In this document: positions 1-48,577 of the stretch, piece after piece
Layout of the letters: every line of letters begins with the position of its first letter
How positions within the stretch are numbered: the first letter of the stretch is position 1
From: Nanobdellota archaeon
GTDB lineage: Archaea; Nanobdellota; Nanobdellia; Woesearchaeales; GCA-2686295
Length of the DNA: 48,577 nt
NCBI GenBank assembly: GCA_018819065.1
Contig: JAHJQL010000047.1
Span: 1 to 48,577, forward strand
Direction: 5' to 3'
The notes under the pieces: model-generated
The model's database searches: none
Seen by the model: only the letters and a program-made list of their open reading frames with translations
Told to the model about the DNA's origin: nothing
Program-made: the position numbers and the translations under genes

Positions 1-68
1 CGACAAGTTTTATTTTCTTTAGACAATTTAATAATTAATTCACGCTCTTTTTCTTTACCAGAAATCAT
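1..68 (-). CDS. Partial CDS running off the window start (N-terminus MISGKEKERELIIKLSKENKTC...), unknown product
   Basis: Open reverse-strand frame from ATG at 68; TATA-like sequence (TTATATATTAG on the reverse strand, about 95-106) upstream. Confidence 0.45.
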   Translation of the reverse strand, partial: MISGKEKERELIIKLSKENKTC

Positions 69-149
69 ATTTATCACCTTATATTCTTAAGATGAACTAA
101 TATATAAACTTTGTCCTAAAACTAAAGTCCTTGACTATTTTAACAAAAA

Positions 150-160
150 TTATATAAATA
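150..160 (+). promoter_or_regulatory. TATA box upstream of the tRNA/ncRNA transcription unit
   Basis: TTATATAAATA; predicted archaeal TSS near 178-182. Confidence 0.5.
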
Positions 161-180
161 AAGCACTTGTTCTGGAGTGT

Positions 181-264
181 ACTTGCTTTCGTAGCTCAAG
201 CGGCAACTCTTTTCAGGGTTGATTGGGAAAGTATGTTTCCTCGCTTTGGCTCGTCAAGCATACA
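181..264 (+). ncRNA. Candidate structured ncRNA between the promoter and tRNA-Asn (possibly H/ACA-like)
   Basis: About 85 nt, no ORF; terminal pairing TGCTT(184-188)/AAGCA(256-260) followed by ACA (262-264); internal hairpin GGAAA-GTATG-TTTCC. Confidence 0.25.
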
Positions 265-267
265 TAT

Positions 268-352
268 GCCTCCGTAGCTTAGCGGTAGAGCGTGCGGCTG
301 TTAAAATCGTGCAGAGACCGCAAGGTCGCCAGTTCGATCCTGGTCGGAGGCG
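268..352 (+). tRNA. tRNA-Asn(GTT) with a 13-nt intron (304-316) at position 37/38
   Basis: Acceptor GCCTCCG/CGGAGGC, anticodon stem TGCGG/CCGCA, T-arm GCCAG-TTCGATC-CTGGT, discriminator G; BHB: CTGT/GCAG helix with bulges TAA and AGA. Confidence 0.9.
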
Positions 353-401
353 TCGTGGGACCTAAAAGTCCCACATTTTCACTTAATTTTTACTAAAAAT
401 T

Positions 402-533
402 GGGCCCGTAGCTTAGCCTGGTTGAGTGCTCGACTGATAACACGAAATGCTTCGCATAAGTGTTGCCAAAAATTCATATTTTTGAGCAATTTCAGAGATC
501 GAGTGGTCCGGAGTTCAAATCTCCGCGGGCCCA
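402..533 (+). tRNA. tRNA-Ile(GAT) with a 58-nt intron (440-497) at position 37/38
   Basis: Acceptor GGGCCCG/CGGGCCC, anticodon stem CTCGA/TCGAG, T-arm CGGAG-TTCAAAT-CTCCG; canonical BHB: CTGA/TCAG 4-bp helix with bulges TAA and AGA. Confidence 0.9.
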
Positions 534-576
534 TGTCTTGATAAACTATTTAAATTCCGTTTTTAAAACTAGATGT

Positions 577-2169
577 ATGGATGCGTCTAAATACTTGTTT
601 TCATTAAAAAATCATTTTAAAAGAAAAAAACTTGTTTACTTCTTAATTCTCGTTTTTATTGTTTATAACATTAATTTTAGGGTTGTGACTTCTGCTGATA
701 ACTATCCTTCTTATTATATTCCTTTAAGCATTCTAAACGAGGGAAACTTATACTTGAATGAGTACTTTGATGATTTCATGGAGTATAAGCCAAACATTGT
801 AGGTAAAAAGCCTTACTATCTGTCTTATACCAGAGGTTATTACATAGCGATGGGAACGTTTATAAATGGCTTGTTTGCTCTTCCAATATTCTTTTTTGCA
901 AGCATTTTTTCATCTATTTATTTTGGTCATTGGGCTATTCCCTATCTGGCAAAACTAACAGCAACTATTCTTTGCACTCTATCTACTTTATTCATATTCT
1001 TATCTGCTAAGAGGTTGTCTAATGAGAAGAGTGCGTTTCTAATAGCGGGGATATTTGCTTTCGCATCAAATATGTGGGCTGTTGCAAGTCAAGACTTGTG
1101 GAGTCATACATCAAGTATCTTCTTTATATCTTTATCAGTTTATCTTCTTATTCGTGCTTTGAAAGATGAAAAATATGTACAGTACCTTGGATTCTCGTTG
1201 TCTGGAGCTGTTCTTTCAAGGTCGTCAAATATTCTCATCGCGGCAATAATCTTTTTTTACATAGTTTTTCACTATGAAAAACAGGTGAAGAATTTCTTGT
1301 TGTACACGTTGCCTTTTGCAAGTTTATTCTTTGCTTACAACTTGTTTTATCAGCTTGGTGTTAAAAACTTTTTTTTATTGTTGTTATTTGTCATATTGCT
1401 TGACTTTATTCTTTTTGGATTTCTTTTATCATTAAAGTTTATTTTAAGAAGAACATCTCAAAAAACTGCTTTCATATTTTTTTTTGCTTTTATATTCTTA
1501 TTTTTTGCTTTTTTCATGAATTTTGAGATTAAAGACTTATCATTTTTAAAAAGTATTATTAGTGATGATTTGCTTGGCGACATAGGTTACTTATTTTATA
1601 TGAAAACTGTGTGGTCTTATTCTCTTATTAAAGGCTTGTTCGGGCTGCTTTTCAATCCTAGCAGAGGACTGTTGATTTATTCGCCCGTTTTCATCTTTAG
1701 CTTTGCATCACTATATTTTATCTTTAAGAAAAAAAACAAGTTTAACGTGTTCTTATCCTTCATGTTTTTATGCGTGGTTTCGATAGTTTTGTTTTATTCT
1801 AAATATCTTCATTGGTATGGGGGCTGGTCTTTTGGCTATAGAGTTATCCTTGATGTAATTCCTTTTCTATCGATTCTGCTAATACCAATTCTTAAAATTA
1901 TTAACAAAAACATTTGCTTGAAAACATTATTTTTAATATTTGTTTTTATATCATTATTTATACAGTTAATAGGTGTTTTTTCATATGATAATTCTTGGAA
2001 TGCCGGAGGAACTAAAGGTTGTAACATTGATGTTTGCAAAGAAAGGCTTTGGTCTTTGAAAGACAGCCAACTATTGTATTATTTAAAAAATCCAAGAATT
2101 AATTATTGTTATCCTAAAACAGACCCTTTTCACGTTATGTGCAAAAAAAGATTTATTGCATTATTATGA
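577..2169 (+). CDS. Polytopic membrane protein, GT-C glycosyltransferase-like
   Basis: ORF; ATG at 577 preferred over 460 (inside the tRNA-Ile intron) because TATA-like ACTATTTAAATT lies about 25 nt upstream; many TM segments; architecture shared with the 25545 ORF. Confidence 0.7.
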   Translation: MDASKYLFSLKNHFKRKKLVYFLILVFIVYNINFRVVTSADNYPSYYIPLSILNEGNLYLNEYFDDFMEYKPNIVGKKPYYLSYTRGYYIAMGTFINGLFALPIFFFASIFSSIYFGHWAIPYLAKLTATILCTLSTLFIFLSAKRLSNEKSAFLIAGIFAFASNMWAVASQDLWSHTSSIFFISLSVYLLIRALKDEKYVQYLGFSLSGAVLSRSSNILIAAIIFFYIVFHYEKQVKNFLLYTLPFASLFFAYNLFYQLGVKNFFLLLLFVILLDFILFGFLLSLKFILRRTSQKTAFIFFFAFIFLFFAFFMNFEIKDLSFLKSIISDDLLGDIGYLFYMKTVWSYSLIKGLFGLLFNPSRGLLIYSPVFIFSFASLYFIFKKKNKFNVFLSFMFLCVVSIVLFYSKYLHWYGGWSFGYRVILDVIPFLSILLIPILKIINKNICLKTLFLIFVFISLFIQLIGVFSYDNSWNAGGTKGCNIDVCKERLWSLKDSQLLYYLKNPRINYCYPKTDPFHVMCKKRFIALL

Positions 2170-2211
2170 TTAAATTATTATCAAAAGGAAATATTTTTAG
2201 GAACATATAAA

Positions 2212-3222
2212 ATGAAAAATAAATTTCTTGTTAGTAAGAATTTTTCAAATAATGATTGGAACTTTGTTTTAGATAATTCTTCTGATTCAAATTTTAGTAA
2301 TACAAGAGATTATTATGAATTTGTAACTTCTTTTGGTTACAACCCAATTGTTTTTTGTGTTTATGAAAATAATTCTCCTGTGGCGATAATTAATGGTTTT
2401 TCTTTCAAAGGAAGATTTGGCATTCCTTTTAGACTTAAACTAGGGGATAGGTTTGGTCCTGCAGTTGTAATTATTAATTCTAAAAAAGATGATAATTCGT
2501 TGAAGGTTTTTTGTAAAAACTTTATGCTAGATATCTTTAAAAAGAATTTTTTTTTGTATAAATTCGCTTATCTTCCTTCAGAGTTTGCTGTTGAGTCAAA
2601 ATTTTATTGTAATGTGCACATTGATCTTTCAAAACCTCATAGTATCATCATGAAGAATTTTAAGAAGTCTTGTCGAAACGCCATTGCTCATTCAAAAAGA
2701 CAGTGTGTCAACATAATATCTTCGAGTTCAGAAAATGCTGTTAGAGAGTTATTGTCAAATTCATATTTTTGTAAGACTGATTATAATGATTTATTTGAGA
2801 ACAAATTTTTTTACGAATTATTCAGGAAATTTGCTAAGAAAGGTGGTGCTGAAATCTGGATTGCATATAAAGATGATTATGTCTTGTCTTTAGCCATAAT
2901 TGCTAAGTACAAAGATAAGCTTTCTTTGTGTTTTTTACGTTCAAATTCTCTTGGTAAAAAGCTCAAAGCAAATAACTTATTAATATCAGAGATTGCCAAG
3001 AAATATGCTTGTTCAAATTTTTCAAAGTTTATGATTGGAGGGCTTGGTTTTGATCTCCATGATGAACTGACTGGTTATGGAATGTTTAAAAAGAGTTTTA
3101 ATCCAATCATTCAAAAAGCTCCTTTGATTAAAAGCATAAGTAAATTAGAGTTTCTTGTTAGGTATTATAACTTCTTTTTTAAGAAAAATTTTAATAAAGG
3201 GTTGTTTTTTGATTCAAAATGA
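2212..3222 (+). CDS. FemAB/BioF2-like GNAT-fold protein (peptidoglycan bridge aminoacyltransferase-like)
   Basis: ORF; FemAB-like layout (KSCRNAIAHSKR..., AIIAKYKDKLSLCFLRSNSLGKKLKANNLLISEIAKKY...FMIGGLGF); overlaps the Ddl-like gene by 4 nt. Confidence 0.6.
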   Translation: MKNKFLVSKNFSNNDWNFVLDNSSDSNFSNTRDYYEFVTSFGYNPIVFCVYENNSPVAIINGFSFKGRFGIPFRLKLGDRFGPAVVIINSKKDDNSLKVFCKNFMLDIFKKNFFLYKFAYLPSEFAVESKFYCNVHIDLSKPHSIIMKNFKKSCRNAIAHSKRQCVNIISSSSENAVRELLSNSYFCKTDYNDLFENKFFYELFRKFAKKGGAEIWIAYKDDYVLSLAIIAKYKDKLSLCFLRSNSLGKKLKANNLLISEIAKKYACSNFSKFMIGGLGFDLHDELTGYGMFKKSFNPIIQKAPLIKSISKLEFLVRYYNFFFKKNFNKGLFFDSK

Positions 3223-4265
3223 TTTATTTATCAAATTTGCTCAACAGAGTTTTGTTTGTTCTTTTGAAGTTAAGATTATTTTTTTTTAAATTAGAGTTCA
3301 AAAGACAAAAACGCCAACATGTTAAACTTTCAAATCAAAGGGTTGCTATACTCGTAGATAATGAGCCTGTTGATAGTTTATCTTTTTTGTCACTGGCCAA
3401 AATTGTTCAAAAAATTCTTATAAAAAATGGGGTTGAATCAAAAATTTTATTTGTGGATAAAAAACTCTTTCAGAATCTAAAAAAACACAATATCTCATTG
3501 GTGTTTATTGGTTTTAGTAGAATTTATAGAAAGGAAGGAACTATTCAGGCATTGCTTGATTATTTAGATATTAAGTATGTTGGGTCGAGCCATTTATCAG
3601 TTGCTCTTTGTTTTGACAAGTCTTTATGCAAAAAAATATCTATTGCGCAAGGAGTTAAAGCCCCTAAATTCTTGGAGATTAGACATTTAAAAGAGGTTAA
3701 TATTTCAAAAGTTAAGCAAGAATTAAAATTTCCTGTTATTGTCAAGGGAAATCATAGTTATATAAGCATGGGTTTATCTTATGTGAATGACTCTAAAAGT
3801 CTTTTTTTGGCCGTGGAAGAATGCCTTAGTTTTGATGATTCTGTTTTGATTGAAGAATATATTGATGGGCAAGAAGTGAGTATTGGTGTTATTGGAACTT
3901 TGGACAATCCAAAACCGTTAGGAATTGTTTGTTTGAAGAAGAATACTGTGGTGAGTTTTAAAGATAAGAAAATGGCTTCTATAGAAATTGATTATGATAT
4001 GAAACTCTCAGAAGAAACAAAATTAAGAATTATTAATACTGCCTTGACACTTTTCAAATCTTTTGGGTGTCGTGGTTTTGCAAGGTTTGACTTCATCATT
4101 AAGAAAGGTGAGGTTTATTTTTTAGAAGTGAATGGTATTCCAGGATTATTCAAAGAAAGCCTGATGACAAAATCAGCTGAAATTGCAGGGATGAGTCATG
4201 AGGATTTGATTATGAACATTTTAGTATCTGCCTTGGGGAAAAGTGATTATTTAAGCTTTAAATAG
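3219..4265 (+). CDS. ddl: D-alanine-D-alanine ligase family ATP-grasp protein
   Basis: EGTIQALLDYLDIKYVGSSHLSVALCFDKSLCK, IEEYIDGQEVSIGVIG, FLEVNGIPGLFKES (N-x-x-P-G-x-x-x-S) match Ddl landmarks. Confidence 0.8.
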   Translation: MIYLSNLLNRVLFVLLKLRLFFFKLEFKRQKRQHVKLSNQRVAILVDNEPVDSLSFLSLAKIVQKILIKNGVESKILFVDKKLFQNLKKHNISLVFIGFSRIYRKEGTIQALLDYLDIKYVGSSHLSVALCFDKSLCKKISIAQGVKAPKFLEIRHLKEVNISKVKQELKFPVIVKGNHSYISMGLSYVNDSKSLFLAVEECLSFDDSVLIEEYIDGQEVSIGVIGTLDNPKPLGIVCLKKNTVVSFKDKKMASIEIDYDMKLSEETKLRIINTALTLFKSFGCRGFARFDFIIKKGEVYFLEVNGIPGLFKESLMTKSAEIAGMSHEDLIMNILVSALGKSDYLSFK

Positions 4266-5851
4266 ATTGTTGGGTCTATTGAGTGTTTGTTTTTTCGTAT
4301 TTCAAAGTGCAAATGAGTATAATCATAAACGCTATTATCATTAGGAATGTTTCCACTCCTCCCAACTAGTCCAATTAACAAACCTTTTTTTATCTTTTGT
4401 CCTTTATGGACGAAAATGTTGTTCAAATGAGCATACCAACTCTCACAATTATCATGTTTTATTATTACTGTTTTTCCATACAACTTTTTCACGCCAGAAA
4501 AAATCACTACACCACAATCAACGCTGTAAACTCTTGTGTTTATATTGGCTGGAAAATCTATTCCTTGATGTTCGTTTTTTTTTCTTGAAGCATTAAAGTT
4601 ACCAACTTCAAAATAAGAGTTAATGTTCTTTATTGGTAGTTGCACATCTTTATTGTTCTTGTTTAATCTTAATATTATTCCTTTTTTAAGTTTTGAAATG
4701 ATTATGTTTAAATTTATTTTATTTGACGCTTTAAAGACAATCATATCATTTGGCTTTAGAATCTCAAGAATTTTATTCATTATCTGTTCTAAATCTTCTG
4801 AATAAAATATCTTTTTTTTATCAAAATTTAATTTTAACAGTTCTTTCTTTGTCAGCATAACTATTTTTCCAATCAAAAGAATGTTTTCTGGTTTGATCGT
4901 GGCTAGTTCCTTTGCAATCATTATGTGGAATTCTTTCTCTTTTGATCCTAATTCCAACATATCCCCGAAGACAAGTATTTTTCTGCGTGTTTTGTCTTTA
5001 ACAATTGTTTTTAACATGGCTTTCACAGATGATGGATTTGAATTGTAAGAATCATCAATTAACAAAATGTTTTTATTCAATTTATTTAGTTCCAACCTTC
5101 CTCTAACATTTCTCATAGTTTTTAAGCTTGATATGATTTCTGAATTGCTACAGCCTAGTTTTTTAGCAGCGATGATTGCTCCACTCAAATTTTTTACATT
5201 GTGCTGGCCCACCACTTCTGTTTTGATAAGAATGCTTTCTTTTTTTTGATTGTTATTCAAGAAAAAATTTGTTTCAATCAATTTTTTTTCTTTGATATTC
5301 TTTATTTGATAGTTGGAATCGATGCTTTGGCCGTACGTTATAATATTATAATTCTTGTTTTTTATTAGTTTTTGAAGTTGAACATCTTCTTTGTTGAGTA
5401 TTATTATACCATTGGATTTTAAAGAACTCAGTATTTTTATTTTTTCATTGTAAATATCTAAATCAGAACTGTTAAAGTATTCCCCATGGGCATAACCGAT
5501 TTCTGTGAATATGATGATGTCAGGTTTTATTAGTTGACTGTAAATATTCATATCATTAGGATAATTTATGGCTGCTTCTACAATTAATATCTGGTGTTTG
5601 CTTCTTAATCTGAAAATAACAGACACTAATCTTTGGATATCAGCTTCCAAGGAGTTTTCGTTTAGGATTCTGGTTTTATACTTTTGCTCTAATATTTTTA
5701 TGAGTGCTTCTTTTGTTGTTGTTTTGCCGATGCTTCCAACAATTGCTATCGTTCTTGGTTCAAAAAATCTGTAAATCAGATTTGCTATTAGCGTTACTGG
5801 TCTATGGGTGTAAAGAATTTTTTTAATTTTTTTGAAAACTTTAATTTTCAT
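4247..5851 (-). CDS. murF: Fusion: MurF-like UDP-MurNAc-peptide ligase + C-terminal M23/LytM metallopeptidase domain
   Basis: N-terminal GSIGKTTTKEAL P-loop, SYNSNPSSVKAML, FGDMLELG (MurF hallmarks); C-terminal HQGIDF, YAHL, THLHFEI (M23 zinc/catalytic motifs, about 4250-4573); one uninterrupted ORF. Confidence 0.85.
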   Translation of the reverse strand: MKIKVFKKIKKILYTHRPVTLIANLIYRFFEPRTIAIVGSIGKTTTKEALIKILEQKYKTRILNENSLEADIQRLVSVIFRLRSKHQILIVEAAINYPNDMNIYSQLIKPDIIIFTEIGYAHGEYFNSSDLDIYNEKIKILSSLKSNGIIILNKEDVQLQKLIKNKNYNIITYGQSIDSNYQIKNIKEKKLIETNFFLNNNQKKESILIKTEVVGQHNVKNLSGAIIAAKKLGCSNSEIISSLKTMRNVRGRLELNKLNKNILLIDDSYNSNPSSVKAMLKTIVKDKTRRKILVFGDMLELGSKEKEFHIMIAKELATIKPENILLIGKIVMLTKKELLKLNFDKKKIFYSEDLEQIMNKILEILKPNDMIVFKASNKINLNIIISKLKKGIILRLNKNNKDVQLPIKNINSYFEVGNFNASRKKNEHQGIDFPANINTRVYSVDCGVVIFSGVKKLYGKTVIIKHDNCESWYAHLNNIFVHKGQKIKKGLLIGLVGRSGNIPNDNSVYDYTHLHFEIRKNKHSIDPTIYLKLK

Positions 5852-5854
5852 TTT

Positions 5855-7249
5855 TTATATTAATTTTATTTTTTCAATAAAAACACTTCCGAGAATCTTT
5901 ATTTTTTTCAAATAGATTTCAACAGGGAATTTCCACATTCTATATTTGCATCTCTTTGTCGCTATGAATCTTAAAAATTTTATCATCAGGGATGCTCTGG
6001 ATTTATTTATTTCTTCATAAATTTGTTTATAATGAAAAGAATGACTTATACACTCTAATGTATTAATGTTTTTAGGTGCACGATTAATACTTTTTATGAA
6101 GAATGGAGTATAAGCCCACTCTTCCAGATTTTTTTTTCTGTGTCTTTTTGATAATTTTGTTAATGGGTAATTCTTATACACAGATATTAATGATTGAAAT
6201 CCATATTGTTTTTCTATTAAATCTGCAAAATCAAGTATTTTATTAATATCATCTTTTCTTTGTTTAGGATATCCTATTATGAATATTAAAATTGCGTAAA
6301 TACCTGCTTCTTTACAATTTTTTAATGTTTGAAACAATTCTTCGTTTGAAAAATATTTTTTTAGTTCTCTTCTTTTCTCTGTTGAATAACTTTCTACACC
6401 TATAAGAACTTGTCTTAATCCGTTTGCTGCTAACATTCTTACATATTCTTTGTTTTTTAAGTATTTGACGTGAGCCCAACTAGTCCATGTTAAAGATAGA
6501 TTGTTTTTCCTGATTAAGGAACAAAATGTTTCTATTATTTGTTTATTGCAGAGTTGTGCTTCTCCTCTGAAATCAATCTTTGTAAAGCCATTTCTAATTA
6601 TCAGACTTACTTCTTCCATCATTTTTTCAGGAGTTTTACCTCTGAAAGGTCCTGTTGAGGATATATGACAAAAACTGCATTTGAATGGGCAACCTCTAGT
6701 CATGTGAACATACGCTGCTTGATATTTTTTCATCTTTACAAGGTGAAAAGCTGGTGGTGGGAGTTGATTTATATCAATTATTTCTCTTGAAGTGTTAAGA
6801 ACTATCTTATTCTTATTTTTATAAATAATTCCTTTGATTAGATTTTTATCTTTATTTTTTACCAATTCTAGAAATGTATCTTCACCTTCTCCAATAACAA
6901 CGATGTCAACATAAGGCTCTTTAATAACTAATTCATACTCACAGGTTGGAAATGGTCCTCCCCATACAATGTTTGTTTGAGGGTTTGTTTTCTTAATTTT
7001 TTGACTGATTAGTTTTGCAGATATTATCTGCAGCCCTATCATGACGCTAATGCCAACATATTCGGGTTTTTTATTCTTTATGTAATCAGTGATTTTTTTT
7101 ATGTAATCTTTCTCAATGTTTGTATCTATTATTGTAACATTAAAACCGTTATTTTCCAGAACTGCTGCAATGTACATGAGTGGAATTGGTGGTTTTATGT
7201 GAAAATTCTCAAAGAATTTTGGTTGTATTAAAAGAACATTTTTTTTCAT
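5855..7249 (-). CDS. Cobalamin-binding-domain radical SAM protein
   Basis: N-terminal Rossmann-like B12-binding region (LLIQPKFFENFHIKPPIPLMYIAAVLENNG), then TRGCPFKCSFCH radical-SAM Cys motif; start chosen at MKKNVLL. Confidence 0.8.
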   Translation of the reverse strand: MKKNVLLIQPKFFENFHIKPPIPLMYIAAVLENNGFNVTIIDTNIEKDYIKKITDYIKNKKPEYVGISVMIGLQIISAKLISQKIKKTNPQTNIVWGGPFPTCEYELVIKEPYVDIVVIGEGEDTFLELVKNKDKNLIKGIIYKNKNKIVLNTSREIIDINQLPPPAFHLVKMKKYQAAYVHMTRGCPFKCSFCHISSTGPFRGKTPEKMMEEVSLIIRNGFTKIDFRGEAQLCNKQIIETFCSLIRKNNLSLTWTSWAHVKYLKNKEYVRMLAANGLRQVLIGVESYSTEKRRELKKYFSNEELFQTLKNCKEAGIYAILIFIIGYPKQRKDDINKILDFADLIEKQYGFQSLISVYKNYPLTKLSKRHRKKNLEEWAYTPFFIKSINRAPKNINTLECISHSFHYKQIYEEINKSRASLMIKFLRFIATKRCKYRMWKFPVEIYLKKIKILGSVFIEKIKLI

Positions 7250-7257
7250 TGTCAAGC

Positions 7258-8022
7258 TTATTTTTTCTTTGCTTTTATAGCAATTTGCCATGCAGTTTTA
7301 AGTTTGTTTTGTTTTGAGTCAAACTGTCTTATTTTTTTATTTATGTAAAAATTTGCTTTTCTTCCAAAAACTTTTTTTAACATGAGCGCGACTTTGTTGA
7401 ACGGCGTTGGTATATGAATTAATCCTTTAACGTCTAGTATTTCAAAACCTATTGAAGCCATTATTTTCTGGATTTCTTTTAAAGAATAACATCTCTCCTG
7501 CCAATATTGTCCTAAGCGAAGTTGTTTGTTTATAATATAGAAAAAATAATATCTTTTATTCTCTTTATTATCAAGGGTTAGTATAAGTGTTCCTGTGGGT
7601 TTTAGTATTCTTCTTAATTCCTTTAATGCAGTGATGAGGTCCTTTTCTGGGAAATGATCAAGTGTCGAGTTTGATATTATTACATCAAAAGTGTCTTTTT
7701 TAAATGATGTGTCTCTGACGTCTTTTGTCAGAAAATATCCTCTTTTAAAGTTTTTTTTAGCGTGTTTTACTATTTCTAAAGATATATCGATTCCTATTGC
7801 TTTTTTGAAGTTTTTTTGTAGCCAATCATAAAATGAATCGGTAATTAACATTTCTTCAAACAAATCAGTTTTAAGAATTGTTTTGTTTTTTGTTTGATTA
7901 CACCAAGCTGTTATCAACTTGATATATTCTTTTTTCTTATACCAGGCAATGTTCTCTTCCAAATGGTGTTTTTTAATCTTTTTTTCAACACAATCCCAGT
8001 AATTCTTAGTGTTTTGTTTCAT
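7258..8022 (-). CDS. Class I SAM-dependent methyltransferase
   Basis: AIGIDISLEIVKHAKKN, DVIISNSTLDHFPEKD, LKELRRILKPTGTLILTLDN. Confidence 0.75.
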   Translation of the reverse strand: MKQNTKNYWDCVEKKIKKHHLEENIAWYKKKEYIKLITAWCNQTKNKTILKTDLFEEMLITDSFYDWLQKNFKKAIGIDISLEIVKHAKKNFKRGYFLTKDVRDTSFKKDTFDVIISNSTLDHFPEKDLITALKELRRILKPTGTLILTLDNKENKRYYFFYIINKQLRLGQYWQERCYSLKEIQKIMASIGFEILDVKGLIHIPTPFNKVALMLKKVFGRKANFYINKKIRQFDSKQNKLKTAWQIAIKAKKK

Positions 8023-8073
8023 GGTCTAAAAAACTTTGCTTGTTGTTATTATTTGTTTTGTTAAACGATGAAT

Positions 8074-8083
8074 TTTATAAATA
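8074..8083 (+). promoter_or_regulatory. TATA box for the GT4 operon
   Basis: TTTATAAATA, about 25 nt upstream of ATG 8108 (leaderless spacing). Confidence 0.55.
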
Positions 8084-8107
8084 CTTTTATCTTTGTCTGT
8101 TTTCAAA

Positions 8108-9241
8108 ATGAAAATCGCCATGGTTTATGATATGATTTACCCTTTTAACGTGGGTGGTGCTGAGGCTAGGAATTACTTGCTTGCAAAAGAGCTTATCAAG
8201 AGAGGTCATGAAGTTCATTTCTTTGGGGCAAAGCTTTGGAAAGGACAGGACGTGATAACCTATGATGGTATTATCATGCATGGTGTTTACACCTCAAAAA
8301 GCTTGTATAAAAACAGCCGAAGAAGCTATGATGAGCCAATAATCTTTGCTTTAAAGCTTATTAGGCCTTTGTTTAGGGAAGAATTTGATCTTGTTGATTG
8401 CACAGCCTTTCCTTTCTTTCACGCGTTTGTGTGTAAGTTATACTCTGTTTTTAAAAAGATTCCTTTGATTTTGACTTGGCATGAGGTTTGGAGTGATTAT
8501 TGGACTTATTACATCGGTTTTAAGGGTTGTTTTGGTCGTTTTATTGAAAAAATAGCTTCTAAGATGTCCAAGAGCCATATAGTGGTTTCTGAAAGGACTA
8601 AACTGAGGCTTTTAATGATAAATAAATCAGCGAAAATCACTGTTGTTTCAAATGCACTCCAATTAGACATTATCAGTTCAGTTCCTAAATCTGAAGAACG
8701 ATACGACTTGATTTTTTGCGGACGACTTCTGCCTCACAAGAATGTTGATTTGTTGATAAAATCTGTTAGAATCTTAAAAGAAGAGTTTCCAAGTATAAGC
8801 TGCTTAATAATTGGTAGTGGTCCTGAGAAAGAAAGGCTTGTTGCTCTGGCAAATAGATTAGGTGTTGATAAAAACGTTGCATTTAAGAATTTTCTCACAA
8901 AACAAGAGGAGGTCTATTCATACTTGAAATCTTCAAAGATTTTTGTGTTCCCGTCAATTCTTGAAGGTTTTGGAATAGTAGTTATTGAAGCAATGGCTTG
9001 CGGCCTACCAGTTGTTGGCGTTAGCCATAAGTGGAATGCTGCTGAGGATATAATAAACGATAACAAAGCAGGTTTTGTGGTTGAGCAGTCACCAATAGTT
9101 GTGGCTGAGAGAATATCTTTTCTTTTAAGGAACAAAAGAACTTATAATAAGATTAGCAAGAACAACTTGTCAAAGTCTAAGAAATACTCTGTTGAAAAAG
9201 TGGCAAGAAGGATTGAAAGAATTTACGAGGGTTTGTTATGA
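8108..9241 (+). CDS. GT4-family glycosyltransferase
   Basis: N-terminal MIYPFNVGGAEARNYLLAKELIKRGHEV; FVFPSILEGFGIVVIEAMACGLPVVG (GT4 EX7E region). Confidence 0.85.
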   Translation: MKIAMVYDMIYPFNVGGAEARNYLLAKELIKRGHEVHFFGAKLWKGQDVITYDGIIMHGVYTSKSLYKNSRRSYDEPIIFALKLIRPLFREEFDLVDCTAFPFFHAFVCKLYSVFKKIPLILTWHEVWSDYWTYYIGFKGCFGRFIEKIASKMSKSHIVVSERTKLRLLMINKSAKITVVSNALQLDIISSVPKSEERYDLIFCGRLLPHKNVDLLIKSVRILKEEFPSISCLIIGSGPEKERLVALANRLGVDKNVAFKNFLTKQEEVYSYLKSSKIFVFPSILEGFGIVVIEAMACGLPVVGVSHKWNAAEDIINDNKAGFVVEQSPIVVAERISFLLRNKRTYNKISKNNLSKSKKYSVEKVARRIERIYEGLL

Positions 9242-10134
9242 TTTCTGTTGTTATTCCTTTCCTTTCAGGCTTTGAAGATTTAAAAGTGTGTATTGCATCT
9301 ATTAAAAAGCAAAGAGTCAAGGTGGAAATAATCATCGTTAATGACTCATCTAAGCCTCTCAGACTGAAAAAAGGTGTTAGAGTCATAGACAATAAAGGTA
9401 CAAAAGGCGCTGCTTATTCAAGAAATATAGGTCTTAAAGAGTCAAAAAACGACCTTGTATTGTTTGTTGACAATGATGTGTTCCTGCAAAGTGGCTGTGT
9501 CAGAAGGCTCTTAGATGAAATTGAAGGTTTTGAAATAGTATTTCCAAAAGTTGTTTATGAAAACAGTGTGCTTATGCACCCAGTTGGCAAAGAGGAAATA
9601 TACCCTCAGATATCTGCTTGTTTCATGATTAAGAAAAGCGCTGTTGAAAAGATGGATTGCTTTTTTGACGAGACTTACAAGATTTATCTTGAGGACGCTG
9701 ATTTCTTCTTAAGAGCAAACATTTTTAGTTTAAAATCATTGTTTGTGAAAGACGCCGTTGCGATTCACAAGCTTAAAGAGTCATACAACGAGATGCGTTT
9801 TTATCTTGAAAACAAAAACCTTTTTTATGGAATCATAAAATTTTTTGGAATCAAAAAGAAAGGTGTTTTGCACCCATTCAATTTGACATCGGTTTTTTCA
9901 AACTATATCTGTGCGTTGTTCAACTTTGACAAGTTTGACTACTCGCATTATAATCGTGGTTTAAGCATATTGACAAAGGCAGAATTGTTGTTTAGAAAAC
10001 ATAAAAAGATAACTGGCAGGAACAGATTGTTTCTTCTTTTTTACATATTCAAAGCGAAGATGTGGGTGATTTCTAACATTGGATTTGTACTTCGAGAAAG
10101 AAGAAAACTGCTTTTTAAAAAACAAGATATATAA
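9238..10134 (+). CDS. GT2-family glycosyltransferase
   Basis: ISVVIPFLSG, IIIVNDSS, AAYSRNIGLKESKNDLVLFVDNDV; 4-nt overlap with the previous gene. Confidence 0.8.
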   Translation: MISVVIPFLSGFEDLKVCIASIKKQRVKVEIIIVNDSSKPLRLKKGVRVIDNKGTKGAAYSRNIGLKESKNDLVLFVDNDVFLQSGCVRRLLDEIEGFEIVFPKVVYENSVLMHPVGKEEIYPQISACFMIKKSAVEKMDCFFDETYKIYLEDADFFLRANIFSLKSLFVKDAVAIHKLKESYNEMRFYLENKNLFYGIIKFFGIKKKGVLHPFNLTSVFSNYICALFNFDKFDYSHYNRGLSILTKAELLFRKHKKITGRNRLFLLFYIFKAKMWVISNIGFVLRERRKLLFKKQDI

Positions 10135-10157
10135 ATGAGTTTTATTTATTTTTAAAT

Positions 10158-10919
10158 ATGGGGTTTTCAAATCGTTTTTCTCTAATAAAACAATTAACAA
10201 TCACAGGCTTTAAACTTCGGTATAGAGGATCTGTCCTTGGATACTTTTGGTCTTTGCTTAACCCTCTTTTGTTGTTATTAACCCTTTACATAGTGTTTGC
10301 TTTGTTCATGAAAATTAATATCCCAAATTATCCACTATACTTGTTGATTGGAATCCTTACTTGGAACTTTTTGTCAGAAGGAACAGTTATGAGCATAAAC
10401 TCCATGGTTTCAAATCGTGAGCTTATAAGAAAGATGAAGTTTCCAACTCAAAGCATAATAATAAGTTCGTGCGTGGCTTCCTTTGTGGTGTTCTTAATAA
10501 ACCTTTTAATCTTCTTTTTACTAATGGTGATTTTGAAAGTGAATATATATTTCACCGCTGTTGTATTGCCGTTTTATCTTATAGAACTTTTCATGTTGGT
10601 GCTTGGATTGTCATTATTTTTATCTGCTTTGTATGTTCGGTATAAGGATGTAATTCATATTTGGAACTTTTTCCTGCTTTTAGGATTTTGGATAACACCT
10701 ATTGTTTATTCCACTGATTTAGTCCCATTTGAGTACTTGAGATTTTACATGCTCAACCCATTAGCTAGAATAATTGTTGATATGAGGGGTGCTTTGCTTG
10801 ATAACTTTATACCAACCCTTAAGAATATTTTCATAACGACAATCATTAGTATTTTAACTTTTGTTGTGGGGTACGTTTTTTTCAAGAAATCATCAAAGAG
10901 GTTTGCAGAGGAAATATGA
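10158..10919 (+). CDS. ABC-2 polysaccharide export permease (Wzm/TagG type)
   Basis: FKLRYRGSVLGYFWSLLNPLLLLLTLYIVF; six predicted TM segments; precedes a Wzt-like ATPase. Confidence 0.85.
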   Translation: MGFSNRFSLIKQLTITGFKLRYRGSVLGYFWSLLNPLLLLLTLYIVFALFMKINIPNYPLYLLIGILTWNFLSEGTVMSINSMVSNRELIRKMKFPTQSIIISSCVASFVVFLINLLIFFLLMVILKVNIYFTAVVLPFYLIELFMLVLGLSLFLSALYVRYKDVIHIWNFFLLLGFWITPIVYSTDLVPFEYLRFYMLNPLARIIVDMRGALLDNFIPTLKNIFITTIISILTFVVGYVFFKKSSKRFAEEI

Positions 10920-12424
10920 ATGTTGCTATAAAGTTAAATGCTGTGACGAAGAATTTTAGCTTTTATGCTAAAAGCGAGAATACGCTTTTTCATTCTTTTA
11001 AGTCAATCTTCAAAAGAGATAAACACGTTGTTATATCGGCTATTGACAGATTATCTTTAGAAATAAACACAGGAGAAATAATTGGAATTATCGGACCTAA
11101 TGGATGCGGAAAAACGACCCTGCTTAAAATCGTTGGTGGAATATTATCTCCAACCAAGGGAACTGTTAAGGTGATGGGAAAAACACTTCCTTTGCTGGAA
11201 CTTGGAACTGCATTTCAAGAAAGCTTAAGTCTGAAAGATAACATTTTTTTATATGGAAGTATTCTTGGATTATCAACTGAAACACTCAAGAAACGTTTAA
11301 CCTACATAATTGATTTTTCTGGCATTAGACAAACAGACACTAACATCAAAAATTTCTCTAGTGGGATGAAATTAAGACTTGCATTTTCAATAGCTAAGGA
11401 AGTGGATGCTGATATTTATCTTTTAGATGAAATATTAACTGTTGGTGATGAAGGGTTTCAGAAAAAATGTTTTGTCTTCTTTGAGAATTTAAAGAGGCAG
11501 GGAAAAACCATTCTTCTTGTGACGCACGATTTAAGTTTGGTGGCTCGTGAATGTGATAGGGCTATACTCTTAGATAACGGTAAGCTGGTTGCGGATGGAG
11601 AATCCTCATCTATGGTGAAAAAGTATCTTTCTATAATTATAAACAATGATTTAAAATTAGTAAAGAAACAGCTGAGAGTTAATAAGCCGGTAAAAGAATT
11701 GTCCTTGGCATTTTCAAAACTAAGAATGCTTTTTGAGCAATTATTAATGTTTAAACAATTCAGAAACATCTCAAACACAATACTCCCTTTTTATAATTTA
11801 GAAACGCTTATAAAAAACAGAGAAGCTAAAAAATTGTTTTTTGGAGAATTAAGAGCTTTACTAAACTTCTGCTATGAGCATGCCGATGAGAAAGAAAAAT
11901 TGTTTATTAAAAACCTTGTCAAGAATGCTTTACAAGAAGAATTGTTTCCTTTGGAAAATAACGAGATGATGAAAATAGTGGTTGAAGATTCTAAGACTGT
12001 CTTTGATAAAGAGATTAAAATAAAAAAAGTTTTATTCAAAGACGAAATGGGTGTGGATGGCAATGTTTTTGAAACTGGAAAGAGTATGAGTATTGAAATA
12101 ATATATCAGGCTCTTAAAGATGTAAAAAGGCCTATGTTTGGAATAGCAATATTTGATTCAACAGACCATCTAATTACAGGACCAAACACGACTTTTTATA
12201 ACGTCACTTCAGAATCTATTAAAAATAGTGGTGTTGTTACGTATGTTATTAAATCCTTGCCGTTGCTTAAAGGAACATATAAAGTATCAGTGTCAATATA
12301 CGATGAGTTGGGATCTAAACCATTTGACTATCATGAAAAAAAGTACGGTTTTAAAGTTGTGGAAAAAGATATAAAAAGCTTGGGTGGAATAATAAACATG
12401 GATGGAAGGTGGATTTACAAATGA
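10916..12424 (+). CDS. ABC transporter ATPase (Wzt/TagH type) with C-terminal Wzt-like carbohydrate-binding domain
   Basis: GPNGCGKTTLLK, FSSGMKLRLAFSIA, YLLDEIL; beta-rich C-terminus (KSMSIEIIYQALKDVKRPMFGIAIFDSTDHLI) as in Wzt_C. Confidence 0.85.
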   Translation: MNVAIKLNAVTKNFSFYAKSENTLFHSFKSIFKRDKHVVISAIDRLSLEINTGEIIGIIGPNGCGKTTLLKIVGGILSPTKGTVKVMGKTLPLLELGTAFQESLSLKDNIFLYGSILGLSTETLKKRLTYIIDFSGIRQTDTNIKNFSSGMKLRLAFSIAKEVDADIYLLDEILTVGDEGFQKKCFVFFENLKRQGKTILLVTHDLSLVARECDRAILLDNGKLVADGESSSMVKKYLSIIINNDLKLVKKQLRVNKPVKELSLAFSKLRMLFEQLLMFKQFRNISNTILPFYNLETLIKNREAKKLFFGELRALLNFCYEHADEKEKLFIKNLVKNALQEELFPLENNEMMKIVVEDSKTVFDKEIKIKKVLFKDEMGVDGNVFETGKSMSIEIIYQALKDVKRPMFGIAIFDSTDHLITGPNTTFYNVTSESIKNSGVVTYVIKSLPLLKGTYKVSVSIYDELGSKPFDYHEKKYGFKVVEKDIKSLGGIINMDGRWIYK

Positions 12425-13569
12425 ATGATGAGAGCTTGCCAAGAGTATCAGTTGTGGTAGTAAATCATAACGGAGAGAGATTCTTGAAAAGATGCTTTGA
12501 TTCACTCTTTGAACTAGATTATCCTAAAAATAAACTGGAAATTATAATGGTTGATAACAAATCAAAAGATGGTTCAGTCTTACTAGTTAAGAATAATCAT
12601 GAGCAAGTAAAAATAGTTAAGTTAAAGGACAATAATTACTGCAAAGCACTCAATGAAGGGATTAAAAATTCATCCGGGAAATTCGTCGCTTTTCTCAATA
12701 ATGATACTAAAGTTGAAAGTCGTTGGTTGGTTGAATTAGTGGCTGTAATAAGTGCTGATGAAAAAATCGGTGCTGTTGGCAGCAAAATACTTTTTTTTAA
12801 CAAAAGAATAAACAGCACCGGGATACTTGAATTTCCTAACTTTTATATTAATCACAAGGGTTTTAATGAAAAAGATGATGGACAGTATGATAAGACGCAA
12901 AGAGTAGATTGCTTGTCAGGAGCATCCATCCTTTTTAGAAGGGAGTGCTTAGATGATGTAGGTTTTTTTGATGAAGACTTCGTTTTTTACTATGACGAGG
13001 TAGACTATGCACGTAGATGTAGAGACAAGTGGGATCTTATTTTTGTGCCTGAAAGTGTTGTATACCATGAATACGCTGGGACTATTGGTGCGGATTCAAA
13101 GATGTTTAAATATTATGTTGAAAGAAACAGGTTGTTATTCGTCGCAAAGCATCATCCTGAAAAATTAGCTGCAGCCATTTCTTCTTCTCACTTGTTTTAC
13201 AAGAATATTCAGGTTGAACACGAACTATTATTTGATATAATGCCTGATGTGTTGAAAAAACTTGTTAAAGAGAATGAAAAAGAAGAACTGCAACTGGTTC
13301 TTCCACAATTGTTTAAGGAATTAAGAAAAATAATTGACTTCGAGAAATATGATTATCTTAAGGGTCTGCTGGGTGAGAACAAAACTTTAAAAACATCTTT
13401 GAAGAGGATGGAAGTTGAATTGAAGAGGAAAGAAGCGGTGTTGAAAAGGAAAGATGTTGAGTTGAAGAAGAAAGATGCAGATTTAAAAAGAGTGTACAAC
13501 TCAAGAGCCTACAAATGGTTTATATCCCGCGTTTGGAATGTGCATTCAAAGCTTTTTAAACAAAAATAA
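12421..13569 (+). CDS. GT2-family glycosyltransferase with C-terminal heptad coiled coil
   Basis: VSVVVVNHNGERFLKRCFDSLFELDYPKNKLEIIMVDNKSKDGS; LSGASILFRRECLDDVGFFDEDFVFYYDEVDYARR. Confidence 0.85.
   Translation: MNDESLPRVSVVVVNHNGERFLKRCFDSLFELDYPKNKLEIIMVDNKSKDGSVLLVKNNHEQVKIVKLKDNNYCKALNEGIKNSSGKFVAFLNNDTKVESRWLVELVAVISADEKIGAVGSKILFFNKRINSTGILEFPNFYINHKGFNEKDDGQYDKTQRVDCLSGASILFRRECLDDVGFFDEDFVFYYDEVDYARRCRDKWDLIFVPESVVYHEYAGTIGADSKMFKYYVERNRLLFVAKHHPEKLAAAISSSHLFYKNIQVEHELLFDIMPDVLKKLVKENEKEELQLVLPQLFKELRKIIDFEKYDYLKGLLGENKTLKTSLKRMEVELKRKEAVLKRKDVELKKKDADLKRVYNSRAYKWFISRVWNVHSKLFKQK
13399..13482 (+). repeat. Four tandem 21-nt units encoding LKRKxxE-type heptads
   Basis: ttgaagaggatggaagttgaa / ttgaagaggaaagaagcggtg / ttgaaaaggaaagatgttgag / ttgaagaagaaagatgcagat, in frame in the GT2 gene. 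Confidence 0.85.
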
Positions 13570-13626
13570 AGAAAATTTAAATATAAATGAGTTTTAAGGA
13601 ATTATTATGAAGAAAAGGTGTTCCTA

Positions 13627-14388
13627 ATGGGAAAAAAAGGTGTTTCAAATAAGAAACAGAGTGTTTCTAAGATAAAGAAAGGATTAACTAGTTTTTTTGA
13701 GGACGACAAGACTGACGTCATTGCAGATGATAAAGTTAGTATTAAATCCTTACTTATAATCTTCTTTATAGGCTTAGTTATTATTATAGCACTTTATACT
13801 TTTTCAAAAATCACAAAAGAGGAATCCATGACTTTAACAGATCAGATTAAAGCATCTGAAAATCAGCCTGTGAAAGAAAATGTGAGTTTTTTTATAATAG
13901 ATAATTTTGATTACAACAATTTTTCATCAATAAGATTTGACCCTGCGAATAAGGATTATTTTGAACTTGGGATTTCTAATGATGCTTATGAGACTAATCA
14001 ATCTTTAAAGATTTTGGTAAAACCAGATATTTATGATGGTGACTACTTGTTTGTTAACAGGATTGCTCCAGTCAACTTGTCAGGTTACGTTTTTTTCAAC
14101 TTTTTTTATAAATCAACTGATGAATTTCAAGGAGGTGTCGAGTTGGCGGATGAAGATGATTGGTATAGACATACTTTCAGATTTACCTCTAAAGAAAACT
14201 GGACTCTTGTTACGCTTCCTTTAAACCGTTTTGAGCTTATGAAATTCAAATCAACAGAGGAAGGCAACTTAAATGGTGTGATAGATTACATGATTTGGTG
14301 GAAGAGAAATCCTTCTTCAGACTTTAAAAAAGAGCAAACAGTTCTCATTGACAAGATTTTTCTAACAAAAGAACAACCTAGAGTTTGA
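13627..14388 (+). CDS. Single-pass membrane protein with extracytoplasmic beta-sandwich (CBM/CIA30-like) domain
   Basis: Lys-rich N-terminus, one TM (LLIIFFIGLVIIIALYTF), then a beta-rich domain (FFIIDNFDYNNFSSIRFDP...NWTLVTLPLNRFELM). Confidence 0.5.
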   Translation: MGKKGVSNKKQSVSKIKKGLTSFFEDDKTDVIADDKVSIKSLLIIFFIGLVIIIALYTFSKITKEESMTLTDQIKASENQPVKENVSFFIIDNFDYNNFSSIRFDPANKDYFELGISNDAYETNQSLKILVKPDIYDGDYLFVNRIAPVNLSGYVFFNFFYKSTDEFQGGVELADEDDWYRHTFRFTSKENWTLVTLPLNRFELMKFKSTEEGNLNGVIDYMIWWKRNPSSDFKKEQTVLIDKIFLTKEQPRV

Positions 14389-14449
14389 GTTATTCTCTCT
14401 TTAACAATTTTTATAAATAAGACTAAATTGTGTTGATTTATTGTTTAAA

Positions 14450-15550
14450 ATGAATGATCTCTCTTTCAATAATCTGAAAAAAGGTTTTTATTTGTTAGGT
14501 AAAAATTTTTTATTCTATATATCTAGAAAAATAAATTATCCATTAGCTCCTCCTGATACTCTGCAGCTAAACATTAATTTTAACTGTAACCTTAGGTGTG
14601 TCATGTGTCACATGGATAAAAAGAAGGTTCTAGTGAAGAAAGAACTAACTCTTGAAGATCTTGAAGCATTTGTTGTTCAAGCAAAGAAGATGGGGATAAA
14701 AAATGTTCTTATACTGGGTGGAGAGCCTTTTCTTTGGAGAGACTTGTTTAAGCTAATAGTTTTTTGCAACGAGGAAGGGCTAGATACAACCGTCATAACA
14801 AATGGTGTGTTGCTTAATCAAAACATGATTAAAAAAATAATCCAATCAAAGCTTCCTCACATCCACATCTCACTTGACGGTGCAACTTCAGAAACGCACG
14901 ATATCATTAGAGGAAAAGGCGTGTTTAATAAAGCAGTGAACAATATACAATTGTTAAACGCTTATAAAGCAAAAAATAACACTCAATTTCCCACTATAGG
15001 GACTACTTTTACAATAATGAAACATAATTTTCATGAATTGTCTGAAGTAGTTAAACTTGCGCAAAAACTAGGAATTGATGGTTTAAATTTTCAACCAGTA
15101 GTCATAGATAATACTGAGCCAAGACTTAGAAGTAAAAGCAGTTCTGTCTGGATAGAGGATGATGATTTGAACAAGTTAGACACAGTCATTGATAAACTAA
15201 TAGAACTCAAAAAGCAAAGCAGAGAGAACTATGTCTTTATTGAGAACACAGTCTCGAATTTGAATCTGATTCGTAAATACTTTAAGAGAATGCTTTCACC
15301 AAAAGCTCAGCCTTGCTATGCAGGTTTTAACCGCCTTCACGTAACACAGATAGGAACTAGTTACTTGTGTGACGTTTCATTTGGAGATTTAAAGAAAAGA
15401 ACTTTGAAAGAAATCTGGTTTTCAAAAGAAGCAAAAGAACAAAGAAAGAAGATAAAGAACTGTCAAACACCCTGCATGCAGTTTTGTTCTTATAGATCCG
15501 AATTTTACATGGTCAAGAACCAATTAGGAAAGATTTTTGTCAGAAAATGA
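14450..15550 (+). CDS. Radical SAM protein, SPASM-like C-terminus
   Basis: NFNCNLRCVMCHM (CxxxCxxC), GGEPFLWRDL, ISLDGATSETHD; C-terminal Cys cluster (CYAGF...LCDVSFG...CQTPCMQFC). Confidence 0.85.
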   Translation: MNDLSFNNLKKGFYLLGKNFLFYISRKINYPLAPPDTLQLNINFNCNLRCVMCHMDKKKVLVKKELTLEDLEAFVVQAKKMGIKNVLILGGEPFLWRDLFKLIVFCNEEGLDTTVITNGVLLNQNMIKKIIQSKLPHIHISLDGATSETHDIIRGKGVFNKAVNNIQLLNAYKAKNNTQFPTIGTTFTIMKHNFHELSEVVKLAQKLGIDGLNFQPVVIDNTEPRLRSKSSSVWIEDDDLNKLDTVIDKLIELKKQSRENYVFIENTVSNLNLIRKYFKRMLSPKAQPCYAGFNRLHVTQIGTSYLCDVSFGDLKKRTLKEIWFSKEAKEQRKKIKNCQTPCMQFCSYRSEFYMVKNQLGKIFVRK

Positions 15551-16608
15551 AAAAATCAAAATCATATTATATTAAACTGTTTTTATTAATTTGTATTATA
15601 ATCATATATTCTGTGGCTTTAGAGTTTTTTCTTAGAATGTTTTTAAAAGACAAGGTTATCATTCAGAGTGAGATTACCGGTGTTTCTGTTAAATCAACCA
15701 TTCCCGAATTATTATTTGAGGGCAGACCAAATTTTTCATATTTTAGTACTGATTTTAGTGTTTTTCACAATTCACAAGGATTAAGAGATTATGAATATTC
15801 TTTTATTAAACCTAATAACACTTTTCGGATTTTGGTTTTAGGAGATTCTGTTACTTATGGAGTCTATGTGAATCAGAATAATACTTATGTTAAAGAATTA
15901 GAATATTTGCTTAATATGGATTCCAGAATTAAGTATGAAGTGATTAATGCGGGTGTGGGTGGGTATAATACTTATCAGGAGTTTGTGTGGTTGGATAATA
16001 TTGGTCGTTTATATCACCCTGATATGATTCTTGTTGGTTATGATTACAGCGACATTATAAATGTGTCTTTAATAGAGGAAAAAAAGTCCAACAAAGAAAC
16101 ATTAATATTTACAGCACACGTAGATAGTACTCCAATTCCAGTCATCATCCCCTTTCCAAAAATAATCAATTCTTTTCTAATAAAAAAGGTGTATATTTAC
16201 AGATACTTTAATTTAGGTTTATATTCTATTATAACAAAATTGAACATAAAATTTAGTTTTTATATTTATAATGATGGAATTGAAATGACGAGAATTGCCA
16301 TTAACAAGTTTAAAGAGTATTCCTCATCAAATAATCAATCACTGCTGTTCGTAAATTTCCCTGCTTTAACAAGAATTAGAGATAAACACGATTTATTGGC
16401 TTTAAATTTGCTTGAAGAGGGAGATGTTGTTTATTTGGATTTATTCTTTGTTTTTCAAAATTTTGGAATGTCTAATCTAAAACTCTCTCCCGCTGATTTT
16501 ATTCACCCTAATCAAAAGGGCCATCAAATTGCAGCTGAAGAAATCTACAAGTATCTCGTGATTAACTGTCTTATTCCTGATTGTCATGATAAAGAGTCTA
16601 TTGTATAA
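15547..16608 (+). CDS. Membrane-anchored SGNH/GDSL-family hydrolase or acyltransferase
   Basis: N-terminal TM; ILVLGDSVTYG; NAGVGGYNTYQE; DFIHPNQKGH. Confidence 0.75.
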   Translation: MKKSKSYYIKLFLLICIIIIYSVALEFFLRMFLKDKVIIQSEITGVSVKSTIPELLFEGRPNFSYFSTDFSVFHNSQGLRDYEYSFIKPNNTFRILVLGDSVTYGVYVNQNNTYVKELEYLLNMDSRIKYEVINAGVGGYNTYQEFVWLDNIGRLYHPDMILVGYDYSDIINVSLIEEKKSNKETLIFTAHVDSTPIPVIIPFPKIINSFLIKKVYIYRYFNLGLYSIITKLNIKFSFYIYNDGIEMTRIAINKFKEYSSSNNQSLLFVNFPALTRIRDKHDLLALNLLEEGDVVYLDLFFVFQNFGMSNLKLSPADFIHPNQKGHQIAAEEIYKYLVINCLIPDCHDKESIV

Positions 16609-16609
16609 A

Positions 16610-17998
16610 ATGAAAATCTGTCTCGTTCAATGTCCCGCTTTTGGAATTGACGCTCCACCTTTAGGAGTGGCCTTTTTAGCTACTTATATATCTAAAAATA
16701 AAATAGAGACAAAGATATTTGATTTTAATATTGACCTTTATCAAAAGGTTGAAAAACACCATAAGACATTGTGGGAACCAAGCAACTCTATTTTGTGGTC
16801 TGACCCTGAAAAGTTTTCAGAATTTAAATTTATCTCATCCAAACTCCTTGATGATTATTCTGCTAAAATATTACAATTCGAACCAGAAATGGTGTGCTTC
16901 TCTATTCATTCAACATCAGTCTTATTTTCTATAAAGTTATCAAAGCTGATTAGGAAAAAGGATCCGTCAATCAAAATAATTTTTGGAGGACCACAGTGTT
17001 TTATTAAGAATAATAGAAACAGAGTTGTTAAGACTGAGTATGATATACATAAATACGCGGATTTTCTAATTATCGGGGAGGGTGAAGAGACTCTGCTTGA
17101 AATTATTAAACGTGTCGAAGAGAAAAATGACTTGAAAAGAATTCCTGGCTGTGTTTATGAATGCGATACTTCTTATTTTAAGTACAGAACTCCAATCATG
17201 GACCTAGATAATCTTCCAATAATAGATTTTTCTTTCTTTAAGCTTGAAAAATACACTGATTATAAGCATCACAAGCTAAGAATACTCTCAAGCAGGGGGT
17301 GTGTTTCAAAATGCGTCTTTTGCACTGACACAATGATATGGATGAAATACCGGACGAGAAGCGCCAAGAATATCTTAGAAGAGTTTAAGCAAAGAAAAAA
17401 AGAAGGAGTAATATTTTTAGAGTTTAATGACTCATTGCTCAATGGCGATATGAACAACTTATCCAAACTCTGCAATTTATTGATAAAAGACAACATCAGT
17501 ATTAATTGGGGTGGAAGTGCTAGAATAGACGAACGTTTAAGCTATAAATTTCTTAAAAAGATGAGGAAAGCTGGATGTCTCTATCTGAATTATGGCATAG
17601 AATCTGCATCTACAAAAATTCTTAAGAAGATGAACAAAAACATAACAACTTTTGAGGCTATAAAAACAGTAATCTTGACTAGACTGGCAGGGATTAAAGT
17701 TGTCACGAATTGGATAATAGGCTTTCCTGAAGAAACAAGATTAGACTTTCTCAAAACCTTGTTTTTCATAACATTTTTAAGACCTTTTATAAGTGATGTT
17801 AGCGTTGCAACGCTATTCATCAATCCCCATTCTCTTATTGAAAAACAACCTTTGAGGTTTGGAATTGTTTATAATGGATGCGCCAATTGGCATACAATTG
17901 ATAAAAAAAACAACCAAGATATTCGAGCTAAAAGGGCAAAGATTTTTGTTTTTTTTACAAAAATGCTGTTTTACAAAGCACCTTATAAAACTATATAA
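16610..17998 (+). CDS. Cobalamin-binding-domain radical SAM protein
   Basis: PPLGVAFLATYI; IIFGGPQC; SSRGCVSKCVFCTD; start at ATG 16610. Confidence 0.8.
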   Translation: MKICLVQCPAFGIDAPPLGVAFLATYISKNKIETKIFDFNIDLYQKVEKHHKTLWEPSNSILWSDPEKFSEFKFISSKLLDDYSAKILQFEPEMVCFSIHSTSVLFSIKLSKLIRKKDPSIKIIFGGPQCFIKNNRNRVVKTEYDIHKYADFLIIGEGEETLLEIIKRVEEKNDLKRIPGCVYECDTSYFKYRTPIMDLDNLPIIDFSFFKLEKYTDYKHHKLRILSSRGCVSKCVFCTDTMIWMKYRTRSAKNILEEFKQRKKEGVIFLEFNDSLLNGDMNNLSKLCNLLIKDNISINWGGSARIDERLSYKFLKKMRKAGCLYLNYGIESASTKILKKMNKNITTFEAIKTVILTRLAGIKVVTNWIIGFPEETRLDFLKTLFFITFLRPFISDVSVATLFINPHSLIEKQPLRFGIVYNGCANWHTIDKKNNQDIRAKRAKIFVFFTKMLFYKAPYKTI

Positions 17999-18014
17999 TC
18001 ATGATAATCATAAA

Positions 18015-19418
18015 ATGAATAAAGCATCAAAACTATTTTATAATCTGAGAATCTTTAAGACAGATATAATTTTAGTTACTGCTCCTGCTTGGGATATTTC
18101 ACAACCACCAGTTGGAGCTGCTTATCTTTGCGGGTTTCTTAAATCAAAGCATTTCAGAGTTAAGTGTCTTGACTTTAACATAGAATTATACCAACTGCTA
18201 AAAGACAAAGAGTTGTGGGACTTGAATAATCCTGACTTATTCATTGACAAGCAAAAATTTAATGATTTCTCTAAAGGACTAGACTCATTCATAGATAGAT
18301 GTGTGCAAAATATTTTGTTTTTTAATCCTGGAGTTGTGGGTTTTTCTCTTTACATGTCAACGCTTAATTTTAGTTCCTTGCTGGCTGAGAGAATCAAACA
18401 ACTAAATTCTAAAATACTAATAGTTGGCGGTGGTCCTGAATGTAAACGGTTAGGAGAAGATTATCTAAAAGAAAGTCCATTTGATATATTCATATTAGGT
18501 GAAGCTGAACATTCTCTTGCAAACCTGATGAACTGCGTAAAGAAGAAGTTGTCACTAAGACGAGTTCCTGGAGTCTTAATTAAGGAAAATGGTGATGTTT
18601 TTTTCTCAGGAAAAGAGCAAAAAATAGAAGATGTTTCCAGCCTACCTTTTCCTGATTACTCAAATTTTGATATTGAAAAATATACTCAGTGCATCCTTCC
18701 AATTTCTATGAGCAGAGGATGCATAAATAGTTGTACTTTTTGTGCTGACACTTACATCTGGGGTGCTTATAGGTTTAGGAAAGCGGAAAGTGTTTTTTTT
18801 GAGATGAAGAGAATGTTAAAAAACTACAAGCATAACAAGTTCGTATTTGTTGATTCAACTTTTAACGGCAACATCGGTGAAGTCGAGAAATTATGTGATT
18901 TGATAATAACAGCGAAGATGAATATTACTTGGTCGGCGAAAGTTATTCCAAGAAAAGAAATGACTTTTGATCTGTTGAAAAAGATGAGATTGGCCGGTTG
19001 TGATTATTTAGCTTACGGTGTTGAGAGTGGTTCTCAAAGGGTGCTGGATAATATGAAAAAACGCGTCGATTTAGAGGATGTTAAAAGGGTTATAAAAGAC
19101 ACTTATCTGGCAGGCATAAACGCATGCTGTTTTTTAATAGTTGGCTATCCAACAGAGACTGAGAATGATTTTAAGAAGACTCTGAATTTTATAAAAGAGA
19201 ATCACAAGTATGTCCACTCATTTAATCAAGTCACGGGGTGTCACATAGAGTCAAACTCTTTTTTAGGGAAAAACATGGCTAAATATGATGTTGTTTTCAA
19301 AGAAGATGGTTGGCACAGCCCAAATAGTACACCAGTGATAAGAAAGAGGCGTCTTGAAAGGGTTAAAAGACTGCTACAGAAGTGTTATCCGAAGATTGAT
19401 GTGCAAGTGCAACCTTGA
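18015..19418 (+). CDS. Cobalamin-binding-domain radical SAM protein, paralogue of the preceding gene
   Basis: APAWDISQPPVGAAYLCGFL; VGGGPECK; MSRGCINSCTFCAD; colinear with the 16610 gene; start at ATG 18015. Confidence 0.8.
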   Translation: MNKASKLFYNLRIFKTDIILVTAPAWDISQPPVGAAYLCGFLKSKHFRVKCLDFNIELYQLLKDKELWDLNNPDLFIDKQKFNDFSKGLDSFIDRCVQNILFFNPGVVGFSLYMSTLNFSSLLAERIKQLNSKILIVGGGPECKRLGEDYLKESPFDIFILGEAEHSLANLMNCVKKKLSLRRVPGVLIKENGDVFFSGKEQKIEDVSSLPFPDYSNFDIEKYTQCILPISMSRGCINSCTFCADTYIWGAYRFRKAESVFFEMKRMLKNYKHNKFVFVDSTFNGNIGEVEKLCDLIITAKMNITWSAKVIPRKEMTFDLLKKMRLAGCDYLAYGVESGSQRVLDNMKKRVDLEDVKRVIKDTYLAGINACCFLIVGYPTETENDFKKTLNFIKENHKYVHSFNQVTGCHIESNSFLGKNMAKYDVVFKEDGWHSPNSTPVIRKRRLERVKRLLQKCYPKIDVQVQP

Positions 19419-19436
19419 ATTATTATTTTACAATGT

Positions 19437-19586
19437 TTATTTCAAAGAGTTCATCTCATCAATTATCCTCTTTTTTAAACTCTTAATAATTCTTAGCTCT
19501 AAAAGTATTTCACTCCTTCTTTTATTATTTCCAAAGACGAGCAATAGTTTTTGCAATTTGTTTCTAATAAAACTTGCTAATGGCAT
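19437..19586 (-). CDS. Possible 49-aa basic small protein
   Basis: MPLASFIRNKLQKLLLVFGNNKRRSEILLELRIIKSLKKRIIDEMNSLK; overlaps the 3' end of the radical SAM gene by 23 nt; fills the convergent gap. Confidence 0.3.
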   Translation of the reverse strand: MPLASFIRNKLQKLLLVFGNNKRRSEILLELRIIKSLKKRIIDEMNSLK

Positions 19587-20559
19587 TTTTTAACCTTTCA
19601 AATTTTGTTTTAAGCGAACCAACTTTAGTCTCGAAATTGTTATCATAGCAACTCATAAGACACCCTGGGCAGCCTTCTTTTTTGATATTTTCTCTTATCT
19701 TTTTGTGTTCTTTGGAGTTCCAGATTTCTAAAAATCTTTTTTTATTAATGTTGCCTATTGGCTTGTCTGTAATTGGAAAACAAGGAATCACATCACTGTT
19801 ATTAACTATTGAGATTGTGTCGTATAATGCATTGCATCCTTTGTTTGTCTGGGGCTTTATATTGTTTTGCAGCATCAAACCCATCTTGTTTATGTATGTC
19901 TCTGGATTAATGTTAATATTGTGTTTTCTTGCCAGAGCAACTGTTTCTTTTATAATTCTATCAAGCTCTAAGCACTCTTTTTTTGTGATATAAAACTGTC
20001 CAATTCTTGTTTTGTCATTAAGAAAGTCAAGGTTGAACGGCTGAAACTTCACAGTTGTTGCACCAAGCTTTCTTGCTAATCTTATTATGAATGGGAGCTC
20101 TTTATAGTTTTGTTTGCAAACAACTGTTGCAATAGTCGTTTCAATATGATGTGTTTTCAAAGCTTCAAGTGCTTTGATTGCTTTATCATAATTTCCTTCC
20201 CCTCTGAGTAGGTCGTGTGTCTTTTTTCTTCCGTCTAGCGATATGTTAATTACTCCAATACCTTCTTTAGCCAGTCTTTGAGCAATTTCATCGTTAATAA
20301 GGGTGCCATTAGATGTTATGCACACTTTAAGATTATTATTTTTTGAATGATTTATTAGTTCAAACACGTCTTTTCTGACAAATGGTTCTCCGCCTGAGAA
20401 AACTATGCTCTTGCAATTTATTTTTTTTAGGTCTTGAATTAGCTCTTTTAATATCTTTGTTGAAATCTCATCTTTGACTCCTTTTGGTATGTCACACATC
20501 TCACATTTAAGATTGCATTTGTTTGTGAGTGATATGATTGCTTCTTTTGGTGCAGTCAT
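19564..20559 (-). CDS. Radical SAM protein, SPASM-like
   Basis: LTNKCNLKCEMCDI, SGGEPFVRKDVFEL, ISLDGRKKTHDLLRG, C-terminal CPGCLMSC. Confidence 0.85.
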   Translation of the reverse strand: MTAPKEAIISLTNKCNLKCEMCDIPKGVKDEISTKILKELIQDLKKINCKSIVFSGGEPFVRKDVFELINHSKNNNLKVCITSNGTLINDEIAQRLAKEGIGVINISLDGRKKTHDLLRGEGNYDKAIKALEALKTHHIETTIATVVCKQNYKELPFIIRLARKLGATTVKFQPFNLDFLNDKTRIGQFYITKKECLELDRIIKETVALARKHNININPETYINKMGLMLQNNIKPQTNKGCNALYDTISIVNNSDVIPCFPITDKPIGNINKKRFLEIWNSKEHKKIRENIKKEGCPGCLMSCYDNNFETKVGSLKTKFERLKNAISKFY

Positions 20560-21722
20560 TTTGTAAGTGCTTTTTTGCTCATTGATTCATATTTGTTCAA
20601 AAGATCTAAACTTTTTTGTAAGCAATTCTTTTTTTCTTGTTTTGAAATATTGCTGTCTTGTAGTCTTCTAAAAAATGTTTGGAATATCTTTTCTAAATCG
20701 TCAGCTTCTGGTCTAGCCCAACAAGTTTGTAGGCAGGGTTTTTGACAGTTTTTCATCAGCGCCCTTGACGCCTCTGCTTTTCTCGTGTTCATGCTATCTT
20801 CAAGGCTCATAGTTTTTATGCTTCCAAAGTCTCCGCCGCAGCTTTGTACAGCGCCATTAGGACCTATGTCTATGAATTCTAATGGGTTGCACTTCCAATC
20901 TTTTTTTGTGATTGTTCTTTCGAAGTAGTTTATGAACCAATAAGGATCATGTAAAAATGCAATTATACCTTGTTTTTTTTGAAAAGATACTAGCTTGTCG
21001 ATTTGGTCTTTTAAAATAATCAGTCTTTCTTTTGGAACCCATAATGAACCTTCTCTTGTCGTGTTTTGCATATCTGTTTGAGAGAGAATAACTGGGTGAT
21101 AAACCAGACAATCTACATCTAATTCTTTAGCAAGAATTGCTATTTCTTCTAATTCTTCAATGTTTTGGTTCATTATAGTTGTCCATATTGATATTTGAGG
21201 TCCTATTTTTTGTTTATTTTTTTCTTCTACTAATAATTTCACTGCTTCAATAGTTTTTTTTAAACTCCCTTTCACACCTCTTATTGAATCATGTGTTTTT
21301 GGTGTTGCGCCATCAATTGATATGGCTATACCCTGTAACTTCGACTTAATGATTGTTTTAACATTTTTCTTGTTGATTAACATCCCGTTTGTCACGAGTT
21401 CTGTAGTTAATCCTGCGTTGGTTGAGTAATCTATTATTTGAAATATATCTTTTCTTAGTAAAGGCTCCCCGCCTGTTAGTTGGATTCTAGAATCAAATTT
21501 CCATGATGAAATTTCATCAATTATTCTTTTCACTTCTTCAAGGCTTAATTGGTGTTGTGTTAGAATCTTGGAAACTCCACACATTGAGCACTTTAGATTA
21601 CATTTGTGTAGTAGGCTGATATAAATCCAATGTGGTTTGGCCAGTGGTTTGTTTAGTAATGCTCCAAAGTGGTATGAAAGGTTTAATTCAAGCTCTTTAT
21701 ACTCTGGTGATTTTAATTTCAT
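20556..21722 (-). CDS. Radical SAM protein, SPASM-like
   Basis: LLHKCNLKCSMCGV, TGGEPLLRKDIF, ISIDGATPKTHDSIRG, C-terminal CQKPCLQTC. Confidence 0.85.
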   Translation of the reverse strand: MKLKSPEYKELELNLSYHFGALLNKPLAKPHWIYISLLHKCNLKCSMCGVSKILTQHQLSLEEVKRIIDEISSWKFDSRIQLTGGEPLLRKDIFQIIDYSTNAGLTTELVTNGMLINKKNVKTIIKSKLQGIAISIDGATPKTHDSIRGVKGSLKKTIEAVKLLVEEKNKQKIGPQISIWTTIMNQNIEELEEIAILAKELDVDCLVYHPVILSQTDMQNTTREGSLWVPKERLIILKDQIDKLVSFQKKQGIIAFLHDPYWFINYFERTITKKDWKCNPLEFIDIGPNGAVQSCGGDFGSIKTMSLEDSMNTRKAEASRALMKNCQKPCLQTCWARPEADDLEKIFQTFFRRLQDSNISKQEKKNCLQKSLDLLNKYESMSKKALTK

Positions 21723-21727
21723 TTGTG

Positions 21728-22705
21728 TTATGTTTTCTCTAATTTATCAATTATAGGGGTTATTTCTTTATATATGCTTTCACCAATCCTTTTATGAGTG
21801 TCCTTGTCTGGATGGTGATCTAAAGGATGGATTTTTGTATATTTAACTTTTATTTTAAGATAATTAATCCCTAGTTCTTTAGAATTGGTTTCTAGTTTGT
21901 TGCTAAAGTCGGTTGGGTTTTCTATATCTAATATTATGACTGTTTTGTTTCCGGAAATTTCTTTTAGTTCTTTTAATGGATTATCAATGTTTTCCCAGTA
22001 TAAGCTCATATTTATTAAGTATCTGTTTAATATTTCAGCTTTTTTCTCCCATACAAGCCTTTCAATCTCATATTCAGGGAGCTTTTTTAAGTTTAATTCT
22101 TGCTTATACTTTTTTGCTTCTAATTCTTCTTCAGTGAAATTTGACAGGTCATTTGAGAAAACATGGATTAAAACCATGTCAGGGTCGTATTTTAACCCTT
22201 TATTCTTGTACAAGGTAACTTCTTGTGCCGTGTTATAACCTGGAACCCCTAAATTGAATACTTCATACGTCTTGTTATCTGAGTTTTCATTTAGAAGTCT
22301 CTCCACTACTTTAGGCCAGCTGTCCTCAATGTTAACCCCCCACCCAAATGTGTATGAGTCACCTAAAAAAATAATTCTTACAATATCGGGCGACTTGTTT
22401 ATTTCATAATCTTTATTATCCCTAAAACCGTCGTTGTTAGTCTTTATTGTTGTTATCTCTGAGAGTTTAATCACTGCCCCATCAAATTTCTGGGTGAAAT
22501 TAGGTTTTAGTTCGAACTCAGGAAAAGAATAAGTCCAATAAGTGGCATCATAAGGGTGAGCTGGTTCATCTTTTAATGAGAAGTCATCTATTGCTTGTGA
22601 ATAAGGATTGCTTCTTTCAATCAAAGAAGTGACTACCAAGAATGAAAGAAATACTATAATCAAGACTTCAATTGTGATTAGTAATATGAGCGCCTTTCTT
22701 TTCAT
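21728..22705 (-). CDS. Membrane-anchored SGNH/GDSL-family protein
   Basis: N-terminal TM; IIFLGDSYTFGWGV; NLGVPGYNTAQE; HPLDHHPDKDTHKRIGE. Confidence 0.7.
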   Translation of the reverse strand: MKRKALILLITIEVLIIVFLSFLVVTSLIERSNPYSQAIDDFSLKDEPAHPYDATYWTYSFPEFELKPNFTQKFDGAVIKLSEITTIKTNNDGFRDNKDYEINKSPDIVRIIFLGDSYTFGWGVNIEDSWPKVVERLLNENSDNKTYEVFNLGVPGYNTAQEVTLYKNKGLKYDPDMVLIHVFSNDLSNFTEEELEAKKYKQELNLKKLPEYEIERLVWEKKAEILNRYLINMSLYWENIDNPLKELKEISGNKTVIILDIENPTDFSNKLETNSKELGINYLKIKVKYTKIHPLDHHPDKDTHKRIGESIYKEITPIIDKLEKT

Positions 22706-22706
22706 T

Positions 22707-24578
22707 TCAAACCTCTACAAAGCATGGAAGAAGGCATGGCTCTTCACATTCTAAGACTAGTATCCTTGTTTTTTCTGCTTTTTTAGAATGCCATACGTGC
22801 TCTAACTTATTTTTTATATTTCCATACGCTGTTTTGCAGGCGGTGATGTTGCCATCATTTGATACCAGCATCGTTTTTGTAGCTGCCAGACAACAAACAT
22901 CATTTGCTGTTAGCTTGTTTTGGAAGTATTTTTTTACTAGTTCAAGTTCTCTTTGTGAATTACTGATTATTTGTGGGTGCTCTTTTTTCATATTCTTCAA
23001 ATTCTTAATTGTATTCTCTAAAACTTTTAGTCTGTTATTCGGAATCCAGAATTTTGATTCTTCCCTTTTATACATTGCAAGGTTGTTTGCGAGTAATGGT
23101 TGGAACTGAACACTATTGGCTTTAAGGCCAATCATTGTTCTTGCCAATTCTTCAAGCTCCTCTAAGTTGTTGTTCATTATTATGCTTATTGTTCCATAGT
23201 TCATGTTTGGATAATCTTCCTTTAGTGCATTTAGCCTCTTTAAAGTGTTCATTGTTTTCTCATATAGACCTTTTTGTCCTCTGATATAATCATGAGTTGT
23301 TGCTTTTACTCCATCAATTGATATGGTTAGTGAGATGTTGTTGTTTATTAGATAAGGCTTTAGTTTTTCAAAAGTTTTTTCATCAAAAGTCCCATTTGAC
23401 AATATCCCTACATTTGAACTTCTTTTCTTGACAAATTCAAGTATCTCAAATATGTCAGCCCTTATAAGAGGTTCTCCGCCTGATAAAACCATGTGTTTCA
23501 CACCCCAAGTGATGCCTTGTTCTAGAACTTTTATTATTTCGCTTGTCGTAAGCTCTTTTTTTGTGTCTTTCACAATGTCGCACATCTTGCATCTCAAATT
23601 GCACCTGTGCGTGCAATCTATTATTAGAAAGTCAGGTTTTTTTACCGTATTCCTATTCTGCTGAAATTCATTTATGTTTCCAAACATGTAGAATAATTTG
23701 TGGAGGCAGAAATAGTTGAAAAAAATCATTTTTTCAATAGCAGAGATATCTTTCTCTTTCTGAGTTAATTTGTTTAGTTGGAATATTCCAAAGAAAGGTG
23801 TTTCTAGTATTCCTTTAGCCATTGTTAGATAAAAAAGCAGCTTATTTTTTGTATTAATATTCAATAGTAATGGGTGCTCTGGATACATTTTTTTAACAAG
23901 CATGTTTCCTATTCCATAATGATAGTTGCGTTTTAAGAAACTTTTAAGACTAGGATTTAGATTATGAGTTACAATTATGCTTTCATCATATAACATCTTT
24001 ATTTTGTTTTTTTGCAGTCGCCATCCAAACTCAAGATCTTCTCCGCCTGGAAATGGGAACTTCTCATCGAAAGTAAATTGTTCTAATACTTTTTTTTTTA
24101 AAGAAATGTTGGATGTTGGAAAATAAATCACTCTTTCTTTTTCTTCAAAGCGTTGTTTTATGGATGAATTTGTGAGGTGTTGCGTGATGAATCCTGTTCT
24201 GTTGTTTTTATCGACTCTTGTTAATCCGCCTATGACTTGTACAGTTCTGTTTTTTTTATGTGCTCGTAAGACGCTTTTAATCCAGTCCTTGTCAGGGATG
24301 CAGTCATCATCTGTAAAACAAATTATGTCTCCTTTTGCAATCTTAGCTCCAAGATTTCTGGCGGCTGCAGGACCTTTGTTATCTTGTCTTAAATACTTTA
24401 AATGTTTATGTTTCTTGCAGAGGCTCATAACTATTTTTTTGGTCTGATCTGTTGAGCCATCGTCAACAATGATGAGTTCTAATTCTTCGTTAATTTTTTG
24501 TTTGAGAATGTTGTTTATGCACATCTTTAGGTCATGACTTCTGTTGTGTGTTGGTATTATTATGGAAATCATTTTCAT
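22707..24578 (-). CDS. Fusion: GT2 glycosyltransferase + radical SAM/SPASM domain
   Basis: N-terminal ISIIIPTHNRSHDLKMC...IIVDDGSTDQT...GPAAARNLGAKIAKGDIICFTDDDC; C-terminal DCTHRCNLRCKMCDI, SGGEPLIRADIF, CEEPCLLPC; one ORF. Confidence 0.85.
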   Translation of the reverse strand: MKMISIIIPTHNRSHDLKMCINNILKQKINEELELIIVDDGSTDQTKKIVMSLCKKHKHLKYLRQDNKGPAAARNLGAKIAKGDIICFTDDDCIPDKDWIKSVLRAHKKNRTVQVIGGLTRVDKNNRTGFITQHLTNSSIKQRFEEKERVIYFPTSNISLKKKVLEQFTFDEKFPFPGGEDLEFGWRLQKNKIKMLYDESIIVTHNLNPSLKSFLKRNYHYGIGNMLVKKMYPEHPLLLNINTKNKLLFYLTMAKGILETPFFGIFQLNKLTQKEKDISAIEKMIFFNYFCLHKLFYMFGNINEFQQNRNTVKKPDFLIIDCTHRCNLRCKMCDIVKDTKKELTTSEIIKVLEQGITWGVKHMVLSGGEPLIRADIFEILEFVKKRSSNVGILSNGTFDEKTFEKLKPYLINNNISLTISIDGVKATTHDYIRGQKGLYEKTMNTLKRLNALKEDYPNMNYGTISIIMNNNLEELEELARTMIGLKANSVQFQPLLANNLAMYKREESKFWIPNNRLKVLENTIKNLKNMKKEHPQIISNSQRELELVKKYFQNKLTANDVCCLAATKTMLVSNDGNITACKTAYGNIKNKLEHVWHSKKAEKTRILVLECEEPCLLPCFVEV

Positions 24579-24603
24579 CTTTTATCACGTGATGTGTCAA
24601 TAA

Positions 24604-25470
24604 TTATAATTTTTTAGTTGTTTGTGAAATCTTCCAAATAGAGTGATCTTTTTTTGTAAAATAATCTATTAGTCCTAAGAATCTTCCTAATCCTTCGAGC
24701 AATATCGCTATTGTTACAAAGATTATGTTTTTCTTCTGGGCTTTTGTCTTTAATAGTTTTTTGAATATGTTTATTGATTTCATAGTTGATGCCTCGTACA
24801 TTGTTCTTTTCTTCAGTTCTAAGTGGCCGGAGTAGCTCCTTCTTCTTTGTCTTATGAATTCTTTAATGTTTTCAGGTCCTTTATTGTAGACAATTGCTTT
24901 TGGTTCGTAGGATAACTTCAAATCTTTGCTTTTTATGATTGATGCTATTTCTTCCTCATCAACTGATGTTCTTGGTATTTTTTTAAAGACTTTCTTGAAG
25001 GCTATTAATTCTCCAAACTTAGGTTTTTCTTTTGATATTTCGTGGTGAAGTTGCCATTGTAGCTGGATTATGAAGTGCATTAGTTTGTTCTTGTTTTGTA
25101 TGGGAATTGGTCTTCCGCTTACTATTCCAGTTGTAGGACTTTTTAATTTTAAACACAGTTGTTCTATTGTGTTTTTCTCTGGCAGGGTATCTGCGCTTTC
25201 AAGCACGAGGATGTTATTCTTTGCTTTTTCTAGAAATATGTTTATTGCTTCTGCTTTTCCTTTCCTTTCTTTTTCAATGAATAGCTTTATTTTATAGTTT
25301 TTTCCTATGAATTTTCTTACAATCTTGTTTGTGTTGTCAGTGCACCCTGATGACACTACAATTATTTCATCTATGTTTATTCTCTCTGTTTTTTGGTTCA
25401 GCAAAGCGTTTAGAATGTTTTCTATGTTTTTCTCCTCGTTATAGCACATTATGCCAATAGATACGTTCAT
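24604..25470 (-). CDS. GT2-family glycosyltransferase
   Basis: VSIGIMCYNEEKNIENILNALLNQ, IIVVSSGCTDNTN, ILVLESADTLPE. Confidence 0.8.
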   Translation of the reverse strand: MNVSIGIMCYNEEKNIENILNALLNQKTERINIDEIIVVSSGCTDNTNKIVRKFIGKNYKIKLFIEKERKGKAEAINIFLEKAKNNILVLESADTLPEKNTIEQLCLKLKSPTTGIVSGRPIPIQNKNKLMHFIIQLQWQLHHEISKEKPKFGELIAFKKVFKKIPRTSVDEEEIASIIKSKDLKLSYEPKAIVYNKGPENIKEFIRQRRRSYSGHLELKKRTMYEASTMKSINIFKKLLKTKAQKKNIIFVTIAILLEGLGRFLGLIDYFTKKDHSIWKISQTTKKL

Positions 25471-25544
25471 TCTATCTTCTTGTTATTCTTTCTTTTTTAA
25501 ATTTTTAGAAAAGTTTTAATAATTATAAGATACAAGCAGTCTTT

Positions 25545-27533
25545 ATGTCTCTTTGGAAAAGCAAGTCTTTTAGGTTGTTCTTGACCTTTCTTATTATATA
25601 CTCTGTTTTTGCAAATATAGATGGTTGGAATGAAAACTCTAGACTTGACTTGACACGGGCCATTGTTGACGAGGGAACTTTTAAGATAGACAAGTATGCC
25701 AATAATACAGGCGATCGGGCATTTTATAATGGTCATTACTACTCCGACAAGTTTCCAGGCTCCTCGTTTATCGCGGTGCCTTTCTACTTTGTTTATAAAT
25801 ACACTTTTGGAACCCCTGATATTAGCACTGGCTTATTTGAGTTGAATTCTGACCCAGCTTACTTTTTCATGGTGTTTTTTATCATCATGTTTACCTCGGC
25901 TCTTTTTTCAGCTCTCACAGTTGTTTTGATATTCAAGATTTCAAGGTATTTTACTAATATCTTGCTTCATCGTTATCTCGTAGCTTTTGCTTATGGTCTT
26001 GGAACAATCGCGTTTTCTCAAGCAACTTTTTTTATGGGTCACGCAATTGCTACTTTTTTTGCTTTTGCATCTTTTTATCTTATTTTTAAGATGAGACAAG
26101 AAAAAATAGGTGACTATTACTTTTTATCTGGTTTTCTTGGAGGATTAGCATTTTTAGTTGATATATACGCTTTAGCGGTCGTTTTTATTTCTTTAATACT
26201 TGTTTTGGTCACGAAGAAGTTTAATTTAATTTTCAAATTCTTATGTGGTTTTGCTGTGTTTGTGTTTGTCCTTTTCTTGTATAATTATGCTTGCTTTGAC
26301 AATCCATTAAGCTTCAGCTATCAAAATGTTGAAGGTATTAATTTCGGACCATGGTACAATGGTATAGCTGTTTATAGTAATTGCCATTTTTATGGAAATG
26401 ATTTTCCTATTATTGTGCGATACTTTGGTAAGAACCGCTGTCACGGTGTGATTGAATCATATTATCTTTTAGATTATAATATTCTTCTTAACGAAACAAT
26501 AAATGGATTGATTACAAAAGAAGTTGTGGAAATCAAGTTTGGAAATGATGGGTTGGTTGAATACTGGATTACTAAGAATTATCTATATTCGGATAATTTC
26601 TCTAAAATTTTTTATACAAAAACAACTGGCAATTATCTTGTTTACATTCAGTCAGGTTCTTTTTGGAATCTTGTAGGAAATATTAGTTCTAAAGATAATT
26701 ATATCTATGAGCACAACATGGATTCTAATTTCGTGACGCGCTCTGATTGTCCATTTTGGCCTAATAATCAGGTGAATAATACATTTTCATGTACTATTAC
26801 TGATTACTCTGAGAACATGCGCGGAATATTCTTCAAAATAGACATCTCTGGAACAATGTCTGTGTCTGACTCGCGAGCCACTAAGTATTCATCAGAAATT
26901 ATAAAGTCATACTCTGATGTGACTAGTCATATGAAACATCATAACCATACTTTCAATATTATTCTGAGACTTTTATTCTACCCTTACAGAGGATTGTTCT
27001 TTTTCAGCCCGATTCTCCTTGTGTCGCTATTTGGAATTTGGCATATGTTCAGAAGATTTAAACTAGAGACACTACTGATAGTTTTTTCGACAGCAGTCGT
27101 CTTGGTCTTTCATTCGTTTAACAAGTTCTGGTGGAGCGGATCGTCTTTTGGTCCTAGACATCTTCTGATATTGGTGCCATTCCTTATTTTGCCACTAATG
27201 TTTGTTCTGAAGAAGAAAAAGATTGTTTTTTTCTTTTTTTTCTTATCTATTATAATAAGTTTTGTCGGACTTCAAATTTTAGAGCAGACCGTCATTGTTG
27301 TTGGAGAACATATAAGTATAAGCTCAGAATATAATAACAATTTTGTTACTTTTAAACTCATTGGCAACCCATTATTCATTCATTATTTTCCTCTGTTTCT
27401 TGAGAATGGTCCAAGAAGTGTTGTGTTGGAAGGTCTCATGCAAAGGACTTTCTTTCCTTTTTTAAACGTTTTTGTACTGCTAGTTGTAATATTCTTGTTA
27501 TGGTCACATTACTTTTTTAGGAAATATATTTAA
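25545..27533 (+). CDS. Large polytopic membrane protein, GT-C glycosyltransferase-like
   Basis: RLDLTRAIVDEGTFKIDKYANNTGDRAFYNGHYYSDKFPG; many TM helices; shares RGL(F)xxSP and WxGxSFGxR motifs with the 577 ORF. Confidence 0.7.
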   Translation: MSLWKSKSFRLFLTFLIIYSVFANIDGWNENSRLDLTRAIVDEGTFKIDKYANNTGDRAFYNGHYYSDKFPGSSFIAVPFYFVYKYTFGTPDISTGLFELNSDPAYFFMVFFIIMFTSALFSALTVVLIFKISRYFTNILLHRYLVAFAYGLGTIAFSQATFFMGHAIATFFAFASFYLIFKMRQEKIGDYYFLSGFLGGLAFLVDIYALAVVFISLILVLVTKKFNLIFKFLCGFAVFVFVLFLYNYACFDNPLSFSYQNVEGINFGPWYNGIAVYSNCHFYGNDFPIIVRYFGKNRCHGVIESYYLLDYNILLNETINGLITKEVVEIKFGNDGLVEYWITKNYLYSDNFSKIFYTKTTGNYLVYIQSGSFWNLVGNISSKDNYIYEHNMDSNFVTRSDCPFWPNNQVNNTFSCTITDYSENMRGIFFKIDISGTMSVSDSRATKYSSEIIKSYSDVTSHMKHHNHTFNIILRLLFYPYRGLFFFSPILLVSLFGIWHMFRRFKLETLLIVFSTAVVLVFHSFNKFWWSGSSFGPRHLLILVPFLILPLMFVLKKKKIVFFFFFLSIIISFVGLQILEQTVIVVGEHISISSEYNNNFVTFKLIGNPLFIHYFPLFLENGPRSVVLEGLMQRTFFPFLNVFVLLVVIFLLWSHYFFRKYI

Positions 27534-27643
27534 ACTATTTTTTTTGGATTCTTTGAGAGAATAATGCTGGTTTTATATTTTTATCAGCCAAGGTATCCAA
27601 ATACTCTGCTTTTTTTGATATTTATGGTTTGTTAATTATTCTT

Positions 27644-27653
27644 TTTATATAAA
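27644..27653 (+). promoter_or_regulatory. TATA box upstream of the truncated Hel308-like gene
   Basis: TTTATATAAA; predicted TSS near 27675, just before ATG 27686. Confidence 0.5.
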
Positions 27654-27685
27654 CATTTTTTGTTTTCTTTCCACAAACTTATTAA

Positions 27686-29299
27686 ATGCCTTGTTCATGT
27701 CTTCTTTTCATGGAAAAAGTTCTTTTTATTCCGCAGACTCAGTCTGATTCTGTCATTAGTATAATTGATGATACTTTAAAGAAGAACAAGCAAGTCTTAG
27801 TCTTTGTCAACACTAAACGAGGTGCTGAGTCTCAAGCTGAAAAAGTTGCTATGAGGATAAAGACTGTTAATTCTCATTTGGAAAAACTTTCGCAAGATGT
27901 ATTAAAAGCAGTTTCCAGTCCAACAAGACAGTGCAGAAGGCTTTCTTTATGTGTCAAAAGAGGTGTTGCTTTTCATCATTCAGGGCTTACTTCAAGACAG
28001 CGGGAGTTGGTTGAGGATAACTTTCGCTTGGGAATAATAAAGGTTATTTGCGCAACGCCGACTCTTGCAATGGGCATTAACATGCCAGCTTTTAGAGTCA
28101 TCATTCGTGATCTGAAGCGTTATGGTGGGTCTTGGGGTATGCAGGATATTCCTGTTCTTGAGTATGAACAGCAATCTGGAAGGGCGGGAAGACCTGGAAA
28201 AGAGGATTATGGCGAGGCTATTTGCATTGCAAAAACACAGTCTGAATTTGATAATATTTTTGAAAAATATGTGAATGGTTTTCCTGAAGAAATATTTTCT
28301 AAACTCGCAGTAGAGCCCGTTTTAAGGACTCACATATTAAGCTTGATTGCGAATGAGTTTGTGAATGATAAGAATTCATTGTTTGAATTCTTTGACAAGA
28401 CTTTTTACGCCTATCAGTATGAAGACTTAAACAAGCTTCACAATATTCTTGAAAAAATAATAGGTCTTCTTTCAGAATGGGAGTTTATCAAGAATTCAGG
28501 AGAATCAAATGATTTTGTCTCAGCAGATAACCTTGGAATTGAAAATTATCAAGCTACAATGATTGGTAGAAGAGTTTCTGAATTATACCTTGACCCATAC
28601 ACCGCATTCTTCATAATTACTTGTTTGCGAAAAGCAACAGGGAAGAAAACTGTGGCTTTTTCTTATCTTCACATGCTCTCAAACACCTTTGAGATTAGAC
28701 CTCTTTTAAGAGTTAAAGTTTCAGAGTTTGAAGATGTTCAGGGCAAGGTGCTTCCTTACACTGAATTGTTGCTTGAGGATGAGCCTTCTGTTTTTGATGA
28801 GTCTTACGAGACATTTCTAAACTCTGTGAAAACTGCTCTCTTCATGCATGACTGGGTTGAAGAGAAAGATGAGGAGTACTTGCTTGAAAACTATGATGTT
28901 AGGCCTGGAGAGATTCATGCAAAGCTTGAGATTGCTGACTGGCTGCTTTACTCCGCTGAAGAGCTTGCAAGGATGATGAAATTCCAATTCCTGCTAAAAG
29001 ACGTTTCAAAACTTCGATTCAGGCTAAAGTACGGCGTAAAAGAAGAATTGCTGCCCTTGTTAAAGCTCAAAGGTGTTGGAAGAGTTAGAGCCAGAAAAAT
29101 GTATAATAATAAACTTCAAAATCTTACAGATATCAAGAACGTTGATATAACAACCCTCTCACAGTTGATAGGAAAAAGCGTTGCCATATCAATTAAGAAA
29201 CAGTTAGGGCAAGAGTTTGATCCTAAGAAAGTCGTTGTTAAGGAAAACAAGAGAAAGGGGCAGATATCATTAAAGGACTATGGAAAGAACACAAAATAA
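27686..29299 (+). CDS. Hel308/Ski2-family helicase lacking the N-terminal RecA1 domain
   Basis: RecA2 motifs (VLVFVNTKRGAESQA, FHHSGLTSRQRELVED, CATPTLAMGINMPAFRVIIRD, YEQQSGRAGRPG) plus ratchet and HhH C-terminus (GVGRVRARKMYNNKLQNLTDI); no Walker A or DExH. Confidence 0.85.
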   Translation: MPCSCLLFMEKVLFIPQTQSDSVISIIDDTLKKNKQVLVFVNTKRGAESQAEKVAMRIKTVNSHLEKLSQDVLKAVSSPTRQCRRLSLCVKRGVAFHHSGLTSRQRELVEDNFRLGIIKVICATPTLAMGINMPAFRVIIRDLKRYGGSWGMQDIPVLEYEQQSGRAGRPGKEDYGEAICIAKTQSEFDNIFEKYVNGFPEEIFSKLAVEPVLRTHILSLIANEFVNDKNSLFEFFDKTFYAYQYEDLNKLHNILEKIIGLLSEWEFIKNSGESNDFVSADNLGIENYQATMIGRRVSELYLDPYTAFFIITCLRKATGKKTVAFSYLHMLSNTFEIRPLLRVKVSEFEDVQGKVLPYTELLLEDEPSVFDESYETFLNSVKTALFMHDWVEEKDEEYLLENYDVRPGEIHAKLEIADWLLYSAEELARMMKFQFLLKDVSKLRFRLKYGVKEELLPLLKLKGVGRVRARKMYNNKLQNLTDIKNVDITTLSQLIGKSVAISIKKQLGQEFDPKKVVVKENKRKGQISLKDYGKNTK

Positions 29300-30539
29300 T
29301 AACTTGCAAGGTTTTGGTAATATAGTAATTTTTTGTTTTTTTTTGTTTTTTACAATCCTTCTTTCTTGGCCTTTATTTTTTAACCTTGATTCTTATTTGT
29401 TACCGTCTTACCTTGAAACAATACATAGTCGCGGGTATATTGATACTCAGGCAGTTGTTGATAGAGTTAATAATACGGTTGCAGGGTTATTAACTGGTGA
29501 TTTTTATCCTCTTTTTGCATATACTGAGCGTGGTGAAATATCAAAGAGTTATCTTGTATTCTCAACATTAGGTATCTTAGTTTTTGGTATTAATGAAGTT
29601 GTAGCACACAATTTATTTTTCTTATTTTCTTTATTTCTATCGGGTTTGTTCATGTTCTTTTTTACAAAAGAGTTAATTAAGAATAAATGGGCTGCTTTGT
29701 TTTCAGGTTTTTTATATATGTCATCAAGCTATCTTTTTTCTGAATACTTCTTAGGTCATTCAAACCTCTGGCAGCTACAATGGATTCCTATCATATTTTT
29801 ATTTTTGGAAAGGATATTATCAGGAAAGAGGAGTTTTAAAGAGTATGTTTGTTTAGGATTATTTTTAGGAATTCAGACAATTTCTGCAAGTTATTATATT
29901 ATATATCTGACTTTCATAATTCCAATATACATTATTTTTCGAAATCATGGAGTTTTAGTTAATAAAAAATTTTGGGTTGGAATGTTTTTGGTTTTGATAA
30001 TTGTGCTTGTTGTTTCATCCCCTTTTCTTTTTTTTAGATTGGAGCGAATAAACCATTCTTCTAATATTAGATCACTTGAACAAAACTTAACACCTAATCG
30101 GATATTGATTTCTTTTTCTGACTTAATATCTAGCAAACGATCATTTTCCTTAAGTGTTGTTTCTTTGATTTTGTCTGTTCTTTCAATGGCGTTTTTATTT
30201 AATAAGCGCAGTCATCAAGATTTAAGAAAGTATCTCCCTTTTATTTTTTTCTTATTTTTCATTCCTCTTTGTATGTTAGGACCATTTTCAAAATTTGCTC
30301 CTTATTATTGGCTGTACACTTTTTGGCCTTTGATGGATTTTTTAAGAGTACCTAAAAGGTTGTTTCCATTTTTTCTTTTATCAGTATCCATATTAGCAAG
30401 TTATACTTTTTTCAGATTAATTAATAATAAAAAAATTCTCTTCATTTTCGGACTTTTCTTATTCTTGATTATAATTATATTCTTGACTTATATAGTTCCA
30501 TCTCCTGCATTGATGAACTATCACTTATTCACTCCTTGA
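29280..30539 (+). CDS. Polytopic membrane protein, GT-C-like
   Basis: About ten hydrophobic segments; overlaps the helicase 3' end by 20 nt. Confidence 0.6.
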   Translation: MERTQNNNLQGFGNIVIFCFFLFFTILLSWPLFFNLDSYLLPSYLETIHSRGYIDTQAVVDRVNNTVAGLLTGDFYPLFAYTERGEISKSYLVFSTLGILVFGINEVVAHNLFFLFSLFLSGLFMFFFTKELIKNKWAALFSGFLYMSSSYLFSEYFLGHSNLWQLQWIPIIFLFLERILSGKRSFKEYVCLGLFLGIQTISASYYIIYLTFIIPIYIIFRNHGVLVNKKFWVGMFLVLIIVLVVSSPFLFFRLERINHSSNIRSLEQNLTPNRILISFSDLISSKRSFSLSVVSLILSVLSMAFLFNKRSHQDLRKYLPFIFFLFFIPLCMLGPFSKFAPYYWLYTFWPLMDFLRVPKRLFPFFLLSVSILASYTFFRLINNKKILFIFGLFLFLIIIIFLTYIVPSPALMNYHLFTP

Positions 30540-30604
30540 TTACAAAAAGGATGGTTCTGTTTTCTAGAAAATTTTTAAAGGACTCTTTGTTATTAGTTAT
30601 TGTT

Positions 30605-32236
30605 ATGAAAAAGAAGGTTGATATTTCAATAGTCTTGCCTGTATATAATGAAGAAGTTATTCTTGAGAGGAGCGTTCTTGATTTATATTCTTATTTGAAA
30701 AACTCTGATTTGACAAACAATTTTGAAATTGTGTTGTGTTTGAATGGTTGTACAGATAAATCTGTGGTTATAAGTAATAAACTATCAGATAAGTTAAAAG
30801 AAGTATGTGTTCTTATTTCTAAGAAGAAAGGGGTTGGTGTTGGTATTTTGCTTGGTTTGAAGAAAGCAAGATATGAATATATTTTAACGATGGGTGTTGA
30901 TATTCCTTTTGGCTTATCCATAATTGAGGAATCAATATGTGCAATTCAAAAAACGTGTGCAGATATTATTATACAATCAAAAAATCATTCAAAGTCAAAT
31001 GTGAAAGGATCATTTAAAAGGAAGTTCTTTTCTTTTTGTTATAATAAATTTATCAATCTAATTTATGATTTGCATATCAAAGACACCCAAGGACCTTTTT
31101 TAATAAGAAAGAACTCTTTAAATAAAATTATTCTATTCATAAATTCTTCAACAAGTTTTATCAAAACACAAATCTTAATATACTCTGTTTTGTTTAATAT
31201 GAAGATGGTGGAGATTCCTGTGAATTATGTTATAAGGAGTGATTCAAAGATAAACTTTTTTATTGAAGGATTGAAGATGTTTTTTGAATCTCTAAAAGAA
31301 TTTTTCAAGTTTGGAAATGTTTCTATAATTAAGAATTTATTAAGATATGATTCTTCGTCCTATAATTATCCTTTATCAAATGTTACAACTTTAAAAATAG
31401 GTGGTAACGCAACATTTTTTTTTAAACCAAGAACGATTAATGATATTAAAACCATTATTTTATTTTCAAAAAAGAATAAAATTCCGCTTTTTATGTTGGG
31501 TGCAGGGAGTAACGTGTTGTTTTGTGATGATGGTTTTAATGGTGTTGTTGTAAGTTTTGAAAAACAATTCAGTTTTATAAATAAGTTATCGGATGAAAAA
31601 ATAGAGGTTGGTGGGGGGACTCTTGTTTCTGATGTTTTATCTTTTTGTTTTGAAAATGATTTTGGTGGATTAGAATTTCTAAGTCTTATTCCTGGCACGA
31701 TTGGAGGAATTGTTAGTATGAATGCAGGGGCTTTTGAAGAAGAAATTGGAACTTATGTTTTTGAAGTAAAAGCCATTGATTTGAATGGAAAAGAATTTGT
31801 TTTTTCAAAAAAAGCCGCTGATTTTAGTTATCGTTCATCAATTTTTTTGAAGAAAAAACTAATTATAACTTCAGTAGTTTTTAATCTTAAAAAGAATGAT
31901 AAATCTGAAATCAAAAAAAAGATGTTTGCGTTCTCTAAAAAAAAGAAAGAGACCCAACCATTATTAGAATTATCAGCTGGTTGTATATTTAAAAATCATC
32001 CTAATATTTCTGCTGGAGAATTAATAGAAAAAGCTGGTCTTAAAGGATTAAGAATTGGTGATGCACAAGTTTCTAAAAAGCATGCAAATTTTATTATCAA
32101 CAAAGGTTCTGCCACCAGTAAAGATGTGTCTTTGTTAATAAAAAAAGTGAGGGCTGATGTTTATAAGCAGTTTGGTGTGCGATTAGAATTAGAACTTATA
32201 ATTGTCGATAAAAATGGAAGATACATTAATTATTGA
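30605..32236 (+). CDS. murB: Fusion: GT2 (DPM1-like) glycosyltransferase + UDP-N-acetylenolpyruvoylglucosamine reductase (MurB)
   Basis: GT2: ISIVLPVYNEEVILERSV...TMGVDIPFG. MurB: TTLKIGGNATFF, LGAGSNVLFCDDGFNGVVV, GLEFLSLIPGTIGGIVSMNAGAFEEEIG, FSYRSSIF, SAGCIFKNHP, GDAQVSKKHANFIINKGSATSKDV. Confidence 0.9.
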   Translation: MKKKVDISIVLPVYNEEVILERSVLDLYSYLKNSDLTNNFEIVLCLNGCTDKSVVISNKLSDKLKEVCVLISKKKGVGVGILLGLKKARYEYILTMGVDIPFGLSIIEESICAIQKTCADIIIQSKNHSKSNVKGSFKRKFFSFCYNKFINLIYDLHIKDTQGPFLIRKNSLNKIILFINSSTSFIKTQILIYSVLFNMKMVEIPVNYVIRSDSKINFFIEGLKMFFESLKEFFKFGNVSIIKNLLRYDSSSYNYPLSNVTTLKIGGNATFFFKPRTINDIKTIILFSKKNKIPLFMLGAGSNVLFCDDGFNGVVVSFEKQFSFINKLSDEKIEVGGGTLVSDVLSFCFENDFGGLEFLSLIPGTIGGIVSMNAGAFEEEIGTYVFEVKAIDLNGKEFVFSKKAADFSYRSSIFLKKKLIITSVVFNLKKNDKSEIKKKMFAFSKKKKETQPLLELSAGCIFKNHPNISAGELIEKAGLKGLRIGDAQVSKKHANFIINKGSATSKDVSLLIKKVRADVYKQFGVRLELELIIVDKNGRYINY

Positions 32237-33488
32237 ATCAAAAGAGAGTAATATTTCAGGTGAATTAGTTATTGTTATTCCTGGTTCAAAAAATGCAGTT
32301 CTTCCTATGCTTGCTAGTTCAGTACTTATATCTAATGAAGTGGTGTTAAGAAATGTTCCATTCTTAGATGATGTCAAAAACATGGTTTTGATTCTTGAGT
32401 CTTTGGGTGCAAAGATTTCTTGGGAGAGACACGTCTTGAAAGTTAATTGTTCTAACATTAAAGATTTAGAGCTTTCTCGTGATTTTGTTAGCAAGTTGAG
32501 AGCTTCTTTTTTGGTTTTTGGACCTTTGATTGTGAGAAAAGGCAAAGCAACTATTGTAAAGCCGGGTGGTTGTTCTATTGGTTTAAGAAAGATAGATATA
32601 CATTTGGATGGATTGAGACTATTTGGAATATCTATAGAAGAAAATAATGTTATAAAGGGTTTTTTAAAGGAATCTTCACCAATAAATTTTTATCTCAGAT
32701 TTCCTTCAGTTGGTGCTACTGAGCATTTGTTATCTGTTGCTTCAAGTATTAAGGGTGTTTCAAAGTTAGAAAATGCTGCAATAGAACCTGAAGTTATTGA
32801 TTTTGTTAACTTCTTAAAATGCGCGGGTGCTGATATAAAGCAAAATAACAGAACATTTGTAATTAAAGGTCAAGATAAACTTTCTTTGGTTGATTATACT
32901 ATCATGGCTGATCGTATTGTTGCAGCAACTTGGATAATTGCATCCATAATTAAAAAAAGATCATTGAAGTTATATAATATTAATCCTGAAGTTTTAGATT
33001 CTTTTTTATTAGTTTTATGTGAGTGTGGTGTTGATGTTACTTTGGAGAAAGATTCTATTCATATTAAATTAGTTCGTGAATTAAAACCTTTTAGTATTAA
33101 AACAGGTCCTTTTCCTGCTTTTCCTTCGGACATCCAACCTTTCATGGCAGTCTTGGCTTGTACTATTGCTGGAGAGAGTACTATTGAGGAAAATGTTTTT
33201 GAAAACCGATTTGAATACGTTGGTGAATTGAGAAAAATGGGTGCTAATATTTCTTTGTCAAAGAACAAATTAGTTATAAGAGGTCCTTGTAATCTTAAAG
33301 GTGCAGCTGTTCAAGGTACTGATTTGAGGGGAACTGCTGCTTTAGCACTTGCATCGTTGATTGCTGATGACAAAACTATATTAAAAGGGATGGATGTTAT
33401 AAACAGAGGTTATGAAGACTTTCCTTTTTTGTTAAAAACTTTTGGCGCAGAAGTTAAAAAAATGAGAGGGGAGGACGAGTATCATTGA
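32214..33488 (+). CDS. murA: UDP-N-acetylglucosamine 1-carboxyvinyltransferase (MurA)
   Basis: PGSKNAVLPMLAS, KLRASFLVFGPLI, KPGGCSIGLRKIDIHLDGL (catalytic Cys loop), FPSDIQPFMAVLACTIAGESTIEENVFENRFEYVGELRKMGA, DLRGTAALALASL, NRGYEDF; 23-nt overlap with murB. Confidence 0.93.
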   Translation: MEDTLIIESKESNISGELVIVIPGSKNAVLPMLASSVLISNEVVLRNVPFLDDVKNMVLILESLGAKISWERHVLKVNCSNIKDLELSRDFVSKLRASFLVFGPLIVRKGKATIVKPGGCSIGLRKIDIHLDGLRLFGISIEENNVIKGFLKESSPINFYLRFPSVGATEHLLSVASSIKGVSKLENAAIEPEVIDFVNFLKCAGADIKQNNRTFVIKGQDKLSLVDYTIMADRIVAATWIIASIIKKRSLKLYNINPEVLDSFLLVLCECGVDVTLEKDSIHIKLVRELKPFSIKTGPFPAFPSDIQPFMAVLACTIAGESTIEENVFENRFEYVGELRKMGANISLSKNKLVIRGPCNLKGAAVQGTDLRGTAALALASLIADDKTILKGMDVINRGYEDFPFLLKTFGAEVKKMRGEDEYH

Positions 33489-33494
33489 GGGACT

Positions 33495-34877
33495 ATGGTA
33501 AAAAGAAGTAACTCTTTGAAAAAGAATATGAAAATTTTGTTATTCTTTCTGTTATTTTTGGAATTGTTGGTTATTTTTGTTCTTCTTTTTCATCCTTCTT
33601 TTATAACTGGCTTGTTTTCTGATGATTATCATTGTAAGGATTGTAATGTGGTTCTTATCTCTATTGATACTTTAAGAGCTGATCATCTGGGCGCCTATGG
33701 TCATTATAGAAATACTAGTCCTAATGTTGATTTATTGGCGGCTGAAGGTTTATTGTTTGAAAAAGCATTTAGTCAATCTCCTTTAACAGTTCCTTCTCAT
33801 ATGACTATGTTTACTTCTCTTTATCCGTCTGTTCATAAAGTTTGTAATTATGAACGTAGTGAGGATTATTGTTCGCATTACTTGTCTTTTAATTATTCGA
33901 CTTTGGCACAGATATTGCACGATTATGGTTATGTTACAGGTGGATTCACGGGTGGTGGTCATGTCAGTGAGTTATTTGGTTTTTCAAGAGGGTTTGATGT
34001 TTGGAAGGAGTATCGAAATCGAAGAAATGAGTCAGAAACGCTTCAGTCCATAGTTGATATTTCTAATTGGGTCGAAACTGTTAAAGATAAAAAGTTTTTT
34101 TTGTTTTATCATACTTATATTGTTCATGACCCTTATATTTCTCCGTCAAGATTTCACTTGTGGATTGATATTAACAAAACTAACATATATCTTTCTACGG
34201 AGGAAATTCTTAACGATTTTAATAATTCAGAGGTTGATTTTAGAAAGATTTTCTGGGCTGGCGTCAATCATTCTGATCCTAGTGATTTAAAGCAGTTATT
34301 AGGGCTTTATGATGGGGGGGTTTTGTATGCTGATGAGCAGGTGGGTCTGATAATTGATAAACTGAAGGAGGTTGGTGTATATGATAAAACAATTATTATT
34401 TTCACTGCTGATCATGGGGAAGAGTTCTTGGAACACAATGAATTTTTACATTGGAAGTTATATAATGAGATTTTGCATGTTCCTCTAATAATTAGACTGC
34501 CTGGTGTTGAGAGTAAAAAAATAAATAACTATGTAGGTCTTGTTGACATTGTTCCAACTCTTTTAGACTTTTTGGGTATTTTTAGTCTTTCTCAGTTTCA
34601 AGGTGTAAGTTTAAAACCAATGATTTTTGGTTACAAAGAAGCTCCAAGAATTGTTTTTAGTGAATCTGTTCAAAATTATCGGTATTCAGTGATTAGTGGT
34701 GATTGGAAGTATATTTCTAGAAAAGATGGGGTTGTTGAGCTGTACAATATTACTGATGATTTTTATGAACAAAAAAATGTTGCTAAGAATTTTCCTTTGG
34801 TTGTCAATCACTTAGAAACATTGTTGAATGAAACTCTAGAAACAATTCATGATGAGTCATCCAAATCTAGAAATTAG
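33495..34877 (+). CDS. Membrane-anchored sulfatase/alkaline phosphatase superfamily protein
   Basis: N-terminal TM; VVLISIDTLRADHLGAYGHYRNTSPNVDLLA; SPLTVPSHMTMFTSLYP; IIIFTADHGEE. No CxPxR formylglycine motif. Confidence 0.8.
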   Translation: MVKRSNSLKKNMKILLFFLLFLELLVIFVLLFHPSFITGLFSDDYHCKDCNVVLISIDTLRADHLGAYGHYRNTSPNVDLLAAEGLLFEKAFSQSPLTVPSHMTMFTSLYPSVHKVCNYERSEDYCSHYLSFNYSTLAQILHDYGYVTGGFTGGGHVSELFGFSRGFDVWKEYRNRRNESETLQSIVDISNWVETVKDKKFFLFYHTYIVHDPYISPSRFHLWIDINKTNIYLSTEEILNDFNNSEVDFRKIFWAGVNHSDPSDLKQLLGLYDGGVLYADEQVGLIIDKLKEVGVYDKTIIIFTADHGEEFLEHNEFLHWKLYNEILHVPLIIRLPGVESKKINNYVGLVDIVPTLLDFLGIFSLSQFQGVSLKPMIFGYKEAPRIVFSESVQNYRYSVISGDWKYISRKDGVVELYNITDDFYEQKNVAKNFPLVVNHLETLLNETLETIHDESSKSRN

Positions 34878-35104
34878 TATCCTAATTCTCTTAGTTGCTG
34901 AATAATCTGTTCTTGTTCTTCTTCAGATAATCTTTGCTTTTCAGGGATTGTTTCTGGCTCAAAGACTACTTGTTCTTTTGAGAACTCTTTTTCATTATTC
35001 TTGTGCAGTAAGACCTTGTTTTCCGTATCTGCAAACTTTATTAGAAATACTATGATGACGAACAATATTAATACTACGGCTGTGAGTTTTTTTATATTTT
35101 TCAT
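34874..35104 (-). CDS. Small single-TM protein with C-terminal LRELGY tail
   Basis: 76 aa, N-terminal TM, acidic C-terminal tail; overlaps the sulfatase 3' end by 4 nt. Confidence 0.5.
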   Translation of the reverse strand: MKNIKKLTAVVLILFVIIVFLIKFADTENKVLLHKNNEKEFSKEQVVFEPETIPEKQRLSEEEQEQIIQQLRELGY

Positions 35105-35151
35105 AATCTTTTAATAGTTTATTTAATATTTAAAGTTTTTCTTTTTCTAGG

Positions 35152-36018
35152 CTACATGTATCCTAAATGTCTTAGTTTTTGCATTATGTCGTGGTTTTCC
35201 TTGTTTTGAACTCTGCCCGTTCTTTCCGATATCTTGGTTGTTTTTAACTCTTCAACTATCTTGTTGATATCATCTGATTCTGAATCAACTGGCTTGCAGC
35301 AGCACTCGCATCCTATACTTCTATATCTCTTCTTGTTTTTTGCAAGGTAAAGGCTAACCATTGGTATATTCTCTTTTTGTATATACTTCCAGATTTCTAG
35401 TTCTGTCCAGTGAAGCATGGGGTGAATTCTTACATGGTTGTTTTCAGGACCAAAGTCAGTAGCGTATATGCCCCATGCATCAAACTCTGTGTCTTGCATG
35501 GCTATAAAATCCGAGTCTCCTTCTTGCTTGTTTTGTTTTTCTTTGACTATATTCCATTTGAATTGTTTGTCTCTTGGTGAGAAGTATCTCTCCTTATCTC
35601 TTATTCCATGCTCGTCTCTTCTAATTCCTAGTAGCAGGGCTTCAAAATCATGCTTTTTTATGCATTGCTTCAAAGCTTCTGTTTTTCTCGCGTTGCAGCA
35701 TTCAAAGTGGTCTTTTTCTGGTGTTATGCCTTTTTTGTCCGCATCTTCATTTTTTGCAATAACTAAATCTAAATCCCATTCTTTTGTATATTTATTTCTG
35801 AATTCATATATCTCTTTGAACTTATATCCTGTGTCTATGTGGATTACTTTGAATGGTATTTTGCCGTAGAAAGCTTTTTTGCATAACCATAAAAGTGTTG
35901 TGGAATCCTTGCCTATTGACCAGAGTACACCTACTTTCTTGAATTTCTTGTGCGCTTCCCTGATTATGTAAATGCTCTTGTTCTCAAGTTCCCTTAAATG
36001 ATTAATTTCTGAATTCAT
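35152..36018 (-). CDS. CysD-like sulfate adenylyltransferase subunit 2 / PAPS reductase family ATP pyrophosphatase
   Basis: HLRELENKSIYIIREAH, LWSIGKDSTTLLWL, HIDTGYKFKEIYEFRN, GIRRDEHGIRDKERYFSPRD, RYRSIGCECC, SERTGRV. Confidence 0.85.
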   Translation of the reverse strand: MNSEINHLRELENKSIYIIREAHKKFKKVGVLWSIGKDSTTLLWLCKKAFYGKIPFKVIHIDTGYKFKEIYEFRNKYTKEWDLDLVIAKNEDADKKGITPEKDHFECCNARKTEALKQCIKKHDFEALLLGIRRDEHGIRDKERYFSPRDKQFKWNIVKEKQNKQEGDSDFIAMQDTEFDAWGIYATDFGPENNHVRIHPMLHWTELEIWKYIQKENIPMVSLYLAKNKKRYRSIGCECCCKPVDSESDDINKIVEELKTTKISERTGRVQNKENHDIMQKLRHLGYM

Positions 36019-36775
36019 TTTTTATTGCTTTAAAGACATCTCGCAGATTATTAATGTTGGTATTTATACCTTTTGTTATTAGAATTGCTTCTTCATGATG
36101 ATCTCCTTTCAACTCTTTTCCAGTCTTTGTTTTTCTTGGAAGTGTCTGTACTCTTGCTTCTCCAAAAGAGCAGAATCCGTGGTCTGATATTATTATTAGT
36201 TTTTCTCCATGAGGTGTAAGTTCTCTTATTGCAGAATCAATTTTTTTGTAGTATTCCAATACTATTTCTTCTCCCCAGTGCAGATGTTGAATCTTATCTA
36301 GGATTGTGTAGCACACGATGAATAAGTCCAAGTCTTCTTTTCTTAGTATCTCGACACTTTTTTTAGTTACTTCCTTGATTTCTCCATTCCATTCTTTTGT
36401 TGTTGTTCCAACTCCAGCACCAGGGACTTTGAAGTCTATATTGAAGTTGTATGGTGGAACAATAAAAGGGATGTTTAATGCTTTAACCTTCTTCTTTCTT
36501 CTCGTTAGGATGTCCCATATAAAATTCGCGTTTATATCTTCGCGAGTCTGAAGAATATTATCTACTACGAATTCGTGGTGTTTATGCTCTTCCTCTTTAA
36601 GTCCAGTAAACATTGATGTCCAACAAGGCGCACTGTATGGTTTTTGGTCTAGAATCAGTGCTTTGTTTTTAGCTTCTTTTTTTAGTTTTTTAAAAGTTGG
36701 CAGAGAATCTATATTTTTATCTATGACTGTCCAGGTAGCCGCATCTATTCCAATTACTAATAGCTTAGCACTCAT
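36002..36775 (-). CDS. Type I phosphodiesterase/nucleotide pyrophosphatase-like (alkaline phosphatase superfamily) protein
   Basis: LLVIGIDAATWTVIDK, SAPCWTSMFTGL, IIISDHGFCSF, 17-nt overlap with the CysD-like gene. Confidence 0.75.
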   Translation of the reverse strand: MSAKLLVIGIDAATWTVIDKNIDSLPTFKKLKKEAKNKALILDQKPYSAPCWTSMFTGLKEEEHKHHEFVVDNILQTREDINANFIWDILTRRKKKVKALNIPFIVPPYNFNIDFKVPGAGVGTTTKEWNGEIKEVTKKSVEILRKEDLDLFIVCYTILDKIQHLHWGEEIVLEYYKKIDSAIRELTPHGEKLIIISDHGFCSFGEARVQTLPRKTKTGKELKGDHHEEAILITKGINTNINNLRDVFKAIKNEFRN

Positions 36776-36776
36776 C

Positions 36777-37400
36777 TTAATTATTTGCTTTGAAAAAAAC
36801 AGTGGCCCGGTAAAGATTCTTGCTTTTCATCTTGTCAAAGCTAAATAGTCTTCTTGAAGTTTTTAGTTCTCCTTTGAAGCTCTTTGATAGTTTCTTTCCA
36901 ATTCCAAGTGCAAACTTGTTTGATGAGGTGTAAAAGTCATAGCCATCTTTTAATTCCACTATTTTTGTTATAAACACTTCTTTGTTTTTGTCTGCTTGTA
37001 TTTTTATAAAGTCGTAAAGTTCTTTTTTCTTTGGTCTTATCTGTATGACTGATTCAAAGTATGGTGTTCCTCTTTTTGAACATACGGGACACCTGTCAAC
37101 TATTAGTTTTCCTTCTATTATGAATAATTCATTGTTTTTGACAACTTCTATCTCAAACTTCTTTTTTTCTATCTTCTCATCAATTAGCGAGGTTATTTTG
37201 ACATTGTCTTTTATGCTTTCTTTTGCTATCTTCTCAGCCACTTGCTTTAGGCTTGTAAAACTCACCCACCTGTTTCTGTAAAAATATTTTTTGCAGTCAC
37301 ATACTCTTACAACTACATCTTTATAGTTAAAAGTTACTTGTCTGTGTTCTTTGCAAAACGTTCCTTTCGTGTCTCTTCCACATATAGGGCAAAAGTTCAT
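36777..37400 (-). CDS. NMD3-like zinc-finger protein
   Basis: FCPICGRDTKGTFCKEH, VCDCKKYFYRNRWVSF, DRCPVCSKRGTPYFESVIQIR. Confidence 0.75.
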   Translation of the reverse strand: MNFCPICGRDTKGTFCKEHRQVTFNYKDVVVRVCDCKKYFYRNRWVSFTSLKQVAEKIAKESIKDNVKITSLIDEKIEKKKFEIEVVKNNELFIIEGKLIVDRCPVCSKRGTPYFESVIQIRPKKKELYDFIKIQADKNKEVFITKIVELKDGYDFYTSSNKFALGIGKKLSKSFKGELKTSRRLFSFDKMKSKNLYRATVFFKANN

Positions 37401-37497
37401 AATTTTTTCATAAGTTTGGTGTCTTTAAATAGTTTTCAGAATTTCTTTCAGGCAATTTAGATAATTTTATTAAACAAGAGATTTTTTTAGATTTTTG

Positions 37498-38268
37498 ATG
37501 GAAGAAAAAGTTTATTTTAAAAACAGCAAAGGAGATAAACTTTGTGGAGTATTATCAAGTGTTACAGGCGATAAATCAAAGCCGATGATAATTCTTTGTC
37601 ATGGATTTAGTAGCAGCAAAGACAGCAATACCTATATCTTGTTTGAAAAAAGGTTTAATGATAAAGGATTTTCGACCTTTCGATTCGATTTCTATGGTCA
37701 TGGTGAGAGTGAAGGAAAATTTGAAGACATAACAGTTTCTGAAGCAGTTGATGATACTATTAGTGCTATCAAGTTTCTCAAAGGCAGAGAACACATCAAG
37801 TTTGGACTCATAGGTTCAAGCTTTGGAGGAATGACTGCTCTTCTTACAGCTGCAAAGTCTAAACATTTGTCAGTATTAGGACTTAGAGCGCCTGTTTCTG
37901 ATTATCTTAAGCACTTGATTGCCAGATACACAGAGGTGGGAATAGAAGATTGGAAGAAAACAGGCTTTACATATTATGTGCGTGCAGAGACAGGTGAGAA
38001 ACTTCGATTAAATTATTCTTTTTTTGAGGATGCTTCTAAGATTGATGGTTATAAGAATGCAAAGAAAATAATGACTCCGACGATAATTGTTCATGGAGGA
38101 AATGATTTTACAGTTCCAATTGAGCAGAGTGTAAAATGCTGTGAAAACATTAAGGATTGCAAACTTCACATCTTACCAAAAGCAAACCATCACTTCAGTA
38201 ATACGGAAGATTATGAGAAATGCATAAACTTGATTGTTGATTTCTTTGTTGAAAAATTAAATCAATAA
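37498..38268 (+). CDS. Alpha/beta hydrolase (serine aminopeptidase-like)
   Basis: ILCHGFSSSKDS, GLIGSSFGGMTAL (nucleophile elbow), HGGNDFTVP, KANHHF. Confidence 0.85.
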   Translation: MEEKVYFKNSKGDKLCGVLSSVTGDKSKPMIILCHGFSSSKDSNTYILFEKRFNDKGFSTFRFDFYGHGESEGKFEDITVSEAVDDTISAIKFLKGREHIKFGLIGSSFGGMTALLTAAKSKHLSVLGLRAPVSDYLKHLIARYTEVGIEDWKKTGFTYYVRAETGEKLRLNYSFFEDASKIDGYKNAKKIMTPTIIVHGGNDFTVPIEQSVKCCENIKDCKLHILPKANHHFSNTEDYEKCINLIVDFFVEKLNQ

Positions 38269-38296
38269 CCTTATAAATGATTATTATTCCCAAAAC

Positions 38297-38914
38297 ATGA
38301 TGAAGCATAAACCAACTACTCCTCTTGGAAAATTCTGGTATTTCATCTGGTATGAGGATTCAATTTGGAGTTGGATTGCAAATATAATTCTTGCTTTCAT
38401 AATAATTAAATTCATAGTTTATCCTGTTCTTGGGGCTTTGTTTGGAACTTCTTTTCCTGTTGTTGCAGTTGTTAGTAATAGTATGGAGCATGATTCTTCT
38501 TTTGATAACTGGTGGAATTCTCAAAGCGATTTTTATCAAGATTTTAACATTTCAAAAGATGATTTTAAGAGTTACTCTTTTAAGAACGGGTTTAACAAGG
38601 GTGACATCATGATTCTTTTAGGAACAGAACCTGAAAAAATCACAATTGGAGATGTTATTGTTTTTGAAGCAAGAAACAAGACTTATCCAATAATTCATAG
38701 AGTTGTAAAGATTAAGATTGTTGATGAAAATCTAGTGTTTGAAACTAAGGGAGACCATAACATTTACCAGATAAACGCTCCTGAGTTAGATGAGACTAAT
38801 GTGACTTTGAATTCTTACATTGGAAGAGCTGTTCTTAGAATTCCGTTTATAGGTTACGTCAAGATTTGGTTTGTTGATATTCTTAAGGCGATTGGCCTTG
38901 CTAAATTAGTCTAA
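38297..38914 (+). CDS. Archaeal/ER-type signal peptidase I
   Basis: VVAVVSNSMEHDS, GDVIVFEARNKTYPIIHRVV, FETKGDHN; flanking TM segments. Confidence 0.85.
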   Translation: MMKHKPTTPLGKFWYFIWYEDSIWSWIANIILAFIIIKFIVYPVLGALFGTSFPVVAVVSNSMEHDSSFDNWWNSQSDFYQDFNISKDDFKSYSFKNGFNKGDIMILLGTEPEKITIGDVIVFEARNKTYPIIHRVVKIKIVDENLVFETKGDHNIYQINAPELDETNVTLNSYIGRAVLRIPFIGYVKIWFVDILKAIGLAKLV

Positions 38915-38959
38915 GTTTTTAAATAGTTTCTAACTCTCTTTGTAAGGTGAGTCTTATAA

Positions 38960-39613
38960 ATGAAAGTAGATATTGACGAGGTTTACAAAATCTTGGCAGG
39001 AGAAGTCAAGAAATACAAGGTTCCAGTTATTGATTTGATAAAGCTTCAGACAAATGACCCTTTCAAGGTACTCCTTGGAACAATTCTCTCGGCGCGTACC
39101 AAGGATGAAATCACAGTTAAGGCTAGTGAGAGGTTGTTTTTGAAAGTCAACAAGCCAAGTGATCTTGAGAATCTTTCGCTAAGAGAAATTGAGAAATTGA
39201 TATTTCCTGTGGGCTTTTACAAGAACAAGGCACGATTCTTAAAAGCACTCCCCAAAGTCTTGAATGAAGAATTCGGTGGAAAAATCCCTGATACTGTTGA
39301 AGAGCTAATCAGGCTGCCTGGTGTTGGTCGAAAGACTGCAAACTTAGTGGTCACTGTTGGCTTTGGAAAACCTGCGATGTGTGTTGATACGCATTGTCAC
39401 AGGATATCAAATAGGCTTGGTTATGTGAAGACTAATAATCCTTTAGAAACAGAGATGGCTTTGAGGAAGAAACTGCCAAAAGAATATTGGCTTGATTATA
39501 ATTCAATGCTTGTTGCTTTTGGACAGCACTTATGTACCCCTATTAGTCCTCATTGCAGCAAGTGTCCAATAATTATTTATTGCAACAGGGTTGAGGTGGT
39601 GAGCAGTAGATGA
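38960..39613 (+). CDS. nth: Endonuclease III
   Basis: LSARTKD, LPGVGRKTANLVV, VDTHCHRISNRLG, CTPISPHCSKCPIIIYC ([4Fe-4S] C-x6-C-x2-C-x5-C). Confidence 0.93.
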   Translation: MKVDIDEVYKILAGEVKKYKVPVIDLIKLQTNDPFKVLLGTILSARTKDEITVKASERLFLKVNKPSDLENLSLREIEKLIFPVGFYKNKARFLKALPKVLNEEFGGKIPDTVEELIRLPGVGRKTANLVVTVGFGKPAMCVDTHCHRISNRLGYVKTNNPLETEMALRKKLPKEYWLDYNSMLVAFGQHLCTPISPHCSKCPIIIYCNRVEVVSSR

Positions 39614-40248
39614 ATAATCTCATAAAGCAAGTAATAGACTTGAAGAATTCGTCTGTTGGAAAAGTTGTTGAACAGCGATTAGTAGAATTTGATAGTTTCA
39701 AGAAAAGGTCTTCTGAAGACTGGTTTTGTGAGCTGTGCTTTTGTTTGTTGACTGCTAATTCAAAGGCTAGTACTGCTATTAAGATTTATGATGAACTAGG
39801 ATTTAAGGGTTTTAGTGAATATTCTTTGGAAGATGTTACCGCTGTTATTAGAAAGTACAATCATCGGTTTCATAATAACAAGGCAAAGTACATTGTTCAA
39901 GCTAGAGAATTTTTAGATTTGAAATGGATAATCCAAGGGGTTGCTCACGAGGAAGGCAGCAGCGGAGCTAGGGAGTGGCTTGTTGAAAATGTCAAAGGAA
40001 TAGGCTACAAAGAGGCTTCTCACTTCTTAAGAAATGTTGGTTTTAAAGACGTTGCTATACTTGACAGGCACATCCTTAACTTAATGGTTGAAAATAATCT
40101 TTTAAAGCAAAAGCCAAAGAGCTTGAGCAAGAAAAATTATTTGGAGTTGGAGCAGAATTTTAAGAAGGTTGCAAACAAAGCAAAGATGTCTGTTGCGGAG
40201 CTTGATCTTTACATGTGGTGCTTGAAAGTTGGTGACGTGTTAAGATAA
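39610..40248 (+). CDS. ogg: N-glycosylase/DNA lyase (archaeal Ogg2-like)
   Basis: FCELCFCLLTANSKA, VKGIGYKEASHFLRNVGFKDVAILDRHIL; 4-nt overlap with nth. Confidence 0.85.
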   Translation: MNNLIKQVIDLKNSSVGKVVEQRLVEFDSFKKRSSEDWFCELCFCLLTANSKASTAIKIYDELGFKGFSEYSLEDVTAVIRKYNHRFHNNKAKYIVQAREFLDLKWIIQGVAHEEGSSGAREWLVENVKGIGYKEASHFLRNVGFKDVAILDRHILNLMVENNLLKQKPKSLSKKNYLELEQNFKKVANKAKMSVAELDLYMWCLKVGDVLR

Positions 40249-40289
40249 TCCAAAACCTTTTTAAATTAGTCATCAAAAATCAGCTTAAA

Positions 40290-40610
40290 ATGTTATTTTG
40301 CCCCAAGTGTGGTTCTCTTTTGAGGCCAAAGGATGAGAAGGGAAAAAAGGTTTTGTACTGTAGTTGTGGCTTTACAAAGAGAGATGTTGGGTTAGCTGAG
40401 ATAAAAGAGATTGTTTCTAAAGATGAGAAGATTGTAGAAGTTATATCAGAAGATGAAGATAAGATGCTGCCATTAGCAGAAGCCACATGTCCTAAGTGCA
40501 AGCATGATAAGGCTTATTACTGGCTTGTCCAAACAAGAGCTGGAGATGAGCCTGAAACAAAGTTTTTAAAGTGTGAGAAATGCAAATACACATGGAGAGA
40601 TTATAGCTAA
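40290..40610 (+). CDS. tfs: Transcription factor S (TFIIS/RPB9-like)
   Basis: FCPKCGSLLRPK, CPKCKHDKAYYWLVQTRAGDEPETKFLKCEKCKYTWRDY. Confidence 0.95.
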   Translation: MLFCPKCGSLLRPKDEKGKKVLYCSCGFTKRDVGLAEIKEIVSKDEKIVEVISEDEDKMLPLAEATCPKCKHDKAYYWLVQTRAGDEPETKFLKCEKCKYTWRDYS

Positions 40611-40613
40611 AAA

Positions 40614-40817
40614 ATGGCTGATGTTGATTATGAAGAATTTTCTGATGAAGAATTAGAGAATATCAAAATAACTTTTGTTCCAAAGAAGTGTCCAAAATGC
40701 AAGGAACTAATGGTTTGTAAGAATCTTGGTGTGTGGGGTTATTACTGTGAGGCTTGCATGTTTTGGTGGGGAACATATGAGCCTTTTCCTGAAGTTAAAG
40801 GAGAGCCTAAAAAATAA
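40614..40817 (+). CDS. Small zinc-ribbon protein
   Basis: CPKCKELMVCKNLGVWGYYCEAC. Confidence 0.6.
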   Translation: MADVDYEEFSDEELENIKITFVPKKCPKCKELMVCKNLGVWGYYCEACMFWWGTYEPFPEVKGEPKK

Positions 40818-40850
40818 CTTTTTTATAATCAGACGTTCTTTTAATTTTTC

Positions 40851-42005
40851 ATGAAAGCTTATGACTTGGTTGTTGTTGGCGCTGGTCCTGCTGGTAGTTC
40901 TGCTGCAATGGTTGCTGCAAAGGCAGGCCTTAGGGTTGCTTTGATTGATAAGAAGGAAAAGATTGGCTTTCCAAAGCAATGCGCTGAAGGAATCAATCAC
41001 GAAGCTTTTTCTTTTCTAAAATTGAAAGTAAAGAATGATTGGGTTTCAAATAAGATTGACTCTTTTTTATGCTCTTCTCCAGGCAAGGGGTCTATTTATA
41101 TCAAGCGTCCGGGAACTAAGGGTTATGTTCTTGACAGAAAGAAGTTTGACTTAGACCTTGCGATGATGGCTCAAAGTGAAGGAGCTGACTTGTTTGTTGG
41201 CACAAGGATTATTGGCCTAGAAAAGAATAACTGTGTTGTCAAACTGAATAGTGGTCAATCGTTAAAGACTAAATTGTTAATCGCTGCTGATGGTCCTTTT
41301 TCAAGCGTTGCAAGGATGGTTGGCTCTGAAACTGTGAAGAACGGGGTTGGCTTGCAGTACGAGTTGAATGGCTCTTGTGATCTTTCTCACTCGATTCATG
41401 CATATATTGGTCTTAATGTTGTAGAGCAAGGTTGGGGATGGATTTTTCCAAAGAACAACACTCTCAATGTTGGTATTGGATCATTTAACACTGTGAATCT
41501 AAAGACTAAGCTTGACTTGCTTGTTAAAAACCTTGGCCTTCAAAGAAGAAAAATCTTAGAAGTCAACGGTGGCTTGATTCCACTTCATGGTCCGATAAAA
41601 AAGATTTATCATGATAACATTATGTTTGTTGGTGATGCAGCCGGTCACACAAACCCTGTATCTGGCGGTGGCATTCCCGCAGCTATCTTTGATGGGCAGC
41701 TAGCTGCAAGAGTGGCTGTTGAAGAATTAGAAAAGAATTCTTTTGACTTGTCAAGATATCAATCTGAATGGGAACAAAGCGTCTTTGGTCCTGCTATGAA
41801 AATTAGCTTAGATGTTCAAAAAATGTTTCTTAAATCCTTAAAAAAAGGTGACTTTGATAAGTTTTTTGAAAAAATAACTTTTGAAGAGATAACTCAGAAG
41901 AGAGAGTTGTTTAAGCTTATCTCTTATGCTCCAAGCCTTAAGTCTGCTTTGGAGTTTGCAGTTATGGGCTGGAAGTACTACAAACCTTACAAGTATGCAT
42001 GGTGA
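40851..42005 (+). CDS. Geranylgeranyl reductase family FAD-dependent oxidoreductase
   Basis: DLVVVGAGPAGSSAAMVAAKAG, FPKQCAEGI, GWGWIFPKNNTLNVGIG, FVGDAAGHTNPVSGGGI. Confidence 0.88.
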   Translation: MKAYDLVVVGAGPAGSSAAMVAAKAGLRVALIDKKEKIGFPKQCAEGINHEAFSFLKLKVKNDWVSNKIDSFLCSSPGKGSIYIKRPGTKGYVLDRKKFDLDLAMMAQSEGADLFVGTRIIGLEKNNCVVKLNSGQSLKTKLLIAADGPFSSVARMVGSETVKNGVGLQYELNGSCDLSHSIHAYIGLNVVEQGWGWIFPKNNTLNVGIGSFNTVNLKTKLDLLVKNLGLQRRKILEVNGGLIPLHGPIKKIYHDNIMFVGDAAGHTNPVSGGGIPAAIFDGQLAARVAVEELEKNSFDLSRYQSEWEQSVFGPAMKISLDVQKMFLKSLKKGDFDKFFEKITFEEITQKRELFKLISYAPSLKSALEFAVMGWKYYKPYKYAW

Positions 42006-42012
42006 AAGAAAA

Positions 42013-42255
42013 ATGAACATAGACCAATATATAAAAAATAATACTCTTAAAATTTTGGTTAAGCCAAACTCTAAAAAAACAAAGATTGTTGGTTTTGATG
42101 AACCAAGATCAGCTTTAAGGGTTGAGGTTGCAGCGCCACCAGAAGACAACAAGGCAAACCTTGAAGTTGTCAAGTTTTTTTCAAAGTTGTTGAAGAAGAA
42201 AGTCAGGATAAAACTAGGGTTGAAGAGTAAGGAAAAAGTTTTGCAAGTTTATTGA
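42013..42255 (+). CDS. DUF167/YggU family protein
   Basis: LKILVKPNSKKTKIVG...ALRVEVAAPPEDNKANLEVVKFFSKLLKKKVRIKLGLKSKEKVL; start at ATG 42013. Confidence 0.85.
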   Translation: MNIDQYIKNNTLKILVKPNSKKTKIVGFDEPRSALRVEVAAPPEDNKANLEVVKFFSKLLKKKVRIKLGLKSKEKVLQVY

Positions 42256-42767
42256 TTTTCATAACTTTCAAGTTCTTCTTTGAAGTACTCAATTGTGACT
42301 CCTGCTGCTTTAAACATTTCTTCGCTTTCTCTCCCTTGATGATATTTCTTTTCGCAAACAACTTTTTTTATGCCGCAGTTTATTATTATCATAGCGCAAG
42401 TTCTGCAGGGTGTCATCTTGCAGTAGAGTGTTGCACCTTCAATTGGAACTCCTAGTTTCGCTGCTTGGCATATAGCGTTTTGCTCTGCATGAACTGTCCT
42501 TACACAGTGGCTTGACTCTGTGTTGTCTTCGTGTACTACTTTTTTTATCAAATGTCCTGCTTCGTCACAATGTGGCAAGCCGATTGGCGAGCCAACATAT
42601 CCTGTAACTAACAGTTGCTTGTTTTTTGCTATAACACATCCGCTTCTTCCTCTGTCACAAGTTGCTCTTTTTGCAATTGTTCTTGCAACTTCCATGAAGT
42701 ATTCATCCCACGTCGGCCTGACATATTTTTCTTGTTTTGATTCTTCATTATCATTTTTTTTATCCAT
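42249..42767 (-). CDS. dCMP deaminase family protein
   Basis: VRTVHAEQNAICQAA, CKMTPCRTCAMIIINCGIKKVV. Confidence 0.88.
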   Translation of the reverse strand: MDKKNDNEESKQEKYVRPTWDEYFMEVARTIAKRATCDRGRSGCVIAKNKQLLVTGYVGSPIGLPHCDEAGHLIKKVVHEDNTESSHCVRTVHAEQNAICQAAKLGVPIEGATLYCKMTPCRTCAMIIINCGIKKVVCEKKYHQGRESEEMFKAAGVTIEYFKEELESYENQ

Positions 42768-42769
42768 TT

Positions 42770-43351
42770 TTATTCACCTATTTCTTTTAGTGTTTTATCA
42801 AGTTGTGCTAATAATTCATCAACTGTTCTTGTGTTAATAATAGTATAATCAGCCATTGCAATTGGTCCGCCTTTTTCTATGTTTTCTATTTCTGCAAAGT
42901 CTCTTTTTATCGCTTGTTCTTTGGTTACTGGTCTGTTTCTCAAATCAGTATCACTTTTTTTGAGCATTCTTTCTGTTAGTCTTTTATATCTGAGTTTTGG
43001 AGGTGCATAAATTGCTATAACTGTTAATTGTGTGCCATATTTATCTTTAAGAATTTTATATTCTGACCAGCTATAAAGGCCGTCTCCAACAACATTTCCT
43101 TTTTGTAAAAGAGCATCTATTTTTGGAATATTTAGAATTGCATATGCTCCCATGCCATGTTTTTTTCTTACTTCTTCTCTAATTGGCTTTTCATTTTCTT
43201 CTGTTGGTGGTATTCCTCTTTCTTTTACAATATCAAGTGTTATCTGACCAAACCTAAAGAATTCATATCCTTTTCTTATTAGCTCATCTGCTATCACTGA
43301 TTTTCCTGAACCAGTCATCCCAACTAATGCAATGAATTTGTTCAATTTCAT
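42770..43351 (-). CDS. P-loop nucleotide kinase-like protein (UPF0200/dephospho-CoA kinase-like)
   Basis: IALVGMTGSGKSVIADELIRKGYEFFRFG; kinase LID-like region. Confidence 0.7.
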   Translation of the reverse strand: MKLNKFIALVGMTGSGKSVIADELIRKGYEFFRFGQITLDIVKERGIPPTEENEKPIREEVRKKHGMGAYAILNIPKIDALLQKGNVVGDGLYSWSEYKILKDKYGTQLTVIAIYAPPKLRYKRLTERMLKKSDTDLRNRPVTKEQAIKRDFAEIENIEKGGPIAMADYTIINTRTVDELLAQLDKTLKEIGE

Positions 43352-43464
43352 CCCCCAAAAGTTTTAAGGCTGTGCTTATTTAAAAAATTTGTTGTGATTA
43401 ATGATTTGAATTACAGTAATAAATATAAACTAGGATGATTTCTCCAGTTTTCAGGGGATTTTTT

Positions 43465-44247
43465 ATGACTCATGGTTTGAAAGGAAAATTCATTGTTATT
43501 GATGGCCTTGATGGAATTGGAAAGGGTGTTGTTCTTGATGCAGTTGTTGATGATTTGTCAAGCAAGGGTTTGAGGGTTTTTGATCTTCATGATTTTTGGA
43601 AAGCTAGTCATGACCACCCTGATTTTCACAATAAAAATTTTAATGGTAAGATTAATCAGTATTATAAGAATCTTTCAGATTTTGATGTTTTAATTTCTGC
43701 TGAACCAACATATGTTGGAATTGGAAAAGCTATAAGGGAGGAGATAATTGCGAATAATGGAAGAAAATATTCTGCATTGTTTACTGCTCATGCTTACTCT
43801 ATGGATCGACTGATATTATATAATAGGGTTATAATGCCTGCGTTGCAAGCTGGAAAAATTGTTGTTCAGTCGAGAAGCTTTTCAACGTCTGTTGTGTATC
43901 AGCCGCTTCAGTCTACTTTACAAGGAGAAACTCCTTTGAGTGTAAGTGATATTTTATCTTTAGAAGGGAATGCTTATGCTTTAAAGAATGCTCCTGATAT
44001 GTTCATTATTCCGACTATTATGAATGTTAATGAAGTTATGAAGAGACTTGATGGTAGGGATAAGGATGATAATTGTCAGTTTGAAAAGATTGACTTTCAA
44101 CTAAAGTTAAAACCGTTTTATGAATCATCTGATTTGAAAAATTTGTTTGAGAAACAGGGAACTGTTGTTAAGTATCTTAATGCTGGAATCTCAATTCCTG
44201 AGACTAAAAGACAAGCAGTTGAGATATATAAAATGATTATGTCTTGA
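43465..44247 (+). CDS. Thymidylate kinase-like protein
   Basis: FIVIDGLDGIGKGVV P-loop, SAEPTYVGIGKAIREEI; start could be 43435 but the TATA-like spacing favours 43465. Confidence 0.7.
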   Translation: MTHGLKGKFIVIDGLDGIGKGVVLDAVVDDLSSKGLRVFDLHDFWKASHDHPDFHNKNFNGKINQYYKNLSDFDVLISAEPTYVGIGKAIREEIIANNGRKYSALFTAHAYSMDRLILYNRVIMPALQAGKIVVQSRSFSTSVVYQPLQSTLQGETPLSVSDILSLEGNAYALKNAPDMFIIPTIMNVNEVMKRLDGRDKDDNCQFEKIDFQLKLKPFYESSDLKNLFEKQGTVVKYLNAGISIPETKRQAVEIYKMIMS

Positions 44248-44292
44248 TTTTTTTATCGCAGGCTTTTCTCTATTAATTCTAAAGTTGTTTTT

Positions 44293-44320
44293 ATTAAAAA
44301 TCTCAACAGAGATTTTTAAT
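44293..44320. terminator. 12-bp perfect hairpin (ATTAAAAATCTC-AACA-GAGATTTTTAAT)
   Basis: Convergent intergenic region; perfect inverted repeat with a 4-nt loop. Confidence 0.5.
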
Positions 44321-44323
44321 TCA

Positions 44324-44366
44324 GAGAAATGTTTTTGCATTTCTCGAACCAGCAACTTTGTTGCTG
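44324..44366. repeat. Two consecutive hairpins: GAGAAATG/CATTTCTC and CAGCAAC/GTTGCTG
   Basis: 8-bp stem at 44324-44345 and 7-bp stem at 44350-44366. Confidence 0.6.
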
Positions 44367-44372
44367 TGTTCC

Positions 44373-44450
44373 AAAAATTCGACTTTTAAGATAGTCGAGC
44401 GTAATACCCCAACCTTCAGGTTGGGGATAGCCGACTATCGTCGAATTTTT
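44373..44450. repeat. Multi-level nested palindrome; possible non-autonomous IS200/IS605-type or other structured element
   Basis: AAAAATTCGAC(44373-44383)/GTCGAATTTTT(44440-44450); GATAGTCG-a-GC(44390-44400)/GC-CGACTATC(44430-44439); CCCCAACC-ttca-GGTTGGGG(44407-44426). Confidence 0.75.
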
Positions 44451-44524
44451 GTTATCTTTGCTACTAGTGTCTTTCCAGAGCCGATGTTTCCTGTGACTGC
44501 AATCGTTTTCTTTAGCCTTGTCAT
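44435..44524 (-). pseudogene. Truncated P-loop kinase gene (5' fragment only)
   Basis: Reverse frame MTRLKKTIAVTGNIGSGKTLVAKITKIRR-stop; Walker A GNIGSGKT; ATGA overlap with the upstream dNK stop; frame ends on entering the 44373-44450 element. Confidence 0.7.
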
Positions 44525-45246
44525 TTTAGAATCGCTGAAATGTTAGTTATTCTTTTCATTTCTTCTACGAGTACTTCTAAATGTCTTGGGTTTTCTTCAA
44601 AGTTTTTTTCATCAGTGTTCATTATTAGTTTTGGTCCCTTGTCATAATTATTGATCCATAGTTTGTATCGATGGTTTAGGTTTTTTAGATAATAATCTTT
44701 TTCTTCTGCAAGTTCTTTTTCGTTTTCTCTTGTTGGTTCTTCTTCTATTCTTTTTTTAACTCTTGATTTAAGTGTGGGCACAGATGTTTCCAAGTATATT
44801 AGTATGTCTGGAGCTTTTAAGTTGCTTGCTAATATGTTGTACAATAACAGGTATTTTTGGAAGTCTTCTTCAGATATGAGATTTAAATCATATGAGTTTC
44901 TGGCGAATATCTCTTTATCTTCATAGATTGATCTGTCTTGTATTATTGGTTCGTTAAACATCATTATCTTCTTGTGGTCTATTACTCTGTTTAACAGGAA
45001 GAATTCTTGCAGTGCGTATCCCCATTTTTGTGCTTTTTGTAGTATTTCCTTGTTGCCTGGATCTTTGTTGTGCAGATCAAGGTACTTGTAGTATGGTTCT
45101 AGAAAAGGGTTCTCAAGAACTGGCTCTTCGTACATCTTTATGTTGAGCTCTTTTGAGAGTGCTTTTGTTAATGTTGTCTTTCCGCTTGCAATATTTCCAG
45201 ATATTGCAATGTAAAAATTGTTGTTGTTTAATTCATGATTTCTCAT
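44521..45246 (-). CDS. Deoxynucleoside kinase (dGK/dCK-like)
   Basis: FYIAISGNIASGKTTLTKAL, EEPVLENPFLEPYY, IIQDRSIYEDKEIFA; start MRNHELN (45246) overlaps the glyA stop. Confidence 0.85.
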   Translation of the reverse strand: MRNHELNNNNFYIAISGNIASGKTTLTKALSKELNIKMYEEPVLENPFLEPYYKYLDLHNKDPGNKEILQKAQKWGYALQEFFLLNRVIDHKKIMMFNEPIIQDRSIYEDKEIFARNSYDLNLISEEDFQKYLLLYNILASNLKAPDILIYLETSVPTLKSRVKKRIEEEPTRENEKELAEEKDYYLKNLNHRYKLWINNYDKGPKLIMNTDEKNFEENPRHLEVLVEEMKRITNISAILK

Positions 45247-46538
45247 TATAGTTTGACCTCTGGATATAATGGATGTTTTTTGCATAGTTCCGCTATATCC
45301 TGTCTCACCATCTTTTTTATTGCTTCGTCTTTTATGTTTGAAATCACTTTGTTTATCGCACTTGCAACTTCTCTTATATCACTTTCTTTAAATCCTCTTG
45401 TGGTTAGTGCTGGTGTTCCAAGTCTTATGCCTGAAGGGTCAAATGGACCTCTGGTGTCAAATGGCACCATGTTCTTGTTGCATGTTATCCCTGCTTTGTC
45501 CAAAGCTGTTTCTGCTTCTTTGCCTGTCACGCCTTTGTTTGTTAGGTCTACTAACACCAAGTGGTTGTCTGTGCCGTCGCTTACAAGTTTGAATCCATAA
45601 CCCATCAATTCTTCAGCCAACACTTTTGCGTTTTTCAATACTTGTTCTATGTAAGTCTTAAACTCTGGCTTTAGCGCTTCTCCAAACGCAACTGCTTTTG
45701 CTGCAATTACATGTTCTAGTGGTCCTCCTTGCATTCCTGGAAAGACTGCTGAATCAATCATTCCTGCAAGGTTTTTCTTTGAGTCTTTGTGGTAGATTTC
45801 TTTTAGTCTGTCTTCTTTTTGGCATAGTATTATTGCACCCCTTGGGCCTCGCAGTGTTTTATGGGTCGTGGTGGTCACAACGTCACAGTGTGGAAATGGC
45901 ATCATGTGTTTTCTTGCAGCAATCATTCCTGCGAAGTGTGCAACGTCAGCCATTAGGTATGCGTTTACTTCATCTGCTATTTTCCTAAATTCTCTAAAAT
46001 CCAAGTTTCTTGAATATGCGCTGTAACCTGCAAGTATTAATTTTGGTTTTTCTCTTAATGCTATTTTTCTTACTTCATCCATATCTATTCTTCCAGTTTC
46101 TTTATCAACTCCGTATGATGTGAAGTTGTAGAATTTTCCTGAGAAGTTGACTTTAGAGCCGTGAGTCAGATGTCCTCCATGATCAAGGCTCATTCCAAGA
46201 ATTTTATCTTTAAGTTCTAGTAATGCAAAGTAAGCCTCCATGTTTGCTTGTGAACCTGCGTGTGGTTGTACATTTGCATGTTCTGCATCAAAAAGTTTTT
46301 TTGCTCTCTCAATTGCTAATTTTTCTGTAACATCAATGAATTCATTTCCGCCGTAGTATCTTTTATCAGGATATCCTTCTGAATACTTGTTGGTTAGCCA
46401 ACTGCCAGCCGCTTGAAGTACAGCAGGGCTTACAAAATTTTCAGAAGCAATTAACTCTGCAGTTTCTCTTTGTCTTTGAAGTTCTTTTTTTATTGCTTCA
46501 TAAACTTGTGGATCGGTTATTTTTATTTGTTCAATCAT
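45246..46538 (-). CDS. glyA: Serine hydroxymethyltransferase
   Basis: [52 protein letters not shown] (PLP-Lys), [13 protein letters not shown]. Confidence 0.97.
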
Positions 46539-46546
46539 TTTTTATT

Positions 46547-46786
46547 TTATTTTCTTTTGTAGGTTAAAAATGAGTATGGTCCATGTTTTTCATCAACCTT
46601 ATCTTCTTTTTTGACTAATCTCCATTCATCAAAATTTATTTTTGGAAAGTATGTGTCTCCTTCAAAGTCTTTATGTATCCTTGTTAGTTTTCTGAATCTT
46701 TCAAGGTCTCTTTTTATATACTATGGAAGTGAGTTGTCTTTTCCGATGACGCCGTTTTTTGCAACTGCTGCTATTATTATAATCAT
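46547..46786 (-). pseudogene. folA: Degraded dihydrofolate reductase gene: in-frame TAG at codon 22 and in-frame internal deletion
   Basis: Reverse frame MIIIIAAVAKNGVIGKDNSLP*YIKRDLERFRKLTRIHKDFEGDTYFPKINFDEWRLVKKEDKVDEKHGPYSFLTYKRK*: DHFR N-terminus and DHFR C-terminus joined without the centre; ATGA overlap with the upstream thyX-like stop. Confidence 0.85.
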
Positions 46787-48345
46787 AACGGTCCAACTGT
46801 TTCAAGTTTTTCAGTTTGCTCTTCTGATTTCAGCCTTCCAAGTTCTTCTTCTGCGTAGTTGCACACAATATATTTTGAAAGCAACGGATATTCTTTTTTC
46901 ATAATTTCGTAAAAATTGTAGGCTGTCTTTCGATATGATTCATGTGCAAACGGCACTGTCCTAAGCTTTATGAAGTGATATAATTCCCGAAGGTTCATGG
47001 TTATTAAGAATCTTTTCCTAAAGCCTAATGGCAGGATATATTGAGATTGCAGTGGATATTTTTCTCTGATTTGTTCATAGAGTTCTTTTGCTTTCTCCAT
47101 TGCTTTGGTGTATTTCTTTTTCACACCTGCTTCTTTGATATCTTTTGGAGTATCGTAACACAGATTAGTTGTCAACACTTGGTTTGTTTGGGTGCATATT
47201 CTGTGTCTTTGAAGGTCTCTAAATGCGCCATAATCCATCACTACATCAAATGTGAATTGTTCATGTTCAAGTTCCCTCATCGGGTAATCAAATTTTCCCA
47301 TGTTTTTCAGGTAATTATCAAATATTTGCTCTTTCTCTTCTCTTGTCATCGCTTTTACTTTTTCAAATATTTTATTGAACGGTTGGTTCTTATATTTGTA
47401 GATTATCGCTGATAATATCATTTCATCAGGATTCTCCGGTCCTTTGACAAGTGCTACGGATTCTTGTTTTGAATCTTCAACTATAATTTCTTTTGCTAAT
47501 TCTCTCATTTCTTCATCTGTTTTTGACAGATATTCATTCTTATCTGCAAATCTCAATAGTGATGGAAGCACTTTCATCGCTTCTTCTTTTACCATTTCAC
47601 CGACTTCATTCATCTCTTTTAGTGGATGTGATAATAATTTACTTATTGCATGTGCTAGTTGTCTTGCATTAACAGTCCATCCTAAACTTGTTTTTGTACA
47701 TGTAGGCAATAAATATCTGACTGCATCAAATCTTCTTGCTTCACACGCTCTTTTCCAAGCTACTTCTGTTGTTCCCTCTTTTAAAGGTGCAATTCTCATT
47801 ATGTGTTTTAATACTGGTTCGTGAAGTTCACTGTATGTTTTGAAGAGAAAATCAAGCAGTTCAACAATTTCTTCATAAAACTCTGATTCTTTCAAATCCT
47901 TGTCAATATAGAATGAACTGTTATTAAATGATACGTATCTTGTTGATTTCTCAATGAATGAGGATAATCGGTTATCTTCAATTACTTTTGTTGCTAAAAT
48001 GCTTACTCCTTCAAGTCCAAGACCTACAACTGCTCCTTCAGCTACTGAGCTATGCCCAAATCCAAGAACCCATTTTTCCATAAACTGTATTGCTTTTTTA
48101 GCTGCATGTTCTGTTTCGAGTCCCCCTTCTGTTTTTTCTATTTCTTTTTTAAGCTTTTCAAAATTTTTGGGATCTTCCTTTAGCAGTTTTAGAAAACTCT
48201 CTCTGAGTCCTAGATTTGAGCGGCTGTATCTTGCTTGCATTAACGCCCACACCTCAGGATGAAAATGTTTCGTGGCAAAAATTTCTTTGTCTAAGTTTGT
48301 AAAATAATAGTTTAGAACTTTCTTTTCATCTTCTGTGTAATTCAT
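46783..48345 (-). CDS. thyX: Duplicated (two-half) FAD-dependent thymidylate synthase ThyX-like protein
   Basis: Half 1: GHSSVAEGAVVGLG...NRLSSFIEKSTRY; half 2: LEHEQFTFDVVMDYGAFRDLQRHRICTQTNQ; start MNYTEDEK at 48345. Confidence 0.75.
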   Translation of the reverse strand: MNYTEDEKKVLNYYFTNLDKEIFATKHFHPEVWALMQARYSRSNLGLRESFLKLLKEDPKNFEKLKKEIEKTEGGLETEHAAKKAIQFMEKWVLGFGHSSVAEGAVVGLGLEGVSILATKVIEDNRLSSFIEKSTRYVSFNNSSFYIDKDLKESEFYEEIVELLDFLFKTYSELHEPVLKHIMRIAPLKEGTTEVAWKRACEARRFDAVRYLLPTCTKTSLGWTVNARQLAHAISKLLSHPLKEMNEVGEMVKEEAMKVLPSLLRFADKNEYLSKTDEEMRELAKEIIVEDSKQESVALVKGPENPDEMILSAIIYKYKNQPFNKIFEKVKAMTREEKEQIFDNYLKNMGKFDYPMRELEHEQFTFDVVMDYGAFRDLQRHRICTQTNQVLTTNLCYDTPKDIKEAGVKKKYTKAMEKAKELYEQIREKYPLQSQYILPLGFRKRFLITMNLRELYHFIKLRTVPFAHESYRKTAYNFYEIMKKEYPLLSKYIVCNYAEEELGRLKSEEQTEKLETVGPL

Positions 48346-48435
48346 ACAAATCCCCTTACTAATTTTTGTAAGAATCATTTACTTTAAAAAAATTGTTGTG
48401 ATTAAAAGAATGGTTGATGAGATAATGATTGGATG

Positions 48436-48536
48436 ATTAATGGCGAGCGTTTAGCGAGCCATTGGGTTTAATTCCCCGACCTTTAGGTCGTATTCTTTTA
48501 GAAAACTTTTTTACGCTGCTTCGCCGCAGAAGTATC
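48436..48536. repeat. Hairpin cluster resembling the 44373-44450 element
   Basis: AATGGC...GCCATT (48439-48462), CGACC-TTTA-GGTCG (48477-48490, preceded by AATTCCC), CGCAG-AAGTAT-CTGCG near 48525-48540. Confidence 0.5.
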
Positions 48537-48577
48537 TGCGGACGAAACTGCGCACTAATTTACCAATCTGTAAGTAG

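Follow-up and report, generated by a model that had tools for sequence, protein, structure and literature searches.

The window that we analysed is a stretch of 48,577 nucleotides forming contig C32 of an archaeal MAG (G000; 1,521,731 bases in 93 contigs, completeness 95.5%, contamination 0.9%), and the approximately 4.5% of this genome that is unseen qualifies the absences reported for G000 below. Relatives were sampled as 288 genomes of the same order and 371 genomes of the phylum. The original prediction described five genes (MurA, MurB, MurF, and Ddl-like and FemAB-like genes) within an archaeal envelope locus. Profile matches agreed with each of these genes at its predicted position, and the archaeal setting was upheld by gene content, as the window encodes NMD3, the archaeal Hel308 domain 4 and Ogg, and by the recurrence of the MurAB neighbours in independently assembled relatives. 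A tRNA called as 'Stop (tta)' in the window looks like an intron-bearing tRNA, and we rejected its interpretation as a suppressor.

The MurA gene lies in an open reading frame at 32202-33488 on the plus strand, with a likely ATG start at 32214, and its product scored 408 bits against the equivalog model TIGR01072 (cut-off 392.7). The cysteine of the PGGC motif and the other catalytic motifs are kept in this protein and in all of the archaeal copies aligned; the residues checked were Lys22-Asn23, Arg91, Cys115, Arg120, Asp305, Arg371 and Arg397. MurB forms the C-terminal portion of a GT2-MurB fusion (open reading frame 30536-32236, plus strand, likely ATG start at 30605) and scored 244 bits against the equivalog TIGR00179, for which the cut-off is 144.5. 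Its FAD motif, catalytic Arg and Glu, and Ser/Cys proton donor were all found, with Cys occupying the Ser229 position, as in many of the bacterial MurBs aligned. With both equivalog cut-offs exceeded and the catalytic residues intact, MurA and MurB are genuine, as had been proposed, and their predicted conversion of UDP-GlcNAc to UDP-MurNAc is strongly supported. The nearest solved relatives of the GT2 domain, which makes up the N-terminal portion of the fusion, were dolichyl-phosphate mannose (DPM) synthase, GtrB and ArnC, and its probable membership of the polyprenyl-phosphate-type family is supported; the domain has GVD at the site of the DAD in DPM synthase. This GT2-MurB fusion is also conserved in the relative G221.

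A second module, separated from MurAB by 25 kb in the window, consists of MurF-M23, Ddl-like and FemX-like genes. At 4247-5851 on the minus strand, a MurF-type Mur ligase fused to an M23 peptidase matched TIGR01143 at 230.5 bits, under the cut-off of 288.6. Because this match begins at model position 64, the N-terminal UDP-binding domain is judged to be absent from the ligase; in the structure model, residues 1-15 were unstructured and were followed by one helix. The invariant residues of MurF and the motifs of its ATPase and C-terminal domains are retained, and the ligase part gave a high-confidence model with MurF as its top fold match. The zinc motifs of the M23 part (HQGID and HLH) are intact; the model of this part was poor, with few relatives in the alignment. 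Among the 371 phylum genomes the fusion occurred in only two, G000 and G005, and none of the best 80 bacterial MurF matches in a contig scan with the MurF-M23 alignment extended through the M23 part. This restricted occurrence is a link between the window and G005. In the MurF tree, both archaeal fusions sit on long branches and could not be placed.

In bacterial Mur ligases, uridine is bound by the N-terminal domain. The lipid II amidotransferase MurT/GatD, which contains a relative of the Mur ligases, works on lipid I and lipid II and not on UDP-linked precursors (PMC6085368), and this precedent, together with the missing N-terminal domain, makes a lipid- or polymer-linked substrate a natural guess for the MurF-like enzyme. 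The window ligase differs from MurT/GatD in being nearest to MurF in both sequence and fold, in having no GatD nearby, and in its fusion to M23.

The Ddl-like ATP-grasp ligase (3219-4265, plus strand) matched PF07478 (Dala_Dala_lig_C) at 121 bits and fell under the curated Ddl cut-offs (best 179.7 versus 243 bits), retaining the C-terminal ARFDF and LEVN motifs in a protein whose N-terminal part has diverged. The FemX/FemAB-like aminoacyl transferase (2212-3222, plus strand) alone gave a weak Pfam match to Acetyltransf_6 (23 bits), but is 30% identical to the FemX-like protein of the G005 mur cluster, and a profile joining the two proteins had FemX as its only PDB matches, which were weak (E 0.0012). 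From their sequences, we regard both genes as real but divergent. The enzyme types first assigned to this module stood, while the MurF and Ddl steps had been read too literally, given the loss of the domain that in MurF binds a UDP-MurNAc-peptide and the divergence of the N-terminal part of the Ddl-like enzyme. The genes at 29280-33488, and several of those at 2.2-8 kb, have a GC3 below that of most genes between them; this common feature of the two modules hints at a related acquisition but is no proof of one.

Genes predicted to act on glycans or at the membrane surround both modules. A multi-membrane protein with approximately 11 predicted membrane segments (460-2169, plus strand) is a putative glycosyltransferase, with a weak match to the NCBIfam LA_3751 family (E 0.024), and a second multi-membrane putative glycosyltransferase of this family (25545-27533, plus strand) matched NF047440 at E 3.7e-16, under the cut-off, and has homologues at the G109 and G144 MurAB loci. 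The region 8093-12424 (plus strand) encodes a GT4, a GT2, an ABC-2 permease and a Wzt ATPase for polysaccharide synthesis and export, a set like that directly adjoining MurAB in G168 (L035). Overlapping gt2-murB is a gene at 29280-30539 (plus strand) for a multi-membrane protein of approximately 9 membrane segments, which we propose may be a lipid-P-sugar-dependent transferase. Family and profile searches gave no match for this protein, its structure model was unusable (mean pLDDT 50.5), and it showed no similarity to a PTPS-related membrane protein of G005. The MurA operon continues with a membrane-anchored protein of the sulfatase/phosphotransferase family (33495-34877, plus strand; PF00884, 164 bits), and the gene order MurB-MurA-sulfatase recurs in G041.

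Strong MurA matches were found in 7 of the 288 order genomes, namely the family members G000, G109, G144, G221, G041 and G168, plus G005, and MurA adjoins MurB in all seven. The phylum sample added two genomes: G389, which has a MurA and belongs to a different order within the class, and G329, in which the copy is broken. The MurAB of the family fall into two types, between which MurA is approximately 35-39% identical: type I (G000, G221 and G041) is flanked by Hel308 and NMD3, and type II (G109, G144 and G168) lies at other loci. The family copies are situated in or beside glycan genes, with the exception of G221, where the contig ends at MurB. Apart from proteins of FolC-like length, the other family members had no Mur ligase match. 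The MurB tree left a single archaeal origin undecided (AU p 0.30 for 7 archaeal rows and 0.40 for the 6 family rows).

A chimeric assembly or bacterial contamination might be suspected because the window is a MAG contig and because G111, of the same order, bears a mur contig that looks bacterial, for which reason its MraY match was discarded. However, Hel308 and NMD3 neighbour MurAB in G221 and G041 as well, the MurAB of G109, G144 and G168 are on archaeal contigs, the MurA of G389 sits near the archaeal RpoA'', and base composition shifts only mildly along the window. We consider this explanation highly improbable and reject it for the window, since five other members of the family also have MurAB next to archaeal genes; that independently assembled genomes share these neighbours supports a non-chimeric contig.

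Searches of the G000 genome found no MurC, MurD or MurE (the sole other Mur-ligase match being a FolC-like protein), no member of the MraY/WecA family, no GT51 and no PBP transpeptidase. Because these were not found, a complete murein pathway in G000 is not supported by its gene content, and the earlier suggestion of a full wall with its remaining genes elsewhere in the genome did not hold; the two options offered beside it, of which one was a wall-like glycan and the other a reduced muropeptide, are a better fit. A single MurJ-family match in G000 (43 bits) was set aside, as it looks like a general polysaccharide flippase. The genome did not resemble that of a pseudomurein producer either, with 55 bits against 550 for the pMurD2 model and no MraY family member.

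The relative G005 is predicted to hold nearly the whole of a murein-type gene set on two archaeal contigs. Contig C2 encodes MurC (274 bits), a FemX-like protein, MurF-M23, MraY (147), MurG (225), MurB and MurA, with a GT51 and a flippase adjoining MurC. The MurF-M23 of this genome is full length (369 versus a cut-off of 288.6), and its MurB (236 versus 144.5) and MurA (445 versus 392.7) also exceed their cut-offs; MurC, MraY and MurG score under the curated ones. Contig C7 encodes a MurE whose DNPR motif is characteristic of the DAP type, and the genes in its vicinity include those for the archaeal DnaG (480 versus 300), TopoVI A and B, and the universal archaeal KH protein. Neither MurD nor a PBP transpeptidase was found in the G005 search. 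GT51 occurs in 17 of the 288 order members, and class A PBP-like proteins are encoded by four members of the genus that includes G000 (G109, G144, G204 and G221), with SxxK-, SxN- and KTG-type motifs readable in the copies of adequate length; those of G144, G204 and G221 lie in an archaeal neighbourhood, near EF-2, adenylate kinase and Ndk. The GT51 proteins of the order alone would be no demonstration of murein synthesis, because G010, a complete genome in a single contig, has a PBP1A (582 versus the subfamily cut-off of 508.75) but no Mur ligase.

We propose, at about even chances, that the product of the locus, in a DPANN-type archaeon, is a surface glycan containing muramic acid, and not a murein sacculus. 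The UDP-MurNAc expected from MurA and MurB would be used by the MurB-fused GT2 to place MurNAc on polyprenyl phosphate, and the adjacent multi-membrane transferase (29280-30539) would then move this sugar onto a polymer outside the cell, the remainder of which may be synthesised by the GT4 and GT2 enzymes, with the ABC transporter as its exporter. In what is the weakest step of this proposal, the MurF-like ligase would, like MurT, take as its substrate a muramyl group attached to a lipid or polymer and not a UDP-MurNAc-peptide, the MurF-like, Ddl-like and FemX-like enzymes would add amino acids or a dipeptide to its lactyl carboxyl, and the M23 domain might trim or edit the attached amino acids. 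This proposal is drawn from the equivalog-level scores and intact catalytic residues of MurA and MurB; from the position of MurAB beside glycan genes in the family, including, in G168, the type of polysaccharide gene set found in the window; from the absence of MurC/D/E, MraY, PBP and GT51 from G000 and of the N-terminal domain from its MurF; and from the kinship of the GT2 to DPM synthase, GtrB and ArnC, with its fusion to MurB conserved in G221. MurNAc is present in bacterial surface glycans outside murein (PMC4515632), and multi-component transmembrane glycosylation offers a further precedent (PMC8035078). The loading of MurNAc onto a lipid phosphate and the action of the 29280-30539 protein as a GT-C are inferred. 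Against a surface glycan stand the lack of a family match and of a usable model for that protein, the GVD of the GT2 in place of the DAD of DPM synthase, the absence of the peptide module, judged by Mur ligases, from the other MurAB-bearing family members, and the distance between this module and MurAB in the window.

The G005 gene set would also accommodate a true murein-like wall in this lineage, with part of its pathway in the window and the remainder either missing from the assembly or carried out by unrecognised enzymes: MurA, MurB, MurC, MurE, MurF-M23, MraY, MurG, FemX-like and GT51 genes are all on archaeal contigs there, the MurF-M23 fusion is common to that genome and G000 only, and class A PBP-like proteins are encoded in the window's genus. 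We consider such a wall unlikely, as a genome as complete as G000 lacks MurC/D/E, MraY, GT51 and PBP, the other family members have only FolC-like Mur ligases, the PBP-bearing relatives, one of them a complete genome, lack Mur pathway ligases, and the window MurF lacks the domain for UDP precursors. In a further reading, a surface polysaccharide of variable type would receive UDP-MurNAc, or the enolpyruvyl intermediate, from MurAB simply as a sugar, and the MurF-M23, Ddl-like and FemX-like genes would form a module unrelated to it, perhaps for making or modifying a small peptide. The five family members that have MurAB without Mur ligases, the two MurAB types that differ by locus, the spacing of the modules in the window, and the occurrence of MurNAc in bacterial surface glycans (PMC4515632) are in keeping with this possibility, but G005 clusters MurF-M23 and a FemX-like gene with MurA and MurB, and the two window modules have their low GC3 in common, and we hold it to be unlikely as well. 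For the G005 lineage itself, we tentatively suggest, while leaning to doubt, that a MurNAc-based, DAP-containing murein-like polymer may be made, of which the window's genus would possess a reduced derivative in the form of muramyl-peptide units decorating a surface glycan. Such a G005 polymer would be made with neither MurD nor a PBP transpeptidase, by a pathway that includes the MurF-peptidase fusion, a FemX-like enzyme and a GT51.

The preferred surface-glycan system resembles several known ones in part. To the bacterial peptidoglycan precursor pathway (MurA-F, Ddl, MraY and MurG) it is tied by genuine MurA and MurB and by relatives of MurF, Ddl and FemX; it differs in that G000 lacks MurC/D/E, MraY, GT51 and PBP, its MurF is truncated and fused to M23, and its MurB is fused to GT2. 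Pseudomurein synthesis in Methanobacteriales and Methanopyrales is likewise archaeal and applies Mur-type ligases to a surface polymer, but with a separate ligase set (pMurC, pMurE and others) and without MurA/MurB, whereas the window has MurA/MurB and a MurF-type ligase. The polyprenyl-phosphate-type GT2 beside a multi-membrane protein recalls multi-component transmembrane glycosylation (GtrB/CsbB, flippase and GT-C), from which the window departs in the fusion of its GT2 to the enzyme making the presumed sugar donor, and in that its GT-C and flippase are both putative. The O-antigens, LOS and capsules of some Gram-negative bacteria contain MurNAc outside murein (PMC4515632); these bacteria already make UDP-MurNAc for murein, whereas the MurAB of this archaeon would apparently serve the glycan alone.

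Previous work on DPANN archaea reported murein-lytic transglycosylases and not precursor synthesis (PMC8204110, PMC9723730), and archaeal peptidoglycan hydrolases, including M23 domains in Nanoarchaeia, have been described as weapons against bacteria (PMC12352652). A study of pseudomurein dealt with Methanobacteriales and Methanopyrales and their Mur ligases, and mentioned neither DPANN nor a muramic-acid route in its main text (PMC11915815). Archaeal MurAB loci, a cluster like that of G005 and the MurF-M23 fusion were all absent from the literature searched, which lacks most subscription papers and preprints, and their novelty is provisional.

We regard genuine archaeal MurAB within a surface-glycan locus, accompanied in G005 by a near-complete gene set of murein type, as out of the ordinary and not as an artefact. 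Textbooks treat muramic acid as a marker of bacteria, and pseudomurein, the known archaeal counterpart, is without it. Intact MurA/MurB in archaea, together with the G005 gene set, would imply that wall chemistry passed between the domains piecemeal and on more than one occasion. The idea that the surface of some small archaea is built from or decorated with muramic acid becomes testable, and the finding bears on the use of muramic acid as a bacterial biomarker, on interactions between such archaea and bacteria, and on the effects that MurA inhibitors may have on archaea.

On two archaeal contigs of G005, a relative from the same order as the window, C2 (stretches L038 and L039) and C7 (L079, 12031-13473), we identified genes for MurA, MurB, MurC, MurE, a MurF-M23 fusion, MraY, MurG, a FemX-like protein, a GT51 protein and a flippase, which together constitute, as predicted from sequence, a near-complete murein-type set. 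Searches of this genome for MurD and for a PBP transpeptidase found neither. A putative glycosyl hydrolase of the DUF4015 family (L038, 18236-19267) lies in the cluster, flanked by MurC and the GT51 gene. This set is probably of greater importance than the window's own locus.

Class A PBP-like proteins were also present in archaea, namely in G010, another genome of the order, and in four genomes of the window's genus, where GT51 proteins are encoded near EF-2, Ndk and adenylate kinase (L168, L169, L170 and L172). The PBP1A of G010 (L166, 337-2328) scored above the curated cut-off, and yet no Mur ligase was found in this complete, single-contig genome. MurA was encoded near archaeal RpoA'' (L196, 3-1109) in G389, which belongs to a different order of the same class. 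MurC, MraY, an FtsW-like protein, MurG and UppS occurred together on contig C4 of G111 (L077 and L078), also of the window's order; this contig, binned into an archaeal MAG, is bacterial-looking, for which reason its MraY match was rejected. Such contamination is a pitfall for surveys of mur genes in archaeal MAGs.

Elsewhere in the window, seven radical SAM proteins are encoded within 5.8-24.6 kb, among them a fusion of a family 2 glycosyltransferase with a radical SAM/SPASM enzyme (22707-24578). A 531-residue protein with two Thy1 stretches (46783-48378) is apparently a tandem ThyX. At 267-540, the tRNA called 'Stop (tta)' looks like one that bears an intron, and another tRNA-like sequence with an intron comes after it. 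At 27686-29299, Hel308 is represented by its C-terminal part alone, with no DEAD domain. As this part recurs as a stand-alone ORF in G041 and, in two pieces, in G221, both members of the window's family, these observations suggest that Hel308 is split in this family.
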